Of a stretch of DNA of 64,000 bases, positions 1 to 64,000 are shown one piece after another. Under the pieces are notes generated by a model that was not told the DNA's origin, searched no databases, and worked only from the letters and a program-made list of their open reading frames with translations. The translations under genes and the position numbers were made by a program. The DNA is from Ignavibacteriales bacterium (GTDB lineage: Bacteria; Bacteroidota; Ignavibacteria; UBA10030), in NCBI GenBank assembly GCA_026390575.1, contig JAPLFR010000016.1, positions 248,001 through 312,000 of the forward strand. The letters are read 5' to 3'. Position 1 is the first letter of the stretch. Each line of letters begins with the position of its first letter.

Positions 1-331
1 GTTTTTCAGTTAATCTCTGGACTGACATCACTAACCGACTATGTTCAACAGAGCCCCTTTTGTCATTCCCGAAAGTTTTAGTCGGGAATCTTACCGAGAA
101 CTTCAATAAGATTCCCGCTTACAATCCGCGGGAATGACAGAGCCCTCTTTGTCATTCCCGTCCCGACTTGTCGGGATTATCGGGAATCTATCTTTTAATT
201 ATTAACTTTGTGAAAATAGCCCGCTACCAAAAAATCGACTTCATTGTGTTTTCATCGAAATAAGAGTAACTTTTCCAGTAGAGAATTCCGAATATGACAA
301 TCGGCTTTCCCTACATAGAAAAGTTTAATTT
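1..331. repeat. Non-coding region with inverted TGTCATTCCCG repeats
   Basis: No gene is recognised here. The stretch holds a short intergenic repeat: TGTCATTCCCG at 61-71 is matched by its reverse complement CGGGAATGACA at 129-139, and a second direct copy preceded by the same CAGAGCCC lead lies at about 138-160, followed by further CGGGAAT/ATTCCCG pieces up to 188. The arrangement can fold into one or more stem-loops and resembles dispersed palindromic intergenic elements. The remaining bases up to 331 form the leader of the sensor kinase gene. No convincing ribosome-binding site or promoter was found. Confidence 0.6.
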
Positions 332-1960
332 ATGATAATGCCTCCAAAATTAGCGCAGCAGTTAATTCTATTTCTTACACTCGTATTGATCAGTGTCGGA
401 ATGATCTCTGGCTATTTACAGGTTCGAACACAAGAGGACCAGATCCTGAATACCATTATCAACGGTGCAGACCAGCTCTCCAACGGCATCACAAGCGCTA
501 CCTGGCATGCAATGCTCTCGGACAATCGTGAAGCCGCCTACCAAATCATGCATACGATCGCACTGCGGCAGGGAATTGCAAACATCCGCATTTTTAACCG
601 TGAAGGACGGATCATGTTTTCTACCGATTCAACGGTAACCGGTGTCGTGGAACGAACCAGTAAAGAATGTGCAGTATGTCATTCGACGCCGACACCGCAA
701 GTGAATATCACTCCTCCGGACCGCTCCCGGATATTTACCAATGATAAGGGTAAACGCGAACTTGCGATGGTCACACCCATCTACAACGAACCGGCGTGCA
801 GTAATGCAGCGTGTCATGCACATCCAGTGGAAGTAAAAGTGCTTGGGGTGCTTGACGTAACCTATGGTTTAGAAAATGTGGATCAGATTGTCGAGAACAT
901 TCAGCGGCGCGCAATATTTACAACCACAATCACGGTCATTGTCATCGGCATCTTTATCTTCTTTTTTATACGTGCGACCGTTCACAAACCTATTGCAAAG
1001 CTAATCGCTGGGACAAGAGCACTCAGTGCAATGCAGCTTGATCACCCCGTCGATATCAAGGCAGATGGAGAAATTGGTGAACTTGCCCATTCCTTCAATT
1101 CCATGCGCGAGCAATTGATGAAAACAGTCGGCGAACTAAATGAATTGACACAGAGTCTTGAGACAAAAGTCCAGCAAAGAACAGAACAATTGAAAGCGAT
1201 GAACCAGAAGCTTTTCCAAAGCGACCGTTTGGCATCGCTGGGACAACTTGCTGCCAGCGTCGCGCATGAAATCAACAATCCCATCGCCGGTGTTCTTAAC
1301 CTTTCCATGCTTGTTGAACGTATTTTAAAAGAAGACGGCATTCCGCCTGAACGAGTTGAAGAAGTCCGGCGCTATCTTATACAAATTTCCAGTGAAACCA
1401 CACGCGTGGGCCGTATTGTCGGCGACCTCCTTGCTTTTTCCCGGCGGCCATCGCCACAGCGTCTGCCGGCCGACTTAAACGCGATCATCCGTCGTACTGT
1501 TTCTATTATTGATCACAAGCTCAAACTTGCAAACGTTGAATTGGAATTACAGCTTGATGAAACCCTCCCCAACATTAAATGCGACAATTCACAAATCCAG
1601 CAAGTCATCGTCAATCTTGTCATGAATGCTTCTGAAGCAACTCATAACCGGGACCACGGCAAAGTAACGGTTCGAACAACGGTGAACACAAACAGAGAGT
1701 CAATTCGATTTGAAGTGAAAGACAACGGTGATGGTATTCCGAAAGAAAACCTTGCAAAGATTTACGATCCGTTCTTTACAACAAAAGGCGAGGGCAAAGG
1801 TGTCGGGCTTGGACTTGCTGTCGTCTATGGTATTGTCGAATCACATGGCGGCGAAATAGAAGTAGATACGAAAGTCGGAGAAGGAACAATATTCCGCGTG
1901 GATCTGCCGATTTCCGGCGGAGCAGAAAAAATACCGCCTCAATCTTCGGGCATCACCTGA
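332..1960 (+). CDS. Membrane sensor histidine kinase with periplasmic c-type heme motifs
   Basis: Two-component sensor kinase of 542 residues, probably detecting redox state or a heme ligand outside the membrane. A first membrane helix (about 9-28) is followed by an extracytoplasmic domain (about 30-190) with two heme c motifs: CAVCH at 113-117 (CX2CH) and C156-X4-CH at 161-162, the longer spacing known from some multiheme cytochromes. A second helix (about 195-213), HAMP, a coiled coil, the H-box with phospho-acceptor His312 (AHEINNP) and a complete HATPase domain with the GVGLGL box follow. The stop codon overlaps the start of the archaemetzincin gene (TGATG), so they are co-transcribed, and the sigma-54 regulator downstream is the likely partner. 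A second in-frame ATG lies two codons in. Heme attachment is inferred from motifs only. Confidence 0.88.
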   Translation: MIMPPKLAQQLILFLTLVLISVGMISGYLQVRTQEDQILNTIINGADQLSNGITSATWHAMLSDNREAAYQIMHTIALRQGIANIRIFNREGRIMFSTDSTVTGVVERTSKECAVCHSTPTPQVNITPPDRSRIFTNDKGKRELAMVTPIYNEPACSNAACHAHPVEVKVLGVLDVTYGLENVDQIVENIQRRAIFTTTITVIVIGIFIFFFIRATVHKPIAKLIAGTRALSAMQLDHPVDIKADGEIGELAHSFNSMREQLMKTVGELNELTQSLETKVQQRTEQLKAMNQKLFQSDRLASLGQLAASVAHEINNPIAGVLNLSMLVERILKEDGIPPERVEEVRRYLIQISSETTRVGRIVGDLLAFSRRPSPQRLPADLNAIIRRTVSIIDHKLKLANVELELQLDETLPNIKCDNSQIQQVIVNLVMNASEATHNRDHGKVTVRTTVNTNRESIRFEVKDNGDGIPKENLAKIYDPFFTTKGEGKGVGLGLAVVYGIVESHGGEIEVDTKVGEGTIFRVDLPISGGAEKIPPQSSGIT

Positions 1961-2496
1961 TGAGTCGTATTTACCTTCTTCCTGTAGGTTCCGTTGAGGA
2001 TGAAGTACTGACAGTGCTCGGACAGAGATTGCATCAGTTGCTTGATTGGGAAATCCGAAGAGGCGTTCCATTGCAAACGCCAGCGGCAGCGTTTAACGCG
2101 GAGAGAAAACAGTACGAAGCCTTGCAGGTGATGCGCACAGTAGCGGAAGCAGTTCCAGATGATGCGGCACGCGTGCTGGGCATCATGGAAGAAGATCTTT
2201 CGATTCCCATGCTGACATTTGTCTTCGGACAGGCGCAGCTTCGCGGGCGCGTGGCACTTATGTCGCTTGCACGTTTACGGCAGGAGTTTTATGGATTGCC
2301 TGCGAACAAAGAATTGATGATGACGAGGGTAGTCAAAGAAGCACTGCACGAACTTGGTCATACTTTCGGTTTGGTGCATTGCCCGACTTCATCATGTGTG
2401 ATGACGCTTGCAAACGACATCCAGCATGTGGATATAAAAGAAATTGAATTTTGCGGCGGTTGTGCCGTGTTATTACGAGATGCACAACGCGCATAA
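1960..2496 (+). CDS. Archaemetzincin-type zinc metalloprotease
   Basis: Small 178-residue metalloprotease of the archaemetzincin (M54) family. It shows the elongated zinc motif HELGHTFGLVHC, then PTSSCVM, then a downstream CGGC pair. This is the family pattern of a catalytic zinc site plus a second structural four-cysteine zinc site. No signal peptide is visible, so it should be cytoplasmic. Its substrate is unknown, as for bacterial members generally. The start overlaps the kinase stop by one base, and it sits between the kinase and its presumed response regulator, so a role in the same signalling or respiratory process is inferred. Length is normal for the family. Confidence 0.85.
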   Translation: MSRIYLLPVGSVEDEVLTVLGQRLHQLLDWEIRRGVPLQTPAAAFNAERKQYEALQVMRTVAEAVPDDAARVLGIMEEDLSIPMLTFVFGQAQLRGRVALMSLARLRQEFYGLPANKELMMTRVVKEALHELGHTFGLVHCPTSSCVMTLANDIQHVDIKEIEFCGGCAVLLRDAQRA

Positions 2497-2522
2497 GCAA
2501 TGAACGCAGAAAAGGAACCTCT

Positions 2523-3875
2523 ATGAATGCACAATGGAATATTTTAGTTGTTGACGACGAAGAAATCACGTGTGAATCCATGGCGGCATGGCTGCGCGAA
2601 GACGGCTACTCGGTTGATACTGCTGCGTCTGGGAAAGAGGCGCTCGAGAAAACGCGCAGGAAGGAATACGCTATTTACTTTGTTGATTTAAAAATGCCGA
2701 AAGGTATTGACGGCATCGAAACAATGATGGAAATTAAGAAGATCTATCCGGATGCTTCCGTCGTCATCATTACTGCCTATGCCACGGTGGATACTGCCAT
2801 CAGCGCAATGAAAGAAGGTGCATTAGAATACATTGTCAAACCATGCAATCCACAAGAGATCTCCATGCTTGTCGGGCGTATCATCAAAGTAAAAAATCTC
2901 GAGCGTGAGAATGCCATCCTTCGTCAGAAACTTCTTGGACAATACACTTTTCATGACATCATCAGTAAAAATGCAAAGATGATGGAGATATTTTCTCTCG
3001 TGCAAGAGATTGCCAGTTTGCGAAGTACCGTGCTCATCCAGGGTGAAAGCGGAACCGGGAAGGAATTGATAGCACGTGCGATTCATTATTCCGGTGACCG
3101 CAGCGACAAGCCCTTCATCGCGGTTTCATGTGCCGCACTTGCAGAGACATTATTAGAATCGGAACTCTTCGGCCATGAAAAAGGAGCATTTACCGGCGCA
3201 ATGACCCAGAAGCGAGGGAAGTTTGAACTTGCCGACGGCGGGACTATTTTACTCGATGAGATCGGCGACATCTCGCCAAAGTTACAACTCGATTTACTGC
3301 GAATTCTTCAGGAAAGAACTTTTTACCGCGTCGGCGGTACTGAAGAAAACAAGATAGATGTTCGTGTGATTGCTGCAACCCATGTGGATTTGCAAGAAGC
3401 CGTGCAACAAGGAAAATTCCGGGAGGATTTGTACTACCGTTTGAACGTCATCAACATTCATATTCCACCGCTTCGCGAGCGGCTTGAAGATATTCCTCTG
3501 CTCACGAAAGGATTCGTTGAGCGGCTTTCGCACGAATTAGGAAAGGACATAGCCGATGTTTCCGAGGGCGCTCTGAAGAAGCTCATGGAACATACCTGGC
3601 CAGGCAACGTGCGTGAACTCGAGAATGCGATCGAACGCGCCATGGTCACATGCAAGGAACGCGTTTTATCCGAGAATGATTTCCAATTTCTCAACAGCGG
3701 GAAAAAAGAGACGGCATGGATTGCGCCGCTCATGACATTGGATGAAATGGAACGGGAGTCCATTATTGCTGCGTTAAAACGGACGGAAGGCAATGTAAAA
3801 GAAGCCGCCTCACAACTCGGCATCGATCGCTCGACACTGTACGATAAAATCAAGTACTATAAGATTCCTAGGTGA
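2523..3875 (+). CDS. Sigma-54-dependent response regulator (NtrC/ZraR type)
   Basis: Transcription activator of 450 residues. An N-terminal receiver (acidic pair D11-D12, phospho-acceptor D55 in FVDLKMPKG) is followed by an AAA+ domain with Walker A GESGTGKE, the sigma-54-contacting GAFTGA motif, and a GTILLDEIGD Walker B. A C-terminal Fis-type helix-turn-helix (NVKEAASQLGIDRSTLY) ends the protein. The ATG at 2523 is chosen because AAAGGAAC precedes it and the receiver begins at once; a longer in-frame reading would add 24 residues without homology and overlap the archaemetzincin gene. It should activate promoters read by sigma-54 RNA polymerase. A candidate target is the minus-strand respiratory operon that converges on this gene. 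Confidence 0.92.
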   Translation: MNAQWNILVVDDEEITCESMAAWLREDGYSVDTAASGKEALEKTRRKEYAIYFVDLKMPKGIDGIETMMEIKKIYPDASVVIITAYATVDTAISAMKEGALEYIVKPCNPQEISMLVGRIIKVKNLERENAILRQKLLGQYTFHDIISKNAKMMEIFSLVQEIASLRSTVLIQGESGTGKELIARAIHYSGDRSDKPFIAVSCAALAETLLESELFGHEKGAFTGAMTQKRGKFELADGGTILLDEIGDISPKLQLDLLRILQERTFYRVGGTEENKIDVRVIAATHVDLQEAVQQGKFREDLYYRLNVINIHIPPLRERLEDIPLLTKGFVERLSHELGKDIADVSEGALKKLMEHTWPGNVRELENAIERAMVTCKERVLSENDFQFLNSGKKETAWIAPLMTLDEMERESIIAALKRTEGNVKEAASQLGIDRSTLYDKIKYYKIPR

Positions 3876-3882
3876 GTCGACT

Positions 3883-3910
3883 TTGTCAAGACTTAAAGCC
3901 TTGACAAGGT
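3883..3910. repeat. Short hairpin containing CCTTGACAAGG between convergent genes
   Basis: TTGTCAAG (3883-3890) pairs with CTTGACAA (3900-3907) across a 9-base loop. The core CCTTGACAAGG is also found in a larger hairpin at 19450-19485. It lies between the convergent regulator and GcvH-like genes and could act as a terminator, although no T run follows. It is more likely a dispersed repeat. Confidence 0.5.
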
Positions 3911-3917
3911 TACAGAT

Positions 3918-4751
3918 TTACGCCTCTAAGAATACATCTCCTAAAATTCCATCCCAGTTTTTATCAGGATATGCTTTGACAAAATCCTGCACAGGCGTGC
4001 CGCCATCGGCAAGTGTAAGGCCAACCTTCGGATCTGCCAGTTTTTGCTGCAGTTGTTCAAATTCTCTGAGAAACCATGCAGAGACCTCGCGATCCCGTAA
4101 TAAATGTTTTGTGTTTACTTCCGTCGTCAGGGGCTTTATTTTTAAGTACCATCCTTCCGAACCGTCACTTACTGCAACGACCTCACCGTCAAGCGGTGAA
4201 AGGATGCGCAGTGCCGATTTCCCTTTTTTAAAGCTCCAGGCGCTGCCGTTTACCTGCATACGCGTTCCGGGCTTTGGCAGCTCGATACCATCCGGAGTAC
4301 CGACCAACCGTGATGCAAAATCATCCAACCCTACTGTATATGTACCGGTTGCATCTGGCATGACCCATGTATGTCCGCGATGATACAGGCGGTCTGTTGG
4401 TATTGTAAATCCGAACACATGAATCGGCAGTTCGATATCATCAGAATTCGTTGTCTTATTTTGAATCAGTTTTGCATGGGTAGTACAACTGCGGCAATCA
4501 AAACCATTAGCGCATGTCCTCTGCATGAATTCACCGGTGAACTCATGCCGGCATCTCCGCGCCGAGATCGGAAGATCATGAAATTCCGATTCCCATCGGA
4601 TGGCTTCTGCATTGTTGACCCGCAGAGCCCGATACGTACGCAGAAGAGATAGGAGAACGGTCGTTCCGATGATTACTACGATGGCGAAGAAAATGCCTAG
4701 AAAAATAATATTACCTATTGTCCAAGAAAAACCATATACCCACGGAAACAT
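3918..4751 (-). CDS. Membrane-anchored GcvH-like lipoyl-domain protein with four-cysteine motif
   Basis: 277-residue protein related to glycine cleavage H protein, but with additions. It has an N-terminal membrane helix (about 10-35) and a cysteine motif (C67, C80, C86, C89 in the pattern CRHEFTGEF-CANGFDC-SC) that could bind a metal. The GcvH-like domain starts at about 115 (YHRGHTWV). In that fold the lipoyl-lysine position is occupied by K178 in KKGKSALRILSP, so lipoylation is possible. The ATG at 4751 follows AAAGGAG with good spacing; a TTG two codons earlier is less likely. It is the last gene of the respiratory operon, 12 bp after the NrfD-like gene. No other glycine cleavage gene is nearby, so a carrier or structural role in the redox complex is inferred rather than glycine metabolism. 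Confidence 0.75.
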   Translation of the reverse strand: MFPWVYGFSWTIGNIIFLGIFFAIVVIIGTTVLLSLLRTYRALRVNNAEAIRWESEFHDLPISARRCRHEFTGEFMQRTCANGFDCRSCTTHAKLIQNKTTNSDDIELPIHVFGFTIPTDRLYHRGHTWVMPDATGTYTVGLDDFASRLVGTPDGIELPKPGTRMQVNGSAWSFKKGKSALRILSPLDGEVVAVSDGSEGWYLKIKPLTTEVNTKHLLRDREVSAWFLREFEQLQQKLADPKVGLTLADGGTPVQDFVKAYPDKNWDGILGDVFLEA

Positions 4752-4763
4752 AACCAATCTCCT

Positions 4764-5996
4764 TTACATTGACTGAAGTTCGCGCTCTTGCGGAAAGAGC
4801 GTCAGATATCTGAATGAGAACGAATACACCAGCATCCCATACGCAAGCACGGCGAGGAATGTTGTCACTTCCTGCCAACTGGGGATATAGGACAAAAACG
4901 CGTCGAATGGCAGAGTCGGCAGAGCCAGTGTTTGGATCGTCATAACAAAACGGTTGATGACAATACCGGTGCAGGCAAGCAGTGCTGCCGTTACCAGCCA
5001 TCCGAAATGTTCACGCATCTTCCGGTTGAGAAATATGAGTGCCGGAACAAGCCCGCAGAGAACGATTTCCGTAAACATAATCCACGTGCCAAATCCGGAA
5101 TACTTATAGAAACTTGCTGCGCTGAATCCAAGGGACGGTGATGTAGCATTGATCCAAACAAGCGTATCGATAGTTTTCAACAGAACGTAGAAGATTAAGA
5201 TACTGCCCGAGATTTTTCCCAGCAACTGATACACTTCCTGTTTGACAAGCTGCTTGCGTGAGATCTTCGAAACAAGCGATGTTGTAAGAAGGATAAAGCT
5301 CGGTCCGACTGCAGCCGCTGAAATAATAAAAAGGAAAAATGTCGTTGGCCAGATGCCAAGTGCCGGCCGGAATGCAAACGGGCGCCCGATAAGAACACCG
5401 TACAACCCGCCCAGAGAACCCTGATGGAAAAACGAAAGAAATGTGCCAACTGCGGCAAAAACCACAATGAGTTTGTGCAATTCGTGTTCGAACACAAGCA
5501 TAGAAGAAACTTGTTTGATCTTGCGATTCTTTAAAATGACCGGCACGTATTCAATAGCAAGTACCATGAGGTAGCAGGTGATGCAAAACGTAACTTCCGT
5601 CAGCATGGAGTGAACGTTTGGATGCCAGAATGTGAACCATGCTCGAAGCGGTTGCCCGACATCTACCATGAGAACTCCCACAGCCCCGCTATAACAAATG
5701 AAACCAATGACAACGGCACTGTTAATAACCGCCTTTAGTTCCTTCCTTTTCAAAATATACAGCAAGAATCCGGTAAAGAACGCTCCAGCTCCAAGTGCAA
5801 TTACCGTCAGATCGAGATAAATCCACAAACCGAATGCAAAACGGTTATCCATATTTGTCTGATTCAATCCTTTTACCAGACAGAGAAACACGGCATAGAG
5901 ACCGATGATCAGCATCACTGCCCATGGCAAAATCCAGAGTCCAAAATTTTTCATCGATGTTCGAGATACACCGCGCGTGATGAACTTCTTATCCAT
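4764..5996 (-). CDS. qrcD: NrfD/QrcD-like quinone-interacting membrane subunit
   Basis: Polytopic membrane protein of 410 residues with roughly ten hydrophobic helices, of the NrfD/PsrC family that carries electrons between a periplasmic iron-sulfur partner and menaquinone. The family segment FHQGSLGGLYGVL followed by GRPFAFRP and IWPTTFF is visible in the middle. It overlaps the ferredoxin gene upstream by 8 bp, so the two are translationally coupled. Size and gene order (cytochrome, molybdopterin protein, ferredoxin, NrfD) match QrcABCD of sulfate reducers better than PsrABC or the ActABCDEF complex, where the two catalytic-type subunits are fused. The symbol is assigned by order and should be taken as family level. 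Confidence 0.82.
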   Translation of the reverse strand: MDKKFITRGVSRTSMKNFGLWILPWAVMLIIGLYAVFLCLVKGLNQTNMDNRFAFGLWIYLDLTVIALGAGAFFTGFLLYILKRKELKAVINSAVVIGFICYSGAVGVLMVDVGQPLRAWFTFWHPNVHSMLTEVTFCITCYLMVLAIEYVPVILKNRKIKQVSSMLVFEHELHKLIVVFAAVGTFLSFFHQGSLGGLYGVLIGRPFAFRPALGIWPTTFFLFIISAAAVGPSFILLTTSLVSKISRKQLVKQEVYQLLGKISGSILIFYVLLKTIDTLVWINATSPSLGFSAASFYKYSGFGTWIMFTEIVLCGLVPALIFLNRKMREHFGWLVTAALLACTGIVINRFVMTIQTLALPTLPFDAFLSYIPSWQEVTTFLAVLAYGMLVYSFSFRYLTLFPQERELQSM

Positions 5997-6759
5997 GAAT
6001 ATTCTCCTTCACTGCGGCTGTAAGTTTTGTATCCATTTTTGTATGCACCCACGGTTGTTCCGAGCGAAAATACACTTTGGGTTCCGTACCCAATTGTTCC
6101 AGTAACCGAAAAGTATTTTTATCTTTTGAAAGCCGTGAAATTTCACTATTGGCATCTGCAAGATTGCCGAAGTGTATTGCATTCGTCGGGCACGATTCTG
6201 CACATGCCGGAATATATTCGGCATCTGTAATCTCACGCCTGCCTTCGAGCGCCGCTTTTGCGCGCGCTGCCTGCAAGCGGCCGTGGCAGAAATTGCATTT
6301 TTCTACAACACCGCGCATTCGTGTAGAGACATCCGGATTCAAGGTTGTCTCCATTCCCTTGGGCCATTCCGGATCCCACCAATTGAAATACCGTGCGTGA
6401 TAAGGGCACGCTGTCATACAATAACGGCAGCCGAGACACCGCACAGGAATTTGCGCCACGATGCCGGTCTCCGTATCGTACTCAACAGCTTTTTGCGGGC
6501 AGACGGATTCACAGGGTGTATGATGATCACACTGTTGGCATGTCAGCGGAAGATAGACAGCGCGATTTTCAGGAAATGATTTATCGTTTTCTACTTTATA
6601 CACACGCATCCACGTGATGCCGGTACGTTCGTTTGCCTCTTTATGTGCAGGGGGAACATTGTTCTCTACAGCGCAGGCCAGTGTGCAATTGCCGCATCCG
6701 TTGCACCTGTCGAGGTCAATCACCATTCCATAACGCGGCTTGTTTTGATTCGATTCCAT
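5989..6759 (-). CDS. qrcC: Four-cluster ferredoxin-type subunit (QrcC/HybA-like)
   Basis: 256-residue iron-sulfur subunit. Four cysteine groups are visible: C19-X2-C22-X2-C25-X3-C29 near the N-terminus, then CQQCDHHTPCESVCP, CLGCRYCMTACPY, and CNFC with CAESCPTNAI. This is the usual arrangement for four [4Fe-4S] clusters (or three plus one 3Fe) in DMSO-reductase-family electron-transfer subunits. There is no signal peptide of its own; such subunits are often exported together with a Tat-borne partner, here the upstream molybdopterin-type protein. It lies 4 bp from that gene and overlaps the NrfD gene, placing it between catalytic-type and membrane subunits in an electron chain. Confidence 0.88.
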   Translation of the reverse strand: MESNQNKPRYGMVIDLDRCNGCGNCTLACAVENNVPPAHKEANERTGITWMRVYKVENDKSFPENRAVYLPLTCQQCDHHTPCESVCPQKAVEYDTETGIVAQIPVRCLGCRYCMTACPYHARYFNWWDPEWPKGMETTLNPDVSTRMRGVVEKCNFCHGRLQAARAKAALEGRREITDAEYIPACAESCPTNAIHFGNLADANSEISRLSKDKNTFRLLEQLGTEPKVYFRSEQPWVHTKMDTKLTAAVKENIHG

Positions 6760-6763
6760 TCAC

Positions 6764-8863
6764 TTACACTTTCTGAATTTTCACAGGAGTTGGTCGGATT
6801 GAAGAGTCATTGCTCATCTCAAACAGCGAAAAAAGGTTTTGCAGATTCATGGTGTCGCTCACCGCGGCAATATCCGGCATGATGGAGTCATCGAAGCGTG
6901 CTTCTGCGTGCATGGACCCATGATCGGTTTGCAGTAACACTCGGCAACCATGTACAATGCCAAATTGAAAGCCCGTCTTTGTATTCAGATATACTCGGCT
7001 GCCGAAAGCACGCAGTCGCGATTCTTGACCGGTCTTGCTCATCAGTGGTGAGATTTCTGTACTCCCATATATTGTTCTTTCAACGAATGGAACAAGCATC
7101 AGTTGATTTTTATCCATCTTCATTTTATTGATGTCGATTGCCGAAAGTGATGCTGGAATGCGAAATGCAGACAGCGATTTCGCGGTCCAGGCAGAATCCA
7201 TCCAGCATCCACCGGCAAGTAATGCATTCCATAACTCATCCGTTGAAACTAGATTTTTCACTTCGGTTGACTGTCCATTCGACGCATTGAATGCACTGCC
7301 CCGTTTTTCATTATAGAGTGCAGTTATGCGCTTCTTCAGTAATTCTTCTGTCGTTCCCTGTTCGATATTCTGGATTCCTGCTGCTGCAGCAAGACGTTGA
7401 ATAAATTGAATTGGATCAACCACACCAGCGGGTACTGGAACAAGAGGAGCAGAAATACTGAGAGATGACAGCGCGCTATCATATGGACTTGTAAGCTCAG
7501 TATACGACTCAAGGAACACAGGTGTTGGAATAACAAACTGTGTGCAAAAGGATCTCTCTGTGACAAACGGCGAAAGCGAAACGATAATTCCGTTTTCAGC
7601 AAGTTTCTTTTGAAGAAGAGCATCGGAAAGCCGACATCCGGAAAGTGATTCATCAATCAGCATCACTCGAATTGAATGATCCGGAATCAAATTCATGCTA
7701 GAATGTACAGACATGCTATTTTTCGGCATAGAAACTGCGGATGGAATCTCGCGACGCACTGCTATTCCACCCTTCCGTCCAATAGTTCCGGTAAGGAGAT
7801 TCAGCACCATAACTGCAATTTGTGCTTCACGCGAGCTTGCAAATCCATCAATCACAGCAACCGATGGCCCATTCGCAGAAATCGCCCGCGCTGTTTCTTT
7901 TACAATCTCTTGCGAAACACCGCACACTTCCGCAACGACAGACGGCGAGAAAGCGGAGATCATCGTTTCAAGTGCTGCAATGTCGATTGGTTTTACTCGA
8001 AACAAATTTTCTATTAGAATAACATGTACTAATCCAAGCGCGAACACTGCATCAGTCCCGGGCCGTATGGGAATCCACTGATCTGCCATTCCTGCCGTGC
8101 GTGACTGGAACGTCTCAACTTGAATAACGCGCTGTTTCGCTTCGGACTTTTTTTCTATATACCGCGCTGTGCGTGCAGGTGTGCCCCAGCTGTCAAACAA
8201 CGGAACTCCAAAGCTGAGGATCGTCTGTGCGTTATCAAGATCATAACTGAATGGTCCACATGGTTTCTCGAACAGTGAGGCAAGCACATCGAGTGAAGCT
8301 TCACCGACGGGAATGTACTTTCCATTCGGAATATTGGCTGCAAATTGTTGGAAGAGAGACGATGCGGTTCGTTTTGGTCTTCCATCCACACATGCAATGA
8401 ATTGCGAGGAACCGCTCGCATCTTTGATTGCGACAGAAATCTCGTTCAGCGACTCATCAAACGTCATCGTCGTTGATTGAAAGGAACCATTCGTACCATC
8501 TATGCGGAGCGGCCGCGAAACACGCGCCGGATGATATCGAAGATGATGTGCTACAATGCCGATTGGACAAAGGGCACCTTGATTCAACGGATGAGTTTTC
8601 ATGCCGCTCAAACTCACCGGTTGATTGCCAATGCAGCGCGCACGCATCCCGCAGGCAGCGGGACACAGCGAGCACGTAGTGAGTTTATACGAAACATCTC
8701 CACGGCTTGGCTCCGGAATCCACGGCCAGTTTTGTGTCCAGATAGCCGAATCGTCTAAGGCTTTCCATGGAATCGGAGTTAAAAGAAAACCGAGGGCAGA
8801 CCCTCCAACAAAACGCAGTATCTCTCTTCGTGTAATATTCATTTCCATAGGTTTCAATTTCAC
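6764..8863 (-). CDS. qrcB: Molybdopterin-oxidoreductase-family subunit (QrcB/ActB-like)
   Basis: 699-residue member of the DMSO-reductase superfamily. A Tat-type leader (TRREILRF, then a hydrophobic stretch, about 11-32) is followed by ligands for one [4Fe-4S] cluster, C64-X2-C67-X3-C71 and C99 (GALCPIG). The segment TQNWPWIPEPSRG and the SLSGMKTHPLNQGALCP stretch look like the QrcB/ActB branch. Members of that branch can lack molybdenum and act as structural or electron-relay subunits. I cannot tell from sequence by eye whether cofactor ligands remain. The GTG at 8863 overlaps the cytochrome stop (GTGA); ATGs at 8848 and 8842 are alternative starts, all upstream of the twin arginines. It would be exported to the periplasm. 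Confidence 0.82.
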   Translation of the reverse strand: MKLKPMEMNITRREILRFVGGSALGFLLTPIPWKALDDSAIWTQNWPWIPEPSRGDVSYKLTTCSLCPAACGMRARCIGNQPVSLSGMKTHPLNQGALCPIGIVAHHLRYHPARVSRPLRIDGTNGSFQSTTMTFDESLNEISVAIKDASGSSQFIACVDGRPKRTASSLFQQFAANIPNGKYIPVGEASLDVLASLFEKPCGPFSYDLDNAQTILSFGVPLFDSWGTPARTARYIEKKSEAKQRVIQVETFQSRTAGMADQWIPIRPGTDAVFALGLVHVILIENLFRVKPIDIAALETMISAFSPSVVAEVCGVSQEIVKETARAISANGPSVAVIDGFASSREAQIAVMVLNLLTGTIGRKGGIAVRREIPSAVSMPKNSMSVHSSMNLIPDHSIRVMLIDESLSGCRLSDALLQKKLAENGIIVSLSPFVTERSFCTQFVIPTPVFLESYTELTSPYDSALSSLSISAPLVPVPAGVVDPIQFIQRLAAAAGIQNIEQGTTEELLKKRITALYNEKRGSAFNASNGQSTEVKNLVSTDELWNALLAGGCWMDSAWTAKSLSAFRIPASLSAIDINKMKMDKNQLMLVPFVERTIYGSTEISPLMSKTGQESRLRAFGSRVYLNTKTGFQFGIVHGCRVLLQTDHGSMHAEARFDDSIMPDIAAVSDTMNLQNLFSLFEMSNDSSIRPTPVKIQKV

Positions 8864-9441
8864 TTATGACATTTCAAACAGGTATTGGGAATATTGTGCT
8901 TGGTGTGGCAGCCAGCGCAATCATCCATTTTCATTCCGTCCCATGATGCAGACTTTATCCCGGAGATGGAACTTCCCCAGATATCGCGGCTGTACCCGCT
9001 GATGCGATTGCGTTCATAAGTGCGTAAACTGTCGGTTGTTCCATGCGGACCATGACATTGATCACACTTTATGCTGGCAAGTTTGACGTGCGAGGCGTGA
9101 GAGAAGTATGCGTTCTGCGGCTGGCGCGCATACACCAGCCAAGGAATCTCGCGATTCTGCTTTACGTATTCTTCAACGAGCTTTTTTTCGTGAGGTGATG
9201 TACCGATGATGTCTGCATGACATTCACTGCATTTGCTGAGTGTTGGAATTCCCGTAAACCGTCCATCATCTTTGAATGCGTGACAATTGTCGCATGTCAT
9301 TCCGGCAGTTTCAGTATGGATCTTATGACTGAATTGAAGCGGTTGTTCTTTTCTTTCATATAACAAATACGGGAACACAACCCACCCTACAAACAGCATA
9401 ATACACAACCCGGCGAGGAACCAAAGAAACTGAAATTTCAT
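8860..9441 (-). CDS. qrcA: Membrane-anchored pentaheme cytochrome c (QrcA/ActA-like)
   Basis: 193-residue multiheme cytochrome. An uncleaved N-terminal helix (about 4-24) anchors it, and five CXXCH motifs follow (CDNCH, CSECH, CDQCH, CAGCH, CLKCH) with FSHKIH-type distal histidines as in NapC/cytochrome c7-like proteins. QrcA proteins usually have six hemes and ActA proteins five, so the heme count leans to ActA while the gene order leans to Qrc. The ATG at 9441 lies 2 bp after the stop of the upstream gene; a TTG at 9459 would overlap that gene. It probably receives electrons from, or delivers them to, periplasmic cytochromes and passes them to the iron-sulfur/NrfD subunits. Confidence 0.87.
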   Translation of the reverse strand: MKFQFLWFLAGLCIMLFVGWVVFPYLLYERKEQPLQFSHKIHTETAGMTCDNCHAFKDDGRFTGIPTLSKCSECHADIIGTSPHEKKLVEEYVKQNREIPWLVYARQPQNAYFSHASHVKLASIKCDQCHGPHGTTDSLRTYERNRISGYSRDIWGSSISGIKSASWDGMKMDDCAGCHTKHNIPNTCLKCHK

Positions 9442-9443
9442 TA

Positions 9444-10385
9444 CTATGTTTTTCTCCAATTAGCATATGGCGAGAAGAATTCATTGAATAAATGTAAGAG
9501 TTCTTGTCTATTGAGGTGATTTAAAAAATCGGGATGCGCGAATCCGCCATCCATCATCATGGGCTGATCATCGCCTTGATTCGGAATAATCTGATCATGG
9601 ATGAATTCAGAGAGATGACGAACCTCCCTCTTCATCCATTGAACTGCTTCCTCTCCACGTACCATTGTAGATGCGAGAGCCATGGATTGAGAAGAATTCG
9701 TTTCTAATAACGTTCCTTCATAGAGCCATCCTGAAGTGTACGGGTGTGAGACCAGCTTGTGTAAATCGGCACGTATATAGGAGTTTACTCTGGTGACATT
9801 GACAGGAACTGGAAAGACCAGTTGTATATCAACGCCGTGCATGGTGAGCACAACTGTTGGGTGTGCGGAACTGTCTGATGGAAGAAAGTTGATAGCGTCG
9901 ATGCGTTGAAAGATTTGAGTGAGAAATGCATCTACGCCGATATGGCACATTCCGTCGTTCGCCTGATCCAGCCACATATGGTTCATAGAATACGCAAGGT
10001 GTGCCGGAAGATGAATACCGTCACTTACCGTCTCTTGTGCGGTTTCGTTTGCAGCGCCAACATTATCCGGTGCCGCAATTGAAAGAAAGAGATCGCAATA
10101 TCGGTGTCCGTCGTTGCCGCATCGGATAATAGATGATTCGCTGTACGGTACATATTTCGTTACCGATGAAGCGGAACAATACTGCACCAGCGACTCTTGA
10201 AGGAATGGGCAGCGCGTCTGTTGAGGATGTTCCTCGTGATGCTGCTTCAGCGAAGGACAATTCACATAGTCTTTTGATGAGCATCTCTCATTCAGTGTTT
10301 CGTGAGGCATGCTGGCAATCATTTTCTTGATTGCCGATCCCTGACAATATTTCACCTGCGCTTCACGCAGAAAAGGACAACGCAT
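9444..10385 (-). CDS. GcvH-like protein with tandem four-cysteine repeats, lipoyl lysine absent
   Basis: 313-residue protein of unusual build. The first 100 residues are two tandem copies of a cysteine module: C3/C14/C35/C43 and C59/C70/C89/C97, each opening with RCPFL-x-E-x2-V-x-YC and sharing the spacing C-x10-C-x18-20-C-x7-C. A GcvH-like domain follows from about 128 (LAYSMNHMWL). At the position of the lipoyl lysine the residue is glycine (G184 in TMHGVDIQLVFP), so it should not be lipoylated. No membrane helix or signal peptide is evident. It is second in the respiratory operon, directly before the cytochrome gene. The cysteine modules could hold zinc or iron-sulfur clusters, but this is inference. 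Its function is unknown. Confidence 0.75.
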   Translation of the reverse strand: MRCPFLREAQVKYCQGSAIKKMIASMPHETLNERCSSKDYVNCPSLKQHHEEHPQQTRCPFLQESLVQYCSASSVTKYVPYSESSIIRCGNDGHRYCDLFLSIAAPDNVGAANETAQETVSDGIHLPAHLAYSMNHMWLDQANDGMCHIGVDAFLTQIFQRIDAINFLPSDSSAHPTVVLTMHGVDIQLVFPVPVNVTRVNSYIRADLHKLVSHPYTSGWLYEGTLLETNSSQSMALASTMVRGEEAVQWMKREVRHLSEFIHDQIIPNQGDDQPMMMDGGFAHPDFLNHLNRQELLHLFNEFFSPYANWRKT

Positions 10386-10459
10386 TTACTTCGTCCCTGT
10401 CATTGAACATCAAAAATCACAATATTGAATGAATGCAATTGAGACTTGTTCATTGGAAT

Positions 10460-10759
10460 TTATTTCTTCCCTCGACGTTTTTGTTTTGGCTTGGAATCGC
10501 GCGTTAAACCTTTTTCGGATACTGCGAGTGGCTTTTCATCAACGCGCTCACCTCCGTCTGCCATTGTGATACCAAGATCGGTAACAACCAGTGCGTGATC
10601 ATCAACTTCAATAAGATTCGCTTTACGCTTTCGGACACGCACAAGAACTTCCTGAATCACTCCGTATCCAACAACCACACAACAGATGAGTGTAACAACG
10701 CCAAGAGCAATGTTCGTAACATTCAGCCAGAATGTGTTTGGATCATTCAAGTCAAACAT
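10460..10759 (-). CDS. Small single-helix membrane protein, first gene of the respiratory operon
   Basis: 99 residues with one strong hydrophobic segment (about 12-38) containing a CC pair, followed by a soluble tail with the sequence VVTDLGITMADGGERV and a very basic C-terminus (KPKQKRRGKK). I do not recognise a family. The start follows AAGGAGATAACC, a good ribosome-binding site. It lies 74 bp upstream of the next gene on the same strand and leads the seven-gene cluster, so it may be an accessory or assembly subunit of the membrane complex. A sigma-54-like sequence lies upstream (10816-10831). Confidence 0.7.
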   Translation of the reverse strand: MFDLNDPNTFWLNVTNIALGVVTLICCVVVGYGVIQEVLVRVRKRKANLIEVDDHALVVTDLGITMADGGERVDEKPLAVSEKGLTRDSKPKQKRRGKK

Positions 10760-10815
10760 GGTTATCTCCTTATTTTAAGGTTCTTTCGTATTTTTCCTGC
10801 ATCTGCATCTCCTTT

Positions 10816-10831
10816 TACAAGAACCTTGCCA
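10816..10831 (-). promoter_or_regulatory. Candidate sigma-54 promoter for the respiratory operon
   Basis: Read on the minus strand the sequence is TGGCAAGGTTCTTGTA. This fits the -24/-12 pattern TGGCAC-N5-TTGCW, with GG and the -12 element separated by ten bases, but GT replaces the usual GC at -12. Transcription would start near 10804, about 45 bases before the first gene. The presence of a sigma-54 activator gene at the other end of the cluster supports it; the non-canonical -12 weakens it. Confidence 0.4.
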
Positions 10832-10973
10832 AAATAATTCGGAATAAGAATTGACAATTTTGTGGTTATTAGAGGATTACGCTACATAAAAGAGAAGTCG
10901 TTTTCCTCCTTTTTCGGGAAAACCGACAAAGTTGTCGTGTATTCCAACATAACGAGTTAATCCCGACATACAT

Positions 10974-11010
10974 AAAAAAAGGCTCGTCTCAAACAGTAAA
11001 GACGAGCCTT
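10974..11010 (-). terminator. Intrinsic terminator downstream of the HEAT-repeat gene
   Basis: An 11-bp perfect stem (AAGGCTCGTCT at 10979-10989 with AGACGAGCCTT at 11000-11010) is followed, on the minus strand, by a run of seven T residues. It lies 34 bp after the stop codon of the HEAT-repeat gene and separates it from the respiratory operon. Confidence 0.88.
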
Positions 11011-11043
11011 GAAATAAAACACTGGATTAACAAAACTAGGTAG

Positions 11044-11484
11044 TTATTCCGTTGCAGCAATAACCGGAGCTTCGGGTTGTGCAAAACTAAAAGTTCCTTG
11101 CTTCACCAAGTTCTCATAATACCATGCACACGTCGCTTGAACTTTCGTGCTTTCGTCAAACTTTACTGCCATCTTCACCGCATAAACACCCCGTGCATCG
11201 CCAATTTTGCAGAGCGCCCACGCCGCGGCAACACGCAAATTATCATTGGTTTGATTATGCAGGATAGCCATCAGGGGAACGACAGCCCGAGACGATTGTA
11301 TTTTGCCAAGCATCAGTACGCAACTTCGTTGAAGGCCTGGATTATCGTTTGCCAACCCGACGAATAAGTTATCTTCGATAAGCGCCTTATTGGCGTTCGG
11401 TGGAAGGACTGATTCCTCCGCTACCACAGGGATTGTGAATGCGATCACTAAAAGTGACGCAAGCAGAATGATTGATTTTTTCAT
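11044..11484 (-). CDS. Secreted HEAT-repeat protein
   Basis: 146 residues. A signal peptide (KKSIILLASLLVIAFTIPVVA, cleaved near AEES) precedes about three helical HEAT-type repeats, seen in DNPGLQRSCVLMLGKI, NDNLRVAAAWALCKIGDARG and the next segment. Such domains are protein-interaction scaffolds in the periplasm. No catalytic residues are recognisable. It has its own ribosome-binding site (AAGGAGG) and its own terminator, so it is probably a single-gene unit upstream of, and separate from, the respiratory operon. A functional link to that complex is possible but unsupported. Confidence 0.78.
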   Translation of the reverse strand: MKKSIILLASLLVIAFTIPVVAEESVLPPNANKALIEDNLFVGLANDNPGLQRSCVLMLGKIQSSRAVVPLMAILHNQTNDNLRVAAAWALCKIGDARGVYAVKMAVKFDESTKVQATCAWYYENLVKQGTFSFAQPEAPVIAATE

Positions 11485-11907
11485 AACGACCTCCTTGAAA
11501 AATTGATAAACATCCGAAAAAAAGTTGGAATTTATTAGCTTATCAAATAGTACGGGAGCCGAGATGAGAAGTTCTTTATTTTCGATAAGCGGTAGAAATG
11601 GCGATACAAGAGGGATGGAATCGACGACGAATGGGACAATGCGCCTTCAGTGGAATTCTAAGATGATTGCTGAATAAGGCTATCAAGTTATTCTTATAAT
11701 TGCGACCCAGATTCAAGAGAATTAGTTGACTTGACTGTGCTATGATACATTTGCTTTGTATTGTGAAGCATTAATTGTGATCGATTTTGGGGCCAATCTG
11801 TAGCTGGCATTACGGGTCGTATCTTTATCGCAAACGTCCGCTCAATCCTTTCTCTTTTTTTTGTATATTGTAACAGAAATTACTGTTGAATAAAGGACAA
11901 CGTTCAA
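11485..11907. other. 423-bp intergenic region between divergent genes
   Basis: No gene or RNA is recognised. It should contain the promoters of the HEAT-repeat gene (minus) and the DEAD-box helicase (plus). The only promoter-like sequence I can point to is the extended -10 at 11738-11746, listed separately. Confidence 0.5.
11738..11746 (+). promoter_or_regulatory. Candidate extended -10 promoter of the helicase gene
   Basis: TGCTATGAT is an extended -10 element (TGn-TATGAT). The -35 region 17 bases upstream is poor. Transcription would begin near 11753 and leave a leader of about 155 bases before the GTG start, a length seen for RNA-helicase genes controlled by cold or by autoregulation. That reading is tentative. 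Confidence 0.33.
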
Positions 11908-13455
11908 GTGTTTAGAAAAATTGTTACAAGAATTAAGAATGTGTTCGGTGTAACTTCAAAACCTATTTCACCGCCATTAGCAGCAACGATAAAAGAACCG
12001 AAATCATCTTCAGGGCGACCTATAGGATTTCCACACGAAAAGCCAGAAGGGACACACCATCCGCGTGATCTACGAAAACGCGAGACCCATGCAGAGTATG
12101 CAGCGCGAAGAGCAAAACTTGTACAGCGTGCACTATCCTCTCCTCCTCCTCCGATCGTGCCGTCTGCACCATGGGATAGTTCGGTCTTCAAAGTTCCTGT
12201 CGTCGATGGTAAAACACGTTTTCATGATTTCGAACTTCCACGTGAGATCATGCACGCAGTGTACGATCTTAAGTTTCACTATTGTACTCCTGTGCAGGCA
12301 GAGACCCTCGTCAAGTCGCTCATTGGTGAGGATGTGACTGCGCAGGCACAAACCGGAACGGGAAAAACCGCCGCTTATCTCATTACCATTTTTACTCACT
12401 TTCTTAAACATCCCATCGAAGGGAAACGGCATCACGGCACTCCACGTGCACTGATACTCGCACCGACACGTGAGCTTGTGATGCAAATTGAGCGAGATGC
12501 GCGCGGGCTCGGCAAATATATCGCTTGCAGTATTCTGTCTATTCTCGGCGGTATGGATTATACGAAACAAGCGGAAGTTTTGAAAAGTGAACCATGCGAT
12601 ATTCTTATGTGCACTCCCGGCCGTCTGATCGATTTTATGAAAAAGAAGCTAGTGGACTTAAGCAAAGTAGAAATTCTCGTTCTCGATGAAGCCGACCGTA
12701 TGCTCAATATGGGATTCATAGATGCTGTTCGTTTCATTGTCTTAAGCACGCCGCCGAAAGCAAAACGGCAGACCATGTTCTTTTCAGCGACCATGTCATC
12801 CGAGGTCAAACGGTTAGCCGAAACCTGGACTCGGCAGGCATTCGAAGTAAACATTATGCCGGATAAGGTTGCCGTAGAAAGTGTTGAACAAATCACGTAT
12901 ATCACCACCTACAATCAAAAGGCAGCGCTCGTTTATAATCTGATTATGCAGAAGCACTTAGATCGCGTGCTGATGTTTGTCAATCGTAAAGATGAGGCAC
13001 GCCGTGTGAAGGAACTGCTCGAGACGTATGGGGTCAGCTGCGCACTTCTTTCAGGCGATGTAGAACAACATCAGCGCATCCGCAGACTGGAACGGTTCCG
13101 TGAAGGAAAGATCCGTGTGCTGGTCGCCACGGATGTCGCCTCGCGCGGGCTTCACGTCGAAGGAATCTCCCACGTTATCAATTATAATATGCCGCAAGAT
13201 GTGGAAGAGTATGTACACCGTATCGGCCGTACCGGGCGCGCCGGTGCGAACGGAATTTCAATTAACTTCGCTGACGAAGATGATGCGTACGAACTCGTGA
13301 AACTTGAAGAATATTTAGGGAAAAAAATCAAGTGCACGTATCCTGATGAAAATTTAACCGCTCCCATTCCTCCACTCCCACCGCATCGTTCAACTGAAAA
13401 AGAGGAACACGCAGGATATCACCGCCGAAATAGCTCAAGACAGAATAGAAGATAA
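11908..13455 (+). CDS. DEAD-box ATP-dependent RNA helicase (RhlB/RhlE type)
   Basis: 515-residue RNA helicase that unwinds or remodels RNA duplexes, usually in mRNA decay, ribosome assembly or cold adaptation. A basic proline-rich N-terminal extension of about 90 residues precedes the Q motif (FHDFELP...YCTPVQ). Then come motif I AQTGTGKT, PTRELV, GG, TPGRL, DEAD, SAT, and the second RecA domain with VATDVASRGLHVEGI and HRIGRTGRAG. The tail is short and basic (HRSTEKEEHAGYHRRNSSRQ). The start is GTG at 11908, preceded by AAAGGAC at suitable spacing. It stands alone, with a stem-loop after the stop (13465-13498). Confidence 0.93.
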   Translation: MFRKIVTRIKNVFGVTSKPISPPLAATIKEPKSSSGRPIGFPHEKPEGTHHPRDLRKRETHAEYAARRAKLVQRALSSPPPPIVPSAPWDSSVFKVPVVDGKTRFHDFELPREIMHAVYDLKFHYCTPVQAETLVKSLIGEDVTAQAQTGTGKTAAYLITIFTHFLKHPIEGKRHHGTPRALILAPTRELVMQIERDARGLGKYIACSILSILGGMDYTKQAEVLKSEPCDILMCTPGRLIDFMKKKLVDLSKVEILVLDEADRMLNMGFIDAVRFIVLSTPPKAKRQTMFFSATMSSEVKRLAETWTRQAFEVNIMPDKVAVESVEQITYITTYNQKAALVYNLIMQKHLDRVLMFVNRKDEARRVKELLETYGVSCALLSGDVEQHQRIRRLERFREGKIRVLVATDVASRGLHVEGISHVINYNMPQDVEEYVHRIGRTGRAGANGISINFADEDDAYELVKLEEYLGKKIKCTYPDENLTAPIPPLPPHRSTEKEEHAGYHRRNSSRQNRR

Positions 13456-13464
13456 TATCCGTAC

Positions 13465-13498
13465 ACTTCTCCGACCGCTTATAGCGATCGGAGAGGTG
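13465..13498. terminator. Stem-loop after the helicase gene
   Basis: CACTTCTCCGACCGC (13465-13479) can pair with GCGATCGGAGAGGTG (13484-13498) with one mismatch and one G-T pair. No T tract follows, so it may stabilise the mRNA end rather than terminate by itself. Confidence 0.45.
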
Positions 13499-13523
13499 TG
13501 AATAGATGCATGTAAAAGCGCGT

Positions 13524-13552
13524 TTGCATTCTTTCACATTTTCGAGTATTTT
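13524..13552 (+). promoter_or_regulatory. Candidate promoter of the aldolase gene
   Basis: TTGCAT (13524-13529), a 17-bp spacer and TATTTT (13547-13552) form a sigma-70-like pair. Transcription near 13559 would give a leader of about 140 bases before the aldolase ATG. Confidence 0.42.
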
Positions 13553-13701
13553 AAAACAGAACGTTCGGTACGGCAACGCCACTCCGTTATCGGTCGAAAC
13601 CATGATTTTTCTCTTCGGTTTTTCCGGTTGTAAGAGAACTCTCTTTCAGAAAATGGTGTTCATCAATATGTGGCTAAACTCAGAACAACGGAATATATCG
13701 T

Positions 13702-14694
13702 ATGACAACTTATAAAGAATTAGGATTGGTTAATTCGAAAGAGTTATTCCAGAAAGCTATAAAAGGCGGATACGCAATTCCGGCTTTTAATTTTAACAAC
13801 TTGGAACAATTGCAGGCAATCATCGGAGCGTGTGTGGAAACCAAATCGCCTGTCATCCTTCAAGTATCGAGCGGTGCGCGTAAATACGCAAATCAGACCT
13901 TGCTCAGGTTCCTTGCACAGGGTGCAGTGGAATATGCAAAAGAATTGGGCTACGCAATTCCTATCGTACTGCATTTAGATCACGGCGATACGTTTGAACT
14001 TTGCAAATCGTGTATTGAATCCGGATTTTCTTCGGTAATGATCGATGGTTCGCATCATCCCTACGACAAGAATGTGGAACTGACCCGCCAGGTCGTTGAA
14101 TACGCTCATAAGTATGACGTAACTGTTGAAGGCGAACTGGGCGTCTTGGCTGGCATTGAAGATGAAGTCTCCAGCGCCGTTACCCATTACACGAAGCCGG
14201 CAGAAGTGGAAGATTTTGTGAAGAAGACTGGCGTGGATTCGCTGGCGATTTCGATTGGTACATCGCACGGTGCGAATAAATTCACGCCTGCTCAATGCAC
14301 GCGATCCGCAGATGGTGTATTGAATCCACCGCCATTACGGTTTGATATTCTGGAAGAAGTGGAAAAACGAATTCCCGGTTTTCCGATCGTTCTCCATGGT
14401 GCTTCCTCTGTGCCCGTCGATTTGGTAAATATTATTAACGCTAACGGCGGTAAGTTGAAAGATGCAGTTGGTATCCCTGAAGACCAGCTTCGCAAAGCGG
14501 CAGCTTCGGCAGTGTGCAAAGTAAACATCGATTCGGATGGACGTTTGGCTATGACGGCGGCAATTCGTAAAACATTAGCAGACAACCCTGCCGAGTTTGA
14601 TCCGCGCAAGTATCTAGGACCAGCCCGCGATGCGCTCAAAGTGCTTTACAAGCACAAAGTCACAAACGTGCTTGGCAGTGCCGGCAAAGCGTAA
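13702..14694 (+). CDS. fba: Class II fructose-bisphosphate aldolase
   Basis: 330-residue zinc aldolase that interconverts fructose 1,6-bisphosphate with dihydroxyacetone phosphate and glyceraldehyde 3-phosphate in glycolysis/gluconeogenesis. The class II signature HLDHGD with zinc histidines, the VMIDGSHHPYDKN segment, VEGELGVLAG, and the phosphate-binding VLHGASSVP are all visible. It would work with pgi (54540) and the PPi-dependent phosphofructokinase (39427) in this window. The gene is followed by a strong terminator. A decayed copy of its last third plus the terminator is found 2 kb downstream (16730-16875), on the far side of two unrelated genes. Confidence 0.95.
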   Translation: MTTYKELGLVNSKELFQKAIKGGYAIPAFNFNNLEQLQAIIGACVETKSPVILQVSSGARKYANQTLLRFLAQGAVEYAKELGYAIPIVLHLDHGDTFELCKSCIESGFSSVMIDGSHHPYDKNVELTRQVVEYAHKYDVTVEGELGVLAGIEDEVSSAVTHYTKPAEVEDFVKKTGVDSLAISIGTSHGANKFTPAQCTRSADGVLNPPPLRFDILEEVEKRIPGFPIVLHGASSVPVDLVNIINANGGKLKDAVGIPEDQLRKAAASAVCKVNIDSDGRLAMTAAIRKTLADNPAEFDPRKYLGPARDALKVLYKHKVTNVLGSAGKA

Positions 14695-14718
14695 GCACTG
14701 TTTCCAATGGAATAATTG

Positions 14719-14748
14719 AAAATCCCGCCTTGAGCGGGATTTTTTTAT
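14719..14748 (+). terminator. Intrinsic terminator of the aldolase gene
   Basis: AATCCCGC (14721-14728) pairs with GCGGGATT (14734-14741) around a CTTGA loop and is followed by T residues. A mutated but recognisable copy (GATCCTGCCTTGAGCAGGAT) occurs at about 16847-16866. Confidence 0.9.
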
Positions 14749-14924
14749 TGGGCAATATCTCATTTTTCCTGCAAACACAGTAATAACAGCATTACCATAA
14801 AGAATTGCTTTCTGCAAATCCACTCACTGTGATAGGAACCCTTGAATCCTATTCTGCAGTTATTTACATTGATATTGATTTCTTTTCCACGCGTGCAAAC
14901 CACACCTTAATTCATGGAGGACGT

Positions 14925-15395
14925 ATGAGAATCACTCGCAATGTTTTTATATGTATACTCGCAATCACTCTTGCTGGATGTTCCTCGTTGGTGCTTCGTC
15001 CGGCAGATTTTTCATGGCCCATTGAAGTTGCTGTCAAACCAGACGGAAAAGGAAATATACAGGAAGCACGATATCAGGTGAGCTTCAATGTAAAAGCGCT
15101 CTTGTTTGAAGAACTGCAAGACTCGGTTGCTGTTACCAAACATACACTTCACATATTGCGCGATCACGCCGGATACTATTATATTACTGCCAAAGGTTTT
15201 AAGAATGTATATGTCTTTGGCCAGAGTGATGGCGCGCTAAAACTTGAAAAGAAAATACATGTTTCAGAGAAGGGGCTTGAAGCACCGGCCCTGAATCAAA
15301 AAGCACCATACATACATTTGATCAACGAAAATAACGAGAACGAGGTGCCTGTAGTACTAACGAAAGATGGAATTGTGGAAGGAGGAAAGAAATGA
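14925..15395 (+). CDS. Putative lipoprotein of unknown function
   Basis: 156 residues. It has a lipoprotein signal with lipobox LAGC (after MRITRNVFICILAIT), so the mature protein should be lipid-anchored facing the periplasm. The rest is a predicted soluble beta-rich domain with no family I recognise. The ATG at 14925 is preceded by GGAGG; an upstream in-frame extension to 14805 lacks a site and would bury the signal peptide. Its stop overlaps the next gene's start (ATGA), so the two form an operon. Both sit between fba and a decayed copy of the fba 3' end. Confidence 0.75.
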   Translation: MRITRNVFICILAITLAGCSSLVLRPADFSWPIEVAVKPDGKGNIQEARYQVSFNVKALLFEELQDSVAVTKHTLHILRDHAGYYYITAKGFKNVYVFGQSDGALKLEKKIHVSEKGLEAPALNQKAPYIHLINENNENEVPVVLTKDGIVEGGKK

Positions 15396-16657
15396 GAACC
15401 GCACAGAATATTATCATTCTGCTTATTATCGCTGCGGTCTCGTTAACCGCACAGCAGAAATCTGATCGAGCGATAGTTGATAAGTTTGAAAAAACCGTGA
15501 AAGGGCTCTCTCAAGCTGCGGATTCCGCAAAAACGGTACAAGATTGTGCAGACATCAATGCGACTATAGATGAGCTGGAAAGACAATTTGTAACTTATAA
15601 ACCACTGCTTGACCGCGCCCTCTATCCGGACGATTATACAAAGACAATCGCCAACCTCAAAGGGCGATTGCTCGTTCGGCAGAAAGACCTTGGTGTTATC
15701 GAAACACAATTTACCCGAATTGTCGAACTCGAAGGTCAAGTACGGGAGCTCTCCGGAAAAATTTCGAACCTCTCTCAGGAAAATGAAAGACTCATGGGGA
15801 CCGTAAAAACGCTATCAACGTCATACGCGATGAGTAAAGAAACTGATAAAGCAATGTTCGACTCTTTGAACATGGTCATTACCAAGCTCCGTCAAAACTT
15901 GAAAGATCGAGACAACTTGATCTTTGCCCTTATTGACAGTTTATTCATGCAATATGACAAGAACGTCGCTTCGATGAACGATGTTGAGAAACAGGGTATC
16001 TCCGGAAAACTCGAACGGCGAAACGTATTGACAAGTATTAAGAAATCTATTGCAGATAATTTACAATTTCTTGAATCAACGAACCTTACACCAAACGATT
16101 ACGCAGAGATAACACGCCAACATCAACGGTTTACCAGTCAGTGGAAAGGACTTGGACCGAAATTGGCAAGCATCTATTTGAGCGGAAAGCAGAAAAAGAA
16201 CGAGGTAGCATTGATAGATTCTATGCTTTCAACGTGGTCTGCAAAAGTAGACCAAAGCATATGGAAAACGCTTGCTTCTCTTCTGGAGAAAGGTGGAGTT
16301 CAACTTAAGCCGTTCTCGAGTGGCACTGAATTGACCACAAACTTTTCAGAATACGTTGGCACTGAAATAAATAATCCAAAACAAGAACCGGATGATGTAC
16401 GGGCAAAACGATATAATACATTCAATGATATGGTATGGAAAACTGATCTCAAGCCCATATGGCTGCCGGTATTAGCGGAGTCCGGTAAAATAACCGCCGA
16501 TCAGAAAGCAGATATCGAAAAGCAGGTCGACTTATGGCATAGTGCTGTAACACCGGTCTCCCCGATTGTCTATGGCCTCGTCGTCATTCTTATTGCGATA
16601 GTCATCTGGTCACTGAGCCGCTATGTCAGGAAAAAGCCCGTTGTGACAAAGACCTAG
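15392..16657 (+). CDS. Exported coiled-coil protein with C-terminal membrane helix
   Basis: 421 residues. A signal peptide (about 1-20, ending near LTAQQ) is followed by a long helical region with a coiled coil (about 105-165, VELEGQVRELSGKISNLSQENERL). A predicted globular part follows, then one C-terminal membrane helix (about 390-410, IVYGLVVILIAIVIWSLS) and a short basic tail. This places the bulk in the periplasm, anchored at the inner membrane. I recognise no family. Translational coupling to the lipoprotein gene suggests the two proteins form an envelope-spanning pair. Confidence 0.72.
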   Translation: MRTAQNIIILLIIAAVSLTAQQKSDRAIVDKFEKTVKGLSQAADSAKTVQDCADINATIDELERQFVTYKPLLDRALYPDDYTKTIANLKGRLLVRQKDLGVIETQFTRIVELEGQVRELSGKISNLSQENERLMGTVKTLSTSYAMSKETDKAMFDSLNMVITKLRQNLKDRDNLIFALIDSLFMQYDKNVASMNDVEKQGISGKLERRNVLTSIKKSIADNLQFLESTNLTPNDYAEITRQHQRFTSQWKGLGPKLASIYLSGKQKKNEVALIDSMLSTWSAKVDQSIWKTLASLLEKGGVQLKPFSSGTELTTNFSEYVGTEINNPKQEPDDVRAKRYNTFNDMVWKTDLKPIWLPVLAESGKITADQKADIEKQVDLWHSAVTPVSPIVYGLVVILIAIVIWSLSRYVRKKPVVTKT

Positions 16658-16691
16658 TTCAGGCATTTGTTATTTTTTCGTTGATACAGCC

Positions 16692-16730
16692 AAGTCCATT
16701 CTCTTCATAATACAAGAGAATGGACTTTTA
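16692..16730 (+). terminator. Terminator of the lipoprotein/coiled-coil operon
   Basis: AAGTCCATTCTCTT (16692-16705) pairs perfectly with AAGAGAATGGACTT (16714-16727) and is followed by a short T run. It lies 34 bp after the stop codon. Confidence 0.75.
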
Positions 16731-16875
16731 GTTATAACGGCGGCAATTCGAAAAACGTCAGCGGATGATCCTGCTGAGCTTGATAGACGTAAGTATGTTG
16801 TTATAACTCGCTCTGCATAGCAAGGATTACTATAGAATAATTGAAAGATCCTGCCTTGAGCAGGATATTTGTTAC
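16730..16875 (+). pseudogene. Decayed copy of the fba 3' end and terminator
   Basis: The stretch 16730-16798 aligns without gaps to 14547-14615 inside fba (both contain ACGGCGGCAATTCG) at roughly three-quarters identity by eye. After a deletion of about 65 bp, 16820-16870 aligns to the fba stop region and terminator (shared GAATAATTGAAA and CCTTGAGC). Reading frame and stop are lost. It is either the remnant of a second aldolase gene or a tail copy left by insertion of the two genes between the copies. Confidence 0.8.
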
Positions 16876-16919
16876 AGGTAGAGACGTTCAATTGAACGTC
16901 TCACCGCATGAATTTTTTA

Positions 16920-19340
16920 TTATCGATTCATCATATCCAAATCTTCTAGTGGCAGCATAGGCAGCGGCTCTCCGTTATGCCGTAACCGGAACTTCAATAA
17001 TTCGACAGTTGGATCACTTGCAATGTTATTTTCAATGCCAAAAAGTTTCGGTATAAACTTGCTGAAATCTATCAATCCCTTCCTCGGCATCTCTATTATA
17101 GTGAGATCATGATCCTTTGGGATACCGGCACGCTCCTTTGCAATGTTGATTGCTGTTTCCAATCCGCCAAGTACATCCACAAGATCATTCTGTTTTCCAT
17201 CTAAGCCAGACCATACACGTCCCTGTGCAATCGGTTCAATGGCACTTACCTGTTTCTTCCGTCCCAGAGAGACTTTTTCAACAAACTCTTTATACATCGT
17301 CCTTATGGATGATTCAGCGACGGCACGTTCTTCCGGGGCTAGATTACGATCGGGAATTTGAATTCCCACCAGCGGTAATCGCATACCGAATCCTAAATCT
17401 GCATGCGCGCCCACTTTCACAAAATCCGTCGACATACCGAGTGTCTCTTTTAATCCTTTATTGTACATCCAACCCCCAATGACACCAATGGAACCTGTTA
17501 TAGTGCGCGGGGCTGCAACAATTGTATCCGCATACATAGAAAGCCAGTACCCGCCAGAAGCTGCAACAAATCCTTGCGATACAATGATGGGTTTCCTGCC
17601 TTTTGCCTTTTTTATAGCTTCTGCAATATAATCGGAAGCCATCGCGTCGCCTCCGGGTGAATCGACGCGAAGAACAATTGCTTTTACCTTCGAGTTATCT
17701 ACAGCAGCTTCAAAATCTTTCACTAATCTGCGGGCAGCAATTCCCTGATCCATATCGCAGACACCAAGTGCATATATGACTGCAATTTGCGGCGGTTCCC
17801 CCCAGTGATTGTCGTATGGGGCATTGAATTTTTTAAGCGACCCGTCAACAACAAACGATGCATCGCTTCCTGTTTCCTGTCTGACAAGCTGTTTCACTAC
17901 TTCCCAACGTCCTATCGAATCTACCAACCCGTTTTCCTTCGCTTGTTGAGCAAGAAACAGCACATGTTCATTCGCTATCGTGTCAAATTGATAAGAGGTT
18001 AAGTGCCGAGCCTCGCAAATTTCTTCTTTAACAATTTTGTACCAATCATCCACAAGCTTCTGCCGTTGTTCACGATCCGCATCCGACATCTTGTCCCGTG
18101 AAAAATCTTCATTTGCTGACTTATATTTAAAGAACCGCCATTCATCGAATCCAAGACCGATCTTTTCCAGCGTCCCTTTTAAATACGTACGCCCCATAAC
18201 GAACCCATCAATCATGATCATCCCCAGTGGGTCCATGACAATTTTATCTGCAATTGATGCAAGGTGGTACAAATTAATATCTGGGCGGTCAATGAAAACA
18301 AAGACTTTCTTACCGCTGGATTTTAATTCTTTCAGCTTTTCGCGCAATTCCCATAACTTTTCAGCATCTGTTTCCATCCCAGAAGTGTTCAAGGCGATTC
18401 CAGCAACGGCGGGGTCATCCTTTGCTGCATCAAACGCTTCAAGAAGGCTGAGCAGCGTTTGTGTTTTGTCGAAAAGGATATACCGCTGATAATCGACATG
18501 CATTGGTTGATTCATTTCGACAAATACTTTTTTTGTTATGAGAGCGCCGTCAAAAATATTCCTGTCATATGCACCGAGACGAATACCATACGAGTTATAT
18601 GCATGGTTCTTGCTGCCGTCATAGTGCGCCTGTGTCTCCAATCCAAGATGACCAAAGTTGAACTGTACACCGAGAGTAAATGCATTGGTGTTGAAGTAGC
18701 GCCCTATGATACGGATACCGGGCATTGCTTCGAGGGCGATTCCGGCGCTCCACATGTTTTGGTCGAGTTGCGGTGTGCGATGAAGAATATAATCTGCAAA
18801 GATGGTGACCAGTTCGCTTACCAATGGACGCCCTGCGATATCTCCTGCGAGTTCATACCCCTTCGTGTTCAATGCCGATGTATAAGTAACGCCGGTGGAA
18901 ATAAACGGAAGCGGACGATACAATGTACCTAACGTGAGCAGGCTGGATTTATCAAGAGTCGGATTATCGGTAATCGTCCAACCGTATGAAATTCCCGTGC
19001 TGAGAGTTCTATCACCTGCGGCAAGTGAAAGATGATAATCGGCAACTGCGACGCCGCCAATTTTTTCGCGCACCATACCGAATCCTGCGCTCGGTACTCC
19101 GACAAACATACCCCAACGATTTGTTGGATCGCTCGCATCGTTCCATGTCACTAAAAGATCCGGCTGGCGAACATACGAAAGCAGCGCGGGATTATCATAC
19201 CCATATAATCCGAATTTCATTGCTCCGGGTGATGTGAAGAGAAAATCGTTGCGTTCGTGGTATGGAGTGATTGTGGACTGTGCCAGTGCGATATTCACTA
19301 TAATAATGGACAACAGTGCAAACAATATTTTAGGTCTCAT
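16920..19340 (-). CDS. sppA: Signal peptide peptidase SppA-like S49 protease with extra N-terminal domain
   Basis: 806-residue exported serine protease of family S49. The long-form SppA fold is present, with both catalytic residues of the Lys/Ser dyad: K407 in FKYKSANEDF and S595 in VAASGGYWLS, spaced 188 apart (about 200 in the enterobacterial enzyme). Before it lies a region of about 290 residues after the signal peptide (IIIVNIALAQ) that reads as alternating beta strands (GLYGYDNPALLSY, GFGMVREKIG, LGLETQAHYD), like outer-membrane-barrel-type repeats. This is not part of ordinary SppA. The ATG at 19340 is preceded by AAGGAGAA; a longer reading adds 49 unlikely residues. It probably degrades cleaved signal peptides or envelope proteins. 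Confidence 0.82.
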   Translation of the reverse strand: MRPKILFALLSIIIVNIALAQSTITPYHERNDFLFTSPGAMKFGLYGYDNPALLSYVRQPDLLVTWNDASDPTNRWGMFVGVPSAGFGMVREKIGGVAVADYHLSLAAGDRTLSTGISYGWTITDNPTLDKSSLLTLGTLYRPLPFISTGVTYTSALNTKGYELAGDIAGRPLVSELVTIFADYILHRTPQLDQNMWSAGIALEAMPGIRIIGRYFNTNAFTLGVQFNFGHLGLETQAHYDGSKNHAYNSYGIRLGAYDRNIFDGALITKKVFVEMNQPMHVDYQRYILFDKTQTLLSLLEAFDAAKDDPAVAGIALNTSGMETDAEKLWELREKLKELKSSGKKVFVFIDRPDINLYHLASIADKIVMDPLGMIMIDGFVMGRTYLKGTLEKIGLGFDEWRFFKYKSANEDFSRDKMSDADREQRQKLVDDWYKIVKEEICEARHLTSYQFDTIANEHVLFLAQQAKENGLVDSIGRWEVVKQLVRQETGSDASFVVDGSLKKFNAPYDNHWGEPPQIAVIYALGVCDMDQGIAARRLVKDFEAAVDNSKVKAIVLRVDSPGGDAMASDYIAEAIKKAKGRKPIIVSQGFVAASGGYWLSMYADTIVAAPRTITGSIGVIGGWMYNKGLKETLGMSTDFVKVGAHADLGFGMRLPLVGIQIPDRNLAPEERAVAESSIRTMYKEFVEKVSLGRKKQVSAIEPIAQGRVWSGLDGKQNDLVDVLGGLETAINIAKERAGIPKDHDLTIIEMPRKGLIDFSKFIPKLFGIENNIASDPTVELLKFRLRHNGEPLPMLPLEDLDMMNR

Positions 19341-19382
19341 AAATTCTCCTTGGCATTGGCAGGTGAATGAAGGACAAATACG

Positions 19383-19388
19383 ATTATA
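19383..19388 (-). promoter_or_regulatory. Candidate -10 box of sppA
   Basis: TATAAT on the minus strand, about 43 bases before the sppA start. The -35 region is weak, so the call rests on the perfect -10 and its position. Confidence 0.35.
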
Positions 19389-19449
19389 TTTTACGGACAA
19401 TTTGCAAAAATGTTTATCGGATTGAAAGAAAAGACTTCCAAAATTCTGT

Positions 19450-19485
19450 GAACCTTGCCAAGGTTTCAAACCCTTGACAAGGTTC
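19450..19485. repeat. Hairpin repeat with CCTTG-CAAGG arms
   Basis: GAACCTTG (19450-19457) pairs with CAAGGTTC (19478-19485), with CCAAGG and CCTTGACAAGG nested inside. It shares its core with 3899-3909 and is probably a dispersed palindromic repeat lying between divergent genes. Confidence 0.55.
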
Positions 19486-19616
19486 ATGTTGCGGAAGTTT
19501 TTTCTTTGACAATGAGAAAGCGAACAAATTGACGATATAAAATGATGAAAGTCCCGAAAAATATTTCTATATTTGCTACGAATTGTGAACCCTACACAAA
19601 CACACGAGGCAATCGA

Positions 19617-19985
19617 ATGGCTGGTGTCTATGAACTCAACTATAAAGGTAAGAACATTCTGTGTTTGGATGTTGCAGGCCTAAAATTAAAGGACAAACCG
19701 GAATTTCAGAAACACGTAGAAGAAGCTAAGGAACAAATCCGAAAGTGTCCTCCAAAATCCTTATTGATTATTACAAATGTTACTTCCACCGGATTTGATA
19801 CACAGGTTGCTGCGATCATGGGGGAATATGCCGACCACAACACTGCGTACGTAAAAGCCAGTGCTTTGGTTGGAGTATCAGGCGTGCAGAAAGTCGTCCT
19901 GGCTGCAATCAAAGCGATGATCGGTAGAGATTTTTATCTTGCAGATACTATGGAAGAAGCACAGGAGTGGCTGATACAACAATAA
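19617..19985 (+). CDS. STAS-like small protein, tandem copy 1
   Basis: 122-residue cytoplasmic protein that resembles STAS/SpoIIAA-like domain proteins (MAGVYELNYKGKNILCLDVAGL, then KSLLIITNVT). The ATG at 19617 is chosen because a GAGG site precedes it and because it gives exactly the same length as the next gene; an upstream start at 19542 adds 25 residues with no match. The next gene, 15 bp downstream, is a clear paralogue. Single-domain STAS proteins usually act by binding partners, often anti-sigma factors or kinases. None is next door, so the role is unknown. Confidence 0.78.
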   Translation: MAGVYELNYKGKNILCLDVAGLKLKDKPEFQKHVEEAKEQIRKCPPKSLLIITNVTSTGFDTQVAAIMGEYADHNTAYVKASALVGVSGVQKVVLAAIKAMIGRDFYLADTMEEAQEWLIQQ

Positions 19986-20000
19986 TGAGGAGATAATAAC

Positions 20001-20369
20001 ATGGCTGGTGTCTATGAACTCAATCATAAAGGTAAGAAAATACTATGCTTGGATATTGCAGGCTTGCAATCTAAAGATAAACCAGAATTTCATGAACATG
20101 TTGAACACGCAAAAGAAATAATCCGACGGCAACCTCCAAAATCATTGCTTGTCATTACACAAGTAACAAATACGGGATTTGATGCAGAGATAGCCGGCCT
20201 TATTAAAGAATATGCACAGCACAACACGCCATATGTCAAGGCAAGTGTAGTAGTTGGAATAGCAGGATGGGCAAAAATTATCTTAACCGTAATTAAAACT
20301 GCGACAGGGAGGGATTTCCATCTTTCAGACACCATGGAAGAAGCGCAGGAGTGGCTGGTAAATCAATAA
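20001..20369 (+). CDS. STAS-like small protein, tandem copy 2
   Basis: 122 residues, colinear with the preceding gene over its full length (same MAGVYELN start, same GRDF-DTMEEAQEWL end), so the pair arose by tandem duplication. Divergence is spread through the middle, which suggests both copies are maintained. GAGGAG precedes the start at suitable spacing. Function is unknown as for copy 1; the two may form a heterodimer. Confidence 0.78.
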   Translation: MAGVYELNHKGKKILCLDIAGLQSKDKPEFHEHVEHAKEIIRRQPPKSLLVITQVTNTGFDAEIAGLIKEYAQHNTPYVKASVVVGIAGWAKIILTVIKTATGRDFHLSDTMEEAQEWLVNQ

Positions 20370-20482
20370 AATCTATGAATAGCCATACCGACAGTCATAT
20401 ATGCTTAAGGATTTAACATTGAGATAAGGTAACCGTTATCTCTGTTATTCTAGCAGAAGAAGAAACGGTAATTCACACGATA

Positions 20483-20923
20483 ATGATTATCATCCAAAAA
20501 GAAATACAACTCCGTGCACGCACCCGTGGATTCCATCTGGTCACACCGGAGATCATTTCTCAAATTCCGGAGTTGGAAACAATTCAGCACGGAGAGCTTC
20601 ATGTGTTTCTCAAACATACATCAGCATCACTCACGCTGAACGAAAATGCCGATCCCACCGTCCGTGAAGATTTTGAAAAACACTTTAACAAATTGGCGCC
20701 GGAACATGCGCCATATTACGGACATGACACCGAGGGATCCGATGATATGCCGGCACACCTCAAATCATCGATACTTGGAAGCAGTGTGTTCATTCCAGTG
20801 ACAGATGGAAGGTTGAATCTTGGCACATGGCAGGGAATTTATTTTTGCGAACATCGCAATGATGGAGGAGCAAGAGATTTAGTGCTGACACTTATTGGAA
20901 AAGAAATCGGTTTTTCGAACTGA
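20483..20923 (+). CDS. yjbQ: YjbQ family protein (UPF0047)
   Basis: 146 residues covering the whole UPF0047/YjbQ domain. Seen are the LKHTSASLTLNENADPTVREDF signature with its histidine, DDMPAHLKSSILGSSVFIPV, and GTWQGIYFCEHR. Members form trimers, and some have weak thiamine-phosphate synthase activity. The physiological role is not settled. It has its own upstream space and no clear operon partner. Confidence 0.92.
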   Translation: MIIIQKEIQLRARTRGFHLVTPEIISQIPELETIQHGELHVFLKHTSASLTLNENADPTVREDFEKHFNKLAPEHAPYYGHDTEGSDDMPAHLKSSILGSSVFIPVTDGRLNLGTWQGIYFCEHRNDGGARDLVLTLIGKEIGFSN

Positions 20924-21205
20924 ATCAAATTTTGGTTGCCAAATCCCATCCGCTTGATAATTATTTCCAATAAATAATATCTCCATCTTGGAACGAAGGA
21001 GAGGTAGAGAACCTTATGAAAAGTTATAATCCTTACATAATGATTATACAATGCGTACCATCGGGTAGTACGCTGCACGGTAGATCAACGGGAATAATCT
21101 TCTTGTTGCCTCCGTCCTTTCCATCCCGTACATTGAAACCCACACACATCAATCAACGTATTGAGGTAGTAATTCATTATGTCCCAACAAATTCAAGGTG
21201 ATGAA

Positions 21206-23113
21206 ATGCATCCATTTGCAAAATTCGCGTTACCACTTCTCGGTCTGGCAGTTATAACACCAGACATATCTCTGGCACAGGAACGCGACCGCAGTAAAAT
21301 TGCCGACCAATATAAATGGAACCTTACCGACCTTTATTCATCCGATGCAGCATGGAAAGAAGCGAAGCAACGGCTTACAGAGACCAATCCAGCAACCGAA
21401 AGAAGCATTTCAATTCCTGCGCTCAAAAAATATAAAGGAACATTAGGTACATCCGCTCAGCAGTTGTTAGGCTGTCTCGATCTTTACACTGAAATCAACA
21501 AGGAATTTTCACGTCTTTCCTCCTATGCAAGCATGAGTTTGGACCAAGACACTAAGGTACAATCGTATCTTGGAATGCAGCAAGAAATGAGTCAGCTTGG
21601 AGCATCGTTCAATGCACAAGCAGCATTTATCGAACCAGAAATTCTCAAGATCGATCCGGCAAAAGTACAGGGTTTTATCAAAGATGAGAAGAAACTGGAA
21701 ATTTATAGACATTATCTGGATGACATTCTCCGCCGCAAAGCGCATACCGGAACCGAAGGCGAAGAAAAAATTATTGCCGATGCGGGATTGATGGCTGATG
21801 CGCCGGATAATATCTACGGCATTTTTTCCAATGCGGATTTTCCGTATCCTGAAGTTACCTTGAGCGATGGTAAAACCGTGAAACTCAATCAATCAGGATA
21901 CGTTTTAAACCGCGCTTCCACTAATCGCGAAGACCGCAAGAAAGTATTTCAAACATTCTTCGGTAAGTTGAACGAATACCGCCGCACATACGGCACGCAG
22001 CTTAATGCCGAAGTAAAGAAAGACATGTTCTACAAGAACGCACGCAAGTACTCCTCGTGTTTGGAAAGTTCTTTAGATGCGAATAATATTCCCACAAAAG
22101 TGTATTACAGTTTGATAGAGAATGTGGATAAAAATCTTTCCACATTCCACCGATATCTCAAACTGCGCCAGCGCATCCTCGGCGTCGATCAACTGCATTA
22201 TTACGATCTCTATGCGCCATTATTAAAAGATGTCGATCTCAAATACACGTACGAAGAATCACAACAGCATATTCTTGCAGCGTTGAAGCCGTTAGGTTCG
22301 GATTATGTCAATGTCCTTAAAAAGGGATTTGCGGAACGCTGGTTGGACGTTTATCCGTCCGAAGGCAAACGTTCAGGCGCGTACTCCAATGGTTCCGCCT
22401 ACGATGTACACCCCTACATACTGCTCAACTTCAACGGCAAGTATGACGACATGAGCACAATTGCGCATGAATTCGGGCATTCGATGCAAAGTTATCTTTC
22501 CAATAAAAATCAACCCTATGCCACGTCGCAATATCCGATCTTTGTTGCGGAAGTTGCTTCCACATTTAACGAAGCGTTGCTCATTGATTACATGCTGAAG
22601 CAAATCAAAGACGACAATGTACGGCTTTCGCTGCTCGGCAGTTATCTCGAGGGCATCAAAGCAACGGTGTTTCGGCAAACGCAGTTCGCGGAGTTTGAAC
22701 TGCGCATTCATGAAAAGGCAGAAAAGGGCGAACCACTCACCGGGGACGTATTGAATCAGATGTATGACGAAATTGTCAAAAAATATTACGGGCATGACAA
22801 GAACATCTGCATCGTCGACGACGAAATAAAATCGGAGTGGATGTTTATTCCACACTTCTATTACAACTTCTACGTCTTCCAGTATGCCACGTCATTCACT
22901 GCTTCCTCGGCATTGTCTGAGCGTACGCTGGCCGGTGACAAAACCGCGACAAAAGAGTATATCGAATTCCTTTCTTCCGGCGGTTCCGATTATCCAATTG
23001 CATTATTGAAAAAAGCCGGTGTCGATATGACGACCTCCGAGCCATTCGATCTCACCATGATAAAAATGAACCGCGTGATGGATGAGATGGAAAAAATATT
23101 AGATAAGAAGTAG
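21206..23113 (+). CDS. pepF: Exported oligoendopeptidase F (M3B metallopeptidase)
   Basis: 635-residue zinc endopeptidase that cleaves short peptides. The M3 motif is IAHEFGHSMQSYLS with the third ligand glutamate in VAEVASTFNEALL. An N-terminal signal peptide (about 1-23, ending LAQERD) indicates a periplasmic form, unlike the usual cytoplasmic PepF. The ATG at 21206 follows AAGGTGA; the upstream in-frame ATG at 21179 has no site. A second exported HExxH dipeptidase of the M2 type is at 33193, so peptide breakdown in the periplasm seems well developed here. Confidence 0.9.
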   Translation: MHPFAKFALPLLGLAVITPDISLAQERDRSKIADQYKWNLTDLYSSDAAWKEAKQRLTETNPATERSISIPALKKYKGTLGTSAQQLLGCLDLYTEINKEFSRLSSYASMSLDQDTKVQSYLGMQQEMSQLGASFNAQAAFIEPEILKIDPAKVQGFIKDEKKLEIYRHYLDDILRRKAHTGTEGEEKIIADAGLMADAPDNIYGIFSNADFPYPEVTLSDGKTVKLNQSGYVLNRASTNREDRKKVFQTFFGKLNEYRRTYGTQLNAEVKKDMFYKNARKYSSCLESSLDANNIPTKVYYSLIENVDKNLSTFHRYLKLRQRILGVDQLHYYDLYAPLLKDVDLKYTYEESQQHILAALKPLGSDYVNVLKKGFAERWLDVYPSEGKRSGAYSNGSAYDVHPYILLNFNGKYDDMSTIAHEFGHSMQSYLSNKNQPYATSQYPIFVAEVASTFNEALLIDYMLKQIKDDNVRLSLLGSYLEGIKATVFRQTQFAEFELRIHEKAEKGEPLTGDVLNQMYDEIVKKYYGHDKNICIVDDEIKSEWMFIPHFYYNFYVFQYATSFTASSALSERTLAGDKTATKEYIEFLSSGGSDYPIALLKKAGVDMTTSEPFDLTMIKMNRVMDEMEKILDKK

Positions 23114-23125
23114 TATTTTTTTTGA

Positions 23126-23174
23126 AACCGCCAAGGTCGCGAAGGGACGCAAGGACTTTGCGCTCTTGGCGGTT
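23126..23174. repeat. Inverted repeat after pepF
   Basis: AACCGCCAAG (23126-23135) and CTTGGCGGTT (23165-23174) form a perfect 10-bp stem around GTCGCGAAGGGACGCAAGG-type spacer. This resembles a widespread intergenic repeat built on CGCCAAG units. It could serve as a pepF terminator but lacks a T run. Confidence 0.6.
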
Positions 23175-23185
23175 CGATTTCTCTT

Positions 23186-23770
23186 ATGTCCACACCACCA
23201 CAAATCGCTATAATAATTCTCGCCGCCGGTGCATCCACCCGGCTCGGCGCTCCAAAACAACTTCTTAACTATAATGGAATGACTCTTCTTCGCAGAACAG
23301 TGGAAACAGTTTTGCTGTCAAAGGCGAAATCTGTTCGTGTGGTATTTGGGTACGAAGCAGAGAAAATGAAATCGGAAATTGAAAACGTACTGGTCGACGT
23401 TGTCATAAATCCGAATTGGCAACGCGGCATGAGCACATCTATTCGCTCAGGAATACAATCGCTTGAAACAAACATCGACGCAGTAATCATCGTTCTGTGC
23501 GACCAACCAAAGTTGTCAACAGACATTTTGAATACACTGATCGACACATACACTTCAACACGAACACCTATCGTCACGTGCAAATATGCGGGGACTGTTG
23601 GTGTGCCTGCGTTGTTCGACCGTCGCATCTTCCCTGAATTGTTGTCGCTTGAAGGCGATTATGGTGCAAAAAAAATAATTGAACGACACGTGATAGAAAG
23701 AATTGAAATTGATTTTTTGGGCGGAGAGATGGATATTGATAGCATGACCGACCAAGAACAAATTCGTTGA
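23186..23770 (+). CDS. mocA: MocA-like molybdenum cofactor nucleotidyltransferase
   Basis: 194-residue NTP-transferase fold protein. The nucleotide-binding LAAGASTRLGAPKQLL motif, MSTSIRSGIQ, the metal-binding CDQP and DYGAKKII are visible. MocA adds CMP to molybdopterin to make the cytosine dinucleotide form for xanthine-dehydrogenase-type enzymes. No such enzyme is in the window, and the respiratory subunit at 6764 belongs to the guanine-dinucleotide family, so the target lies elsewhere. It starts 72 bp after pepF and leads a run of closely packed plus-strand genes. Confidence 0.82.
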   Translation: MSTPPQIAIIILAAGASTRLGAPKQLLNYNGMTLLRRTVETVLLSKAKSVRVVFGYEAEKMKSEIENVLVDVVINPNWQRGMSTSIRSGIQSLETNIDAVIIVLCDQPKLSTDILNTLIDTYTSTRTPIVTCKYAGTVGVPALFDRRIFPELLSLEGDYGAKKIIERHVIERIEIDFLGGEMDIDSMTDQEQIR

Positions 23771-23800
23771 ATAGCGCAAACTAAGAAAGAAGAACTTATT

Positions 23801-24454
23801 ATGTTCCTCGGCCACTTCGCTGTCGGACTCGGTGCGAAGAACGCTGCACCCCAGGTCAAACTCGGAACTCTGTTCTTTGCGGCTCAATTTCTCGATCTTC
23901 TTTGGCCGCTGCTCATCATTGCAGGAATCGAGCATGTCCGCATCAATCCTCATGTTATACCATTCTTGCGCCTTGATTTATATGATTATCCCATATCGCA
24001 TAGTCTCTTCACATCGTTGATGTGGTCGGGACTGATCGGCGGCGCATATTTTCTCATCAACAAAAGCAAACATAATGCATTCATCGTTGGGTGTGTCGTC
24101 TTCAGTCATTGGCTATTGGATTTTATTTCTCACACTCCCGATTTACCGCTTGCACCCGGCTTGTCAACTTTCGTTGGTCTGGGATTGTGGAATTCGACTC
24201 TTGCGACAATTAGTATCGAGTCTGCGTTGTTTTTACTCGGCATCTATTTCTATCTTCGAACAACTAAAGCAAAAGACAAAACCGTTGTTATTACACTGTG
24301 GACGCTCATCATCTTCCTTGCAGTCAGCTACGTAGCGAATATCGTTGGCCCTCCACCGCCAAATGCCGATCCGGTCGGATGGATGGCATTATCCATGTGG
24401 CTGTTTATTCCATGGGGATATTGGATCGACCGGCACAGGACCTGGCATGGCTGA
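23801..24454 (+). CDS. Polytopic membrane protein (YdjM-like hydrolase family)
   Basis: 217 residues with about six membrane helices. It starts MFLGHFAVGLGAK and carries conserved histidines near helix ends (GHF, PISHSLFTSL, FSHWLLDFISH). This is the pattern of the LexA-regulated/YdjM-type inner-membrane putative metal-dependent hydrolases. Its activity is unknown. The end overlaps the next gene by 8 bp, indicating co-translation. Confidence 0.7.
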   Translation: MFLGHFAVGLGAKNAAPQVKLGTLFFAAQFLDLLWPLLIIAGIEHVRINPHVIPFLRLDLYDYPISHSLFTSLMWSGLIGGAYFLINKSKHNAFIVGCVVFSHWLLDFISHTPDLPLAPGLSTFVGLGLWNSTLATISIESALFLLGIYFYLRTTKAKDKTVVITLWTLIIFLAVSYVANIVGPPPPNADPVGWMALSMWLFIPWGYWIDRHRTWHG

Positions 24455-25472
24455 GCACATTCGTATTGAACAGACAACATTGATACGGCAGGTTGAAGAG
24501 ATACTTCAAAAAGCCGGCGTACCGTTGCATATCGCTCACATCGAAGCAGAGATCATGACGGAATCAGACTTGATGGGAGTTCCTTCACACGGAGTCTGTA
24601 TGCTTCCTGCTTTGTTGAAGGGAATGGAGAAGGGCAAAGCAACATCCAATCCAAATATGAGAATCGTGAAAGAACATAAGGCAACATGCGTTATCGACGG
24701 CGACAACGGTCCGGGCCGTTACGTATCGCTTTACGCAATGAATATTGCAATTGAGCGTGCAAAGGAATTCGGTATCGGTGCTTGCCTTGCGACAAACGTA
24801 ACTCATTGGGGACGCGCTTTTGCGTATGCATTCAGAGCGGCTCAAGCCAGTACAATTGGTATCTGCACAACAAACACGATCCCGAATACCTTGGGTTGGA
24901 ATTCCACAAAACCATTATTAGGCAATAATCCGCTTAGTATCGGTGTACCGAGACCCGGTCAAGATCCTATTGTTCTCGATATTTCAATGAGTCAAGCAGC
25001 GCATGGGAAAATTGCAATATACGCCCGTGAAGGAAAAGAAGTACCGCTGGGATGGGGATTAGATTCCGAAGGGAAGTCCACAACCAATCCAAACGAAATA
25101 TTGAAGAGCCATCGGCTTCTCCCGTTTGGCGGCCATAAAGGTGCCGGTCTTGCTATGATGATGGAGCTTCTCACTGGAGCTCTTGCCGGGACCGAGCTCT
25201 CGCATGAAATTCTCCAAATTGAACGCGGCGCTCTCAACCCCGGTACTACCAAGCTGTTTATTGCGTTAGATGTAAGTTCATTCAGTTCGCTTGAAGCTAT
25301 GGGAATAAAGATCGAACAATTCGCCCTCTGGCTTCACGAAACAGAACCGGGTGTTCTCATCACTTTCCCCGGCGATAGAAGCTGGCAGTCACGCCGAGAG
25401 AACTTGCAGCATGGAATCCCACTTCATCCCGACATAGCAAATGAACTGAGAAAAATTGGTGTAAATCTATAA
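24447..25472 (+). CDS. Ldh2-family malate/L-lactate/ureidoglycolate-type dehydrogenase
   Basis: 341-residue NAD(P)-dependent 2-hydroxyacid dehydrogenase of the Ldh2 (YlbC/ComC) family. MGVPSHGV, the catalytic-region NVTHWGRAFAYAFRAA, NTIPNTLGWNSTKPLLGNNP and LPFGGHKGAGLAMMMELL are typical. The exact substrate (malate, lactate, ureidoglycolate or sulfolactate) cannot be read from the sequence. The ATG at 24447 follows CACAGGA and starts inside the previous gene; a longer reading would run through that gene's last 34 codons in another frame. Confidence 0.85.
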   Translation: MAEHIRIEQTTLIRQVEEILQKAGVPLHIAHIEAEIMTESDLMGVPSHGVCMLPALLKGMEKGKATSNPNMRIVKEHKATCVIDGDNGPGRYVSLYAMNIAIERAKEFGIGACLATNVTHWGRAFAYAFRAAQASTIGICTTNTIPNTLGWNSTKPLLGNNPLSIGVPRPGQDPIVLDISMSQAAHGKIAIYAREGKEVPLGWGLDSEGKSTTNPNEILKSHRLLPFGGHKGAGLAMMMELLTGALAGTELSHEILQIERGALNPGTTKLFIALDVSSFSSLEAMGIKIEQFALWLHETEPGVLITFPGDRSWQSRRENLQHGIPLHPDIANELRKIGVNL

Positions 25473-25497
25473 CACATTGTAATTCAAGGAGAAACAA

Positions 25498-25998
25498 ATG
25501 TACCGCACAATTCAAGATTTTCTCACTGATTGGACTCAAGAGAATGATTCTACACTCAAAGTGTTTAAGAATCTTACCGACACATCACTCAAACAGAAAG
25601 TATCATCGGAAGGCCGCTCATTAGGTCATCTCGCATGGCACATTGTTCTGACACTTGGCGAGATGGGAGATAAAGCCGGCCTGAAAGTCGATGCGCCACC
25701 TGAAAACTCACCTGATCCAAACTCTGCATCGATAATCATTGCAGCATACGAGAAAGCAGGGGCATCATTAGCATCAGAGATAAAACAAAAATGGAACGAC
25801 GGGATGCTGTTTGATGAAATCGATATGTATGGACAAAAGTGGACTCGTACCGCTACGCTCACATCGATCATGAAACATCAGATCCACCATCGTGCACAGA
25901 TGACCGTTCTGATGCGGCAAGCAGGACTTACAGTTCCTGGCGTTTATGGACCATCACGCGAGGAATGGTCGCAGTTTGGTATGCCGGCGCAGGAATAA
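25498..25998 (+). CDS. DinB/YfiT-family putative metal-dependent protein
   Basis: 166 residues, a four-helix-bundle DinB-like domain. The three metal-site histidines are seen in GHLAWHIV and in MKHQIHHRAQM. Such proteins often bind nickel or zinc, and some are thiol-S-transferases; no substrate can be assigned. AAGGAG precedes the start, and the gene lies 25 bp after the dehydrogenase. Another DinB-type gene is at 48828. Confidence 0.82.
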   Translation: MYRTIQDFLTDWTQENDSTLKVFKNLTDTSLKQKVSSEGRSLGHLAWHIVLTLGEMGDKAGLKVDAPPENSPDPNSASIIIAAYEKAGASLASEIKQKWNDGMLFDEIDMYGQKWTRTATLTSIMKHQIHHRAQMTVLMRQAGLTVPGVYGPSREEWSQFGMPAQE

Positions 25999-26279
25999 TC
26001 CTCATGAAGCCTCACAGGTTTCTAGCCCCGGGAAGCTTTTTAGTCATCTCAAAAACAATTTGCAAATCAGGTGAAGCTTGTTAGGGCCTGACGTGCGCTG
26101 TGATATCTCGTTTCGAAAAGATCAGTATGACTTCGCTTTTATAAACACATTTTTGAGATGGATTAGAGAGATTCCCACCACTTACCGATTCCACTTCCCT
26201 GTCTGCCGAAATTATCGCAACCTCCTCTTGAATTTTCAGTATTATTGCATAGATTCATTTTTCATAAGGAGTGTAAAAA

Positions 26280-26648
26280 ATGGAACATCACACACATCGC
26301 TCATACGGCCAATTGGGTATTGGTATCTTTTTGGTTTTCGTTGGAGTTGCGATACTTCTCAATAAACTTGACTTATTTGCCTACGGGCCCATTTGGCATT
26401 ATTGGCCGCTCATCTTTATTGCCATCGGGTTAGGAAAACTACTCGACGCACAATTTGGGTGGGAATATCGTAAAGCCTTTTGGATGCTTTTTATGGGCGG
26501 ATGGTTTCTCGTTTCCGAGCTTCATCTATTCGGATTGAGCTACAGCAATTCATGGCCTATTCTTCTAATCGGTGCAGGCATCGGAATGCTGTGGAAATCT
26601 ATTTATCCTTCTCATCATGAAATGAAGGAGCATTGTCATGGAATCTAA
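26280..26648 (+). CDS. LiaI/LiaF N-terminal-like membrane protein
   Basis: 122 residues with about four short hydrophobic helices in the repeating pattern YGPIWHYWPLIFIAIGLGKLL and NSWPILLIGAGIGMLW. This is the DUF5668-type membrane module found at the N-terminus of LiaF proteins. AAGGAG precedes the start. It overlaps the next gene by 11 bp and belongs to a four-gene operon with a LytS/LytTR pair. A role in envelope-stress sensing is inferred from this context. Confidence 0.75.
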   Translation: MEHHTHRSYGQLGIGIFLVFVGVAILLNKLDLFAYGPIWHYWPLIFIAIGLGKLLDAQFGWEYRKAFWMLFMGGWFLVSELHLFGLSYSNSWPILLIGAGIGMLWKSIYPSHHEMKEHCHGI

Positions 26649-27336
26649 ACATGAATTCTTCGCTCCGCGCCTTGTGCTCGGTGCAGCAATCATTTTGGTC
26701 GGTGTTCTTTTTCTTCTCGGGAACATCGGCATGATCGATCCACATGATTATCTGCGATACTGGCCTGCCATACTCGTCGTCATCGGCATTGCGTATGTAC
26801 TTCAATGTCAGCGCGGCCCTGGAAAAGTTTGGGGTTTCATTCTCATCTTTATCGGATCGGCCATGCTTCTTGATAGAATGTACTTTATTAATTTTAATAT
26901 CTGGGATTACTGGCCTCTCATTCTTGTTTTTGTCGGACTTTCTATGATCGTACGCAGTTCTGTCTTTCGCAGTCGCACCACGATTCCCATTGTCGATACA
27001 TCGGATGCGTACGATTTCATCAAAGCGATCGCTGTGATGGGTGGATATAAACGCAAAAACAATTCGCGGAATTTCAAAGGCGGTGAGCTCACTGCCGTGA
27101 TGGGTGGATTAGAAATTGATTTGCGTGAAGCGTCATTTGAAAAAGAAGCAGTGCTGGATATCTTCGCATTTATGGGTGGAATGGAAGTTCGCGTACCGGA
27201 AGATTGGATTGTTATCGTGGAAGGATTTCCATTCATGGGTGGCTTTGAAGATAAAACGCGTCCGGAGAAAAATTCAACCAAACGATTAATCGTCAAAGGA
27301 ACAGCCGTGATGGGCGGCATCGAGATAAAAAATTAG
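26638..27336 (+). CDS. LiaF-like membrane protein with C-terminal beta-helix domain
   Basis: 232 residues. Four hydrophobic segments in the first 105 residues repeat the DYWPLILVFVGL-type module. The soluble C-terminal part has the rhythmic AVMGGYKRK, AVMGGLEIDLREA, AFMGGMEVRVPEDW, PFMGGFEDKT series typical of LiaF/VraT-like cell-wall-active-antibiotic response domains. In Firmicutes LiaF inhibits its histidine kinase. Here it lies directly before a LytS-type kinase, so a comparable modulator role is inferred. Stop and next start are one base apart. Confidence 0.82.
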   Translation: MESKHEFFAPRLVLGAAIILVGVLFLLGNIGMIDPHDYLRYWPAILVVIGIAYVLQCQRGPGKVWGFILIFIGSAMLLDRMYFINFNIWDYWPLILVFVGLSMIVRSSVFRSRTTIPIVDTSDAYDFIKAIAVMGGYKRKNNSRNFKGGELTAVMGGLEIDLREASFEKEAVLDIFAFMGGMEVRVPEDWIVIVEGFPFMGGFEDKTRPEKNSTKRLIVKGTAVMGGIEIKN

Positions 27337-27337
27337 C

Positions 27338-28402
27338 ATGCATCCCATTCTTTCCAACAGACGTACGCTCTTCCTCTATCTCGCAGTCTGGCTATTTGTC
27401 GGAATGCTGATAGAGATTCCCTATCTGCTTTCGCTTCCCAATCAATGGTTCGCCTTACTTGCGGCGGATGTTCCCAACACTCTATTCTTTGCTCTTATTT
27501 GTCTTTCCTCCTACTATCTTTGCAAAATTTATCCTATTCGCACAACGCAGTGGTACAATTTGCTCACTCTCTTTCTTGTTGCGGCATGTATTGCTGCCGG
27601 TATTGAATTAGCGTTTGGATATGTATGGGTGCATTTTATCGATTCCTTGCAACTTTCCGCTTCTGTTGCGCCATTGTATGAGCCCTGGATTATGGGGATT
27701 TTTAGCACCCTTGTTTTGATCTTCTTATTAGTTGCTACGCTTCATTATGCTTTAATTGCAATTGAACAGTCGCGGGAAGCAGAAAAACAAACACTGGAAT
27801 TACAATTGCTCGCACAGGATGCCGAACTCCGTGCCCTCCGCGCTCAAATCGATCCGCATTTTCTGTTTAATAGTTTGAATTCTATCAGCGCATTGACGAC
27901 GGCGAATCCCGAGCGAGCGCGTACCATGGTCATTTTGCTGGCGGATTTTTTCCGGAACAGCCTGGATTTTGGCTCCAAGAATCGTATTCCTCTTTCAGAT
28001 GAACTTTCCATCATCGATAAATTTCTTACAATCGAGCAGGTTCGGTTCGGTTCACGCCTGCAAGTACAGCGCGAAATCGCAAGCGAAACACTCGAGTGCA
28101 AAATTGCGCCGCTGCTCCTTCAGCCCCTGATTGAAAATGCCGTTCGTCATGGAATTTCCCAGCTTGTTGAAGGCGGCACGATTACATTGAAAGCACAAAA
28201 GAACAGCAGTACACTTATTATTTCTGTCGAAAATCCTTTTGATCCAGATTACATTGCCAAGAAAGGCACCGGCCTGGGGATAAGGAATGTCCGCTCACGT
28301 ATTCAAACACTTTACGGTGATGAAGGAAGAATCAGCGTGGAAAAAAGCAACGGCATGTTTAAGGTTGAGCTTTCATTTCCGACAAAAGAGTGTACCACAT
28401 AA
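27338..28402 (+). CDS. LytS/YehU-type sensor histidine kinase
   Basis: 354 residues. Four membrane helices occupy roughly the first 140 residues, followed by a coiled linker and the His_kinase domain with AQIDPHFLFNSLNSI (phospho-accepting His) and LLLQPLIENAVRHGI plus GTGLGIRNV of the ATPase. No extracellular sensor domain is evident, so the signal is probably sensed in the membrane or through the LiaF-like partner. The LytTR regulator gene follows after 15 bp. Confidence 0.88.
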   Translation: MHPILSNRRTLFLYLAVWLFVGMLIEIPYLLSLPNQWFALLAADVPNTLFFALICLSSYYLCKIYPIRTTQWYNLLTLFLVAACIAAGIELAFGYVWVHFIDSLQLSASVAPLYEPWIMGIFSTLVLIFLLVATLHYALIAIEQSREAEKQTLELQLLAQDAELRALRAQIDPHFLFNSLNSISALTTANPERARTMVILLADFFRNSLDFGSKNRIPLSDELSIIDKFLTIEQVRFGSRLQVQREIASETLECKIAPLLLQPLIENAVRHGISQLVEGGTITLKAQKNSSTLIISVENPFDPDYIAKKGTGLGIRNVRSRIQTLYGDEGRISVEKSNGMFKVELSFPTKECTT

Positions 28403-28417
28403 CCAGGAAATATTTGT

Positions 28418-29167
28418 ATGGCGTCCAAATCTGTTATCCGCACTATTATTGTCGACGATGAAGAACCTGCACGTATGGTGCTGCGTGAATTTCTTTCGAA
28501 GCGCGGCGATATCGAAATTGTTGCCGAATGTGCTAACGGCTTTGAAGCAGTAAAGGCGCTGACGGAATTGAAACCCGATCTTGCCATTCTTGATATTCAA
28601 ATGCCAAAACTGAACGGCTTCGAAGTATTGGAACTTGCTGAAAATCCACCGACAATAATTTTTGCGACTGCATACGATCAATATGCAGTAAAAGCATTTG
28701 AACGGCATGCAGTAGATTATCTCTTAAAGCCGTTCAGTAAGGACCGATTAGACGAAGCTTTGAAACACGTTACCGAGCATCTAAAAAAGAAAAAATCTCT
28801 GCCCTTAGAAGCACTTGTGGAAGCTGCTGGCATGAAACCCATGGCTTTGGAACGCGTACTCGTAAAAGACGGTTCGAAAGTGCATGTCATTCCTGCCAAT
28901 AAAATCGATTACATCGAAGCACAAGATGATTACGTAGCGATCAAAGTGGAAGGGAAATCTCATCTGAAACAACAGCGCATGGCGGAGTTGGAAAAGCTGC
29001 TCGATCCAACAAAGTTCGTGCGTGTCCATCGCTCATATATCGTGAACCTTGAACGCATCGGACGCATTGAGCTCTATGCCAAAGACAGCCGCATGGCAAT
29101 TTTAAAAGACGGCACAAAACTCCTTATCAGCCGTGCCGGGTACGATAAGCTGAAGACAATGCTCTAA
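28418..29167 (+). CDS. LytTR-family response regulator
   Basis: 249 residues. A receiver with acidic D13-D14 and phospho-acceptor D59 (AILDIQMPK) is followed by a LytTR DNA-binding domain (IPANKIDYIEAQDDYVAIKVEG, FVRVHRSYIVNL). It is the partner of the LytS-type kinase just upstream. Targets are unknown; autoregulation of the LiaF-like operon is likely by analogy. Confidence 0.9.
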   Translation: MASKSVIRTIIVDDEEPARMVLREFLSKRGDIEIVAECANGFEAVKALTELKPDLAILDIQMPKLNGFEVLELAENPPTIIFATAYDQYAVKAFERHAVDYLLKPFSKDRLDEALKHVTEHLKKKKSLPLEALVEAAGMKPMALERVLVKDGSKVHVIPANKIDYIEAQDDYVAIKVEGKSHLKQQRMAELEKLLDPTKFVRVHRSYIVNLERIGRIELYAKDSRMAILKDGTKLLISRAGYDKLKTML

Positions 29168-29338
29168 TTGCCCTGTTGTATCTTCTCTACAATCTTCACT
29201 GCTTCCCGTGCACAATGTTCGCAGACCTTTTGTGTCAGTAATTCCATATTTATCCATGAAATTTCAAGTCCTTGCACTTATGCTAGTTTTTGTTCAGATT
29301 CTTATTGAAACATGTAATTCTTAATCAAGGAAACAATT

Positions 29339-29821
29339 ATGAAAAAACTATTTTCTATTATGACGTTGTGTTTCATTTTTCCAATCAGAATTCTTATGGC
29401 ACAAGACACAAAAGCAAAAGATGAAGCATCCTTGCTTATGCAACTCGACCGTGATTTTGATAAAGCGACTGCCGAGAAAGGTGTTGAGGGTTGGGTTGCA
29501 TATTTCGCACCGAACGGCTCAATGTTGGAGGACACAAGCAAGCCGACGACAGGCCCTGCCGAAATTCGTGCAGAGATGGAACCTGTTTTTAGAGATTCAT
29601 CGTTCACACTCCGCTGGCATCCCACAAAGGCCGAAATGATGATACCCGGAGTTATTGGATATACCGTGGGACGATGGGAAAGAATTCGGAAGAACAAAGC
29701 CGGAAAATGGATGAAATCCACCGGCACGTATTCGACCACCTGGAAGAAACAACCCGATAGTTCCTGGAAGATCGTTCTTGATTCCGGTGTTCCGGATGGT
29801 CCGCCTGTTGAAGTAAAATGA
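29339..29821 (+). CDS. Exported SnoaL/DUF4440-like protein
   Basis: 160 residues. A signal peptide (about 1-22, cleaved near LMAQD) precedes an NTF2-like fold with LMQLDRDFDKATAEKGVEGWVAYFAPNGSML and a C-terminal TGTYSTTWKKQPDSSWKIVLDSG stretch characteristic of DUF4440 proteins. The function is unknown; such folds bind small ligands or act as enzymes. AAGGAAAC precedes the ATG. A decarboxylase gene follows after 26 bp. Confidence 0.8.
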   Translation: MKKLFSIMTLCFIFPIRILMAQDTKAKDEASLLMQLDRDFDKATAEKGVEGWVAYFAPNGSMLEDTSKPTTGPAEIRAEMEPVFRDSSFTLRWHPTKAEMMIPGVIGYTVGRWERIRKNKAGKWMKSTGTYSTTWKKQPDSSWKIVLDSGVPDGPPVEVK

Positions 29822-29847
29822 AAAATTCAAAATAATTAAAATGAAAA

Positions 29848-31290
29848 ATGGCTAAAGACACTTTTGGTGGAATGGATCCTGAAGAATTTCGTACGATCGG
29901 AAAAGAAGTCGTCGATTGGATTGCTGATTATCTAAAAAAACCAGAAAACTATCCAGTATTTCCAAACATCCAACCAGGTGATATTAAGGAGCAGTTACCA
30001 ACAGTTCCTCCTTCGTCATCGGAGAAGATGGATGTTATACTTCAAGATTTCAATAAAATCATTATACCCGGAATTACGCATTGGAATCATCCCGGTTTCC
30101 ATGCGTACTTCTCAGTTACCGGCTCTGCCCCTGGTATTCTTGGGGAAATGTTGAGCGCAGCATTGAATATAAATGGAATGCTTTGGCGAACCTCGCCTTC
30201 AGCGACAGAATTGGAAGAGGTTACACTTGATTGGTTGAGGCAAATGCTTGGATTACCTGCAGAATTTCGCGGAGTTATTACTGACTGCGGCTCTGCTTCA
30301 AACCTTATCGCAATCGCAGCCGCACGCGAATCAATCCACAAACGTATACGCGAGGAAGGATTAGCAGGCAGGAGAGATTTACCAAAACTCAGATTGTATT
30401 GTTCAGATCAAACACACTCTTCAGTAGAAAAAGCTGCAATTGTGCTTGGCATTGGTCAAGAAGGTGTAAGGAAGATTCCCTCTGATGCAGAATTTAAATT
30501 GAATGTGAAAGCTCTTGCCGCATCTATTGAAGAGGACAGGAACAATGGTTGGTTTCCTTTTGCAGTTGTTGCAACAGTCGGAACTACTTCCAGCACGAGC
30601 ATCGATCCGGTGCCGGCAATTGCAGATATCTGTCAGAAAGAAAAACTCTGGCTGCATATTGACGCGGCATACGGAGGAATGGCTGGCGTTATCCCAGAAA
30701 TGCGATATTTGCTTGATGGCTGCGACCGTGCTGATTCTTTTGTAACAAATCCGCACAAATGGCTCTTTACGCCGATTGATTGCAGTGCATTATATACTCG
30801 TCACGTTGCCACACTGAAACAAGCGTTCAGTCTCATACCTGAATATCTTACAACCTCGGACGATAGCGTAAATAATTATATGGATTGGGGAGTTCAACTT
30901 GGCAGACGATTCCGGGCTTTGAAACTCTGGTTTGTCATTCGTTCGTTTGGTGTGAATGGAATTGTAGGACAATTGCGCAAACCTTGCAATTTGGCTCTGG
31001 AATTTGCGTCCTGGATAAAAGCAGACAAAGATTTTGAATTGCTGGCGCCGGTTCCCCTTGGTGTTGTTTGCTTTCGCTATCATCCACATCGAATTTCTGA
31101 TGAAACAAAATTGGAACACATGAATAAAAAAATCATTGATCAAATAAATTCAACAGGTGAAGCATTTCTTTCTCATACAAAGCTTCACGGAAAATATACC
31201 ATCCGTTTGGCGATCGGAAATCCTGCAACAACAGAACAACATCTAAAGCGTGTATGGGAATTGATAAAAGCGGAAACCGACAAGTTTTAA
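29848..31290 (+). CDS. PLP-dependent aromatic-L-amino-acid-type decarboxylase
   Basis: 480-residue group II decarboxylase (DOPA/tyrosine/tryptophan decarboxylase family). The FHAYFSVTGSAPGILGEML active-site region, TDCGSASNL, DQTHSSVEKA, HIDAAYGG and the PLP-binding lysine K304 in TNPHKWLF are present. It removes the carboxyl group of an aromatic amino acid to give the amine; the substrate cannot be fixed by eye. The ribosome-binding site is weak. Confidence 0.9.
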   Translation: MAKDTFGGMDPEEFRTIGKEVVDWIADYLKKPENYPVFPNIQPGDIKEQLPTVPPSSSEKMDVILQDFNKIIIPGITHWNHPGFHAYFSVTGSAPGILGEMLSAALNINGMLWRTSPSATELEEVTLDWLRQMLGLPAEFRGVITDCGSASNLIAIAAARESIHKRIREEGLAGRRDLPKLRLYCSDQTHSSVEKAAIVLGIGQEGVRKIPSDAEFKLNVKALAASIEEDRNNGWFPFAVVATVGTTSSTSIDPVPAIADICQKEKLWLHIDAAYGGMAGVIPEMRYLLDGCDRADSFVTNPHKWLFTPIDCSALYTRHVATLKQAFSLIPEYLTTSDDSVNNYMDWGVQLGRRFRALKLWFVIRSFGVNGIVGQLRKPCNLALEFASWIKADKDFELLAPVPLGVVCFRYHPHRISDETKLEHMNKKIIDQINSTGEAFLSHTKLHGKYTIRLAIGNPATTEQHLKRVWELIKAETDKF

Positions 31291-31500
31291 CGGTTCAATA
31301 ATAAGTTCCGCTTATACGCATTGAACGGCGTATGCCGGACTATAAAGTGTAGAATAATCGCTTTTTTCCAGCATGAGAACAGCCTCTCAGCAACTATTTC
31401 CTGGTCTTACACTTTGCTTCTCCTCCCTTTTCTTAGTATCATTTTGCCACAAATTTTCTCACACAAATTGTAGTTTTTTTTCTGGAAGAGAGGATAGTTT

Positions 31501-33039
31501 ATGAACGACCCGTACGCCCTCACCAACCCGTTGTCGTTGTTTCTCAGCAAACCACGAGAAGAATTCTGCCGTGAAGATCTTATTAAGATCATCGAAACAA
31601 AGAAGGTCGAACGAATCACGTTCCATTACACAGCTCTCGATGGCAAGTATAAAGAACTAAAAATTCCTGTCGGCAGCCATAAACAGGCTGAACGTGTTCT
31701 TGCTGATGGAGAGCGCGTGGATGGATCCTCGCTCTTTAAAGGCATGATAGACACGTCGCTTTCTGATCTCTATGTTGTACCGGTTTATAAATCCGCTTTT
31801 CTCAATCCATTCGATGAAGGAAGTCTCGACTTTACATGCCGTTACCTTCTTCGAAACGGAAGTCTCGCGCCATTTACACTCGATACAATCTTGCACAACG
31901 CGAGCATGCTCTTTAAGAAAAATACCGGGGCTGAATTGTATGCCATGGGTGAATTGGAATTCTTCCTTCTCAGCGAACCGGCATCACGCATCTTTCTTTC
32001 GAAGAAACAGCACGGGTACCATTCGTCCGGACCATTTCTTAAAAGCGGCGTCATTCTTGATGAGATGGTGCGATATATTGCGCAGATCACTGAATCGGTA
32101 AAGTACGCACACGGTGAAGTAGGATACGTACCAAATGTCCGCAGCGATCTCGATGAAATCAAGGATAAGCAGGCCGAACAATTGGAAATCGAATTTTTAC
32201 CGGCACCGATCGAAGATATGGGCGATTACCTTGTCCTCGCCCGATGGCTCATCCGGAATGTCGCCTATAGGCATGGATGTGTTGCAACATTCACACCCAA
32301 GATTGAAGAAGGCATCGCAGGCAACGGTTTGCATGTGCATATGGAAGTGATGAAGAACGGAAAGAATCTGATGACCGATCCTGATGGAAAGCTTTCTAAA
32401 ATCGCAAAACAGGTTATCGGTGGATTGTGCACCTACGCGGATTCTCTCACAGCGTTCGGAAACACCGTCTCATCGGCATATTTGAGATTAATACCTGACC
32501 ATGAGGCGCCTACACGAGTGTGCTGGAGCGATATGAACCGCAGTGCTATGATCCGCGTACCGCTCGGCTGGTCGAATTTAAACAACCTTGCTCTACGTCT
32601 CAACCCGCAGGAAAGGACAACATCCTATCAGAATGAAGGATGCCAGACTGTTGAACTGCGAAGTCCGGATGGGAGCGCTCTTATTCACTTGTTGCTGGCA
32701 GGAATCACTATGGCTGCTGAATGGGGAATGACGCACGATGATTCGGTTGCATCAGCGGAGAAAGTCTATGTGACAGGCAACATATTCAAAGATGAGAAGC
32801 TCCTGAATTCACTTCTTGCCCTCCCAACGAGTTGTATGGGATCATCACGTTTACTCTTGGAAAAACGGAATCTGTACGAACGTAATGGTATTTTCCCGCC
32901 AAGCGTCATCGAATTTGTTGCAAGGTTACTAGCGAAAGAAAACGACGAGAACATGAACCGTACTCTCATCGATCTCCCGGCTGACGACCGTCTCCATGAA
33001 ACACGGAAGATTATGCACAAAGACCTGCACAAACATTGA
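31501..33039 (+). CDS. Glutamine-synthetase-family enzyme (atypical GS)
   Basis: 512 residues with the two GS domains. The beta-grasp region carries DGERVDGSSL, and the catalytic region carries YAMGELEFFLL, GNGLHVHMEV, RLIPDHEAPTRVCWSDMNRSAMIRVP and a C-terminal RNLYERNGIFPP. The usual C-terminal adenylylation tyrosine motif (NLYDLP) is not seen, and the N-terminal lead is longer than in GlnA. It may be a true glutamine synthetase of a minor class or a gamma-glutamyl-amine-type ligase. Promoter or riboswitch elements were not recognised in the 210-bp leader. Confidence 0.78.
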   Translation: MNDPYALTNPLSLFLSKPREEFCREDLIKIIETKKVERITFHYTALDGKYKELKIPVGSHKQAERVLADGERVDGSSLFKGMIDTSLSDLYVVPVYKSAFLNPFDEGSLDFTCRYLLRNGSLAPFTLDTILHNASMLFKKNTGAELYAMGELEFFLLSEPASRIFLSKKQHGYHSSGPFLKSGVILDEMVRYIAQITESVKYAHGEVGYVPNVRSDLDEIKDKQAEQLEIEFLPAPIEDMGDYLVLARWLIRNVAYRHGCVATFTPKIEEGIAGNGLHVHMEVMKNGKNLMTDPDGKLSKIAKQVIGGLCTYADSLTAFGNTVSSAYLRLIPDHEAPTRVCWSDMNRSAMIRVPLGWSNLNNLALRLNPQERTTSYQNEGCQTVELRSPDGSALIHLLLAGITMAAEWGMTHDDSVASAEKVYVTGNIFKDEKLLNSLLALPTSCMGSSRLLLEKRNLYERNGIFPPSVIEFVARLLAKENDENMNRTLIDLPADDRLHETRKIMHKDLHKH

Positions 33040-33192
33040 GTGCGATATTCAAAAGGATTTTTCACTGAATCTAGTATGTACTTTGAGGATTCGAAGATTC
33101 TAACATAAATCAAAAGCGCTTGCGCTTCAGCAATCCTCTCCATAGATTATCTACAAATCCTTCCATTCTTACTTTATTTTAAAGGAGTGTTT

Positions 33193-34869
33193 ATGAAATA
33201 CATCGTTCTCTTTCTACCCATTCTCTTCTCGTTTGCATTGATATCCTGTTCGATGCGCAACGACGAGAAAGACTTACGCGCGTTCATTGACAGGCACCTC
33301 AAGATCTATGAGCCAAAGTTCAGGGCGATGAACCTTGCCGATTGGAATGCTAATGCAACAGGCGAAAAAAAATATTATGATGAAAGAGCAGCAATCGAAG
33401 TAGAGATCAACAAGATATATTCCAACAAGCATGAATATGAAAATTTAAAGGAATGGAAGGAAGCCGGTAACATTAAAGATCAGCTTCTCCAACGTCAGCT
33501 TATTCTCCTCTATAATAACTATGTAAAGAACCAAATGGACACGGCGCTTATGCGCAAAATCGTTGAGAAGAACGCAGAAATTGCCAACAAGTTTAACACA
33601 TTTCGTCCAATTCTCGATGGCAAAGAAGTGGATGACAATACTATCAACAATATCCTGAAAAACGAAACCAATTGCACAAAACGCCAGAAGGCGTGGGAAG
33701 CAAGCAAAGAAGTCGGAAAAGCAGTTGCACCAATGGTGGTAGAATTAGTGAAACTTCGCAATGAAGCTGCGCATCAGTTGGGTTTTAAGAATTATTACGA
33801 AATGTCCTTAGCCACCAGTGAGCAGACTGTGAACGAAATCGTTTCTATTTTCGACGAATTGAAAACTCTCACTGATAAGCCGTTTAAAAAACTTAAAACC
33901 GAGATCGATGCAACTCTGGCAAAGAAGTACGGTATAAAACCGGAAAACATAATGCCCTGGCATTATCAAGACCGCTTTTTCCAGGAAGCGCCTCAGATGG
34001 GCTCGGTGAATCTTGATAAATACTTCAAAGGCAAGAAAATCGATGAACTTGGTCGAACATTCTACGCAAACATCGGTTTACCTGTAGACGACATTTTGAA
34101 GAATAGCGACATCTATGGACGAAAAGGGAAATACCAGCATGCGTTTGAGAACGACATTGATCGATCGGGTGATATCCGAGTTATGCTGAGTGTCATTGAT
34201 AATCAGGACTGGATGAGTACGATGCTGCACGAATTAGGTCACGCTGCGTACAGCAAGAACGTTTCACGCGACCTCCCATTCCTCCTTCGCATCGAAACAC
34301 ATACATTCGTTACGGAAGCCATTGCCATGTTGATGGAACGGCAGCCAAGCAATGCCGACTGGCTACAAACGATGGTGGGCATCAGCAATAAAGACAAAGA
34401 AATGATCCGCGCTGTAGGACAGGAGAATTTACGGATGCATGCTCTTATCTTCTGCAGGTGGACACAGGTGATGATGAGGTTTGAGAAAGCTATGTATGAA
34501 AATCCCGATCAAGACTTGAATAAACTCTGGTGGTCTTTAGTGAAAGAATATCAAATGGTCACTCCACCGGAAGGTCGCAATGCACCGGATTGGGCGGCAA
34601 AAATTCACTTGGCACAATACCCAGCGTATTATCATAATTACCAGCTTGGTGAGTTGACAGCGTCTCAGCTTCAACATGAGATTGCAAAAAATGTATTAAA
34701 GCAAGAAAGTATGAACGAAGTTTGCTTTGCGAACAAACCGGAAGTCGGCACCTATTTGAAAGCAAAGGTATTTGCACCAGGCGCCAGTTTACGCTGGGAT
34801 GCTTTGATAAAAGAAGCAACAGGAGAACCGCTCTCGGCGAAGTTCTTTGCAGAAGAATATGTAAAGTGA
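33193..34869 (+). CDS. Lipoprotein M2-family (ACE-like) peptidyl-dipeptidase
   Basis: 558 residues. A lipoprotein signal (LISCSM lipobox at about 16-21) is followed by an all-helical metallopeptidase with HELGH in MSTMLHELGHAAYSK and the third zinc ligand glutamate in THTFVTEAIAML. The features AAHQLGFKNYYEMSLA and the C-terminal QYPAYYHNYQLGELTASQL match the M2 angiotensin-converting-enzyme clan. It would trim dipeptides from peptide C-termini on the periplasmic side. The ATG at 33193 is five bases after AAAGGAG; the GTG at 33187 overlaps that site. Confidence 0.87.
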   Translation: MKYIVLFLPILFSFALISCSMRNDEKDLRAFIDRHLKIYEPKFRAMNLADWNANATGEKKYYDERAAIEVEINKIYSNKHEYENLKEWKEAGNIKDQLLQRQLILLYNNYVKNQMDTALMRKIVEKNAEIANKFNTFRPILDGKEVDDNTINNILKNETNCTKRQKAWEASKEVGKAVAPMVVELVKLRNEAAHQLGFKNYYEMSLATSEQTVNEIVSIFDELKTLTDKPFKKLKTEIDATLAKKYGIKPENIMPWHYQDRFFQEAPQMGSVNLDKYFKGKKIDELGRTFYANIGLPVDDILKNSDIYGRKGKYQHAFENDIDRSGDIRVMLSVIDNQDWMSTMLHELGHAAYSKNVSRDLPFLLRIETHTFVTEAIAMLMERQPSNADWLQTMVGISNKDKEMIRAVGQENLRMHALIFCRWTQVMMRFEKAMYENPDQDLNKLWWSLVKEYQMVTPPEGRNAPDWAAKIHLAQYPAYYHNYQLGELTASQLQHEIAKNVLKQESMNEVCFANKPEVGTYLKAKVFAPGASLRWDALIKEATGEPLSAKFFAEEYVK

Positions 34870-34968
34870 AATGATTGATGCATTCAGACGAGATCATGCA
34901 GTCTCGTCTGATCAATGTGAAAGAGTGTGTTATTCGACTCATGTCTAATCACTTATAAGGAGACTATG

Positions 34969-35856
34969 ATGGAAGAATCAGGAGCGACCTTGAACGGTTT
35001 ATGGGTTGTAGGTGGAATTCTTATTGTTTTTCTTTTTTTGATCGGTATCCGAATTATTCGCCCGACGCACAGAGCACTCATAGAACGCTTAGGAAAGTAC
35101 AACCGCTTTGCGCAGCCCGGCTTTCAATGGATTATGCCGGGAATTGATAAAATATATCGGATCAATATTACAGAGCAGATGGTTGATGCCGAACCGCAGG
35201 AAATCATTACCAACGACAATCTGAATGCTGTCGTCGATGCGCAGGTTTATTTTAAAGTGAAGCACGATGAAGAAAATGTAAAGAACTCTGTCTATAACGT
35301 CAACGATGTGAATTTCCAGATAGTGAACCTTGCGCGCACCACGCTCAGGAATATCATCGGCACGATGACACTTAAATCCGCCAACAGCGAGCGCGGCCGC
35401 ATCAACGACGATCTTCATAAAATTCTCATTCAAGAGACAACGAATTGGGGTATTGACATCGTCCGCACAGAATTAAAACAGATTGATCCGCCGAAAGATG
35501 TTCAAGAGACCATGAACAAGATTGTCAAGGCAGAAAACGAAAAACTTGCGGCAGTCGATTTTGCCACTGCCGCCGAAACAGCAGCAGATGGAAAGAAACG
35601 TGCTGCTATCAAGGAAGCAGAAGGAATTCGTCAGGCACGAATTCTTGCGGCTGAAGGTGAAGCAGAAGCAATTAAGCTTGTGAATGATGCTGCTAACAAA
35701 TTCTTTGTTGGCAACGCGCAATTATTAAAACGTCTTGAAACCGTTCAGGTGTCTTTGCAGCACAACGCGAAAATTGTTGTACCGGCAAACACCGAACTGG
35801 TCAATGTTATTGGTGAATTAGCAGGCGGTATCTTACCGCTGAAGAAAGAGAAATAG
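34969..35856 (+). CDS. SPFH/stomatin-like membrane protein (paraslipin/QmcA type)
   Basis: 295 residues. One N-terminal membrane helix (LWVVGGILIVFLFLIGI) is followed by a band-7 domain (THRALIERLGKYNRFAQPGFQWIMPGIDKI, DAQVYFKV). A long alanine/glutamate-rich helix (FATAAETAADGKKRAAIKEAEG) drives oligomerisation. Such proteins organise membrane microdomains and regulate membrane proteases; the usual NfeD partner is not adjacent. Two ATGs in series (34966, 34969) follow AAGGAG; the second gives better spacing. Confidence 0.9.
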   Translation: MEESGATLNGLWVVGGILIVFLFLIGIRIIRPTHRALIERLGKYNRFAQPGFQWIMPGIDKIYRINITEQMVDAEPQEIITNDNLNAVVDAQVYFKVKHDEENVKNSVYNVNDVNFQIVNLARTTLRNIIGTMTLKSANSERGRINDDLHKILIQETTNWGIDIVRTELKQIDPPKDVQETMNKIVKAENEKLAAVDFATAAETAADGKKRAAIKEAEGIRQARILAAEGEAEAIKLVNDAANKFFVGNAQLLKRLETVQVSLQHNAKIVVPANTELVNVIGELAGGILPLKKEK

Positions 35857-35867
35857 TGCGCAGTAAC

Positions 35868-35896
35868 GTGCGAGGCACTTCCAAAGTGCCTCGCAC
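35868..35896. repeat. Perfect 13-bp inverted repeat between SPFH and GNAT genes
   Basis: GTGCGAGGCACTT (35868-35880) and AAGTGCCTCGCAC (35884-35896) form a perfect stem with a three-base loop. No T run follows. It lies 12 bp after the SPFH stop and 20 bp before the acetyltransferase start, and could terminate or attenuate read-through. Confidence 0.7.
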
Positions 35897-35915
35897 AATG
35901 AAGTATGAGGCAAAG

Positions 35916-36386
35916 ATGGATATCACGATACGCAACGTACAATTCCAGGATGCCGAAGATATAACCGATATTATCCGCGAAGTCGGCTGGTTCGAACATT
36001 TAAAATCTGAATCCGCTCAAACGACGGCAGAGCGTGTCCGTCAGCATATTTCCCACTGTCTCGCAGATGACAGCCATTCTGCTTTTGTCGCGGAAGATGA
36101 AGAACATAAAGTCATCGGATATTCCTCGGTGCATTATCTTCCTTACTTCTTTCTCCCTGGGCCGGAAGGATACGTTTCTGAACTTTTTATTTCTGCAAAA
36201 GCCCGCGGACAAGGTGTCGGCACGGCTTTGCTGGAACAAGTCATTGCAGAAGCACGAAGACACGGCTGTGCACGCGTATCACTCATTAACAGTCGAACTC
36301 GCGAATCCTATCAGCGCAAGTTCTATGAAGAGCGCGGCTGGAAAGAACGCACCGAGGTAGCAGCATTTGTATTACCGTTGATTTAG
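35916..36386 (+). CDS. GNAT-family N-acetyltransferase
   Basis: 156 residues with the acetyl-CoA-binding motif YVSELFISAKARGQGVGTAL (R/Q-x-x-G-x-G/A pattern) and the trailing RESYQRKFYEERGW. The acceptor is unknown. The ATG at 35916 has GAGG five bases upstream and begins the fold directly (MDITIRNVQF); the longer reading back to 35856 would run through the preceding hairpin and is unlikely. Confidence 0.85.
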   Translation: MDITIRNVQFQDAEDITDIIREVGWFEHLKSESAQTTAERVRQHISHCLADDSHSAFVAEDEEHKVIGYSSVHYLPYFFLPGPEGYVSELFISAKARGQGVGTALLEQVIAEARRHGCARVSLINSRTRESYQRKFYEERGWKERTEVAAFVLPLI

Positions 36387-36508
36387 AACACATTCCACTA
36401 TCTTAAAGAGAGTTATGCATTGCGCTTCAAGATGCAAATTGTTAGCTTATTTCTAGACGAACTGCAGTTTTATGTAATGCAGCAAAACTTTACATACTAC
36501 ATGAGACA

Positions 36509-37177
36509 ATGCCGAATACCATACTAATCATAGATGATAATGCTGAATTCGTCTCTTCGTTGCAGATGGGTTTGGAAGCGAAAGGATATGCGGTAGCTTC
36601 TGCACTGAATTCGATCAACGGTTGGAGGGAAATGGAACGATGCCAACCAGATATTATTCTTGTTGATTGGGAAATGCCGGGAACGAACGGCATAGAATTA
36701 GTTAAGCTCATTAAAGCCGATCTTGTTCATCGCAGCCGCTATACAATTATGATTACTGGTCATTCTGGAACGAAGAACATCGTACGAGGATTGGATGCAG
36801 GTGCGGATGATTATTTTGACAAACGTCTTGAACTCGATGAATTGTTAGCACGGATTCGTTCGGGATTACGTATTCGCTCGCTCGAGGAGCGCATTTCGGA
36901 AGAGACAAGACGGTCAACGGCGCTGGAAATGGCGCTTTCTGCCGCAGATAGAATCGGCAACCCAATAGCCGCCGCGAAGATCTACCTACAATTGCTGATG
37001 AAAAATACGGACGTCACTAAACTTCATGAAGTTCAAGAATCTCTTCATACGATTGGTGATCTTTTAGATGAAGCTCTTAATCTTATCAATAAATTGAATC
37101 CCGTAGAATCCTCGCCATCGATCCAAGCACAGGATGGCAAAACGATAAATACACTGGAACGACAAATAAAATCTTAG
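36509..37177 (+). CDS. Response regulator with a His-less dimerisation domain
   Basis: 222 residues. A full receiver (D9-D10, phospho-acceptor D53 in LVDWEMPGTNG, K in FDKRLE) is joined by a helical linker to a segment that looks like a histidine-kinase H-box, AADRIGNPIAAAKIYLQLL, in which the histidine position is aspartate. No ATPase domain follows. The protein therefore cannot autophosphorylate by the usual route. It may dimerise with, or take phosphate from, another kinase. The next gene is a small zinc-ribbon-like protein 17 bp downstream. Confidence 0.78.
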   Translation: MPNTILIIDDNAEFVSSLQMGLEAKGYAVASALNSINGWREMERCQPDIILVDWEMPGTNGIELVKLIKADLVHRSRYTIMITGHSGTKNIVRGLDAGADDYFDKRLELDELLARIRSGLRIRSLEERISEETRRSTALEMALSAADRIGNPIAAAKIYLQLLMKNTDVTKLHEVQESLHTIGDLLDEALNLINKLNPVESSPSIQAQDGKTINTLERQIKS

Positions 37178-37194
37178 AGAATAAGATACGAGCT

Positions 37195-37389
37195 ATGAAA
37201 TCAGAATTACACTGTTTGAACTGTGAGAGATCTGAACGCGAGACACCGCTTCTATATCTGCATTACAACGGTGAAGAACTTTGGATTTGCTCGCAGTGCT
37301 TGCCGATACTCATTCATGCGCCGCAAAGATTGACAGGCAAGATAAAAAACGCCGAACAAATCAAACCGGCAGAACAACATAAACATTAA
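37195..37389 (+). CDS. Small CxxC/CxxC protein
   Basis: 64 residues with two cysteine pairs (C7/C10 in HCLNCERSE and C33/C36 in WICSQCLP), the layout of a zinc ribbon, followed by a lysine/histidine-rich tail. No family is recognised. It is tightly placed between the response regulator (17 bp) and the creatininase-family gene (13 bp), which supports that it is real and part of the same transcript. Confidence 0.6.
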   Translation: MKSELHCLNCERSERETPLLYLHYNGEELWICSQCLPILIHAPQRLTGKIKNAEQIKPAEQHKH

Positions 37390-37402
37390 GAATTATTCTT
37401 AT

Positions 37403-38173
37403 ATGAACACCAGACAATATATTCTTTCCGAGACCAATTGGAAAGCTGTCAAAAGCGGCAGTTACAAAGTTGCCATCCTTCCCTGGGGAGCAACCGAGCC
37501 GCACAACTATCATCTTCCCTATGCTGCTGACATTATAGAAAGCGAATACATTTCAAAAGAATCGGCACGAATAGCTTGGGAACGAGGTGGAAAAGTCATT
37601 GTTTTGCCGGCTATTCCTTTCGGCGTAAACACTGGTCAACTTGATATCAAGCTGACCATCAACATGAAACCAAGCACTCAGTTCATTGTTTTGCATGATA
37701 TCGTGGACTCGCTTCATCGTCATGGATTGAACAAGCTAGTAATTCTGAATAGTCACGGCGGTAACGACTTCAAACAAATGATTCGCGAATTGAAGCCTCA
37801 ATTTCCAAAAATGTTTATTTGTCAGATTAACTGGTATCAAATACTCGAACAGGCGAAGTATTTTGAGGAGCGCGACGATCATGCAGGCGAGATGGAGACG
37901 AGCGTGCTGTTAAATATCGCACCAGATTTGGTTCTACCATTATCTGAAGCAGGTGCAGGGAAAGAAAAGAAGTTTAAACTCCGAGGATTGCGTGAACGAT
38001 TAGCGTGGGCACCGCGCGAATGGACGAAAGCATCAGAAGACACGGGTGTCGGTAATCCAAAGAAGGCTTCTGTAGAAAAAGGAAAACAATTCCTTCTCGA
38101 TGTGACAAATCGCATTGCCGATTTCTTCGTAGAACTTTCAGCCGCCGATATAAACGATCTCTATGAAGAATAA
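37403..38173 (+). CDS. Creatininase-family amidohydrolase
   Basis: 256 residues of the creatininase/MftE-like fold. The metal-binding residues are seen in WGATEPHNYHLPYAADI (E, H and D), NSHGGND and DHAGEMETS. Members hydrolyse cyclic amides or trim cofactor precursors. Without a neighbouring pathway the substrate is open. The gene ends 94 bp before the SDR gene. Confidence 0.85.
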   Translation: MNTRQYILSETNWKAVKSGSYKVAILPWGATEPHNYHLPYAADIIESEYISKESARIAWERGGKVIVLPAIPFGVNTGQLDIKLTINMKPSTQFIVLHDIVDSLHRHGLNKLVILNSHGGNDFKQMIRELKPQFPKMFICQINWYQILEQAKYFEERDDHAGEMETSVLLNIAPDLVLPLSEAGAGKEKKFKLRGLRERLAWAPREWTKASEDTGVGNPKKASVEKGKQFLLDVTNRIADFFVELSAADINDLYEE

Positions 38174-38267
38174 ACAAACAGCAATCCTTTCTCGCTAAAG
38201 AAAGATTACCTAATTACTATGCCATTCTATTCCTTCAATAATTATTTAATGTGAATTAGGAATATCT

Positions 38268-39293
38268 ATGTCAATCAAAACCATTCTCATCACCGGTGCA
38301 AACGGCGAAATTGGTCACGGACTGATTGAACAATTGTCCGAACAAGGCGGCATGCACATCGTCGCAATGGATATGCTCTCCATCGAAGAATCAGTGCGAT
38401 TACGTTGTCACCGGATCGTCACAGGAGATATTTTAGATTCACATTTACTAGAAACACTTTCTACCGAACATAACTTCGATACAATTTATCATCTTGCTGC
38501 GCTGCTTTCTACACGCGCCGAACGTCAACCGACATTGGCACATCGTGTGAACGTCAACGGCTCAATGAATCTTCTGGAAATCGCAGTCACGCAATCGCGT
38601 TTGCAAGGACGCGAAATTAAATTCATCTATCCAAGTTCTATCGCTGTTTATGGTCTTCCCGACATCGCAACTAAACAACGAGCCGGCAAAATCAAAGAAG
38701 ATCAATGGCTGACGCCGCGCACGATGTACGGCATCAACAAACTGTACACTGAACAGCTTGGCAGGTATTATGCAAAATTCTATCGTCAATTGGATGCAGA
38801 GCCGCCCAAAGGTCAGGTTGATTTCCGCGGAGTGCGGTTCCCCGGACTGATTAGCGCGGCTACTCTGCCGACAGGAGGAACAAGTGACTTTGCTCCTGAG
38901 ATGCTGCATATGGCAGCTAAAAATAAACCCTATACTTGTTTCGTTCGTGAGGATACATGTATTCCGTTTATGGCAATGCCCGACGCTATTACTGCGTTAC
39001 TAAACCTTCAATCTGCTCCGCGCGAGCAACTGACAAGGATGATCTATAACGTAGGAGCTTTCAATCCATCGGCATCGGAAATATTTCAAATTATCCAGAA
39101 AGCGTTCCCGAAACCTAGTGTTACATTTGCATCTGATTACAGGCGTCAGGCAATTATCGACAGCTGGCCGGCAGACGTGGATGATTCTGCGGCGCGTACC
39201 GATTGGGGCTGGCAGCCGAAGTACGATATGGAACGAGCATTTGCAGAATATCTTATTCCCGCGGTGCGGAAACGATATGCTCTCAAGGAATAA
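38268..39293 (+). CDS. SDR-type L-threonine 3-dehydrogenase-like epimerase-family enzyme
   Basis: 341-residue extended short-chain dehydrogenase. It has the NAD-binding motif ITGANGEIGHGL, HLAALLSTRAE, the catalytic Ser/Tyr/Lys in YPSSIAVYG and MYGINKLYTEQ, and the substrate region FRGVRFPGLISA, GGTSDFAPEML, YTCFVREDTCIPFM. The last three match SDR threonine dehydrogenases more than sugar epimerases. It would oxidise L-threonine to 2-amino-3-ketobutyrate; the partner ligase is not in the window. TTAGGAATATCT precedes the start. Confidence 0.83.
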   Translation: MSIKTILITGANGEIGHGLIEQLSEQGGMHIVAMDMLSIEESVRLRCHRIVTGDILDSHLLETLSTEHNFDTIYHLAALLSTRAERQPTLAHRVNVNGSMNLLEIAVTQSRLQGREIKFIYPSSIAVYGLPDIATKQRAGKIKEDQWLTPRTMYGINKLYTEQLGRYYAKFYRQLDAEPPKGQVDFRGVRFPGLISAATLPTGGTSDFAPEMLHMAAKNKPYTCFVREDTCIPFMAMPDAITALLNLQSAPREQLTRMIYNVGAFNPSASEIFQIIQKAFPKPSVTFASDYRRQAIIDSWPADVDDSAARTDWGWQPKYDMERAFAEYLIPAVRKRYALKE

Positions 39294-39426
39294 TAACACT
39301 TCTTCTTGAAATCAAAAACAGATTTTACGCACCCTTTTTCCATCTGGATTTTCTGCCAATAATTGATTTAATTAGATACAGTGTTAATAAAACTCACTAA
39401 AGTAAAAACATATAAAATTCAATCCT

Positions 39427-41073
39427 ATGACAAAAAGTGTGTTACAAATAGCAAGAGCCGACTATAAACCAAAATTACCAGCCGCCTTAACAGGCAACAT
39501 ATTGATTCAAGAGGGTGCTGCAACTCAATCTATTGACCATCAACAAGAAATTAGTAAGATGTTTCCAAATACCTACGGTTTACCGGTATTAAATATCGAA
39601 ACCGGTTCAAAGCATTTGGAGTCACCTGCAATAAAAGTTGGGGTTATTCTTTCCGGAGGTCAGGCTCCAGGAGGACATAATGTAATTGCCGGGCTCTTTG
39701 ATGGTTTAAAAGCTATGAATAACAACAGCCAATTATTCGGTTTCCTGGGCGGTCCTTCAGGATTAGTAGCCGGTAAATATATTGAACTGACTGCTCAACT
39801 GATTGATGAATACAGAAATACAGGAGGATTTGATATCATTGGCAGCGGCAGGACGAAGCTGGACGAACAATCACAGTTTGATAAAAGTCTCGAGAACTGC
39901 AAAAAACTTGGTATCAATGCTATCGTTATCATTGGGGGAGACGATTCAAACACAAATGCCTGCGTGTTGGCTGAATATTATAAGTCGATCAATGCCGGTG
40001 TGCAGGTCATAGGCTGCCCCAAAACCATTGATGGAGATTTGAAAAACGGCATGATCGAAACATCCTTTGGCTTTGATACGGCATGTAAGGTGTACAGTGA
40101 GCTTATTGGCAATCTCGAACGCGACGCTATGTCTGCAAAAAAATATTGGCATTTCATTAAACTCATGGGGCGTTCTGCTTCACATATTACACTCGAGTGT
40201 GTCCTTCAAACCCATTCAAACTATGCTATCATTTCTGAAGAAGTACAGGAAAAAAGACTGACAGTGAACCAGATTGTTGAAGACATTGCCAGAGTGATAA
40301 AAACACGCTCTGATAATAATGAAGACTTTGGGATTTGCCTGATACCGGAAGGTTTAATTGAATTCATACCTGAAATTAGAATATTGATTTCCGAGCTGAA
40401 TGATTTAATAGCTCACAAAGCCGAATTTTTTAACGCTTTAGAGACCGACGATGATAAATTCCAGTTTATTAACAGTCATATAAGCGCTGATTCATCCAAA
40501 GCATTTAATTCCTTTCCAAAAGAAATACAGACTCAACTCATACTGGATCGCGATCCGCATGGCAATGTCATGGTTTCGCGTATTGAGACTGAAAAATTAC
40601 TCATCGATATGGTCTCCGATAAACTGAAGGAATGGAAAGCCGAAGGAAAATTCAAAGGGAAATTTACTGCATTGGCAAATTTCTTTGGGTACGAAGGCCG
40701 CTGTGCTGCACCGTCTAATTTTGATGCCAACTATACCTATGCATTGGGGTATGTCGCTGCCGTCATTATTGAATCGGGAAAGACAGGGTATATGGCATCG
40801 ATTCGAAATCTAACTGCTCCGGCTGAACAATGGATCGCCGGAGGTGTGCCAATTACCATGTTGATGAACATGGAAAAAAGGCACGGTTGCATGAAACCTG
40901 TTATTCAAAAAGCGCTGGTGAAATTGGACGGTAAACCATTTAAAGAATTTGCGAAAAACAGGGCCGAGTGGTCTATTAAGAGTTCCTATGTTTTTCCCGG
41001 ACCGATCCAATACTTTGGGCCAAGTGAAGTATGCGATTCAACCACGAAAACCTTACAATTGGAAAAAGGGTAA
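39427..41073 (+). CDS. pfp: Pyrophosphate-dependent 6-phosphofructokinase (long form)
   Basis: 548-residue phosphofructokinase that uses PPi. The glycine-rich SGGQAPGGHN, the GGDDSNTNA segment (the second D is the mark of PPi instead of ATP use), the catalytic PKTIDGDLKN, and MGRSASH are visible. The length corresponds to the long, plant-beta-like class. The reaction is reversible, so it can serve glycolysis and gluconeogenesis with fba and pgi, both in this window. Confidence 0.93.
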   Translation: MTKSVLQIARADYKPKLPAALTGNILIQEGAATQSIDHQQEISKMFPNTYGLPVLNIETGSKHLESPAIKVGVILSGGQAPGGHNVIAGLFDGLKAMNNNSQLFGFLGGPSGLVAGKYIELTAQLIDEYRNTGGFDIIGSGRTKLDEQSQFDKSLENCKKLGINAIVIIGGDDSNTNACVLAEYYKSINAGVQVIGCPKTIDGDLKNGMIETSFGFDTACKVYSELIGNLERDAMSAKKYWHFIKLMGRSASHITLECVLQTHSNYAIISEEVQEKRLTVNQIVEDIARVIKTRSDNNEDFGICLIPEGLIEFIPEIRILISELNDLIAHKAEFFNALETDDDKFQFINSHISADSSKAFNSFPKEIQTQLILDRDPHGNVMVSRIETEKLLIDMVSDKLKEWKAEGKFKGKFTALANFFGYEGRCAAPSNFDANYTYALGYVAAVIIESGKTGYMASIRNLTAPAEQWIAGGVPITMLMNMEKRHGCMKPVIQKALVKLDGKPFKEFAKNRAEWSIKSSYVFPGPIQYFGPSEVCDSTTKTLQLEKG

Positions 41074-41200
41074 GTAACTGCACACAGGCTTGGTAAGAAG
41101 ATGTTATTATACGAAGCCGATTTTTTCAGTGACCGTCCTTTCGTTTTGTATGAACCCAGATAGTGACGGCCATTTTTTTTAATTTAAAAAAGGAACCATC

Positions 41201-41815
41201 GTGCAAGATGAAAAATATTTAGAAGAATATGTTTTGGTCTTTCCCACTCAATTGCTGGAACACATTGGTATGTTTCAGGGAGTTACGTTTGAGCTGGATA
41301 AATACTTAGACATCATTCTTAATCCAAAAAATCATACATTCCTTAAAAGAAAAGAAGCAGAAACAAACCCTGCCTACAAACAATTAATTCCCTATGCCCT
41401 GCTGCATTGTGGAAGCGACGTATTTGTTTATCGGCGCGGGAAACTTCTGGACGAGAAAAGACTTCTTGGCAATTATTCATTAGGCATCGGCGGGCATATT
41501 TCTGTCACTGATCCAGGTTTATTTGGATCTACATATGAGGATGGGCTGAAACGAGAAGTAAACGAAGAGGTCATTATTGATTGTCCCTATACACAGCGAA
41601 TTGTCGCCTTATTGAACGACGACTCCAATGATGTCGGGAAGGTTCACTTCGGCATTATACATGCTCTTACTCTGGAAAAGCCATTAGTTAAACCACGGGA
41701 AAAATCAATTAATGAAACGAAATTTCTCGGCATCAACGAACTCCAAAAAGATATCGAGAAATTTGAGAACTGGTCAAAGATTTGCATTCAAAACATGCAG
41801 CATCTCATCCAATAG
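41201..41815 (+). CDS. Nudix-domain hydrolase-like protein
   Basis: 204 residues. The Nudix box is complete in its core (GSTYEDGLKREVNEEVI; REVNEEV is the REUXEE element) after GIGGHISVTD. An N-terminal extension of about 70 residues is not typical. It may hydrolyse a nucleoside-diphosphate derivative. The GTG start at 41201 follows AAAGGA. A small membrane protein gene follows after 14 bp. Confidence 0.8.
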   Translation: MQDEKYLEEYVLVFPTQLLEHIGMFQGVTFELDKYLDIILNPKNHTFLKRKEAETNPAYKQLIPYALLHCGSDVFVYRRGKLLDEKRLLGNYSLGIGGHISVTDPGLFGSTYEDGLKREVNEEVIIDCPYTQRIVALLNDDSNDVGKVHFGIIHALTLEKPLVKPREKSINETKFLGINELQKDIEKFENWSKICIQNMQHLIQ

Positions 41816-41829
41816 TAACAAGGCATCAA

Positions 41830-42045
41830 ATGAAAAATACTTTTATTGGAAAACGACTTAGTCTTATTGCGGCAGTCATTGGAGTACTGGCGGCCATTCT
41901 CGGTGTCATCCAGATGATTGACAGAATAAGGGTTGTTGATATTCTGTTGTTGTTCTTCGGGGGATTCGGAGCAGGCGCCGGATTGATAAAAGCAATAATG
42001 GACTACCGAATGAAGAAAACAGATACCGACTTGACCACACACTGA
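41830..42045 (+). CDS. Small two-helix membrane protein
   Basis: 71 residues with two hydrophobic helices (LSLIAAVIGVLAAILGVI and VVDILLLFFGGFGAGAGLI) and a polar tail. No family is recognised. The ATG at 41830 follows AAGG. It ends exactly where the 19-bp direct repeat of the defence island begins, so it is the last gene outside the island. Confidence 0.6.
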   Translation: MKNTFIGKRLSLIAAVIGVLAAILGVIQMIDRIRVVDILLLFFGGFGAGAGLIKAIMDYRMKKTDTDLTTH

Positions 42046-42081
42046 TTTAAAACAGCAACTTCTTTACTTATCTCGCAAATA
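42045..42081. repeat. Left direct repeat of the defence island (copy of the lhgO 3' end)
   Basis: ATTTAAAACAGCAACTTCT (42045-42063) is identical to 47589-47607, which is the end of the lhgO coding strand including its stop. Weaker similarity continues to about 42081 (CTCGCAAAT against CGCGCAATT). It has no coding role here and looks like the far junction of an insertion. Confidence 0.75.
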
Positions 42082-42113
42082 AGGCCTATAATTAGTATAA
42101 AGGATGGCCACTA

Positions 42114-42142
42114 TTGACTATGCAAAAAACGATAACTATAAT
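42114..42142 (+). promoter_or_regulatory. Sigma-70-type promoter of the Panacea/MazF-like operon
   Basis: TTGACT (42114-42119), a 17-bp spacer and a perfect TATAAT (42137-42142). Transcription would start near 42149, about 60 bases before the Panacea ATG, which has a strong AAGGAGG site. It is the best canonical promoter in the window. Confidence 0.72.
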
Positions 42143-42209
42143 TAATTAATTATTTCAACGAACTTTACGAAGAACTATTTGTGTCTCGCTCTTGTTTAAG
42201 GAGGCACAG

Positions 42210-42893
42210 ATGAAATTACAATCAATCCTATCTATGACACCTCCTATTCAAAGGGATGAGAACAATCTCAACCAGGTAGCAGCAACTATTCTGTCTTTCG
42301 TTCAAGAATTGGGTGTCTACCATTACAATAAACTCATATACCTTTTTGAGTATTTCCATATAAAAAACTTTGGGAAGAGATACACACAAGAACTTTTCAT
42401 AAAATATCCACACGGTCCTGTAATAATTAATTATAAGGGACATATTGAATCCTTAGTGGATAAACATATTGCAAATACCGATATCACAAAGTTGCAAACG
42501 AAACGTTGTTTAGATGAAGGTTATGGCGGTAAAATTTCTATTTATAAAGCTGAATTAACTGAGAATTTTACTTTTAGAGATGTAATGTTGCTTTCTTTCA
42601 CAAGAGAACTTTGCGACAAGTTTTCGACCATGAGCGTCGAAAGTTTAGAATCGTTCGTATACTCGACTGCTCCGATGAAGAACTATGTGAATTCCCTATA
42701 TAAAAAAGAGACGGGTGGATATATACTTACAAGTGATTGCATCAAAATATCGGATCATAGAAATCCGACTACTGAAGGTCGCCGAAAAGCATTACTTCAT
42801 CTCCAAACCTATCCAGAAATCGACTACGCTCAACATCGACAGTTAGCTGAAGAATTTGCTCCTCTTTCCTCTCTAAGACCATCTGTTGCATGA
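42210..42893 (+). CDS. Panacea-domain (SocA-like, DUF4065) antitoxin
   Basis: 227-residue protein with the Panacea/SocA fold signature: VYHYNKLIYLFEYFHIKNFGKRYTQ, then YPHGPVI, a later KLQTKR, and VESLESFVYSTAPMKNYV. Panacea proteins are antitoxins paired with many unrelated toxin folds. The downstream gene is a MazF/PemK-like candidate toxin whose start overlaps this stop (ATGA). The ATG at 42210 follows AAGGAGGCAC. The upstream in-frame start at 42192 lacks a site. Confidence 0.8.
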   Translation: MKLQSILSMTPPIQRDENNLNQVAATILSFVQELGVYHYNKLIYLFEYFHIKNFGKRYTQELFIKYPHGPVIINYKGHIESLVDKHIANTDITKLQTKRCLDEGYGGKISIYKAELTENFTFRDVMLLSFTRELCDKFSTMSVESLESFVYSTAPMKNYVNSLYKKETGGYILTSDCIKISDHRNPTTEGRRKALLHLQTYPEIDYAQHRQLAEEFAPLSSLRPSVA

Positions 42894-43300
42894 CAAATAT
42901 CTTGCAACATCCTCCGAAGACAGGCGAAGTGTGGTCAGTCGACGATGATGAAGTGAGACTTCATGTAGAAGGTAGAGAAGAGAAAGGACCGAGACCTGTT
43001 GTTATATTAATGGCTCCTCAAATTGATATTTCGAAAATTGGTGTTGCTAATGTTGTGCCTCTTACAACATCCTCCAACCCAGATGCGCTCATTATTCCGA
43101 TTACGAAGGGTTATGAAGATATCGCTCAGGGATTTGCTCCCGACAATAATTCTTGTGCGGTGGTGAATTTCTACCAGCCAATAGAGATTCGCTTTTTTAG
43201 GAAGTATCGGGGAAGACTAGATGAAACTACACAGGTAATGCTTAAATCTGTTTTGCAAAATCGAGTGATCGGAATTGCCGATTTCGATTTTACTGTTTAG
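42890..43300 (+). CDS. MazF/PemK-like toxin candidate
   Basis: 136 residues that read as a divergent MazF/PemK SH3-like barrel: TGEVWSVDDDE at the start, GPRPVVILMAP, ANVVPLTTSSNPDALIIPI and NFYQPIEIRFF. MazF proteins are mRNA interferases. The long loop and the spacing differ from the common type, so activity is not assured. Translational coupling to the Panacea gene supports a toxin-antitoxin pair in the order antitoxin-toxin. Confidence 0.72.
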   Translation: MTNILQHPPKTGEVWSVDDDEVRLHVEGREEKGPRPVVILMAPQIDISKIGVANVVPLTTSSNPDALIIPITKGYEDIAQGFAPDNNSCAVVNFYQPIEIRFFRKYRGRLDETTQVMLKSVLQNRVIGIADFDFTV

Positions 43301-43393
43301 GAATGTATTGCTAAACTAGGATTATTCTATTTAAAGTTTTTCTTTTGTGTATCTTAGCTCAAGAATATAGCCGACTTTGAACTTGACGATTAT

Positions 43394-46300
43394 TTATTTA
43401 CCCTTTTTTGAAGATTTAATTGCGTCTTTAAGAAACTCTTGAATTTTTGACCCTGTTCGTTTGTACCCAAGAAATTGTACTGCCTCATTGATAATCTCTT
43501 GGTCTGTTCTCATCATTCCATCTGACATAATCCAATCAATAAGGGCAACAAGTTGCTCATATCTGTAGTTATCTATTGGTATTCCCTTTGCAATTCTTGG
43601 CGGATTCCCTCGCCTTATCCCATTTGTGGGGGCATAATTACTAAATTCTTCTTTACTCTTTTCCTCTCCTCTTGGGAAAACATTCCCTTTTTCAAAGCGT
43701 TTCATTAAATCACCATAAGCTGAAAGGAATCGCTCTTTCTCTTGATGTTTTCTTAAGAACCAATCTGTAGACCATATGCGATAAAAATTCCAACCGAGAG
43801 CTTCTAAATGATTCTGTCTTATTCTATCTCTTTCAGTGGCAGTTGGAGAAGAATGATATGCAGCACCGTCACATTCTAATGCCATTATCATTTGACCTGG
43901 TTTATCAGGATGAACAACTGCAAAATCAATTCGATATTTAGAGGATCCGTATTGTGGTATCAATCTTATATTGTGACTGCCCAAAGTATCGTACACATCT
44001 TTTTCAAATTCATTCATTAATATTCCAGAGCTTCCCACGTCACTAAGACGTTTGCCGTCACTCTGCATAAATTCAATATAATGATGTAAAAGCTCGATGC
44101 CCTTTCCCTTAGCTCTTTGCAGATCAATGTCGTGATGCGAAAAAGAGGAAACAAGAGTGCACCGATTTCTTGCACGTGTTACTGCGACATTTAATCTACG
44201 TTCCCCTCCTTCAAACAAAAGTGGTCCGAATCGATGGGGCAATTTCCCACTCCGATCTTTCCCATAACCAATTGAAATAATGATTGCATCACGTTCATCA
44301 CCTTGTACCCGTTCCAAATTCTTTATAAAAAATCGTTCCGTTTTTTCCGAACTGAAGAATGAATCTAGGTCTGCTCTTAATTCGGCTCGCTTTTCAAATT
44401 CCGCCTCTAATCTTTTTGCATGCTTTAACCCCATAGTAATAACACCTAGACTTTCATTAGGTCTCTTTTCCGCGTGATCCATTATAAGTTCAACGACCTT
44501 TTTCACTTCATCAGAGGAGCTGTCTTCATCTATATCAGATAAGAACTTTTGTTCAACCAAGACATGTCGTATCGCTTCTTCCTCTCTTGCGCTTGGGAAA
44601 CTAACAAGGCGATCCGAATAAATATGGTGATTAGAAAACGCAATAAGTCTTTCATCTTTACTACGATAATGCCATTCCAACCACCATGGCTCAAGAAATG
44701 TGGTCATTAAATCTAATATACTTTCATATCCTTCGCTTACTGAATCAAAATCAACATCCTTATCCGTATCGTCATCAATAGATGCAAAAAAGGTTGTAGG
44801 TGGTAACTGGTGTCGATCACCTGCAACAACGACCTGTTTTGCACGCAAGATAGCCGGAATTGCATCTTCTGGTAATACCTGGCTGGCTTCATCAAAAAGG
44901 ACAACATCAAATAGCTGGTTGCTTACCTTAGTAACTTGACTGATCGATAACGGACTTGCCATCCAGCAAGGGAACAAAGCTGTTACAACATCTTCTGCTT
45001 CAGCGAGTAGCTTCCTTAGTGGCATCAGTCTTTTTCTTTTCTGTGATTCCCTTTGAATAAGTTGTGTTTGGGCATAGCAATTATTCATTCTCTTTATTGC
45101 ATTACTTGCGTGGTTATGTCTGATAATTGCTTCAGCGATTTTCTGACGTTTCTTGTCTAGATTTTTGAATTCTTCAACATATTTTGAATGTGCCGAGCCC
45201 TTAAATCCTGATAAATCAGCATCTGATTTAAATATGTCATCTAAACAGGATTGATACCAAATGTAATAAAGTGCCTCAGTCCAATATTGAGAACCAATTT
45301 TCTTTCGCCGAAGCTCTGATACTAATTCATTTGCCCCAAGAGAACTGATTTCGTTTTCGATTTTATAAAGCTTAGGCATTGTCCTAACCGTTTGACTATC
45401 ATTATAAAGTTCTTTGCTGACTTGATATATGCTATTTAATTCATTTAGTCCCACACGGCTTTCTTCAAAAAAATTGTCGTGCTTTTTTACTAATACTGCG
45501 AGGTGTGTTAAACATCGCCAGATTTCATCTACATCAATTTGCCGCGTCGGATAAGAATCTTTTATTTTGGAAATAGTACGCCAATCCTCGAGCATTTTCT
45601 TTGCTTGCCTGAGGTCTTTAAAAATATCTTTTCCAAGGAATGTCGTTTTTGTCTGAATATCTTTTATTGTTTTTCTTGATTTTCTAAATCTTTCGTCTGT
45701 AATATAGTGCCAGATGGTAGAATATCTGTGCTCCAAAGGTTTTAGCGAAGTCGTTATGTCATCAAAATTAATCCGAAAAAATCCCGGTTTATAATCTTTT
45801 AAAATAGTGTTACATCCACAAACAATCGTAATCATTTTCTCAATACTCATAATCTCTGTTGGAATAATAAGCGTAGTTCCGCTAAAAGATTTTTGCAGCG
45901 CTTTTTCAAGATTTGGAATTGCTGATTCAAAAATGGTTTTGGAAAGATTCAGAACATCATCGGCTATATGTCCATTTGGAATCTTAGCTCCGTTCCATTT
46001 TGAATAACTGGTTCTAAGAAAGAGGTCTTCGAATCCTGATGCATCGATAAATAAATTATTCAGACGTTGTAATACTTCGGGTGTAAATTCTTTGAGCTCT
46101 TGTATATTCCAACGAGTTTCCAATCTTGCCTCAACTGACGTGAGGAGTACTTTTCCCTGGAGCTGATAAATTGAGAAACCTGAAGGTGTTCTTCGCTTAT
46201 GAAGTTCTTGGACGTGTTTATTGAGTTTTTCTCTCAGATTAATAAGCTTTTGATGATCAAGATGCGAATCTATCGCAGAGGAAAGTTTAATCTTATCAAG

Positions 46301-47392
46301 ACAAGAGTTTAATTGATCGATAATCCTTCTTGGAGAGAAATCAGCACCATGAAAATCCAATGCTAAATGCTCTAATCCAGACCTTTCAAGTCTTTGTTTT
46401 ACTACTTCAAGCGCTGCACGCTTCTCTGCAACGAAAAGAACTTTCTTTCCTTCTGCTACTAATGCAGCGATTGTATTTGCGATAGTTTGGCTTTTTCCTG
46501 TTCCTGGCGGCCCTTGCACAACACCGTTTTGACCTTTGCGAATTGCCAAGATTGCATTTTGCTGACTCGAATCAGCATCGATAATTAATAATTCGTTCTT
46601 TGGCTCATTTTTATCAAATTCAATCGGATTTAAATTCTCTCGATTTTTGCTTAATAATTCCTGCGCCTTTAAGTCTCCAGCTATTGCTGCGATCAGATCA
46701 TGAGAGATCATCAGTTCACCGCAATCCTGTAAATCACGAACCATTGCCATCTTCTGAAAAGAAAAATTCCCAATTACCGCACACTCTTCTACTTTAAAAC
46801 CTGGGACATTATTACATTTCTTTATTACACCTCCGATCAACTCTGCTGGATTAAAACAATCATTCGAAGCAGTGTCAATGATGGCATCTCCATCTATTTC
46901 AACTCCATAGTTGTCTTCTAAAACCTTAATGAGGACAATATTAAATTGAGGATCGCCATCCTGTAAAATGAGGAAATCTTTTTGTTCCCTTCCTCGCTTT
47001 TCAATCTTTAAGGGAAACAAAACAAGTGGGGCGCGAGTCGGTATCCCTCCATCTACCGAATCCCAGCTTGCTAATCCAATTGCCATAAAAAGAGTCTGTA
47101 AACCTTTTTCCTCCACATTAGCGGTGTTACGTTTAATAATCTCTCGCAATTTCGCGGCTTGCTGAATACGATCTTCTTCCTTAAATAAATTGGAGAGATT
47201 GAATGAAGCACCACAAAAGAATTTTCTAAGGTTTTCATTATCAAGATCTCCCAGCATTAATGTTCCCGTCTTGAGATCTTTATAATAAAGTAAATTGTTT
47301 CTCCTGCTCTTATCAATAAGCCGATTTATCCAACCTAGACGAGCTTTCTCGATCTTAATTTTTCTCTCGGTGGAATATTCTGGATCATTCAT
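43394..47392 (-). CDS. DUF4011-superfamily I helicase-Vsr-like nuclease defence protein
   Basis: 1332-residue multidomain protein. The N-terminal DUF4011-type segment (ARLGWINRLIDKSRRNNLLYY) is followed by an SF1 helicase with Walker A GPPGTGKS at 294-301, DEASQ at 834-838, GDRHQLPPTTFF and VTRARNRC. Next comes a Vsr/MTES_1575-type endonuclease domain (RIDFAVV, E1173-C-D1175-G, then YHSSPTATERD) and a DUF3320-like C-terminus. This architecture is known from predicted and tested anti-phage genes. It stands alone on the minus strand next to the toxin-antitoxin pair. The ribosome-binding site is weak. It would translocate on nucleic acid and nick or cut it. Confidence 0.85.
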   Translation of the reverse strand: MNDPEYSTERKIKIEKARLGWINRLIDKSRRNNLLYYKDLKTGTLMLGDLDNENLRKFFCGASFNLSNLFKEEDRIQQAAKLREIIKRNTANVEEKGLQTLFMAIGLASWDSVDGGIPTRAPLVLFPLKIEKRGREQKDFLILQDGDPQFNIVLIKVLEDNYGVEIDGDAIIDTASNDCFNPAELIGGVIKKCNNVPGFKVEECAVIGNFSFQKMAMVRDLQDCGELMISHDLIAAIAGDLKAQELLSKNRENLNPIEFDKNEPKNELLIIDADSSQQNAILAIRKGQNGVVQGPPGTGKSQTIANTIAALVAEGKKVLFVAEKRAALEVVKQRLERSGLEHLALDFHGADFSPRRIIDQLNSCLDKIKLSSAIDSHLDHQKLINLREKLNKHVQELHKRRTPSGFSIYQLQGKVLLTSVEARLETRWNIQELKEFTPEVLQRLNNLFIDASGFEDLFLRTSYSKWNGAKIPNGHIADDVLNLSKTIFESAIPNLEKALQKSFSGTTLIIPTEIMSIEKMITIVCGCNTILKDYKPGFFRINFDDITTSLKPLEHRYSTIWHYITDERFRKSRKTIKDIQTKTTFLGKDIFKDLRQAKKMLEDWRTISKIKDSYPTRQIDVDEIWRCLTHLAVLVKKHDNFFEESRVGLNELNSIYQVSKELYNDSQTVRTMPKLYKIENEISSLGANELVSELRRKKIGSQYWTEALYYIWYQSCLDDIFKSDADLSGFKGSAHSKYVEEFKNLDKKRQKIAEAIIRHNHASNAIKRMNNCYAQTQLIQRESQKRKRLMPLRKLLAEAEDVVTALFPCWMASPLSISQVTKVSNQLFDVVLFDEASQVLPEDAIPAILRAKQVVVAGDRHQLPPTTFFASIDDDTDKDVDFDSVSEGYESILDLMTTFLEPWWLEWHYRSKDERLIAFSNHHIYSDRLVSFPSAREEEAIRHVLVEQKFLSDIDEDSSSDEVKKVVELIMDHAEKRPNESLGVITMGLKHAKRLEAEFEKRAELRADLDSFFSSEKTERFFIKNLERVQGDERDAIIISIGYGKDRSGKLPHRFGPLLFEGGERRLNVAVTRARNRCTLVSSFSHHDIDLQRAKGKGIELLHHYIEFMQSDGKRLSDVGSSGILMNEFEKDVYDTLGSHNIRLIPQYGSSKYRIDFAVVHPDKPGQMIMALECDGAAYHSSPTATERDRIRQNHLEALGWNFYRIWSTDWFLRKHQEKERFLSAYGDLMKRFEKGNVFPRGEEKSKEEFSNYAPTNGIRRGNPPRIAKGIPIDNYRYEQLVALIDWIMSDGMMRTDQEIINEAVQFLGYKRTGSKIQEFLKDAIKSSKKGK

Positions 47393-47417
47393 AGAGATTG
47401 GTATAAGTAGTCTTCTG

Positions 47418-47457
47418 TCGTCCTCTTTGATTCATTTCAATACGATGTATTGGACGA
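47418..47457. promoter_or_regulatory. Nested palindrome upstream of the helicase-nuclease gene
   Basis: CAATAC-GAT-GTATTG (47438-47452) is a perfect dyad, and TCGTCC (47418-47423) pairs with GGACGA (47452-47457) around it. It lies 26-65 bases before the helicase start and could be an operator or a leader hairpin. No promoter boxes are convincing. Confidence 0.35.
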
Positions 47458-47528
47458 CTTGCATAAGTAATGTAGCCAAAACATTTCTTGGCATCAAGCG
47501 TTTTGCCTACCGACTCTTTAAAAACAAC

Positions 47529-47560
47529 AGCGCCTGACACACTACCAGATGCCAGGCGCT
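47529..47560 (-). terminator. Probable terminator of lhgO
   Basis: AGCGCCTG (47529-47536) pairs with CAGGCGCT (47553-47560); on the minus strand the stem is followed by TGTTGTTTTT. It lies about 30 bp after the lhgO stop, but inside the boundary set by the 19-bp repeat. Confidence 0.55.
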
Positions 47561-47588
47561 TAGGGTAAAATCCCGAATTCTCTTCTTA

Positions 47589-47607
47589 ATTTAAAACAGC
47601 AACTTCT
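47589..47607. repeat. Right direct repeat of the defence island (3' end of lhgO)
   Basis: Identical to 42045-42063. On the minus strand it encodes the last residues of lhgO (EKLLF and stop), so the repeat is the intact host-gene end. Confidence 0.75.
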
Positions 47608-48703
47608 CCACATACCGCGCAATTGCCGGCGATGACGTTAATCCCGGCGAATCAATTCCAATCAAGTTCACAAATCCTGAGAGACCGCGAGCCGTTTCAT
47701 GAACGATGACAAAATCGCGCGGCGGTTTCCCTTTCTTCTGGAGTTTCGGACGAATACCGCTCATATCCGGCGAGATATCTTCATCAGTGATGCCTGGTAA
47801 AATTCGGCGAATGGATTCGGCAAACGCATGCCGCTTGTTCTCTGCTACATAATAATCGAGCGTGCGGCCATCAAGATATTCTACATCGGGACCGAACTTC
47901 AACCTTCCTCCCCAATCCATGAGTGCATGTATGCCAAGCCCTTCGTTCACCGGAACGGGATACACAAGCCGTGATATAAGCTTTGCCTTGGATGGTGCTA
48001 TTGCAAAGTACGACCCTTTGACATAATTCAACCGCAAATCTTCTTTATCGATATCAATGCCGATCATCTGTGCGATGAGATCGGAACCAAGTCCAGCCGC
48101 ATTGATGACGATCTCACTTGTTATACTCGACCTGTTTCCTGCTTCATCCAAAACAATTTCATGTTCACTATGAACTTGCCGAATGTCAACAACGTGGCAC
48201 CGATGCTGAATCGTTCCGCCATATGATTGCGTCGTATGGAAATAATAATCCATCAGATCATGTACGCTAATAACACCTGTGAGCGGCGAGAAGAGCGCAC
48301 CTTCCGTTCGAATGTTCGGTTCTAACTTCAACGCTGCAGTTTTATCAAGAAGCTGTAATTCCACTCCATTCTTTGCTGCATTCTGCTGAATACCTTCAAG
48401 CTTCGCCAATTCTGTCGTCGTTGTTGCGGTGATCAGTTTTGTCAACGGTTTAAAAGCGATATCGTGCGCTTTGCAGAGAGCGTATAACTCATCCCTTCCT
48501 TCAACACATAACCGCGCTTTCAACGAGCCTAGTTCATAATATATGCCTGCGTGTATCACCTCGCTATTACGGCTTGAAGTTTCCATTCCATACTTTTCAT
48601 TCTTTTCGAGAAGAAGAAGATTGGGATGTCGTTCAGAAAGGCGCGCAGCAATTGCAAGTCCAACCACACCAGCACCAATTATTGTAATTTCAAAATCTGC
48701 CAT
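47591..48703 (-). CDS. lhgO: L-2-hydroxyglutarate oxidase LhgO family FAD enzyme
   Basis: 370-residue FAD-dependent oxidoreductase. The dinucleotide motif is IGAGVVGLAIA, followed by SSRNSEVIHAGIYYELGSLKA, AGLGSDLIAQ and the C-terminal GIDSPGLTSSPAIA. These match the LhgO/L2HGDH branch of the DAO family. It oxidises L-2-hydroxyglutarate and passes electrons to the quinone pool. The last codons form the 19-bp repeat that bounds the neighbouring defence island. The DinB-type gene is divergent, 124 bp away. Confidence 0.88.
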   Translation of the reverse strand: MADFEITIIGAGVVGLAIAARLSERHPNLLLLEKNEKYGMETSSRNSEVIHAGIYYELGSLKARLCVEGRDELYALCKAHDIAFKPLTKLITATTTTELAKLEGIQQNAAKNGVELQLLDKTAALKLEPNIRTEGALFSPLTGVISVHDLMDYYFHTTQSYGGTIQHRCHVVDIRQVHSEHEIVLDEAGNRSSITSEIVINAAGLGSDLIAQMIGIDIDKEDLRLNYVKGSYFAIAPSKAKLISRLVYPVPVNEGLGIHALMDWGGRLKFGPDVEYLDGRTLDYYVAENKRHAFAESIRRILPGITDEDISPDMSGIRPKLQKKGKPPRDFVIVHETARGLSGFVNLIGIDSPGLTSSPAIARYVEKLLF

Positions 48704-48789
48704 AGGTTTATTTTATCTCGGAATCATTAGGATGTTTTCTAAAAACACTATTAAAATACTAAATCGTTGTTCAAAGGACACTCAAAATC

Positions 48790-48818
48790 TTGACAGACTC
48801 CTTTTTGCTCCGTATGTT
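48790..48818 (+). promoter_or_regulatory. Sigma-70-type promoter of the DinB/MFS operon
   Basis: TTGACA (48790-48795), a 17-bp spacer and TATGTT (48813-48818). The predicted start near 48825 is only a few bases before the ATG at 48828, and no ribosome-binding site is visible, which suggests a nearly leaderless mRNA. Confidence 0.5.
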
Positions 48819-48827
48819 ACAAATACT

Positions 48828-49310
48828 ATGAAATCAAACAAAGAAATATATCTCTTGCTTCAACTCATCGGTGAGGCATACGAGAAGCGCGCGTGGCAAG
48901 GAACAAATCTACGCGGCTCTCTTCGCGGATTATCCGCACAAGAGGCGGCATGGCGTCCGGGATCAGACCGGCACAACATATGGGAGATTGTGCTTCATGC
49001 GGCTTATTGGAAATACATCGTCAGGCGGCGCATACTTGGAGAGAAGAAAGGCTCATTTCCATTAAAAGGAAGTAATTGGATTAAACGCCCGCTTGTCATG
49101 AGCGAGAATGCGTGGCGTGAAGACCTCCGTTTACTTGATGAAATGCATTGCTCGATGTACGAAGCGATCGCTCTGCTCAAGCCATCCGATCTCAATCGAA
49201 AACCTGCCGGCAGTAAATTCACAAATGCATCCATTATTTCCGGAATTGCCTGCCATGATGTGTACCATACCGCACAAATTCAATTGCTTAAACGATTGAT
49301 GAAACAATGA
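48828..49310 (+). CDS. DinB-superfamily protein
   Basis: 160 residues forming a DinB-like four-helix bundle. The metal-type histidines are seen in DRHNIWEIVLHAAYWK and in ACHDVYHTAQIQ. A much longer in-frame reading upstream (to 48543) would run antisense through lhgO and is rejected. The ATG at 48828 fits the domain start. The stop overlaps the MFS gene start (ATGA). No substrate can be assigned. Confidence 0.82.
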   Translation: MKSNKEIYLLLQLIGEAYEKRAWQGTNLRGSLRGLSAQEAAWRPGSDRHNIWEIVLHAAYWKYIVRRRILGEKKGSFPLKGSNWIKRPLVMSENAWREDLRLLDEMHCSMYEAIALLKPSDLNRKPAGSKFTNASIISGIACHDVYHTAQIQLLKRLMKQ

Positions 49311-50548
49311 ATGGAAACGCACCTTCCCGAAAACCCATCTGGCGAAAAACCTTCGCCGCGTTGAAACATAGGAATTACCGTTTCTGGTTCTGGGGTCAAA
49401 TGGTATCGTTGTTCGGCACGTGGATGCAGACAACTGCCCAGGGATTTCTTATTTATCAAGTGACGCATTCTTCGGCATATCTTGGGTATGTGGGATTTGC
49501 TTATGGAGTACCATCGTGGTTTTTTATGCTCTATGGCGGCGTTGTTGCAGACCGCGTCTCAAGACGCAAGCTCCTCATCATAACGCAATCTATTATGATG
49601 ATCCTTGCATTTGTCCTTTCAGCACTTGTGTTCACAGACACTGTCCGAGCATGGCATATTCTCGTGCTGGCATTTGGTTTGGGATTGGCCAACGCTTTCG
49701 ATGCACCGGCGCGCCAGGCGTTTGTCTCAGAATTAGTGGATCGTGAAGACTTAACAAATGCTGTTGCGCTCAACGCAACGATGTTTAACACTGCTCTTGT
49801 TATTGGCCCGGCACTTGCCGGCATCATTTATGCCGCTTTTGGACCTGGGTGGTGTTTTGCTGTCAACGGCATCTCATTTATTGCCGTCATTATTGCATTG
49901 ACATCGATGCATTTGCTGCCACCAGCAGAAACTTCGCAACACAGTTCCACGCTCTCGGCATTAAAAGAAGGGATTAATTATGTACGTCATCAACCGACCA
50001 TTCTTGCGCTCATTGGGTTGGTTGCAACGACAAGTATATTCGGAATGTCTCTAGGAACATTGCTCCCTGCATGGTCGGTAAAAATACTCCATGGTAACGC
50101 GGCGACAAACGGCCTTCTCTTTTCTGCCCGCGGTGTTGGTTCTCTTTTTGGAGCATTGACGATAGCTACGCTTGGAAGATCTCATATTCGTGGTAAATTT
50201 ATTACGTTCGGCTCCCTCTGCTTTCCTGTCTTTATTATTTTCTTTGCATTAACATATTGGCTGCCGCTCTCGCTGCTCTTCATGGTCTTTGTGGGCATAG
50301 CAATGATATTTGTTGTTAATTTTTCTAATGCCACCATACAAACGATTGTGCCCGACTCACTGAGAGGACGTGTTATGGGTGTGTACACAACGGTGTTTAT
50401 GGGATCGATGCCGCTTGGTGCACTTCTGCTCGGAACCATTGCTGAACATGCTGGTGAAGCAGAAGCGGCTCTCTTGGGCGCAGGAGTGGCCTTTTTTATT
50501 GCATGCCTCGTTTGGTTTTTGATACCAAAGGTTCGAGCGATAGAATAA
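49307..50548 (+). CDS. MFS transporter of the EntS/MFS_3 type
   Basis: 413 residues with about twelve membrane helices. The N-terminal ALKHRNYRFWFWGQMVSLFGTWMQ and the loop-2/3 motif GGVVADRVSRRKLL, then RGRVMGVYT in the second half, mark the MFS_3 family of exporters (enterobactin exporter EntS and relatives). The natural substrate is unknown. It is co-translated with the DinB-type gene and faces a convergent TRAP operon, with a terminator between. Confidence 0.88.
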   Translation: MNGNAPSRKPIWRKTFAALKHRNYRFWFWGQMVSLFGTWMQTTAQGFLIYQVTHSSAYLGYVGFAYGVPSWFFMLYGGVVADRVSRRKLLIITQSIMMILAFVLSALVFTDTVRAWHILVLAFGLGLANAFDAPARQAFVSELVDREDLTNAVALNATMFNTALVIGPALAGIIYAAFGPGWCFAVNGISFIAVIIALTSMHLLPPAETSQHSSTLSALKEGINYVRHQPTILALIGLVATTSIFGMSLGTLLPAWSVKILHGNAATNGLLFSARGVGSLFGALTIATLGRSHIRGKFITFGSLCFPVFIIFFALTYWLPLSLLFMVFVGIAMIFVVNFSNATIQTIVPDSLRGRVMGVYTTVFMGSMPLGALLLGTIAEHAGEAEAALLGAGVAFFIACLVWFLIPKVRAIE

Positions 50549-50555
50549 ATAAGTA

Positions 50556-50596
50556 TAAAAAAGGGTGAAGCATCTATTTTCTTCTGCTCCACCCTT
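50556..50596 (-). terminator. Terminator between the convergent MFS and TRAP genes
   Basis: AAGGGTGAAGCA (50561-50572) pairs with TGCTCCACCCTT (50585-50596) with one mismatch. On the minus strand a run of A/T-rich T residues follows, so it ends the TRAP operon, and it may serve both directions. Confidence 0.72.
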
Positions 50597-50621
50597 CAAT
50601 CAACATCTTCAAATGTGTTGT

Positions 50622-51902
50622 CTATTGTGTCCCCATCAGTCGTACCAGCCAAAGACTCAAGTCAGGCCAGTAGGTAATCATCATCAATGCGCCAAGCTCG
50701 AGAACGATAAAAACAAGAATCGACTTAACGACATGAAGCATAGGCTTCTTAAATCTCAAGCTCGACATAAAGAGATTCAATCCCACAGGCGGCGTCAGGT
50801 ACCCGATTTCTAAATTCGTGAGAAAGATGATACCGAGATGAACCGGATCGACATTGAACGCGCGCGCAATCGGGAGAATGAGCGGTACCACGACAAATGT
50901 TGCAGAGAAAATATCCAGCATCATTCCAACAATAATAAGAAACCCGTTGAGAATGAGAAGGAATGTTACTTGACTTGAAATTTGAGTCTGCACTAACTCA
51001 AACAAACGCTGCGGTACTTGTTGATCGATCAGATAATTTGTCAGTCCCAGCGCTACACCGAGGATTGAAATAATCGCGCCCACCAGCAGCATCGATTCTT
51101 TCATCACACGGGGCAAATCGCTGAACATTTTCAGGTCGCGATAGATGAACACCTCAACGATGAACACATAGAACGCGGTGATGGCAGATGATTCTGTGGC
51201 AGTGACAAATCCGCCATAAATACCAATGACAATAATGAACGGCAATGGGATTTCCCATGCTACTTCTTTGAGTGCCTTACCAACATTTGACCAGACGAAT
51301 GGAATGCGCGGCACTTTTGCCTGGGCACCTTTGCGCACACTATATGCACCGAGCATTAAAATCAATATAATACCGGGAATGATGCCCGCTATAAATAGCT
51401 TATCGATGCTTACTTCTGCAACCATGCCGTACACTATGATCGGCAAGCTCGGGGGGAACAATAATCCGATACTGCCTGAAGCCGTTACAAGACCAAGTGA
51501 AAATTGTTCGGGATAATGTTCTCTTATCAACATCGGATAGAGCAATCCGCCGAGCGCAACAATCGTAACGCCGGATGCACCGGTGAAAGCAGTGAAGAAC
51601 GCGCATGTAAGTAAGACTACAATTGCCAAACCGCCGGGGATCCAGCCAAACAACGCTTGTGCAAGATTCACCAAACGTTTTGGTGCGTTACTTTCGGCGA
51701 GCATATAGCCTGCAAACGTAAAGAGCGGAATTGCTACTAACGGCGGCATATCGGTAAGGCGATAGAGTTCGATAATCACTGCCGATGTATCAATGCCGGA
51801 ACCATAGAACAAGTATAAAGCCAATGCACCAAAAATTGTAAAAAGCGGGGCACCGCAAAGCGCTACGAGAACAATAATTGCGACAATCAACCAGATACTC
51901 AT
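50622..51902 (-). CDS. dctM: TRAP transporter large permease DctM
   Basis: 426 residues with about twelve helices. The family features IPLFTFAGYMLAES, AFTGASGVTIVALGGLLYP, GSIGLLFPPSLPIIVYG and PVGLNLFMSSLRF are present. It moves an organic acid or related solute inward with sodium, fed by the periplasmic DctP. The start overlaps the DctQ gene by 4 bp. Confidence 0.93.
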   Translation of the reverse strand: MSIWLIVAIIVLVALCGAPLFTIFGALALYLFYGSGIDTSAVIIELYRLTDMPPLVAIPLFTFAGYMLAESNAPKRLVNLAQALFGWIPGGLAIVVLLTCAFFTAFTGASGVTIVALGGLLYPMLIREHYPEQFSLGLVTASGSIGLLFPPSLPIIVYGMVAEVSIDKLFIAGIIPGIILILMLGAYSVRKGAQAKVPRIPFVWSNVGKALKEVAWEIPLPFIIVIGIYGGFVTATESSAITAFYVFIVEVFIYRDLKMFSDLPRVMKESMLLVGAIISILGVALGLTNYLIDQQVPQRLFELVQTQISSQVTFLLILNGFLIIVGMMLDIFSATFVVVPLILPIARAFNVDPVHLGIIFLTNLEIGYLTPPVGLNLFMSSLRFKKPMLHVVKSILVFIVLELGALMMITYWPDLSLWLVRLMGTQ

Positions 51903-52396
51903 ACCGCCGATCCTTTCTGCAGTGCTTTACCTGCATCAAGAATCGCGCGGACAATGAAATGGAATGCCAACAAACCGTATCCCACAGGAATAATAATTTG
52001 TGCATACCATGATGGTATTCCGCTGAAAATTGTATTATTGTTGGTAATTTCAAATTTGATAAATGTCAACGACGCCCGAAACAAGAGGAAACAAACGACG
52101 GCCGCAAATACATCGGACAGTGCTGCCACTGCTCCTTTCAACCGCGTGGGAAGGTATCGAGTAAGAATATCAATATTGATATGACGCTCACCGCTCGTGG
52201 CGAGCGCTGCTCCAAGAAATCCTATCCACAACACGAGATGGCGGAGTAAAACGTCCCCCCACACAAAACCGCCGGAGGAAATGTTTCGCAGTAATACTTG
52301 TCCGAATGCCATAAACAGCATGACAAGAAGGAGAAATATAAGAACCGCACCTTCAATTTTGTTGAAGATGGAATCGATTGTCTTGAGTGTCTTCAT
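51899..52396 (-). CDS. dctQ: TRAP transporter small permease DctQ
   Basis: 165 residues with four helices, typical DctQ: FLLLVMLFMAFGQVLLRN, VWGDVLLRHLVLWIGFLGAALATSGERHINIDIL, and a C-terminal helix. It holds the large permease and interacts with DctP. It overlaps both neighbours by 4 bp, so the three subunits are translated together. Confidence 0.92.
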   Translation of the reverse strand: MKTLKTIDSIFNKIEGAVLIFLLLVMLFMAFGQVLLRNISSGGFVWGDVLLRHLVLWIGFLGAALATSGERHINIDILTRYLPTRLKGAVAALSDVFAAVVCFLLFRASLTFIKFEITNNNTIFSGIPSWYAQIIIPVGYGLLAFHFIVRAILDAGKALQKGSAV

Positions 52397-53394
52397 TTTT
52401 TCTTTGTACTCTTTCTAAAATCTTCTGTAGCTTTCTCAACACGCTTCATAAAATCCTCGTCGTACATCTTACCGACAAGCATCCGGCGTGCACGGATCCC
52501 TGCTTCGACAAAACTCTGGATTTCTTTATCATCGGTTTTTGTAAACGTGATACCGCGTTTCTGCAATTCCGTCAAAGACTTCTTGTTATCTAACCGACCC
52601 GCTTCAGTCAGTTTCTTCATATAAATACTGCCGTTACGCAGAAGAATCTCCTGCAAATCTTTCGGCATCGTATCAAAATATTTTTTTGAGAGAAGCACAG
52701 CGCCGGCTGAACATGTCAATGGAAAATCTACCATATACTTTGCCTGTGTGTACCATTGAAGAGCAATAGCGGCATAAGGCGTTGTGTAGAACGCATTGAT
52801 AAGTCCTGTTTGCAGTGACGTGCGAACGTTGTCAAACGAAAGAGGAATCGGTTTTAGATCCAACGCATGAAACGCTGTCTCCGCAACCGGGTCGCCGTCC
52901 CACACCCACATTTTTATATGTTTTATATCGTCCGGCTTATTGATCGCCGAGTTACTAAAGACATACACAAATCCGACTTCTGCCCAACCGAGCAGTATGT
53001 ATCCATTCGCTTCAAAAGCTTGTTCCATTTCAAAGTTGAACATCTGATAAAGGTTATCTGCTTCTTCGCTGCTGCGAATGAGAAAAGGCGTGTCGAGTAT
53101 TCGCACCTTTGGCACTATTTCACCCATGCCGACACCGGTGAAACCTGCTGCATGCAATTGACCAACACCAATTTTGCGAATGACTGTTTTCTCATCCCCC
53201 TGAACGCCGCTCGGATACATTCGAAATTTTATACGCCCGCCGCTTTCTTTTTGGACAGCAGCGTCTAATTCTTTCATGACATTCATCCAAGTACTGCCTT
53301 CCGGGGCAATGGAGGCGAATTTAATAGTGTACTGCTGGGAGTAACAATTAGAAAAGTAAGAAGTAAAAAGTAAAAGATAAATTAACCGTTTCAT
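52393..53394 (-). CDS. dctP: TRAP transporter substrate-binding protein DctP
   Basis: 333 residues. A signal peptide (MKRLIYLLLFTSYFSNCYS) precedes a DctP domain: TIKFASIAPEGSTWMNVMKEL, GGRIKFRMYPSGVQGDEK, and NAFYTTPYAAIALQWY near the binding site, with the carboxylate-binding arginine region (VRTSLQTG). The solute cannot be named by eye. The TatT gene upstream suggests the TPAT subclass. Confidence 0.92.
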   Translation of the reverse strand: MKRLIYLLLFTSYFSNCYSQQYTIKFASIAPEGSTWMNVMKELDAAVQKESGGRIKFRMYPSGVQGDEKTVIRKIGVGQLHAAGFTGVGMGEIVPKVRILDTPFLIRSSEEADNLYQMFNFEMEQAFEANGYILLGWAEVGFVYVFSNSAINKPDDIKHIKMWVWDGDPVAETAFHALDLKPIPLSFDNVRTSLQTGLINAFYTTPYAAIALQWYTQAKYMVDFPLTCSAGAVLLSKKYFDTMPKDLQEILLRNGSIYMKKLTEAGRLDNKKSLTELQKRGITFTKTDDKEIQSFVEAGIRARRMLVGKMYDEDFMKRVEKATEDFRKSTKKK

Positions 53395-53424
53395 TATTTA
53401 GTGTTCCTTCGAGTAATTTTTTGA

Positions 53425-54282
53425 TTAAAACAATTCACTTTCCTGTGCTAATAATTTTCGTGCTTTCTGCTTTGCGACAACATTCGCAAGTCGAATTTCA
53501 GGTACATCATCTATCGAAGCATCTTCAACCTGTTTCAGTAACGATTCAAACAACGGCTGGTCTTGTGTTGATACAGCGTACGTTCTAGCGTAATACAATT
53601 GTGTCATGAGAAACTTGCCGCCGTTGATCGTGAGAGCTTTCTTAAAGTATTCTTTTGCTTTATCGGGATTTCCGCCAAGCGACCGGGGTGTGGTACCTTC
53701 GATAACACCAAGGAATAAATATGCTCCGCCGTGATAGAAGGATGGATTTTTTTCCGCCACAAATTCAATGAGAGCTTGCACCTTGCTCAAATCGGCAAGG
53801 CCCGCAACATCCGTGCGTGTGATATTGACATAACTGCCCCAGCTAAATGCCGTCCAGAAAATTGCAGGTACATCATCTTTGTCGAAAGTTTTTACCGCCT
53901 CACGGAATGCCGTAATATCTCCATCCATTGCCTCCTTGAACCTCTTGTTTTTCACCAGAATACGCATCCCGTACTCTTTTGCGCGCAAATAAAAAACGCG
54001 GGCACGTTCCACACTATCATCCTCGCAAAAAGCAAGTGCATAGGAATTATATCCCTGTGCAGCAAATAAAAGAAATCGTTCATTCTCCGGATCGCTCTTG
54101 ATCATTGCCTCGATCAGTTTGAGATTACTTCCGAGCGATTCGTGTGCAAGTTGCAGGTCAGATTCCTCGTTGAACGATGCAAATCCATTATCGAGAATAC
54201 CGCCCATCGAATATAACGCAATGGTCTGGATGCAGCCTTCAAACAGAAATGCAGTCGCGATAAACAAAAATATTCGTTTCAT
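53425..54282 (-). CDS. TRAP-associated TatT-like helical-repeat lipoprotein
   Basis: 285 residues. A lipoprotein-like signal (FIATAFLFEGC) is followed by an all-helical TPR-like protein: LLFAAQGYNSYALAFCED, ARVFYLRAKEYGMRIL and YHGGAYLFLGVIEGTTPRSLGG. This is the T component (TatT) of TPAT-type TRAP transporters described in spirochaetes, which pairs with the DctP-like protein. The ATG at 54282 follows AAGGACA. The gene is 30 bp upstream of dctP and starts the operon. Confidence 0.85.
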   Translation of the reverse strand: MKRIFLFIATAFLFEGCIQTIALYSMGGILDNGFASFNEESDLQLAHESLGSNLKLIEAMIKSDPENERFLLFAAQGYNSYALAFCEDDSVERARVFYLRAKEYGMRILVKNKRFKEAMDGDITAFREAVKTFDKDDVPAIFWTAFSWGSYVNITRTDVAGLADLSKVQALIEFVAEKNPSFYHGGAYLFLGVIEGTTPRSLGGNPDKAKEYFKKALTINGGKFLMTQLYYARTYAVSTQDQPLFESLLKQVEDASIDDVPEIRLANVVAKQKARKLLAQESELF

Positions 54283-54311
54283 ATCATTGTCCTTGGTAAA
54301 AAATACAGAAA

Positions 54312-54339
54312 AATATAGGAAAAAATGTGTGTGATTCAA
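54312..54339 (-). promoter_or_regulatory. Candidate promoter of the TRAP operon
   Basis: On the minus strand: TTGAAT (54334-54339), a 16-bp spacer and TATATT (54312-54317). Transcription near 54305 would leave a short leader of about 23 bases that includes the ribosome-binding site. Confidence 0.45.
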
Positions 54340-54539
54340 AGATGAGAGTATGAAGAGTTTTTCATATAGCCAAATTCCCTAAGAATTCTTTTTTCATACC
54401 ATATCACAGGCCACCCTTCCTATTTTGTATGTAATTGATAAATGAAGGGAATTGGGATAGTCTTTACGATGAAGATGACTTATATTTATTGTGTTCCTAT
54501 TAAAAATAGATCTAATTATTGAGAAAAGAAAAAACGACT

Positions 54540-56186
54540 ATGAGTAAAAGCCCGATAGAACAGATATCCTCATTAACATCCAAGCCGGCTTGGAAGGCAT
54601 TAGAAGCTCATTATATAAAAGTGCAGCCCATGCATTTACGGCAGTTGTTTGCTGATGATCCTCATCGAGGGGAGAAGTATACGGCTAAAGGGGCAGGATT
54701 GTATCTTGATTACTCCAAGAATCGAATTACTGATGAAACGATCCCTTTGCTGATTCAGCTTGCGGAAGCATGCGGCCTGCGCAGGCGCATCGATGCCATG
54801 TTTAGCGGTGAGAATATTAATACGACCGAGCACCGGGCGGTGCTGCATACAGCATTACGTGCACCGAAGGGAACAAAGATCGTGGTGGATGGTGCGAACG
54901 TAGTGACTGAAGTACATGCAGTACTCGAACGAATGGAAGTGTTCGCGGAAAAAGTTCGCAATGGCGAATGGTTGGGATATACTCGCAAACCAATTCGCAA
55001 TATTGTCAACATCGGTATTGGGGGGTCTGACTTAGGTCCCGTGACGGCGTATGAAGCATTACGATTTTATAGTCAGCGGAATATGATGTTCCGTTTTATC
55101 TCCAATGTGGATGGTACCGACTTCGCGGAAGCGACGCGTGATCTCAATCCTGAAGAGACGTTGTTCATTATTTGTTCGAAGACATTTACGACGCTCGAGA
55201 CGTTAGCGAACGCCAACAATGCACGCACATGGTGTCTGAAAGCCCTCGGCGATGAGAAAGCAGTGCGCAACCATTTTGTTGCCATTTCGACCAACGCCAA
55301 AGAGGTGGCAGCATTCGGAATCGATACCGCGAATATGTTTGGGTTCTGGGATTGGGTAGGCGGACGTTATTCGATGGATTCGGCAATCGGACTTTCGACG
55401 ATGATAGCAATAGGACCGGAAGGTTTTCGTGCTTTGCTTCATGGATTCTATGCAATGGATGAACACTTTAGAACGGCGCAGTTCGAGAAGAACCTGCCAG
55501 TACTGATGGGACTTTTAACAGTATGGTATACGAATTTCTTTGACGTCGAGACAACTGCTGTCCTTCCGTACGATCAATACCTTAAACGATTTCCTGCATA
55601 TCTCCAGCAATTGACAATGGAAAGCAATGGTAAACATGTGACTCTTGATGGTATGAATGTCGATTACCAAACAAGTCCGATATATTGGGGCGAACCAGGT
55701 ACTAATGGACAACATTCATTTTACCAGCTTATCCACCAGGGAACGAAATTAGTGCCGTGCGATTTTATCGGTTTCTGCCGAACCCTGAACGCTGGTGGAA
55801 GCCAGCATGCGATGCTTATGGCAAATTTCTTTGCACAAACAGAAGCACTTGCCTTCGGGAAAACTGAAGAGGAAGTAAAAGCAGACGGAACACCAGCGTG
55901 GTTAGCCCCTCACCGTGTGTTTGAAGGAAACAGGCCGACTAATACGATTCTGGCAGAACAACTGACGCCCGAAGTGCTTGGTGCATTGATTGCCCTCTAC
56001 GAACATAGCGTTTATACTCAGGGGATTATCTGGAATATTGATCCATTTGACCAGTGGGGAGTTGAACTTGGGAAGGTGCTGGCGAAACGCATGATACCAG
56101 AACTTGAAACCACGGATGAACCTGTGCTGAAGCACGACAGCTCCACGAATACACTTATACGAAAATACAGGAAGTCCAATTCATAG
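54540..56186 (+). CDS. pgi: Glucose-6-phosphate isomerase
   Basis: 548 residues, the long enterobacterial/eukaryotic-type PGI. The sugar-phosphate-binding [29 protein letters not shown], the active-site [24 protein letters not shown], and [20 protein letters not shown] are all visible. It interconverts glucose 6-phosphate and fructose 6-phosphate. The ATG at 54540 is preferred to a TTG seven codons upstream. The gene stands alone. Confidence 0.96.
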
Positions 56187-56264
56187 TACCATGGAGGGGG
56201 AAATACCTTAGCTCTATTCTTTAGCTCAAGTTATTGTCCCCCATCACCTTTTTTCTTTCTGCAT

Positions 56265-56293
56265 TTGACACTTTTCCGATAAACGAGTAACTT
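56265..56293 (+). promoter_or_regulatory. Candidate promoter of the OmpR/HK operon
   Basis: TTGACA (56265-56270), a 17-bp spacer and TAACTT (56288-56293). Transcription near 56300 gives a 40-base leader to the ATG at 56340. Confidence 0.48.
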
Positions 56294-56339
56294 CTCCCTG
56301 CAAGAAATATTCAACAACCTCACCAAGAACAGGATCGTT

Positions 56340-57053
56340 ATGCGCATCCTCGTAATTGAAGACGAACTAAAAGTCGCCCGTTTTCTCAAAAAGGGTTTGG
56401 AAGCTGAAGGATATGAAGTTGAAACTGCCGCTGATGGAAAATCCGGCGAGAAGTTAGCCCGCACAGAAGCATACGATCTCATCCTGCTTGATGTCCTCTT
56501 GCCAAAAAAGGACGGTTTTGAGATATTGCGCGACCTCCGCAAAGATGAAATCCGGATTCCGATACTCATGCTGACTGCGCGAAGCACGACGGAAGACATC
56601 GTTGGCGGATTAGACCATGGCGCCGACGATTACCTGACAAAACCGTTCGCCTTCACTGAATTGCTGGCACGCATCCGATCTCTCATGCGTCGCGGAACAG
56701 TGAAGACAAAACTCAAATATATCGATTTGACATTGGACACAATCGCACATAAAGCCAGCCGCGCCGGTAAACAGATCGAACTCACTGCCCGTGAATACGC
56801 TTTGATAGAATATTTTATGCGCAATCGCGGTAAATTGATTTCACGGCAAGAACTGGCAAAGGAAATCTGGGGATATAATTTTGACCCGGGAACAAACGTT
56901 GTTGATGTCTATGTGAATCACCTCCGAAATAAAATAGATGCTGATTCCACAATAAAACTCATGCAGACAGAACGCGGCAAAGGGTACTACCTTTCGGACA
57001 AGAAGATTATATTCAAGCCCGCCAAAGGAACGGTGTCGGGCAAGTTCGCATGA
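56340..57053 (+). CDS. OmpR/PhoB-family response regulator
   Basis: 237 residues. The receiver carries D8 and phospho-acceptor D51 (ILLDVLLPKKDG), and K in YLTKPFAF. A winged-helix DNA-binding domain follows (IELTAREYALIEYFMRNRGKLISRQELAKEIWG, NVVDVYVNHLRNKI). The start of the kinase gene overlaps its stop (ATGA). It resembles the CusR/ArlR group, but the signal is unknown. Confidence 0.93.
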   Translation: MRILVIEDELKVARFLKKGLEAEGYEVETAADGKSGEKLARTEAYDLILLDVLLPKKDGFEILRDLRKDEIRIPILMLTARSTTEDIVGGLDHGADDYLTKPFAFTELLARIRSLMRRGTVKTKLKYIDLTLDTIAHKASRAGKQIELTAREYALIEYFMRNRGKLISRQELAKEIWGYNFDPGTNVVDVYVNHLRNKIDADSTIKLMQTERGKGYYLSDKKIIFKPAKGTVSGKFA

Positions 57054-58537
57054 CAATTCTTCACTCCATTCGTACCAAGCTTTCGTTGTGGTATGCTGCA
57101 ATCCTGTGCGTAACACTCATAGGTTCAGGTGCAATCGCTTATGTCGTATCGCGGTCAACACTCTTAGACAATCTCGATGGGTCGCTGAAGAATGAAGTAA
57201 CGTGGGTGAATGCGTTTATCGAACCAAAAGCAAAAAAAGTAAAACTAAAACGTGCCGCACTCCAAGAACTGCGGGAACTCAAGCGCACAGCCGCACAGCA
57301 GGAAGAACAGCCGGAAGTAATTGATACAAGCGCCGGCAAACGGACGGAAATAGATGAGATGTGGAGTCAAATTTACCAACACACGCTTCTCAGTCCGCGC
57401 CGGCATTATATTCAGATTCTTGACCGTAATGGTGATTTGCTTTACAGGTCGCAAAGTTTGCGCGGCCACACAATCAGCTACAGCGAAATCCCATATCAAT
57501 GGATCAATGTCGTCAGCACAAAGGGTCCGGATGACCAAGGAATTCGCCTTGCATTAACTCAAAACGACTATGTGAAAATTTTTGTCGCCTACCCGCTGGA
57601 GCCTATATATGAAATCACAGATAATGTTTTCTACAACTTTCTCTTCATTACACCGTTAGCGTTATTGATCTCTATCATTGGCGGATGGTTTCTGGCGCAT
57701 AAATCGCTCAAACCCGTTGATGAATTGACGAGGACCGCCAAAGAAATTACTGCGCAAAATCTTAGCCGCCGACTTCCAACCCACCGCGTCAATGACGAGC
57801 TTGGCAGGTTGACAGAACAATTCAATGATATGATCAGCCGGCTCCAGGCATCGTTCACACAAATCCAGCAATTTTCTGCCGACGCGTCGCATGAATTACG
57901 CACGCCGCTCACGATTATGCGCGGCGAAATAGAAGTAGCTCTTCGCAACCAACGATTATCGAAAGATTCACGCGAATTGCTCAAAAGCATCAACGATGAA
58001 CTTATCCGGCTTTCTTCTATTGTAGAAAGTCTGATGATTCTTGTGAAATCTGATACAGGCAGATTGGTATTCAATATGCAGCCAATAGCTCTCGACGAGT
58101 TCATCGAACAACTTTTTGAAGAGACGAAAGTACTTGCAGAATCAAAGAAAATAAAAGTGCAATTAGAACACACACAGCCAATCCAAATCAATGGTGATGC
58201 TGTACGCTTGAAGCAGCTCTTCCTCAATCTTATCGACAACGCCTTAAAGTACACGCCGCCGCGCGGACAGGTTACATTGACACTGGCGAAAAAAGAAGGC
58301 GACGCCGTGTTGTCTGTAAAGGATAACGGCATTGGCATTCCACGCAAAGATCAAACCAAAATTTTTGAACGATTCTATCGTGTGGACAGAAGTGAGGATA
58401 CCACGGAAGATGCAGGCGGAAGCGGGCTCGGTCTTTCCATTGCCAAATGGATTACTGAAGCACATAATGGCTCAATCGAATTGAAAAGCAGAGAAGGCAA
58501 GGGGAGTACATTTACCGTGCGGTTTCCGATTTTGTAG
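57050..58537 (+). CDS. Transmembrane sensor histidine kinase (CusS/ArlS-like)
   Basis: 495 residues. Helix 1 (about 13-35), an extracytoplasmic domain of about 150 residues, helix 2 (about 193-215), HAMP, the H-box FSADASHELRTPLTIMRGE with His281, and a full ATPase domain (LFLNLIDNALKYT, VKDNGIGIP, GGSGLGLSIAKWITEAHNGS) make a complete kinase. The stop codon TAG lies inside the first bases (GTAGAGTCC) of a 70-bp palindromic element. Four further copies of the last 27 or so codons occur downstream (58604-58869 and 62026-62267). Confidence 0.93.
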   Translation: MTILHSIRTKLSLWYAAILCVTLIGSGAIAYVVSRSTLLDNLDGSLKNEVTWVNAFIEPKAKKVKLKRAALQELRELKRTAAQQEEQPEVIDTSAGKRTEIDEMWSQIYQHTLLSPRRHYIQILDRNGDLLYRSQSLRGHTISYSEIPYQWINVVSTKGPDDQGIRLALTQNDYVKIFVAYPLEPIYEITDNVFYNFLFITPLALLISIIGGWFLAHKSLKPVDELTRTAKEITAQNLSRRLPTHRVNDELGRLTEQFNDMISRLQASFTQIQQFSADASHELRTPLTIMRGEIEVALRNQRLSKDSRELLKSINDELIRLSSIVESLMILVKSDTGRLVFNMQPIALDEFIEQLFEETKVLAESKKIKVQLEHTQPIQINGDAVRLKQLFLNLIDNALKYTPPRGQVTLTLAKKEGDAVLSVKDNGIGIPRKDQTKIFERFYRVDRSEDTTEDAGGSGLGLSIAKWITEAHNGSIELKSREGKGSTFTVRFPIL

Positions 58538-58603
58538 AGTCCAGTCACCGACTGGACATTTTCTATTGCCTTCATGTTGTCCGATCTGATGATCGGACTC
58601 TAC
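58534..58603. repeat. Palindromic element E, copy 1
   Basis: 70 bp with 9-bp terminal inverted repeats GTAGAGTCC/GGACTCTAC. Inside are two hairpins: GTCCAGTC/GACTGGAC and GTCCGATC/GATCGGAC. It supplies the stop codon of the kinase gene. A near-identical copy lies at 62110-62179. Confidence 0.88.
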
Positions 58604-58687
58604 GGATACCGAAGCGCACCATAGCTCAATAGAATTGAAAACCAGAGAAAGCAAAAGCAACGCGTTTATTGTGCGGCTGCCGATTCT
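58604..58687 (+). pseudogene. Duplicated kinase tail, copy T2
   Basis: Matches the last 27 or so codons of the upstream kinase gene. Translation in the kinase frame is open to a stop (TEAHHSSIELKTRE, then VRLPIL). There is no start codon or gene body. It joins element E on both sides. Confidence 0.85.
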
Positions 58688-58776
58688 GTAGAGTCCAGTC
58701 ACTGACTGGACATTTTTTATTGCCTTCATGTTGTCCGATTTGATGATCGCCTGCCTGCCGCAGGCAGGGACTCTAC
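58688..58776. repeat. Palindromic element E, copy 2 (long variant)
   Basis: Same ends as copy 1, but the right arm of the second hairpin is replaced by an inserted palindrome (CCTGCCTGCCGCAGGCAGG), bringing the length to 89 bp. Copy 3 (61932-62025) shares this variant. Confidence 0.85.
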
Positions 58777-58869
58777 GCGTACTGAAAAACACAACGGTAC
58801 AATCGAAGAAATAAGTAGAGGAGACAAGGATAATACGTTTACCGTACGGTTGCCGTTATATAACCTTTG
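58777..58869 (+). pseudogene. Duplicated kinase tail, copy T3
   Basis: Third kinase-tail copy, more diverged (TEKHNGTIEEISRG, then FTVRLPLYN and a stop). The following 30 bp (CCTTTGAACCGATG) match the sequence after copy T5 at 62280-62310, so the downstream flank is duplicated as well. Confidence 0.8.
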
Positions 58870-58906
58870 AACCGATGTGCATTTGCATTCTGCTAGGTAC
58901 CGTTGC

Positions 58907-60073
58907 TTACGCCAGAGGCAGCGTTATTTTTATTTGGATGCGATTATTTTCACTTGCACTCACCTGGAACGAACCTCCTTGAGCTTCTATGATTCTCCGA
59001 GAGATTGTAAGATTTAAAGTGCTTGCCGTTAAGGTGTTATTGATGTTTTTCCATTCGGTTTCTTTTTCGGTCATACCTACCAAAAGCTCTTCAGGAGTTA
59101 TCGAACGATTTGAGTACTCGATCGTGCAAATCGCACATTCAGATGGCTCTCCAAGTAAACCGATCTGAGATTTCGCGAGGGTTACACTAAGGAGATCATT
59201 TTGTTTTGAAGTATTTATGCCGATCTCAAAAATACTGTTCACAACTTGCTCAACACGTTCAGCATCACATTGTACATGAGGGAGTTGCGAATCGTTCAAT
59301 AGCTTAAACACAATTTTCTTTTCCAGAATACATGATTCATAACGATCGGCTATCCGTTTTACTAACAGACCAAGATCCGTCTCTGTTTGACGGAGAAGAA
59401 AAAATCCGTCTGTACGATCGTATTCTTTTACGTTTTCTTTATCTTTGAGTGCACAATCTGCGCATTTATGAGAGCGGTTGCATACTGCAAAATCATTGAC
59501 TTTTGTGCTTTCTCTCAAGGTATGAGCAATTTGATCGTTCAGTTCGAGTGCATGGGAGAGCAGTGCCCTGTCTTTTTCCGATAACACAGATTTCATAGAT
59601 CCTAGTGTATGGTTCATTATAAATTGAATACTTCGAAGTGATCCTAATACGTCAAACAATATGGTGGATTGCCATAAATTTCTGAGAGCTAAGAATCGAT
59701 GTTCAGAATCACGCACGCGGAGCAATGACTTAATTCGTGATACCAACTCTGTGAGGTCAATGGGTTTTAATAAATAGTCCTTCGCTCCCTTTTCTATACA
59801 CTCTGTAGCCATAGAATAATCGTCAAGGGCAGTCATCATTACAACGTCCGTATAGGGATGTTTTGATGTAATAAATTCCAGCACTTGTATTCCATTCATG
59901 AGCGGCATATTGATATCGAGAAGCACGATATCATAATTTTTTTGTTCGATACGAGTCAATGCCTCTTCACCATTCGCCGCTGTATCGACATCATATCCCT
60001 GTGATTTTAGTTTGTATTGACTGGACCGTGCAATCGCTTCCTGATCGTCAACAACAAGAATTGAAGCTTTCAT
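58907..60073 (-). CDS. Response regulator fused to a degenerate kinase-like domain
   Basis: 388 residues. The receiver is intact (D9-D10, D53 in LLDINMPLMNG, K103). The following part is shaped like a histidine kinase but lacks key residues. The H-box position reads FDVLGSLRSI with no histidine. The N-box reads EQVVNSIFEIGIN, and the glycine box is replaced by STLNLTISRRII. A cysteine group, C198-X5-C204-X2-C207, sits between them and could bind metal. It is probably a phosphorylation-responsive scaffold. The gene is on the minus strand, third in a three-gene set with 60136 and 60566. Confidence 0.8.
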   Translation of the reverse strand: MKASILVVDDQEAIARSSQYKLKSQGYDVDTAANGEEALTRIEQKNYDIVLLDINMPLMNGIQVLEFITSKHPYTDVVMMTALDDYSMATECIEKGAKDYLLKPIDLTELVSRIKSLLRVRDSEHRFLALRNLWQSTILFDVLGSLRSIQFIMNHTLGSMKSVLSEKDRALLSHALELNDQIAHTLRESTKVNDFAVCNRSHKCADCALKDKENVKEYDRTDGFFLLRQTETDLGLLVKRIADRYESCILEKKIVFKLLNDSQLPHVQCDAERVEQVVNSIFEIGINTSKQNDLLSVTLAKSQIGLLGEPSECAICTIEYSNRSITPEELLVGMTEKETEWKNINNTLTASTLNLTISRRIIEAQGGSFQVSASENNRIQIKITLPLA

Positions 60074-60135
60074 TCAAACACCTCTTTCTGACAACACAAT
60101 AGTATTCATATTGACATCCTGTATACTTCGGTTCA

Positions 60136-60510
60136 TTAGGAACCTATGTATCTTTGAATAGTGTTCAGCAATTCCTCTGGATCCATTGGTTTTGTATATT
60201 GTTCTACACAACCAATCGAACGCGTTCGTGCAATATCTTCCGGACGGGCTTGAGCGGTAAATGCAATTATAGGAATTGTGTGGAACATTGGATCCCCCTT
60301 GATGACTGACACTGCCGCATAACCATCCATAACAGGCATTTGCATATCCATCAAGATTAAATCAGGGCGTTTTATTTTGATAAGATCAATTGATTCCTGA
60401 CCGTTCACCGCAATCACGAGCTCGATATCGAGACGACTTCGGGAGATAACAAACTTCACTAATTCACGATTATCTTCGTCATCATCCACTAATAGAACTA
60501 CTTTGCTCAT
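60136..60510 (-). CDS. Single-domain response regulator (CheY-like)
   Basis: 124 residues, one receiver domain only: acidic DDDED, phospho-acceptor D55 in LILMDMQMPVMDGY, FTAQARPED, and YTKPMDPEEL. No output domain. It probably relays phosphate between kinases in a phosphorelay with the genes on either side (63 bp and 56 bp gaps). Confidence 0.9.
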   Translation of the reverse strand: MSKVVLLVDDDEDNRELVKFVISRSRLDIELVIAVNGQESIDLIKIKRPDLILMDMQMPVMDGYAAVSVIKGDPMFHTIPIIAFTAQARPEDIARTRSIGCVEQYTKPMDPEELLNTIQRYIGS

Positions 60511-60565
60511 TGACTAAACCTCCATGTGAGCGTTGAGTAATAAAATATTTTTTCTTTATGAAGGA

Positions 60566-61720
60566 TCATACAAGCGATCCGATATATTCACGAATATGCT
60601 GTAATTTTTCATTGACCAATGTGTTGATCTCATCGAATTCACAGGATTTGGAAATATAACCTTCGGCACTTTTTAATTCAGAAGCACTAATTTGGTTTTC
60701 CTCAGAAGGTTCGCACAATAAAATGAATGGCACTGTTTGATTTTTTGACCGGGTCCGCCAAAAATGCAGAAACTTAAAACCGCTCAATCCACCTATCTCA
60801 GACATTGTATCACAGAGAATAATTGCTGGATTAAGTTTCTCAACTTTTTCGAGCGCCTCTTCGGCACTTGAAGCTGAAGCAACTGCAAATCCGGTTTCCT
60901 TAAATCGCGGAACGAACTCTCCTCGTAGCTTTTCATTTGGTGATACAAACAGCATTGTGCCTCGAAATTGACTTGTCACCAATTCTGTTAAGAAATGAGA
61001 TTCGTATTCCAAGTATTCATTTATTGATACTTGATATATTTTCCGCAGCCACTCAAGCGTAGATGATGAACTTCGCAATAATTTTCGTTTGGCGATTACT
61101 TCTTTTACTGCTTTGCTGTACATCATCAGCTTGACTTCGCGCATTACCGACGTTTCTACTTCGGGAGGTATATTAAGAACTCGCACTAATCTTTGAAGCT
61201 CATCGGATTCGTTGTTTTTGGGCGCTCCGAATTGCCACGCCTTCTCAAGCGCTGCCCTCAATTGGCGCACCGATGCTTCAAGCTGCTGGGTCACTATTTC
61301 CTCGCGAGCAACTCGTTCAATATTGAGTGTACGGTTTAGTTCAGCAATCTGCTGACGCATCTCCATAATCGTTGATGTGAGCAGTTCTTCCTTCGATGAA
61401 ACTTGAGGGGGTTCGATAAGAGAAGTCGGTGACGGGTTCACTAACAATACGGGTTTAGGCCGATTTATGACCTTTGTATCTATTACGTTGCGATCTTGCT
61501 CGGTGGTTTGTGCTTCTATATTGGCATGTCGTTTTGTATATGTCTCTTGAAAAAGCCTTAAGCGTTCTTCAAAAGCGGAGATGTACGGATTAGTAGGATC
61601 AACCTGACTAGCATTTTGTATTTCTTCACGAGCCTTGTCAAAGAGGTTATTCTTAAGATACTTATCGGAAGCAAGAAGATGATCCTTTGCGACCATCCTA
61701 TTTTTATCCGGCATAGTCAA
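60566..61720 (-). CDS. TPR-like/coiled-coil protein with atypical C-terminal receiver
   Basis: 384 residues. The N-terminus has one TPR-like helix pair (HLLASDKYLKNNLFDKAREEIQNASQVDPTN), then a linker, a coiled coil (about 110-165) and a helical region. The C-terminal receiver keeps the phospho-acceptor D (ILCDTMSEIGG) and the lysine (ISKSCEF), but the acidic metal pair is replaced by SPNE and the switch Thr/Ser by a cysteine/glutamate region (LLCEPSEEN). It is likely a pseudo-receiver. TTG at 61720 has GAGGG at fair spacing; the ATG at 61714 is the alternative start. It leads the three-gene minus-strand unit. Confidence 0.75.
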   Translation of the reverse strand: MTMPDKNRMVAKDHLLASDKYLKNNLFDKAREEIQNASQVDPTNPYISAFEERLRLFQETYTKRHANIEAQTTEQDRNVIDTKVINRPKPVLLVNPSPTSLIEPPQVSSKEELLTSTIMEMRQQIAELNRTLNIERVAREEIVTQQLEASVRQLRAALEKAWQFGAPKNNESDELQRLVRVLNIPPEVETSVMREVKLMMYSKAVKEVIAKRKLLRSSSSTLEWLRKIYQVSINEYLEYESHFLTELVTSQFRGTMLFVSPNEKLRGEFVPRFKETGFAVASASSAEEALEKVEKLNPAIILCDTMSEIGGLSGFKFLHFWRTRSKNQTVPFILLCEPSEENQISASELKSAEGYISKSCEFDEINTLVNEKLQHIREYIGSLV

Positions 61721-61931
61721 TTCAATTTTCCCTCGTGACCCATTGCTTTCCTTCTTGCATGTGCTAACTCTTAACTGTTTAATACAAAAAAACGTTTCAC
61801 ATTATTTTCCGCGCAATACAAAAAGCCATAATTCTGCTTAAAAAGGAATCCGAAAATTGCGGAGTTTTAGTTAGGATTATTCCTATTGTGCTAATTGAGT
61901 GAATAATCAGAGATTTTCGAGTGATACTGAG
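61721..61931. other. Intergenic region before the response-regulator trio
   Basis: 211 bp that must hold the promoter of the minus-strand trio. No clear promoter boxes or structure were recognised. Confidence 0.4.
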
Positions 61932-62025
61932 GTAGAATCCAGTCAGTGATTGGACATTCTATGCATTATTATCTTCATATTGTCCGATCTGATGATCGCC
62001 CGCCTGCGGCAGGCAAGGACTCTAC
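61932..62025. repeat. Palindromic element E, copy 3 (long variant)
   Basis: Starts GTAGAATCC and ends GGACTCTAC. It contains CGCCTGCGGCAGGC in the second arm, like copy 2. It lies on the far side of the response-regulator trio from copies 1 and 2 and in the same orientation. Confidence 0.83.
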
Positions 62026-62109
62026 CAGTACTGAAGAACACAACGGTGCAATTGAAGTGAAAAGCAGAGAAGGCAAAAGCAGTACGTTTATCGTTCGGTT
62101 GCCGGTTCT
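62026..62109 (+). pseudogene. Duplicated kinase tail, copy T4
   Basis: Open in the kinase frame: TEEHNGAIEVKSREGKSS, then FIVRLPVL and stop. It keeps the kinase-tail pattern closely (TEAHNGSIELKSREGKG in the real gene). No start codon or body precedes it. Confidence 0.87.
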
Positions 62110-62179
62110 GTAGAGTCCAGTCACCGACTGGACGTTTTCTATTGCCCTCATATTGTCCGATCTGATGATCGGACTCTAC
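62110..62179. repeat. Palindromic element E, copy 4
   Basis: 70 bp, almost identical to copy 1 (58534-58603), with both terminal repeats and both internal hairpins intact. Confidence 0.88.
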
Positions 62180-62267
62180 GGGTACTGAAGAACACAATGG
62201 TACAATTGAAGTGAAAAGCAGAGAAGACAAAAGCAGTACGTTTATCGTTCGGTTGCCGATTTTGTAG
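62180..62267 (+). pseudogene. Duplicated kinase tail, copy T5
   Basis: Open in the kinase frame (TEEHNGTIEVKSRED, then FIVRLPIL and stop). It ends in TTTTGTAG, but no element E follows. The next 30 bp match the flank after copy T3. Confidence 0.85.
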
Positions 62268-62331
62268 AAAGCTATTGAGCCTTTGAGCCGATGAGCAATT
62301 TGGGTTCAGTTAGAAAGTATTTGCAATTACC

Positions 62332-64000
62332 CTACCTCAGCAAAACAAGTTTTTTTGTTTCAGTGAACGAGCCTGTCTGCAAGCGATAGAAATACACACC
62401 GCTTGGCATTCCAGTCGCAATCCATTGCTTCGCGTATCTGCCAGCAGATAACTCTTCCGATACAACTGTTGCCACCTCTCTTCCTATTAGGTCAAATATT
62501 TTAAGTGATACAAACGATTTACATGGAAGATTGAAGGAAATAGTTGTAGATGGATTAAAAGGATTGGGATAATTTTGCAAAAGCGAATATGATTGTGGCA
62601 TCAAATCTCTTTCAGAAGAAATATTTGTTGGAATTAATGTACCTTTAAATATTCTCCCCGATGTACCACCAGCATAAAGTGATCGATCTTTTAATGCAAT
62701 GATGCCACGGACTGCACCACTAAACATTAGATTCCAACTTGTGCTTTGTTTATGTAAAGAATTCCCATTAACGGGTAATGTATAACATCCGCGGGAAGTT
62801 CCTGCAATGATATTACTTCCATCAAAATAAAGTGAATAGGCTCCTCCAAGGCCTAAATTGCTCCACGTCTTTCCAGTATCTTGTGAAAAATAAACACCAC
62901 CTGTATCACAAGCTGCATAGAAAGTATGATCATCAACCGAAATCATTGTATTAATATACTCCCCTAAACTGGCAATTTTTTCTATTTTAGTTAGTCCATT
63001 GAAAGAGATTCGATATATATCGCCATTAAAAAAATATCCATTAGAAGACCAATTTACGCTGGCAGAATATATAACATTCTTGGCAGGAAAAATGCTTAGC
63101 CAAAATCGCATCGTATCTAAGGATTGGTCAAGAGAATTCCATGTAGAACCAAAATCAGATGAAACCATAATCCCTTTATTGGAGGTTGTGGCATAGTATT
63201 TCCCAGAGGCAGTATCAATATCAAAATCTCTAACTTGAGCAGAATAAATACTCGTATTGAAGTAATAATTCCAAAATCCTCCATCAAATGTCTGTCGCAT
63301 AAATGCTGAATTATAAGGATAAATTTCACCTTGAAGGCCCACCGCAATTTGTGCGGTAGATTGATTACTTTTTTTAATCCAATGGTATCCGCGATCTGTC
63401 GATTGGAACACTCCATCGGAAGTTCCCGCAAACAGTGTAGTATCTTTATATGGTACTATATTATATACTACTACATTTGATAGTCCTGCGTTTATAGAAA
63501 ACCAATTTTGACCACGATCAGGAGATAAAAATATTCCATTTTTCGTTCCAGCATACATTTTATTGCCTGGCCCAAAAATTAATTCCAATATTCTATCTTG
63601 ATCTAAACCGTGAGAATTCTGCTCCCACGTGCTTCCACTATCAATTGATCTAAACAATCCAATATCTGTGCCAACATAAATATACTCACTATCGTCCACA
63701 ACAATAGAAAATATCGTTGTTATATCACCTGAAATCCTGTTCCAGGTTTTGCCTGTGTCAACTGATTTATACATATATGAGCTATACATATTATCTGCTA
63801 ATGAACTCCCTCCTGCGTAAAGATTACCTCTTTTACTAAACGCAACTGTATTTACTAGGGCTGTATCCAATCCACTAAGTAACCAAGTATTGCCACTATC
63901 CTTTGAAAGATAGACGCCTTTATTTGTTGCCGCAATTAAATAATTATTCGGAAGTCTGTACAACTGGCTAACGTTCTTTCCAGATAAGCCAGTATCTCTA
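62332..64000 (-). CDS. Secreted beta-propeller-type protein with T9SS sorting domain (5' end outside window)
   Basis: At least 555 residues, continuing past the window edge: the frame is open from the TTG at 63963 to 64000. The body is made of BNR/Ycf48-like repeats, each with a DSGNTW or DTGKTW turn (KDSGNTW, VDTGKTW, IDSGSTW, PDRGQNW, SDFGSTW, QDTGKTW), which fold as a beta-propeller. The C-terminal 80 residues are a type A type IX secretion sorting domain: YPNPFNPSTTISF, LKIFDLIGREVATVV, GRYAKQW, GVYFYRLQTG and KKLVLLR. The protein should cross the outer membrane and be processed at the surface. The ligand or activity is unknown. Confidence 0.85.
   Translation of the reverse strand, partial: RDTGLSGKNVSQLYRLPNNYLIAATNKGVYLSKDSGNTWLLSGLDTALVNTVAFSKRGNLYAGGSSLADNMYSSYMYKSVDTGKTWNRISGDITTIFSIVVDDSEYIYVGTDIGLFRSIDSGSTWEQNSHGLDQDRILELIFGPGNKMYAGTKNGIFLSPDRGQNWFSINAGLSNVVVYNIVPYKDTTLFAGTSDGVFQSTDRGYHWIKKSNQSTAQIAVGLQGEIYPYNSAFMRQTFDGGFWNYYFNTSIYSAQVRDFDIDTASGKYYATTSNKGIMVSSDFGSTWNSLDQSLDTMRFWLSIFPAKNVIYSASVNWSSNGYFFNGDIYRISFNGLTKIEKIASLGEYINTMISVDDHTFYAACDTGGVYFSQDTGKTWSNLGLGGAYSLYFDGSNIIAGTSRGCYTLPVNGNSLHKQSTSWNLMFSGAVRGIIALKDRSLYAGGTSGRIFKGTLIPTNISSERDLMPQSYSLLQNYPNPFNPSTTISFNLPCKSFVSLKIFDLIGREVATVVSEELSAGRYAKQWIATGMPSGVYFYRLQTGSFTETKKLVLLR

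Follow-up and report, generated by a model that had tools for sequence, protein, structure and literature searches.

Accessory genes of an Ignavibacteriales bacterium were found directly behind ordinary host genes, with a further copy of the host gene's 3' end at the far side of the cargo. In the window, the whole stretch of 64,000 nucleotides analysed here, this arrangement occurs at fba, at an lhgO-like gene and at a sensor histidine kinase gene (HK). We hypothesize, with a probability of roughly 60%, that the far-side tails are scars of homology-guided additive recombination (insertion-duplication). A preliminary description had proposed a common pattern of three cargo blocks, each with a far-side tail; the three repeats are real, every copy lying downstream and in direct orientation, but they do not amount to one uniform element. 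One mechanism for all three cases was rejected, since the HK locus differs in having arrays with palindromes.

The first host gene, fba (13702-14694, plus strand), encodes a class II fructose-bisphosphate aldolase (PF01116, E 1e-94; NF005481, above cut-off) and is followed by two overlapping ORFs of 196 and 421 aa (14805-16657, plus strand), for which a Pfam search gave no match. Its tail segment at 14537-14613 (plus strand) has a degenerate copy at 16720-16796 on the same strand, with 78% identity over 77 nt (E 3e-12 within the window), from which the last 81 coding nt of fba are missing; genome-wide, the repeat has just these two matching places at E 0.001. The fba terminator (14694-14744) recurs as well, at 16819-16870 on the plus strand (81%, E 2e-7 within the window), and from there on the sequence is common to the closest congener, G001. 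In G001 the interval from fba to the S49 gene lacks the cargo, and the window segments 13663-14745 and 16844-20945 follow each other directly with a single terminator, a difference that may reflect either a gain here or a loss in G001. The joint lies at GAATGGACTTTT/GGATGGACGTTT, within the terminator of the cargo, a hairpin with 14-bp perfect arms (16692-16727, plus strand), where the far copy begins at a short microhomology to fba: its first bases, ATGGAC, double as part of this hairpin. In G004 the cargo is also present, in the order fba-cargo-S49, with a hairpin of the same kind as terminator and without tail copy; therefore, a donor-like arrangement exists. With regard to homology-facilitated illegitimate recombination, the microhomology joint is seen, while on the homologous side no breakpoint was found in fba by comparison with G001, G004 and G005, divergence being even along the gene, nor was a donor found close enough to prove import.

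At the second locus, the lhgO-like FAD oxidoreductase gene (47591-48703, minus strand; PF01266, with the best NCBIfam match, NF008726, below cut-off) is followed by a gene for a protein with DUF4011, helicase and MTES_1575 nuclease parts (43394-47392, minus strand; both NCBIfam matches below cut-off), which appears to be similar to the anti-phage proteins PDC-S37, ProA and Hhe. Behind it, on the plus strand (42192-43300), a SocA/Panacea-like protein (PF13274, E 3e-7) and a PemK/MazF-like toxin (PF02452, E 9e-7) are encoded, which likely form a pair. The lhgO tail at 47589-47622 matches the far-side copy at 42045-42078 (minus strand) in 29 of 34 nt (85%), of which 19 nt at the stop-codon end are exact, the mismatches being confined to one side. 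Among the three repeats this one is the weakest, with E 2.5e-5 against the window and 3e-4 against the genome, where no third place for the lhgO tail was found at E 1. The far copy borders a 71-aa ORF (41830-42045, plus strand) whose counterpart neighbours lhgO in G004, where the counterparts of window positions 41190-42063 and 47591-48130 directly adjoin each other and the core occurs once. The locus is a clear insertion of a putative PemK/SocA-type pair together with an Hhe-like helicase. The four 1-kb steps that make up 43001-47000 have a GC content of 0.346-0.402, most other steps one of 0.41-0.49, a low value (0.359) being found also at 63-64 kb. In G079, a search for a conserved edge of the helicase cargo showed the ORF itself to be the sole shared part; the helicase locus of that genome has direct repeats of its own, including a head-like copy ~4 kb upstream. 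The 34-nt repeat with its 19-nt exact core is as plausible an attachment site as it is a recombination scar. The earlier proposal that one tail is native and the other imported fits lhgO and fba insofar as the far copy lies next to the native neighbour; import is what we infer.

What distinguishes the HK locus is that its tails alternate with REP-like palindromes on both sides of the cargo. The kinase gene (57050-58537, plus strand) is separated by array 1 (58538-58858, plus strand: palindrome, tail 2, palindrome, tail 3) from three response-regulator genes (58907-61720, minus strand; 388, 124 and 384 aa, with PF00072 in each), behind which array 2 follows (61933-62268, plus strand: palindrome, tail 4, palindrome, tail 5). 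The preliminary description had reported a single far-side tail, and a tail copy is indeed there, but not a lone one: the segment starting at 58453 recurs at 58607, 58780, 62029 and 62183 (75-87% identity, best E 4e-53), and therefore there are four extra tails rather than one, the far array aligning with the near-side array along its whole length. Between array 2 and coaD (64555-65064, outside the window) lies a gene for a T9SS-sorted protein (62332-63963, minus strand; PF18962), whose ORF extends to 64446 in the joined contig. According to alignments, the spacing between HK and coaD is ~30-90 nt in G001, G003 and G004, 165 nt in G005 and 6.0 kb here. For this locus alone it is possible, at somewhat less than even odds, that amplification of REP palindromes by a RAYT transposase carried the gene tail along. 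The palindromes (~65-90 nt) fold well in three of four cases (z -4.6 to -5.9; -1.6 in the remaining one), their family has 12 more matches elsewhere in the genome, and palindromes of the same layout flank one of the 13 Y1_Tnp matches, so that dispersed imperfect palindromes with a Y1 transposase gene between them, as in REP/RAYT systems, are present. However, the HK tail is absent from all 12 other matches, which indicates that it did not travel with the palindromes elsewhere, and such amplification accounts for neither fba nor lhgO.

Copies of gene ends are not restricted to the window. The scan covered 1.53 Mb of the 3.82-Mb genome (~40%) and 1,052 genes encoding 150 aa or more, called by a simple ORF rule in which wrong starts hurt heads more than tails; paralogues, sequences repeated at least three times elsewhere and ORFs with masked bases were excluded from the counts. 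Same-strand downstream copies of the 3' end were found for 12 genes, head copies upstream for eight and internal fragments for four, and there were two genes with tail copies upstream, both in a single repeat-rich stretch, none with head copies downstream, and no tail or head match on the opposite strand. With shifted flanks, the background per scan was 0 for downstream tails, 0.12 for upstream heads and ~2.5 for internal fragments; the internal matches are thus near background, and chance was rejected as the source of the tail copies, as eight shifted-flank scans gave no downstream tail. The direction of the copies is significant (20/22, p 1e-4). An excess of 3' tails over 5' ends or internal copies was what the preliminary description had led one to expect; before curation, tails do not differ significantly from heads (p 0.50; 10 vs. 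4, p 0.18, among genes of at least 250 aa). Read post hoc, each of the 12 tail genes can be assigned to a Pfam family, whereas only one of the eight head matches (ClpB) lies within a likely coding part, which makes a 3' bias probable, although the difference between tails and heads reaches significance only after curation by eye. The tail genes include housekeeping or regulatory ones such as fba, lhgO, superoxide dismutase and PNTB. A general process of gene-tail duplication is thus supported, but nothing marks it as special to this lineage: in samples of two genomes of other families, 2 of 326 genes had copies, a rate not significantly different at low power (p 0.54).

Similar copies could also arise if a gene or segment had been duplicated in tandem and had then decayed to remnants, and the PNTB case, a short tandem repeat without cargo, and the partly tandem HK arrays point that way. 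Such decay, however, predicts upstream tails and downstream heads too, seen for two genes and none, respectively; the direct-repeat list holds no second copy of the window cargo, and in relatives the flanks lie together without it. On account of the direction of the copies and the cargo-free sites, we rejected this explanation as very unlikely.

Prophages and islands are known to integrate at the 3' ends of protein genes, as do e14 at icd and SCC at rlmH, whereby the host gene is restored and its former tail ends up beyond the element, in direct orientation. A prophage-like integration of this kind, with the integrase lost or acting in trans, is an unlikely alternative to additive recombination. 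It would fit the exact lhgO core, the deviant GC content of the cargo and the sites that are empty in relatives (lhgO in G004, fba in G001, unless the cargo was lost there, and HK-coaD); moreover, the genome has four tyrosine recombinases, including one clear integron integrase. As to a core that is identical on both sides and in the empty site, the lhgO core is exact over 19 nt, the tails of relatives show two and more changes, and the fba and HK copies have diverged over their length. Against such integration, no recombinase was found by Pfam among the nine ORFs of the three cargo blocks, and the fba joint is a microhomology within a terminator. The tail copies come from twelve different genes, measure ~25-135 nt (the shortest, ComM, being a 21-nt BLAST match lengthened by eye to 25) and have no k-mer in common beyond chance and no shared motif, so that one recombination core for all of them was rejected; ClpB, in addition, is a head-side counterpart. 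The trans-acting integration system suggested earlier is not supported by these observations, nor is a dedicated 3'-end integrase.

A stacked array lies outside the window, behind a DUF4097 gene of the same genome, where insertions are stacked in three of six congeners and tail copies separate different cargo genes: three copies in G000, two each in G001 and G003, and none in G002, G004 and G005. One of these copies has 98% identity across 59 nt, and the cargo genes that flank it belong to the same Pfam family, distantly and in separate clusters; a near-identical tail between distant cargo genes argues against the decay of a recent tandem duplication. In G002, a serine hydrolase gene stands behind DUF4097 without tail copy. 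It could be supposed that the integron integrase of the genome (TIGR02249, 442 bits, cut-off 265) moves the cargo as cassettes, the tails being by-products: five attC-like hairpins of ~160 nt lie near it, and in G003 an attC-like stretch, recognized by eye, follows the first cargo gene behind DUF4097, its first box complementing the cargo start. We consider this highly improbable, since insertion of a cassette at a G-TT site would not duplicate 34-135 nt of a host gene. Folding of the attC type was rejected for the three DUF4097 tail stretches, which fold no better than shuffles (z 0.62 to -0.52), and the window yielded no attC-like site in a search that is insensitive to composite sites, because the G003 stretch was also missed.

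Additive recombination would proceed as follows. DNA from a relative, whatever its route of entry, would bring the 3' end of the host gene together with different downstream genes and pair, presumably with the help of RecA, with the resident gene; the donor's downstream genes would then be inserted ahead of the 3' end and the neighbour that the resident gene had before. A single crossover might achieve this if the molecule is circular or concatemeric; with a linear donor, one homologous crossover would be combined with an illegitimate joint at a site of microhomology. The host gene would remain whole and keep its promoter, the old tail being left behind in direct orientation. Fragments with the 5' end of a gene would give the mirror image, a head copy upstream, internal fragments would disrupt the gene and not be retained, and repeated events would build up a series of cargo genes with tails between them, like the one at DUF4097. 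More speculatively, and rather doubtfully, the 3' ends of certain ordinary genes, most clearly DUF4097, might act as a recombinase-free loading dock for units of a tail and one accessory gene that circulate between strains and enter via general recombination, the tails serving as portable homology tags comparable to attC for integron cassettes.

Previous studies offer partial precedents. In C-terminal displacement of Rhs proteins, strings of displaced 3' ends follow the intact gene, with other genes between them, and homologous recombination with circular intermediates has been proposed as the mechanism (Jackson 2009, PMC2935791). Here, too, the displaced ends are downstream and in the same orientation, with strings at DUF4097; there, however, the tail is the variable part of the rhs gene, whereas here the tail is conserved and the downstream cargo is the added part, and the 12 tail genes belong to Pfam families other than rhs. 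For the Vibrio T6SS effector-immunity arrays, it has been proposed (2017, PMC5361080) that a new module recombines through homologous sequence at one end and is joined illegitimately at the other, so that the old 3' end moves downstream; retained immunity genes favour keeping those arrays, a selection not evident here. Integrase-free hotspots (2017, PMC5635113), whose turnover relies on homologous recombination within the core genes beside them, likewise carry cargo without mobility genes between core genes, but through double recombination at the flanks, with no tail copy, whereas addition here leaves a scar. We regard homology-guided addition of the type suggested for the displacement of Rhs tips, acting here at ordinary genes, as the best explanation.

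These results bear on an open question, namely how accessory genes without mobility genes enter bacterial chromosomes. A displaced gene end is a readable scar that would let such events be counted and oriented from single genomes, and it would separate additive from replacement recombination and mark the native flank. The finding of 12 genes in 1.5 Mb suggests that such scars are common, and they may have been overlooked outside toxin loci.

The preliminary description had placed, for fba, lhgO and a sensor histidine kinase gene (HK), a tail, that is, a copy of the host gene's last codons, beyond the block of extra genes (cargo) that follows, and such a copy in direct orientation was seen in all three cases in this stretch (C16:248001-312000 of G000, a genome of 3.82 Mb in 16 contigs). 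The observation also extends past the window, to a genome scan and to a DUF4097 locus, and nothing shows one dedicated integration system, as was further suggested, to lie behind the three cases. At the thresholds used, their own genes are the sole genome matches of the fba and lhgO copies, the lhgO tail being the shortest of the three (34 nt, 85%, E 3e-4 in the whole genome). Two direct repeats of 300 nt, 70% alike, within adjoining small ORFs (window 19606-20289) are probably tandem paralogues.

Judged by sequence comparison, the lhgO cargo block is an insertion, since its flanks are contiguous in the congener G004 (counterparts of 41190-42063 and 47591-48130, with one core copy) and the far copy adjoins the same neighbour that G004 carries beside lhgO. 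In the congener G001, lhgO lies about 30 nt or less from a 204-aa ORF (41201-41815 in G000). Between the tail copies are a SocA/Panacea-like gene and a PemK/MazF-like gene, as assigned by Pfam, and a DUF4011/AAA helicase/MTES_1575 nuclease protein of 1,332 aa, which is nearest to PADLOC PDC-S37, with Hhe next, and matches the NCBIfam ProA and Hhe models, both below cut-off. In 1-kb steps, the window's GC minimum falls in this block (0.346 at 45-46 kb), and the value at 63-64 kb (0.359) is close to it. The helicase occurs in one of six genomes of the genus and is matched in 5 of 98 of the order (E 1e-50); beside G000 it is full-length only in G079, from another family (81%), the remaining three matches being partial (34-36%). 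The G000 and G079 loci have the ORF alone in common. Near the helicase relative, the G079 locus L224 (9154-10025, 13399-13494) has a 96-nt repeat 4.2 kb upstream of its second copy, which by eye looks like a gene head (5' end), and several fragments there precede another gene; these repeats are possibly further end scars, in another family.

For fba, G001 lacks the cargo pair and the gene leads directly into the S49 gene, its native downstream neighbour, and in G004 the pair stands behind fba, followed by S49, without a tail copy; the difference between G000 and G001 may be either a gain in the former or a loss in the latter. The far copy in G000 continues into sequence found downstream of G001 fba, and the joint lies inside the terminator hairpin of the cargo, at GAATGGACTTTT, similar to GGATGGACGTTT of fba, and looks like one homologous side combined with one illegitimate side. 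Both the identity of just 76% between G000 and G004 over fba and the cargo start and the failure to find a recombination breakpoint in fba count against recent import. In two other congeners, a 46%-identical aldolase occupies the place of fba beside the S49 gene (G002:C81:5641-6555, G003:C111:2284-3198), as either a gene replacement or an old tandem pair.

HK and coaD are adjacent in four congeners (G001, G003, G004 and G005), and coaD lies about 5 kb beyond HK in G002 and about 6 kb away in G000 (window coordinates 64555-65064). The block edges are two arrays, each of palindrome, tail, palindrome and tail plus some downstream sequence, which align along their length; they may stem from duplication of one array around the cargo or from the splitting of an older one. 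One palindrome is already present behind HK in G004. On folding, three of the four palindromes gave z from -4.6 to -5.9 and one gave -1.6. The family is dispersed in the genome (17 matches, five of them at HK), and one of 13 Y1_Tnp matches is a gene with flanking palindromes of the same layout. Two far tails retain V (EVK) and L (RLP), kept in all five relatives and lost from the attached tail, a weak hint that the far tails are the older state. The palindromes at 58690-58778 and 61933-62026 contain a nested second small palindrome of the GCCTGCCTGC...GCAGGCAGG kind, and similar inserts occur in other palindromes of G000.

The scan covered 1.53 Mb of G000 and 1,052 genes (150 aa or longer), with tail copies sought up to 10 kb downstream on the same strand. 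It returned downstream tails for 12 genes, upstream heads for eight, internal copies for four, upstream tails for two and downstream heads for none. Shifted flanks gave no downstream tail in eight scans and, per scan, 0.12 upstream heads and about 2.5 internal copies, so that internal copies are near background. Downstream tails exceed the shifted-flank background; the raw comparison of tails with heads is not significant (p 0.50, or p 0.18 when restricted to genes of 250 aa or more). Samples from two other-family genomes (326 genes) yielded two downstream tails, four upstream heads, one downstream head and two internal copies, with no significant difference in tail rate from G000 (p 0.54). 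The tail segments measure about 25-135 nt (that of ComM is a 21-nt BLAST match lengthened by eye to 25) and share no k-mer beyond chance. Pfam families were assigned to all 12 tail genes: aldolase, DAO oxidoreductase, histidine kinase, DUF4097, DEAD helicase, amino-acid permease, sigma-54 regulator, Mg-chelatase/ComM type, bacterial hydrolase, glycosyltransferase 9, PNTB and Fe/Mn superoxide dismutase. Among the eight head genes, five fall into a Pfam family and two ORFs into none, and the eighth was scanned over 43 aa only; by our own reading, the true coding start holds the copy only for ClpB. In this ClpB-type gene (G000:C9:129798-132431), the first 47-48 coding nt recur twice upstream.

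The strongest single case is the DUF4097 locus of G000, outside the window (gene at C16:75413-76561). The series behind the gene begins with a serine hydrolase (PF00144), which a 59-nt tail copy (98%) separates from a distant second PF00144 protein. After a further tail copy come a C69 peptidase and a large gene, and then a weak third tail copy. In G001 and G003 the series is a different first gene, a tail copy, the serine hydrolase and one more tail copy; the hydrolase in G002 has no tail copy with it, and in G004 and G005 the two DUF4097 genes are adjacent. The sequence just past the stop codon before the hydrolase is alike whether it stands behind the gene itself (G000, G002) or behind a far copy (G001, G003), and therefore moves together with the hydrolase. 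The DUF4097 end reads LRR where the hydrolase follows and LRH where the other gene does, and the cargo-free ends read LRH in G004 and LRR in G005. In our reading of these sequences, the cargo would arrive with last codons of its own, displacing the old end onward. In the G003 locus L219 (C40:23500-33500), an attC-like stretch at about 2450-2620, after a protease-like gene, was found by eye and missed by the attC search; one of its boxes complements the start of the preceding cargo gene, and by eye this is an integron-type cassette behind the DUF4097 gene. An integron integrase (TIGR02249, 442 bits) lies at G000:C7:21845-22837 (L140:1150-2142), near five attC-like hairpins, each about 160 nt long, between C7:11171 and C7:17979.

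These facts fit insertion-duplication, in which a gene 3' end and other downstream genes on one DNA would be joined in additively, either in one crossover or through a homologous joint on one side and an illegitimate one on the other. End fragments would leave the host gene whole, whereas internal fragments would break it; that only end fragments spare the gene would explain why tails lie downstream and heads upstream, why hardly any are inverted and why internal copies stay at background. In this scheme we infer import, how the DNA entered, RecA involvement and circles. The same idea was proposed earlier for Rhs tips, via circular intermediates (PMC2935791), and for T6SS effector arrays, where homology-facilitated illegitimate recombination was invoked (PMC5361080); hotspots without mobility genes and with recombining flanks are already known (PMC5635113), and transformation is able to build duplications (PMC3784515). 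A narrow literature search found no published work on such scars at ordinary genes. We would class the observation as a variant of C-terminal displacement via additive recombination, here at ordinary genes.
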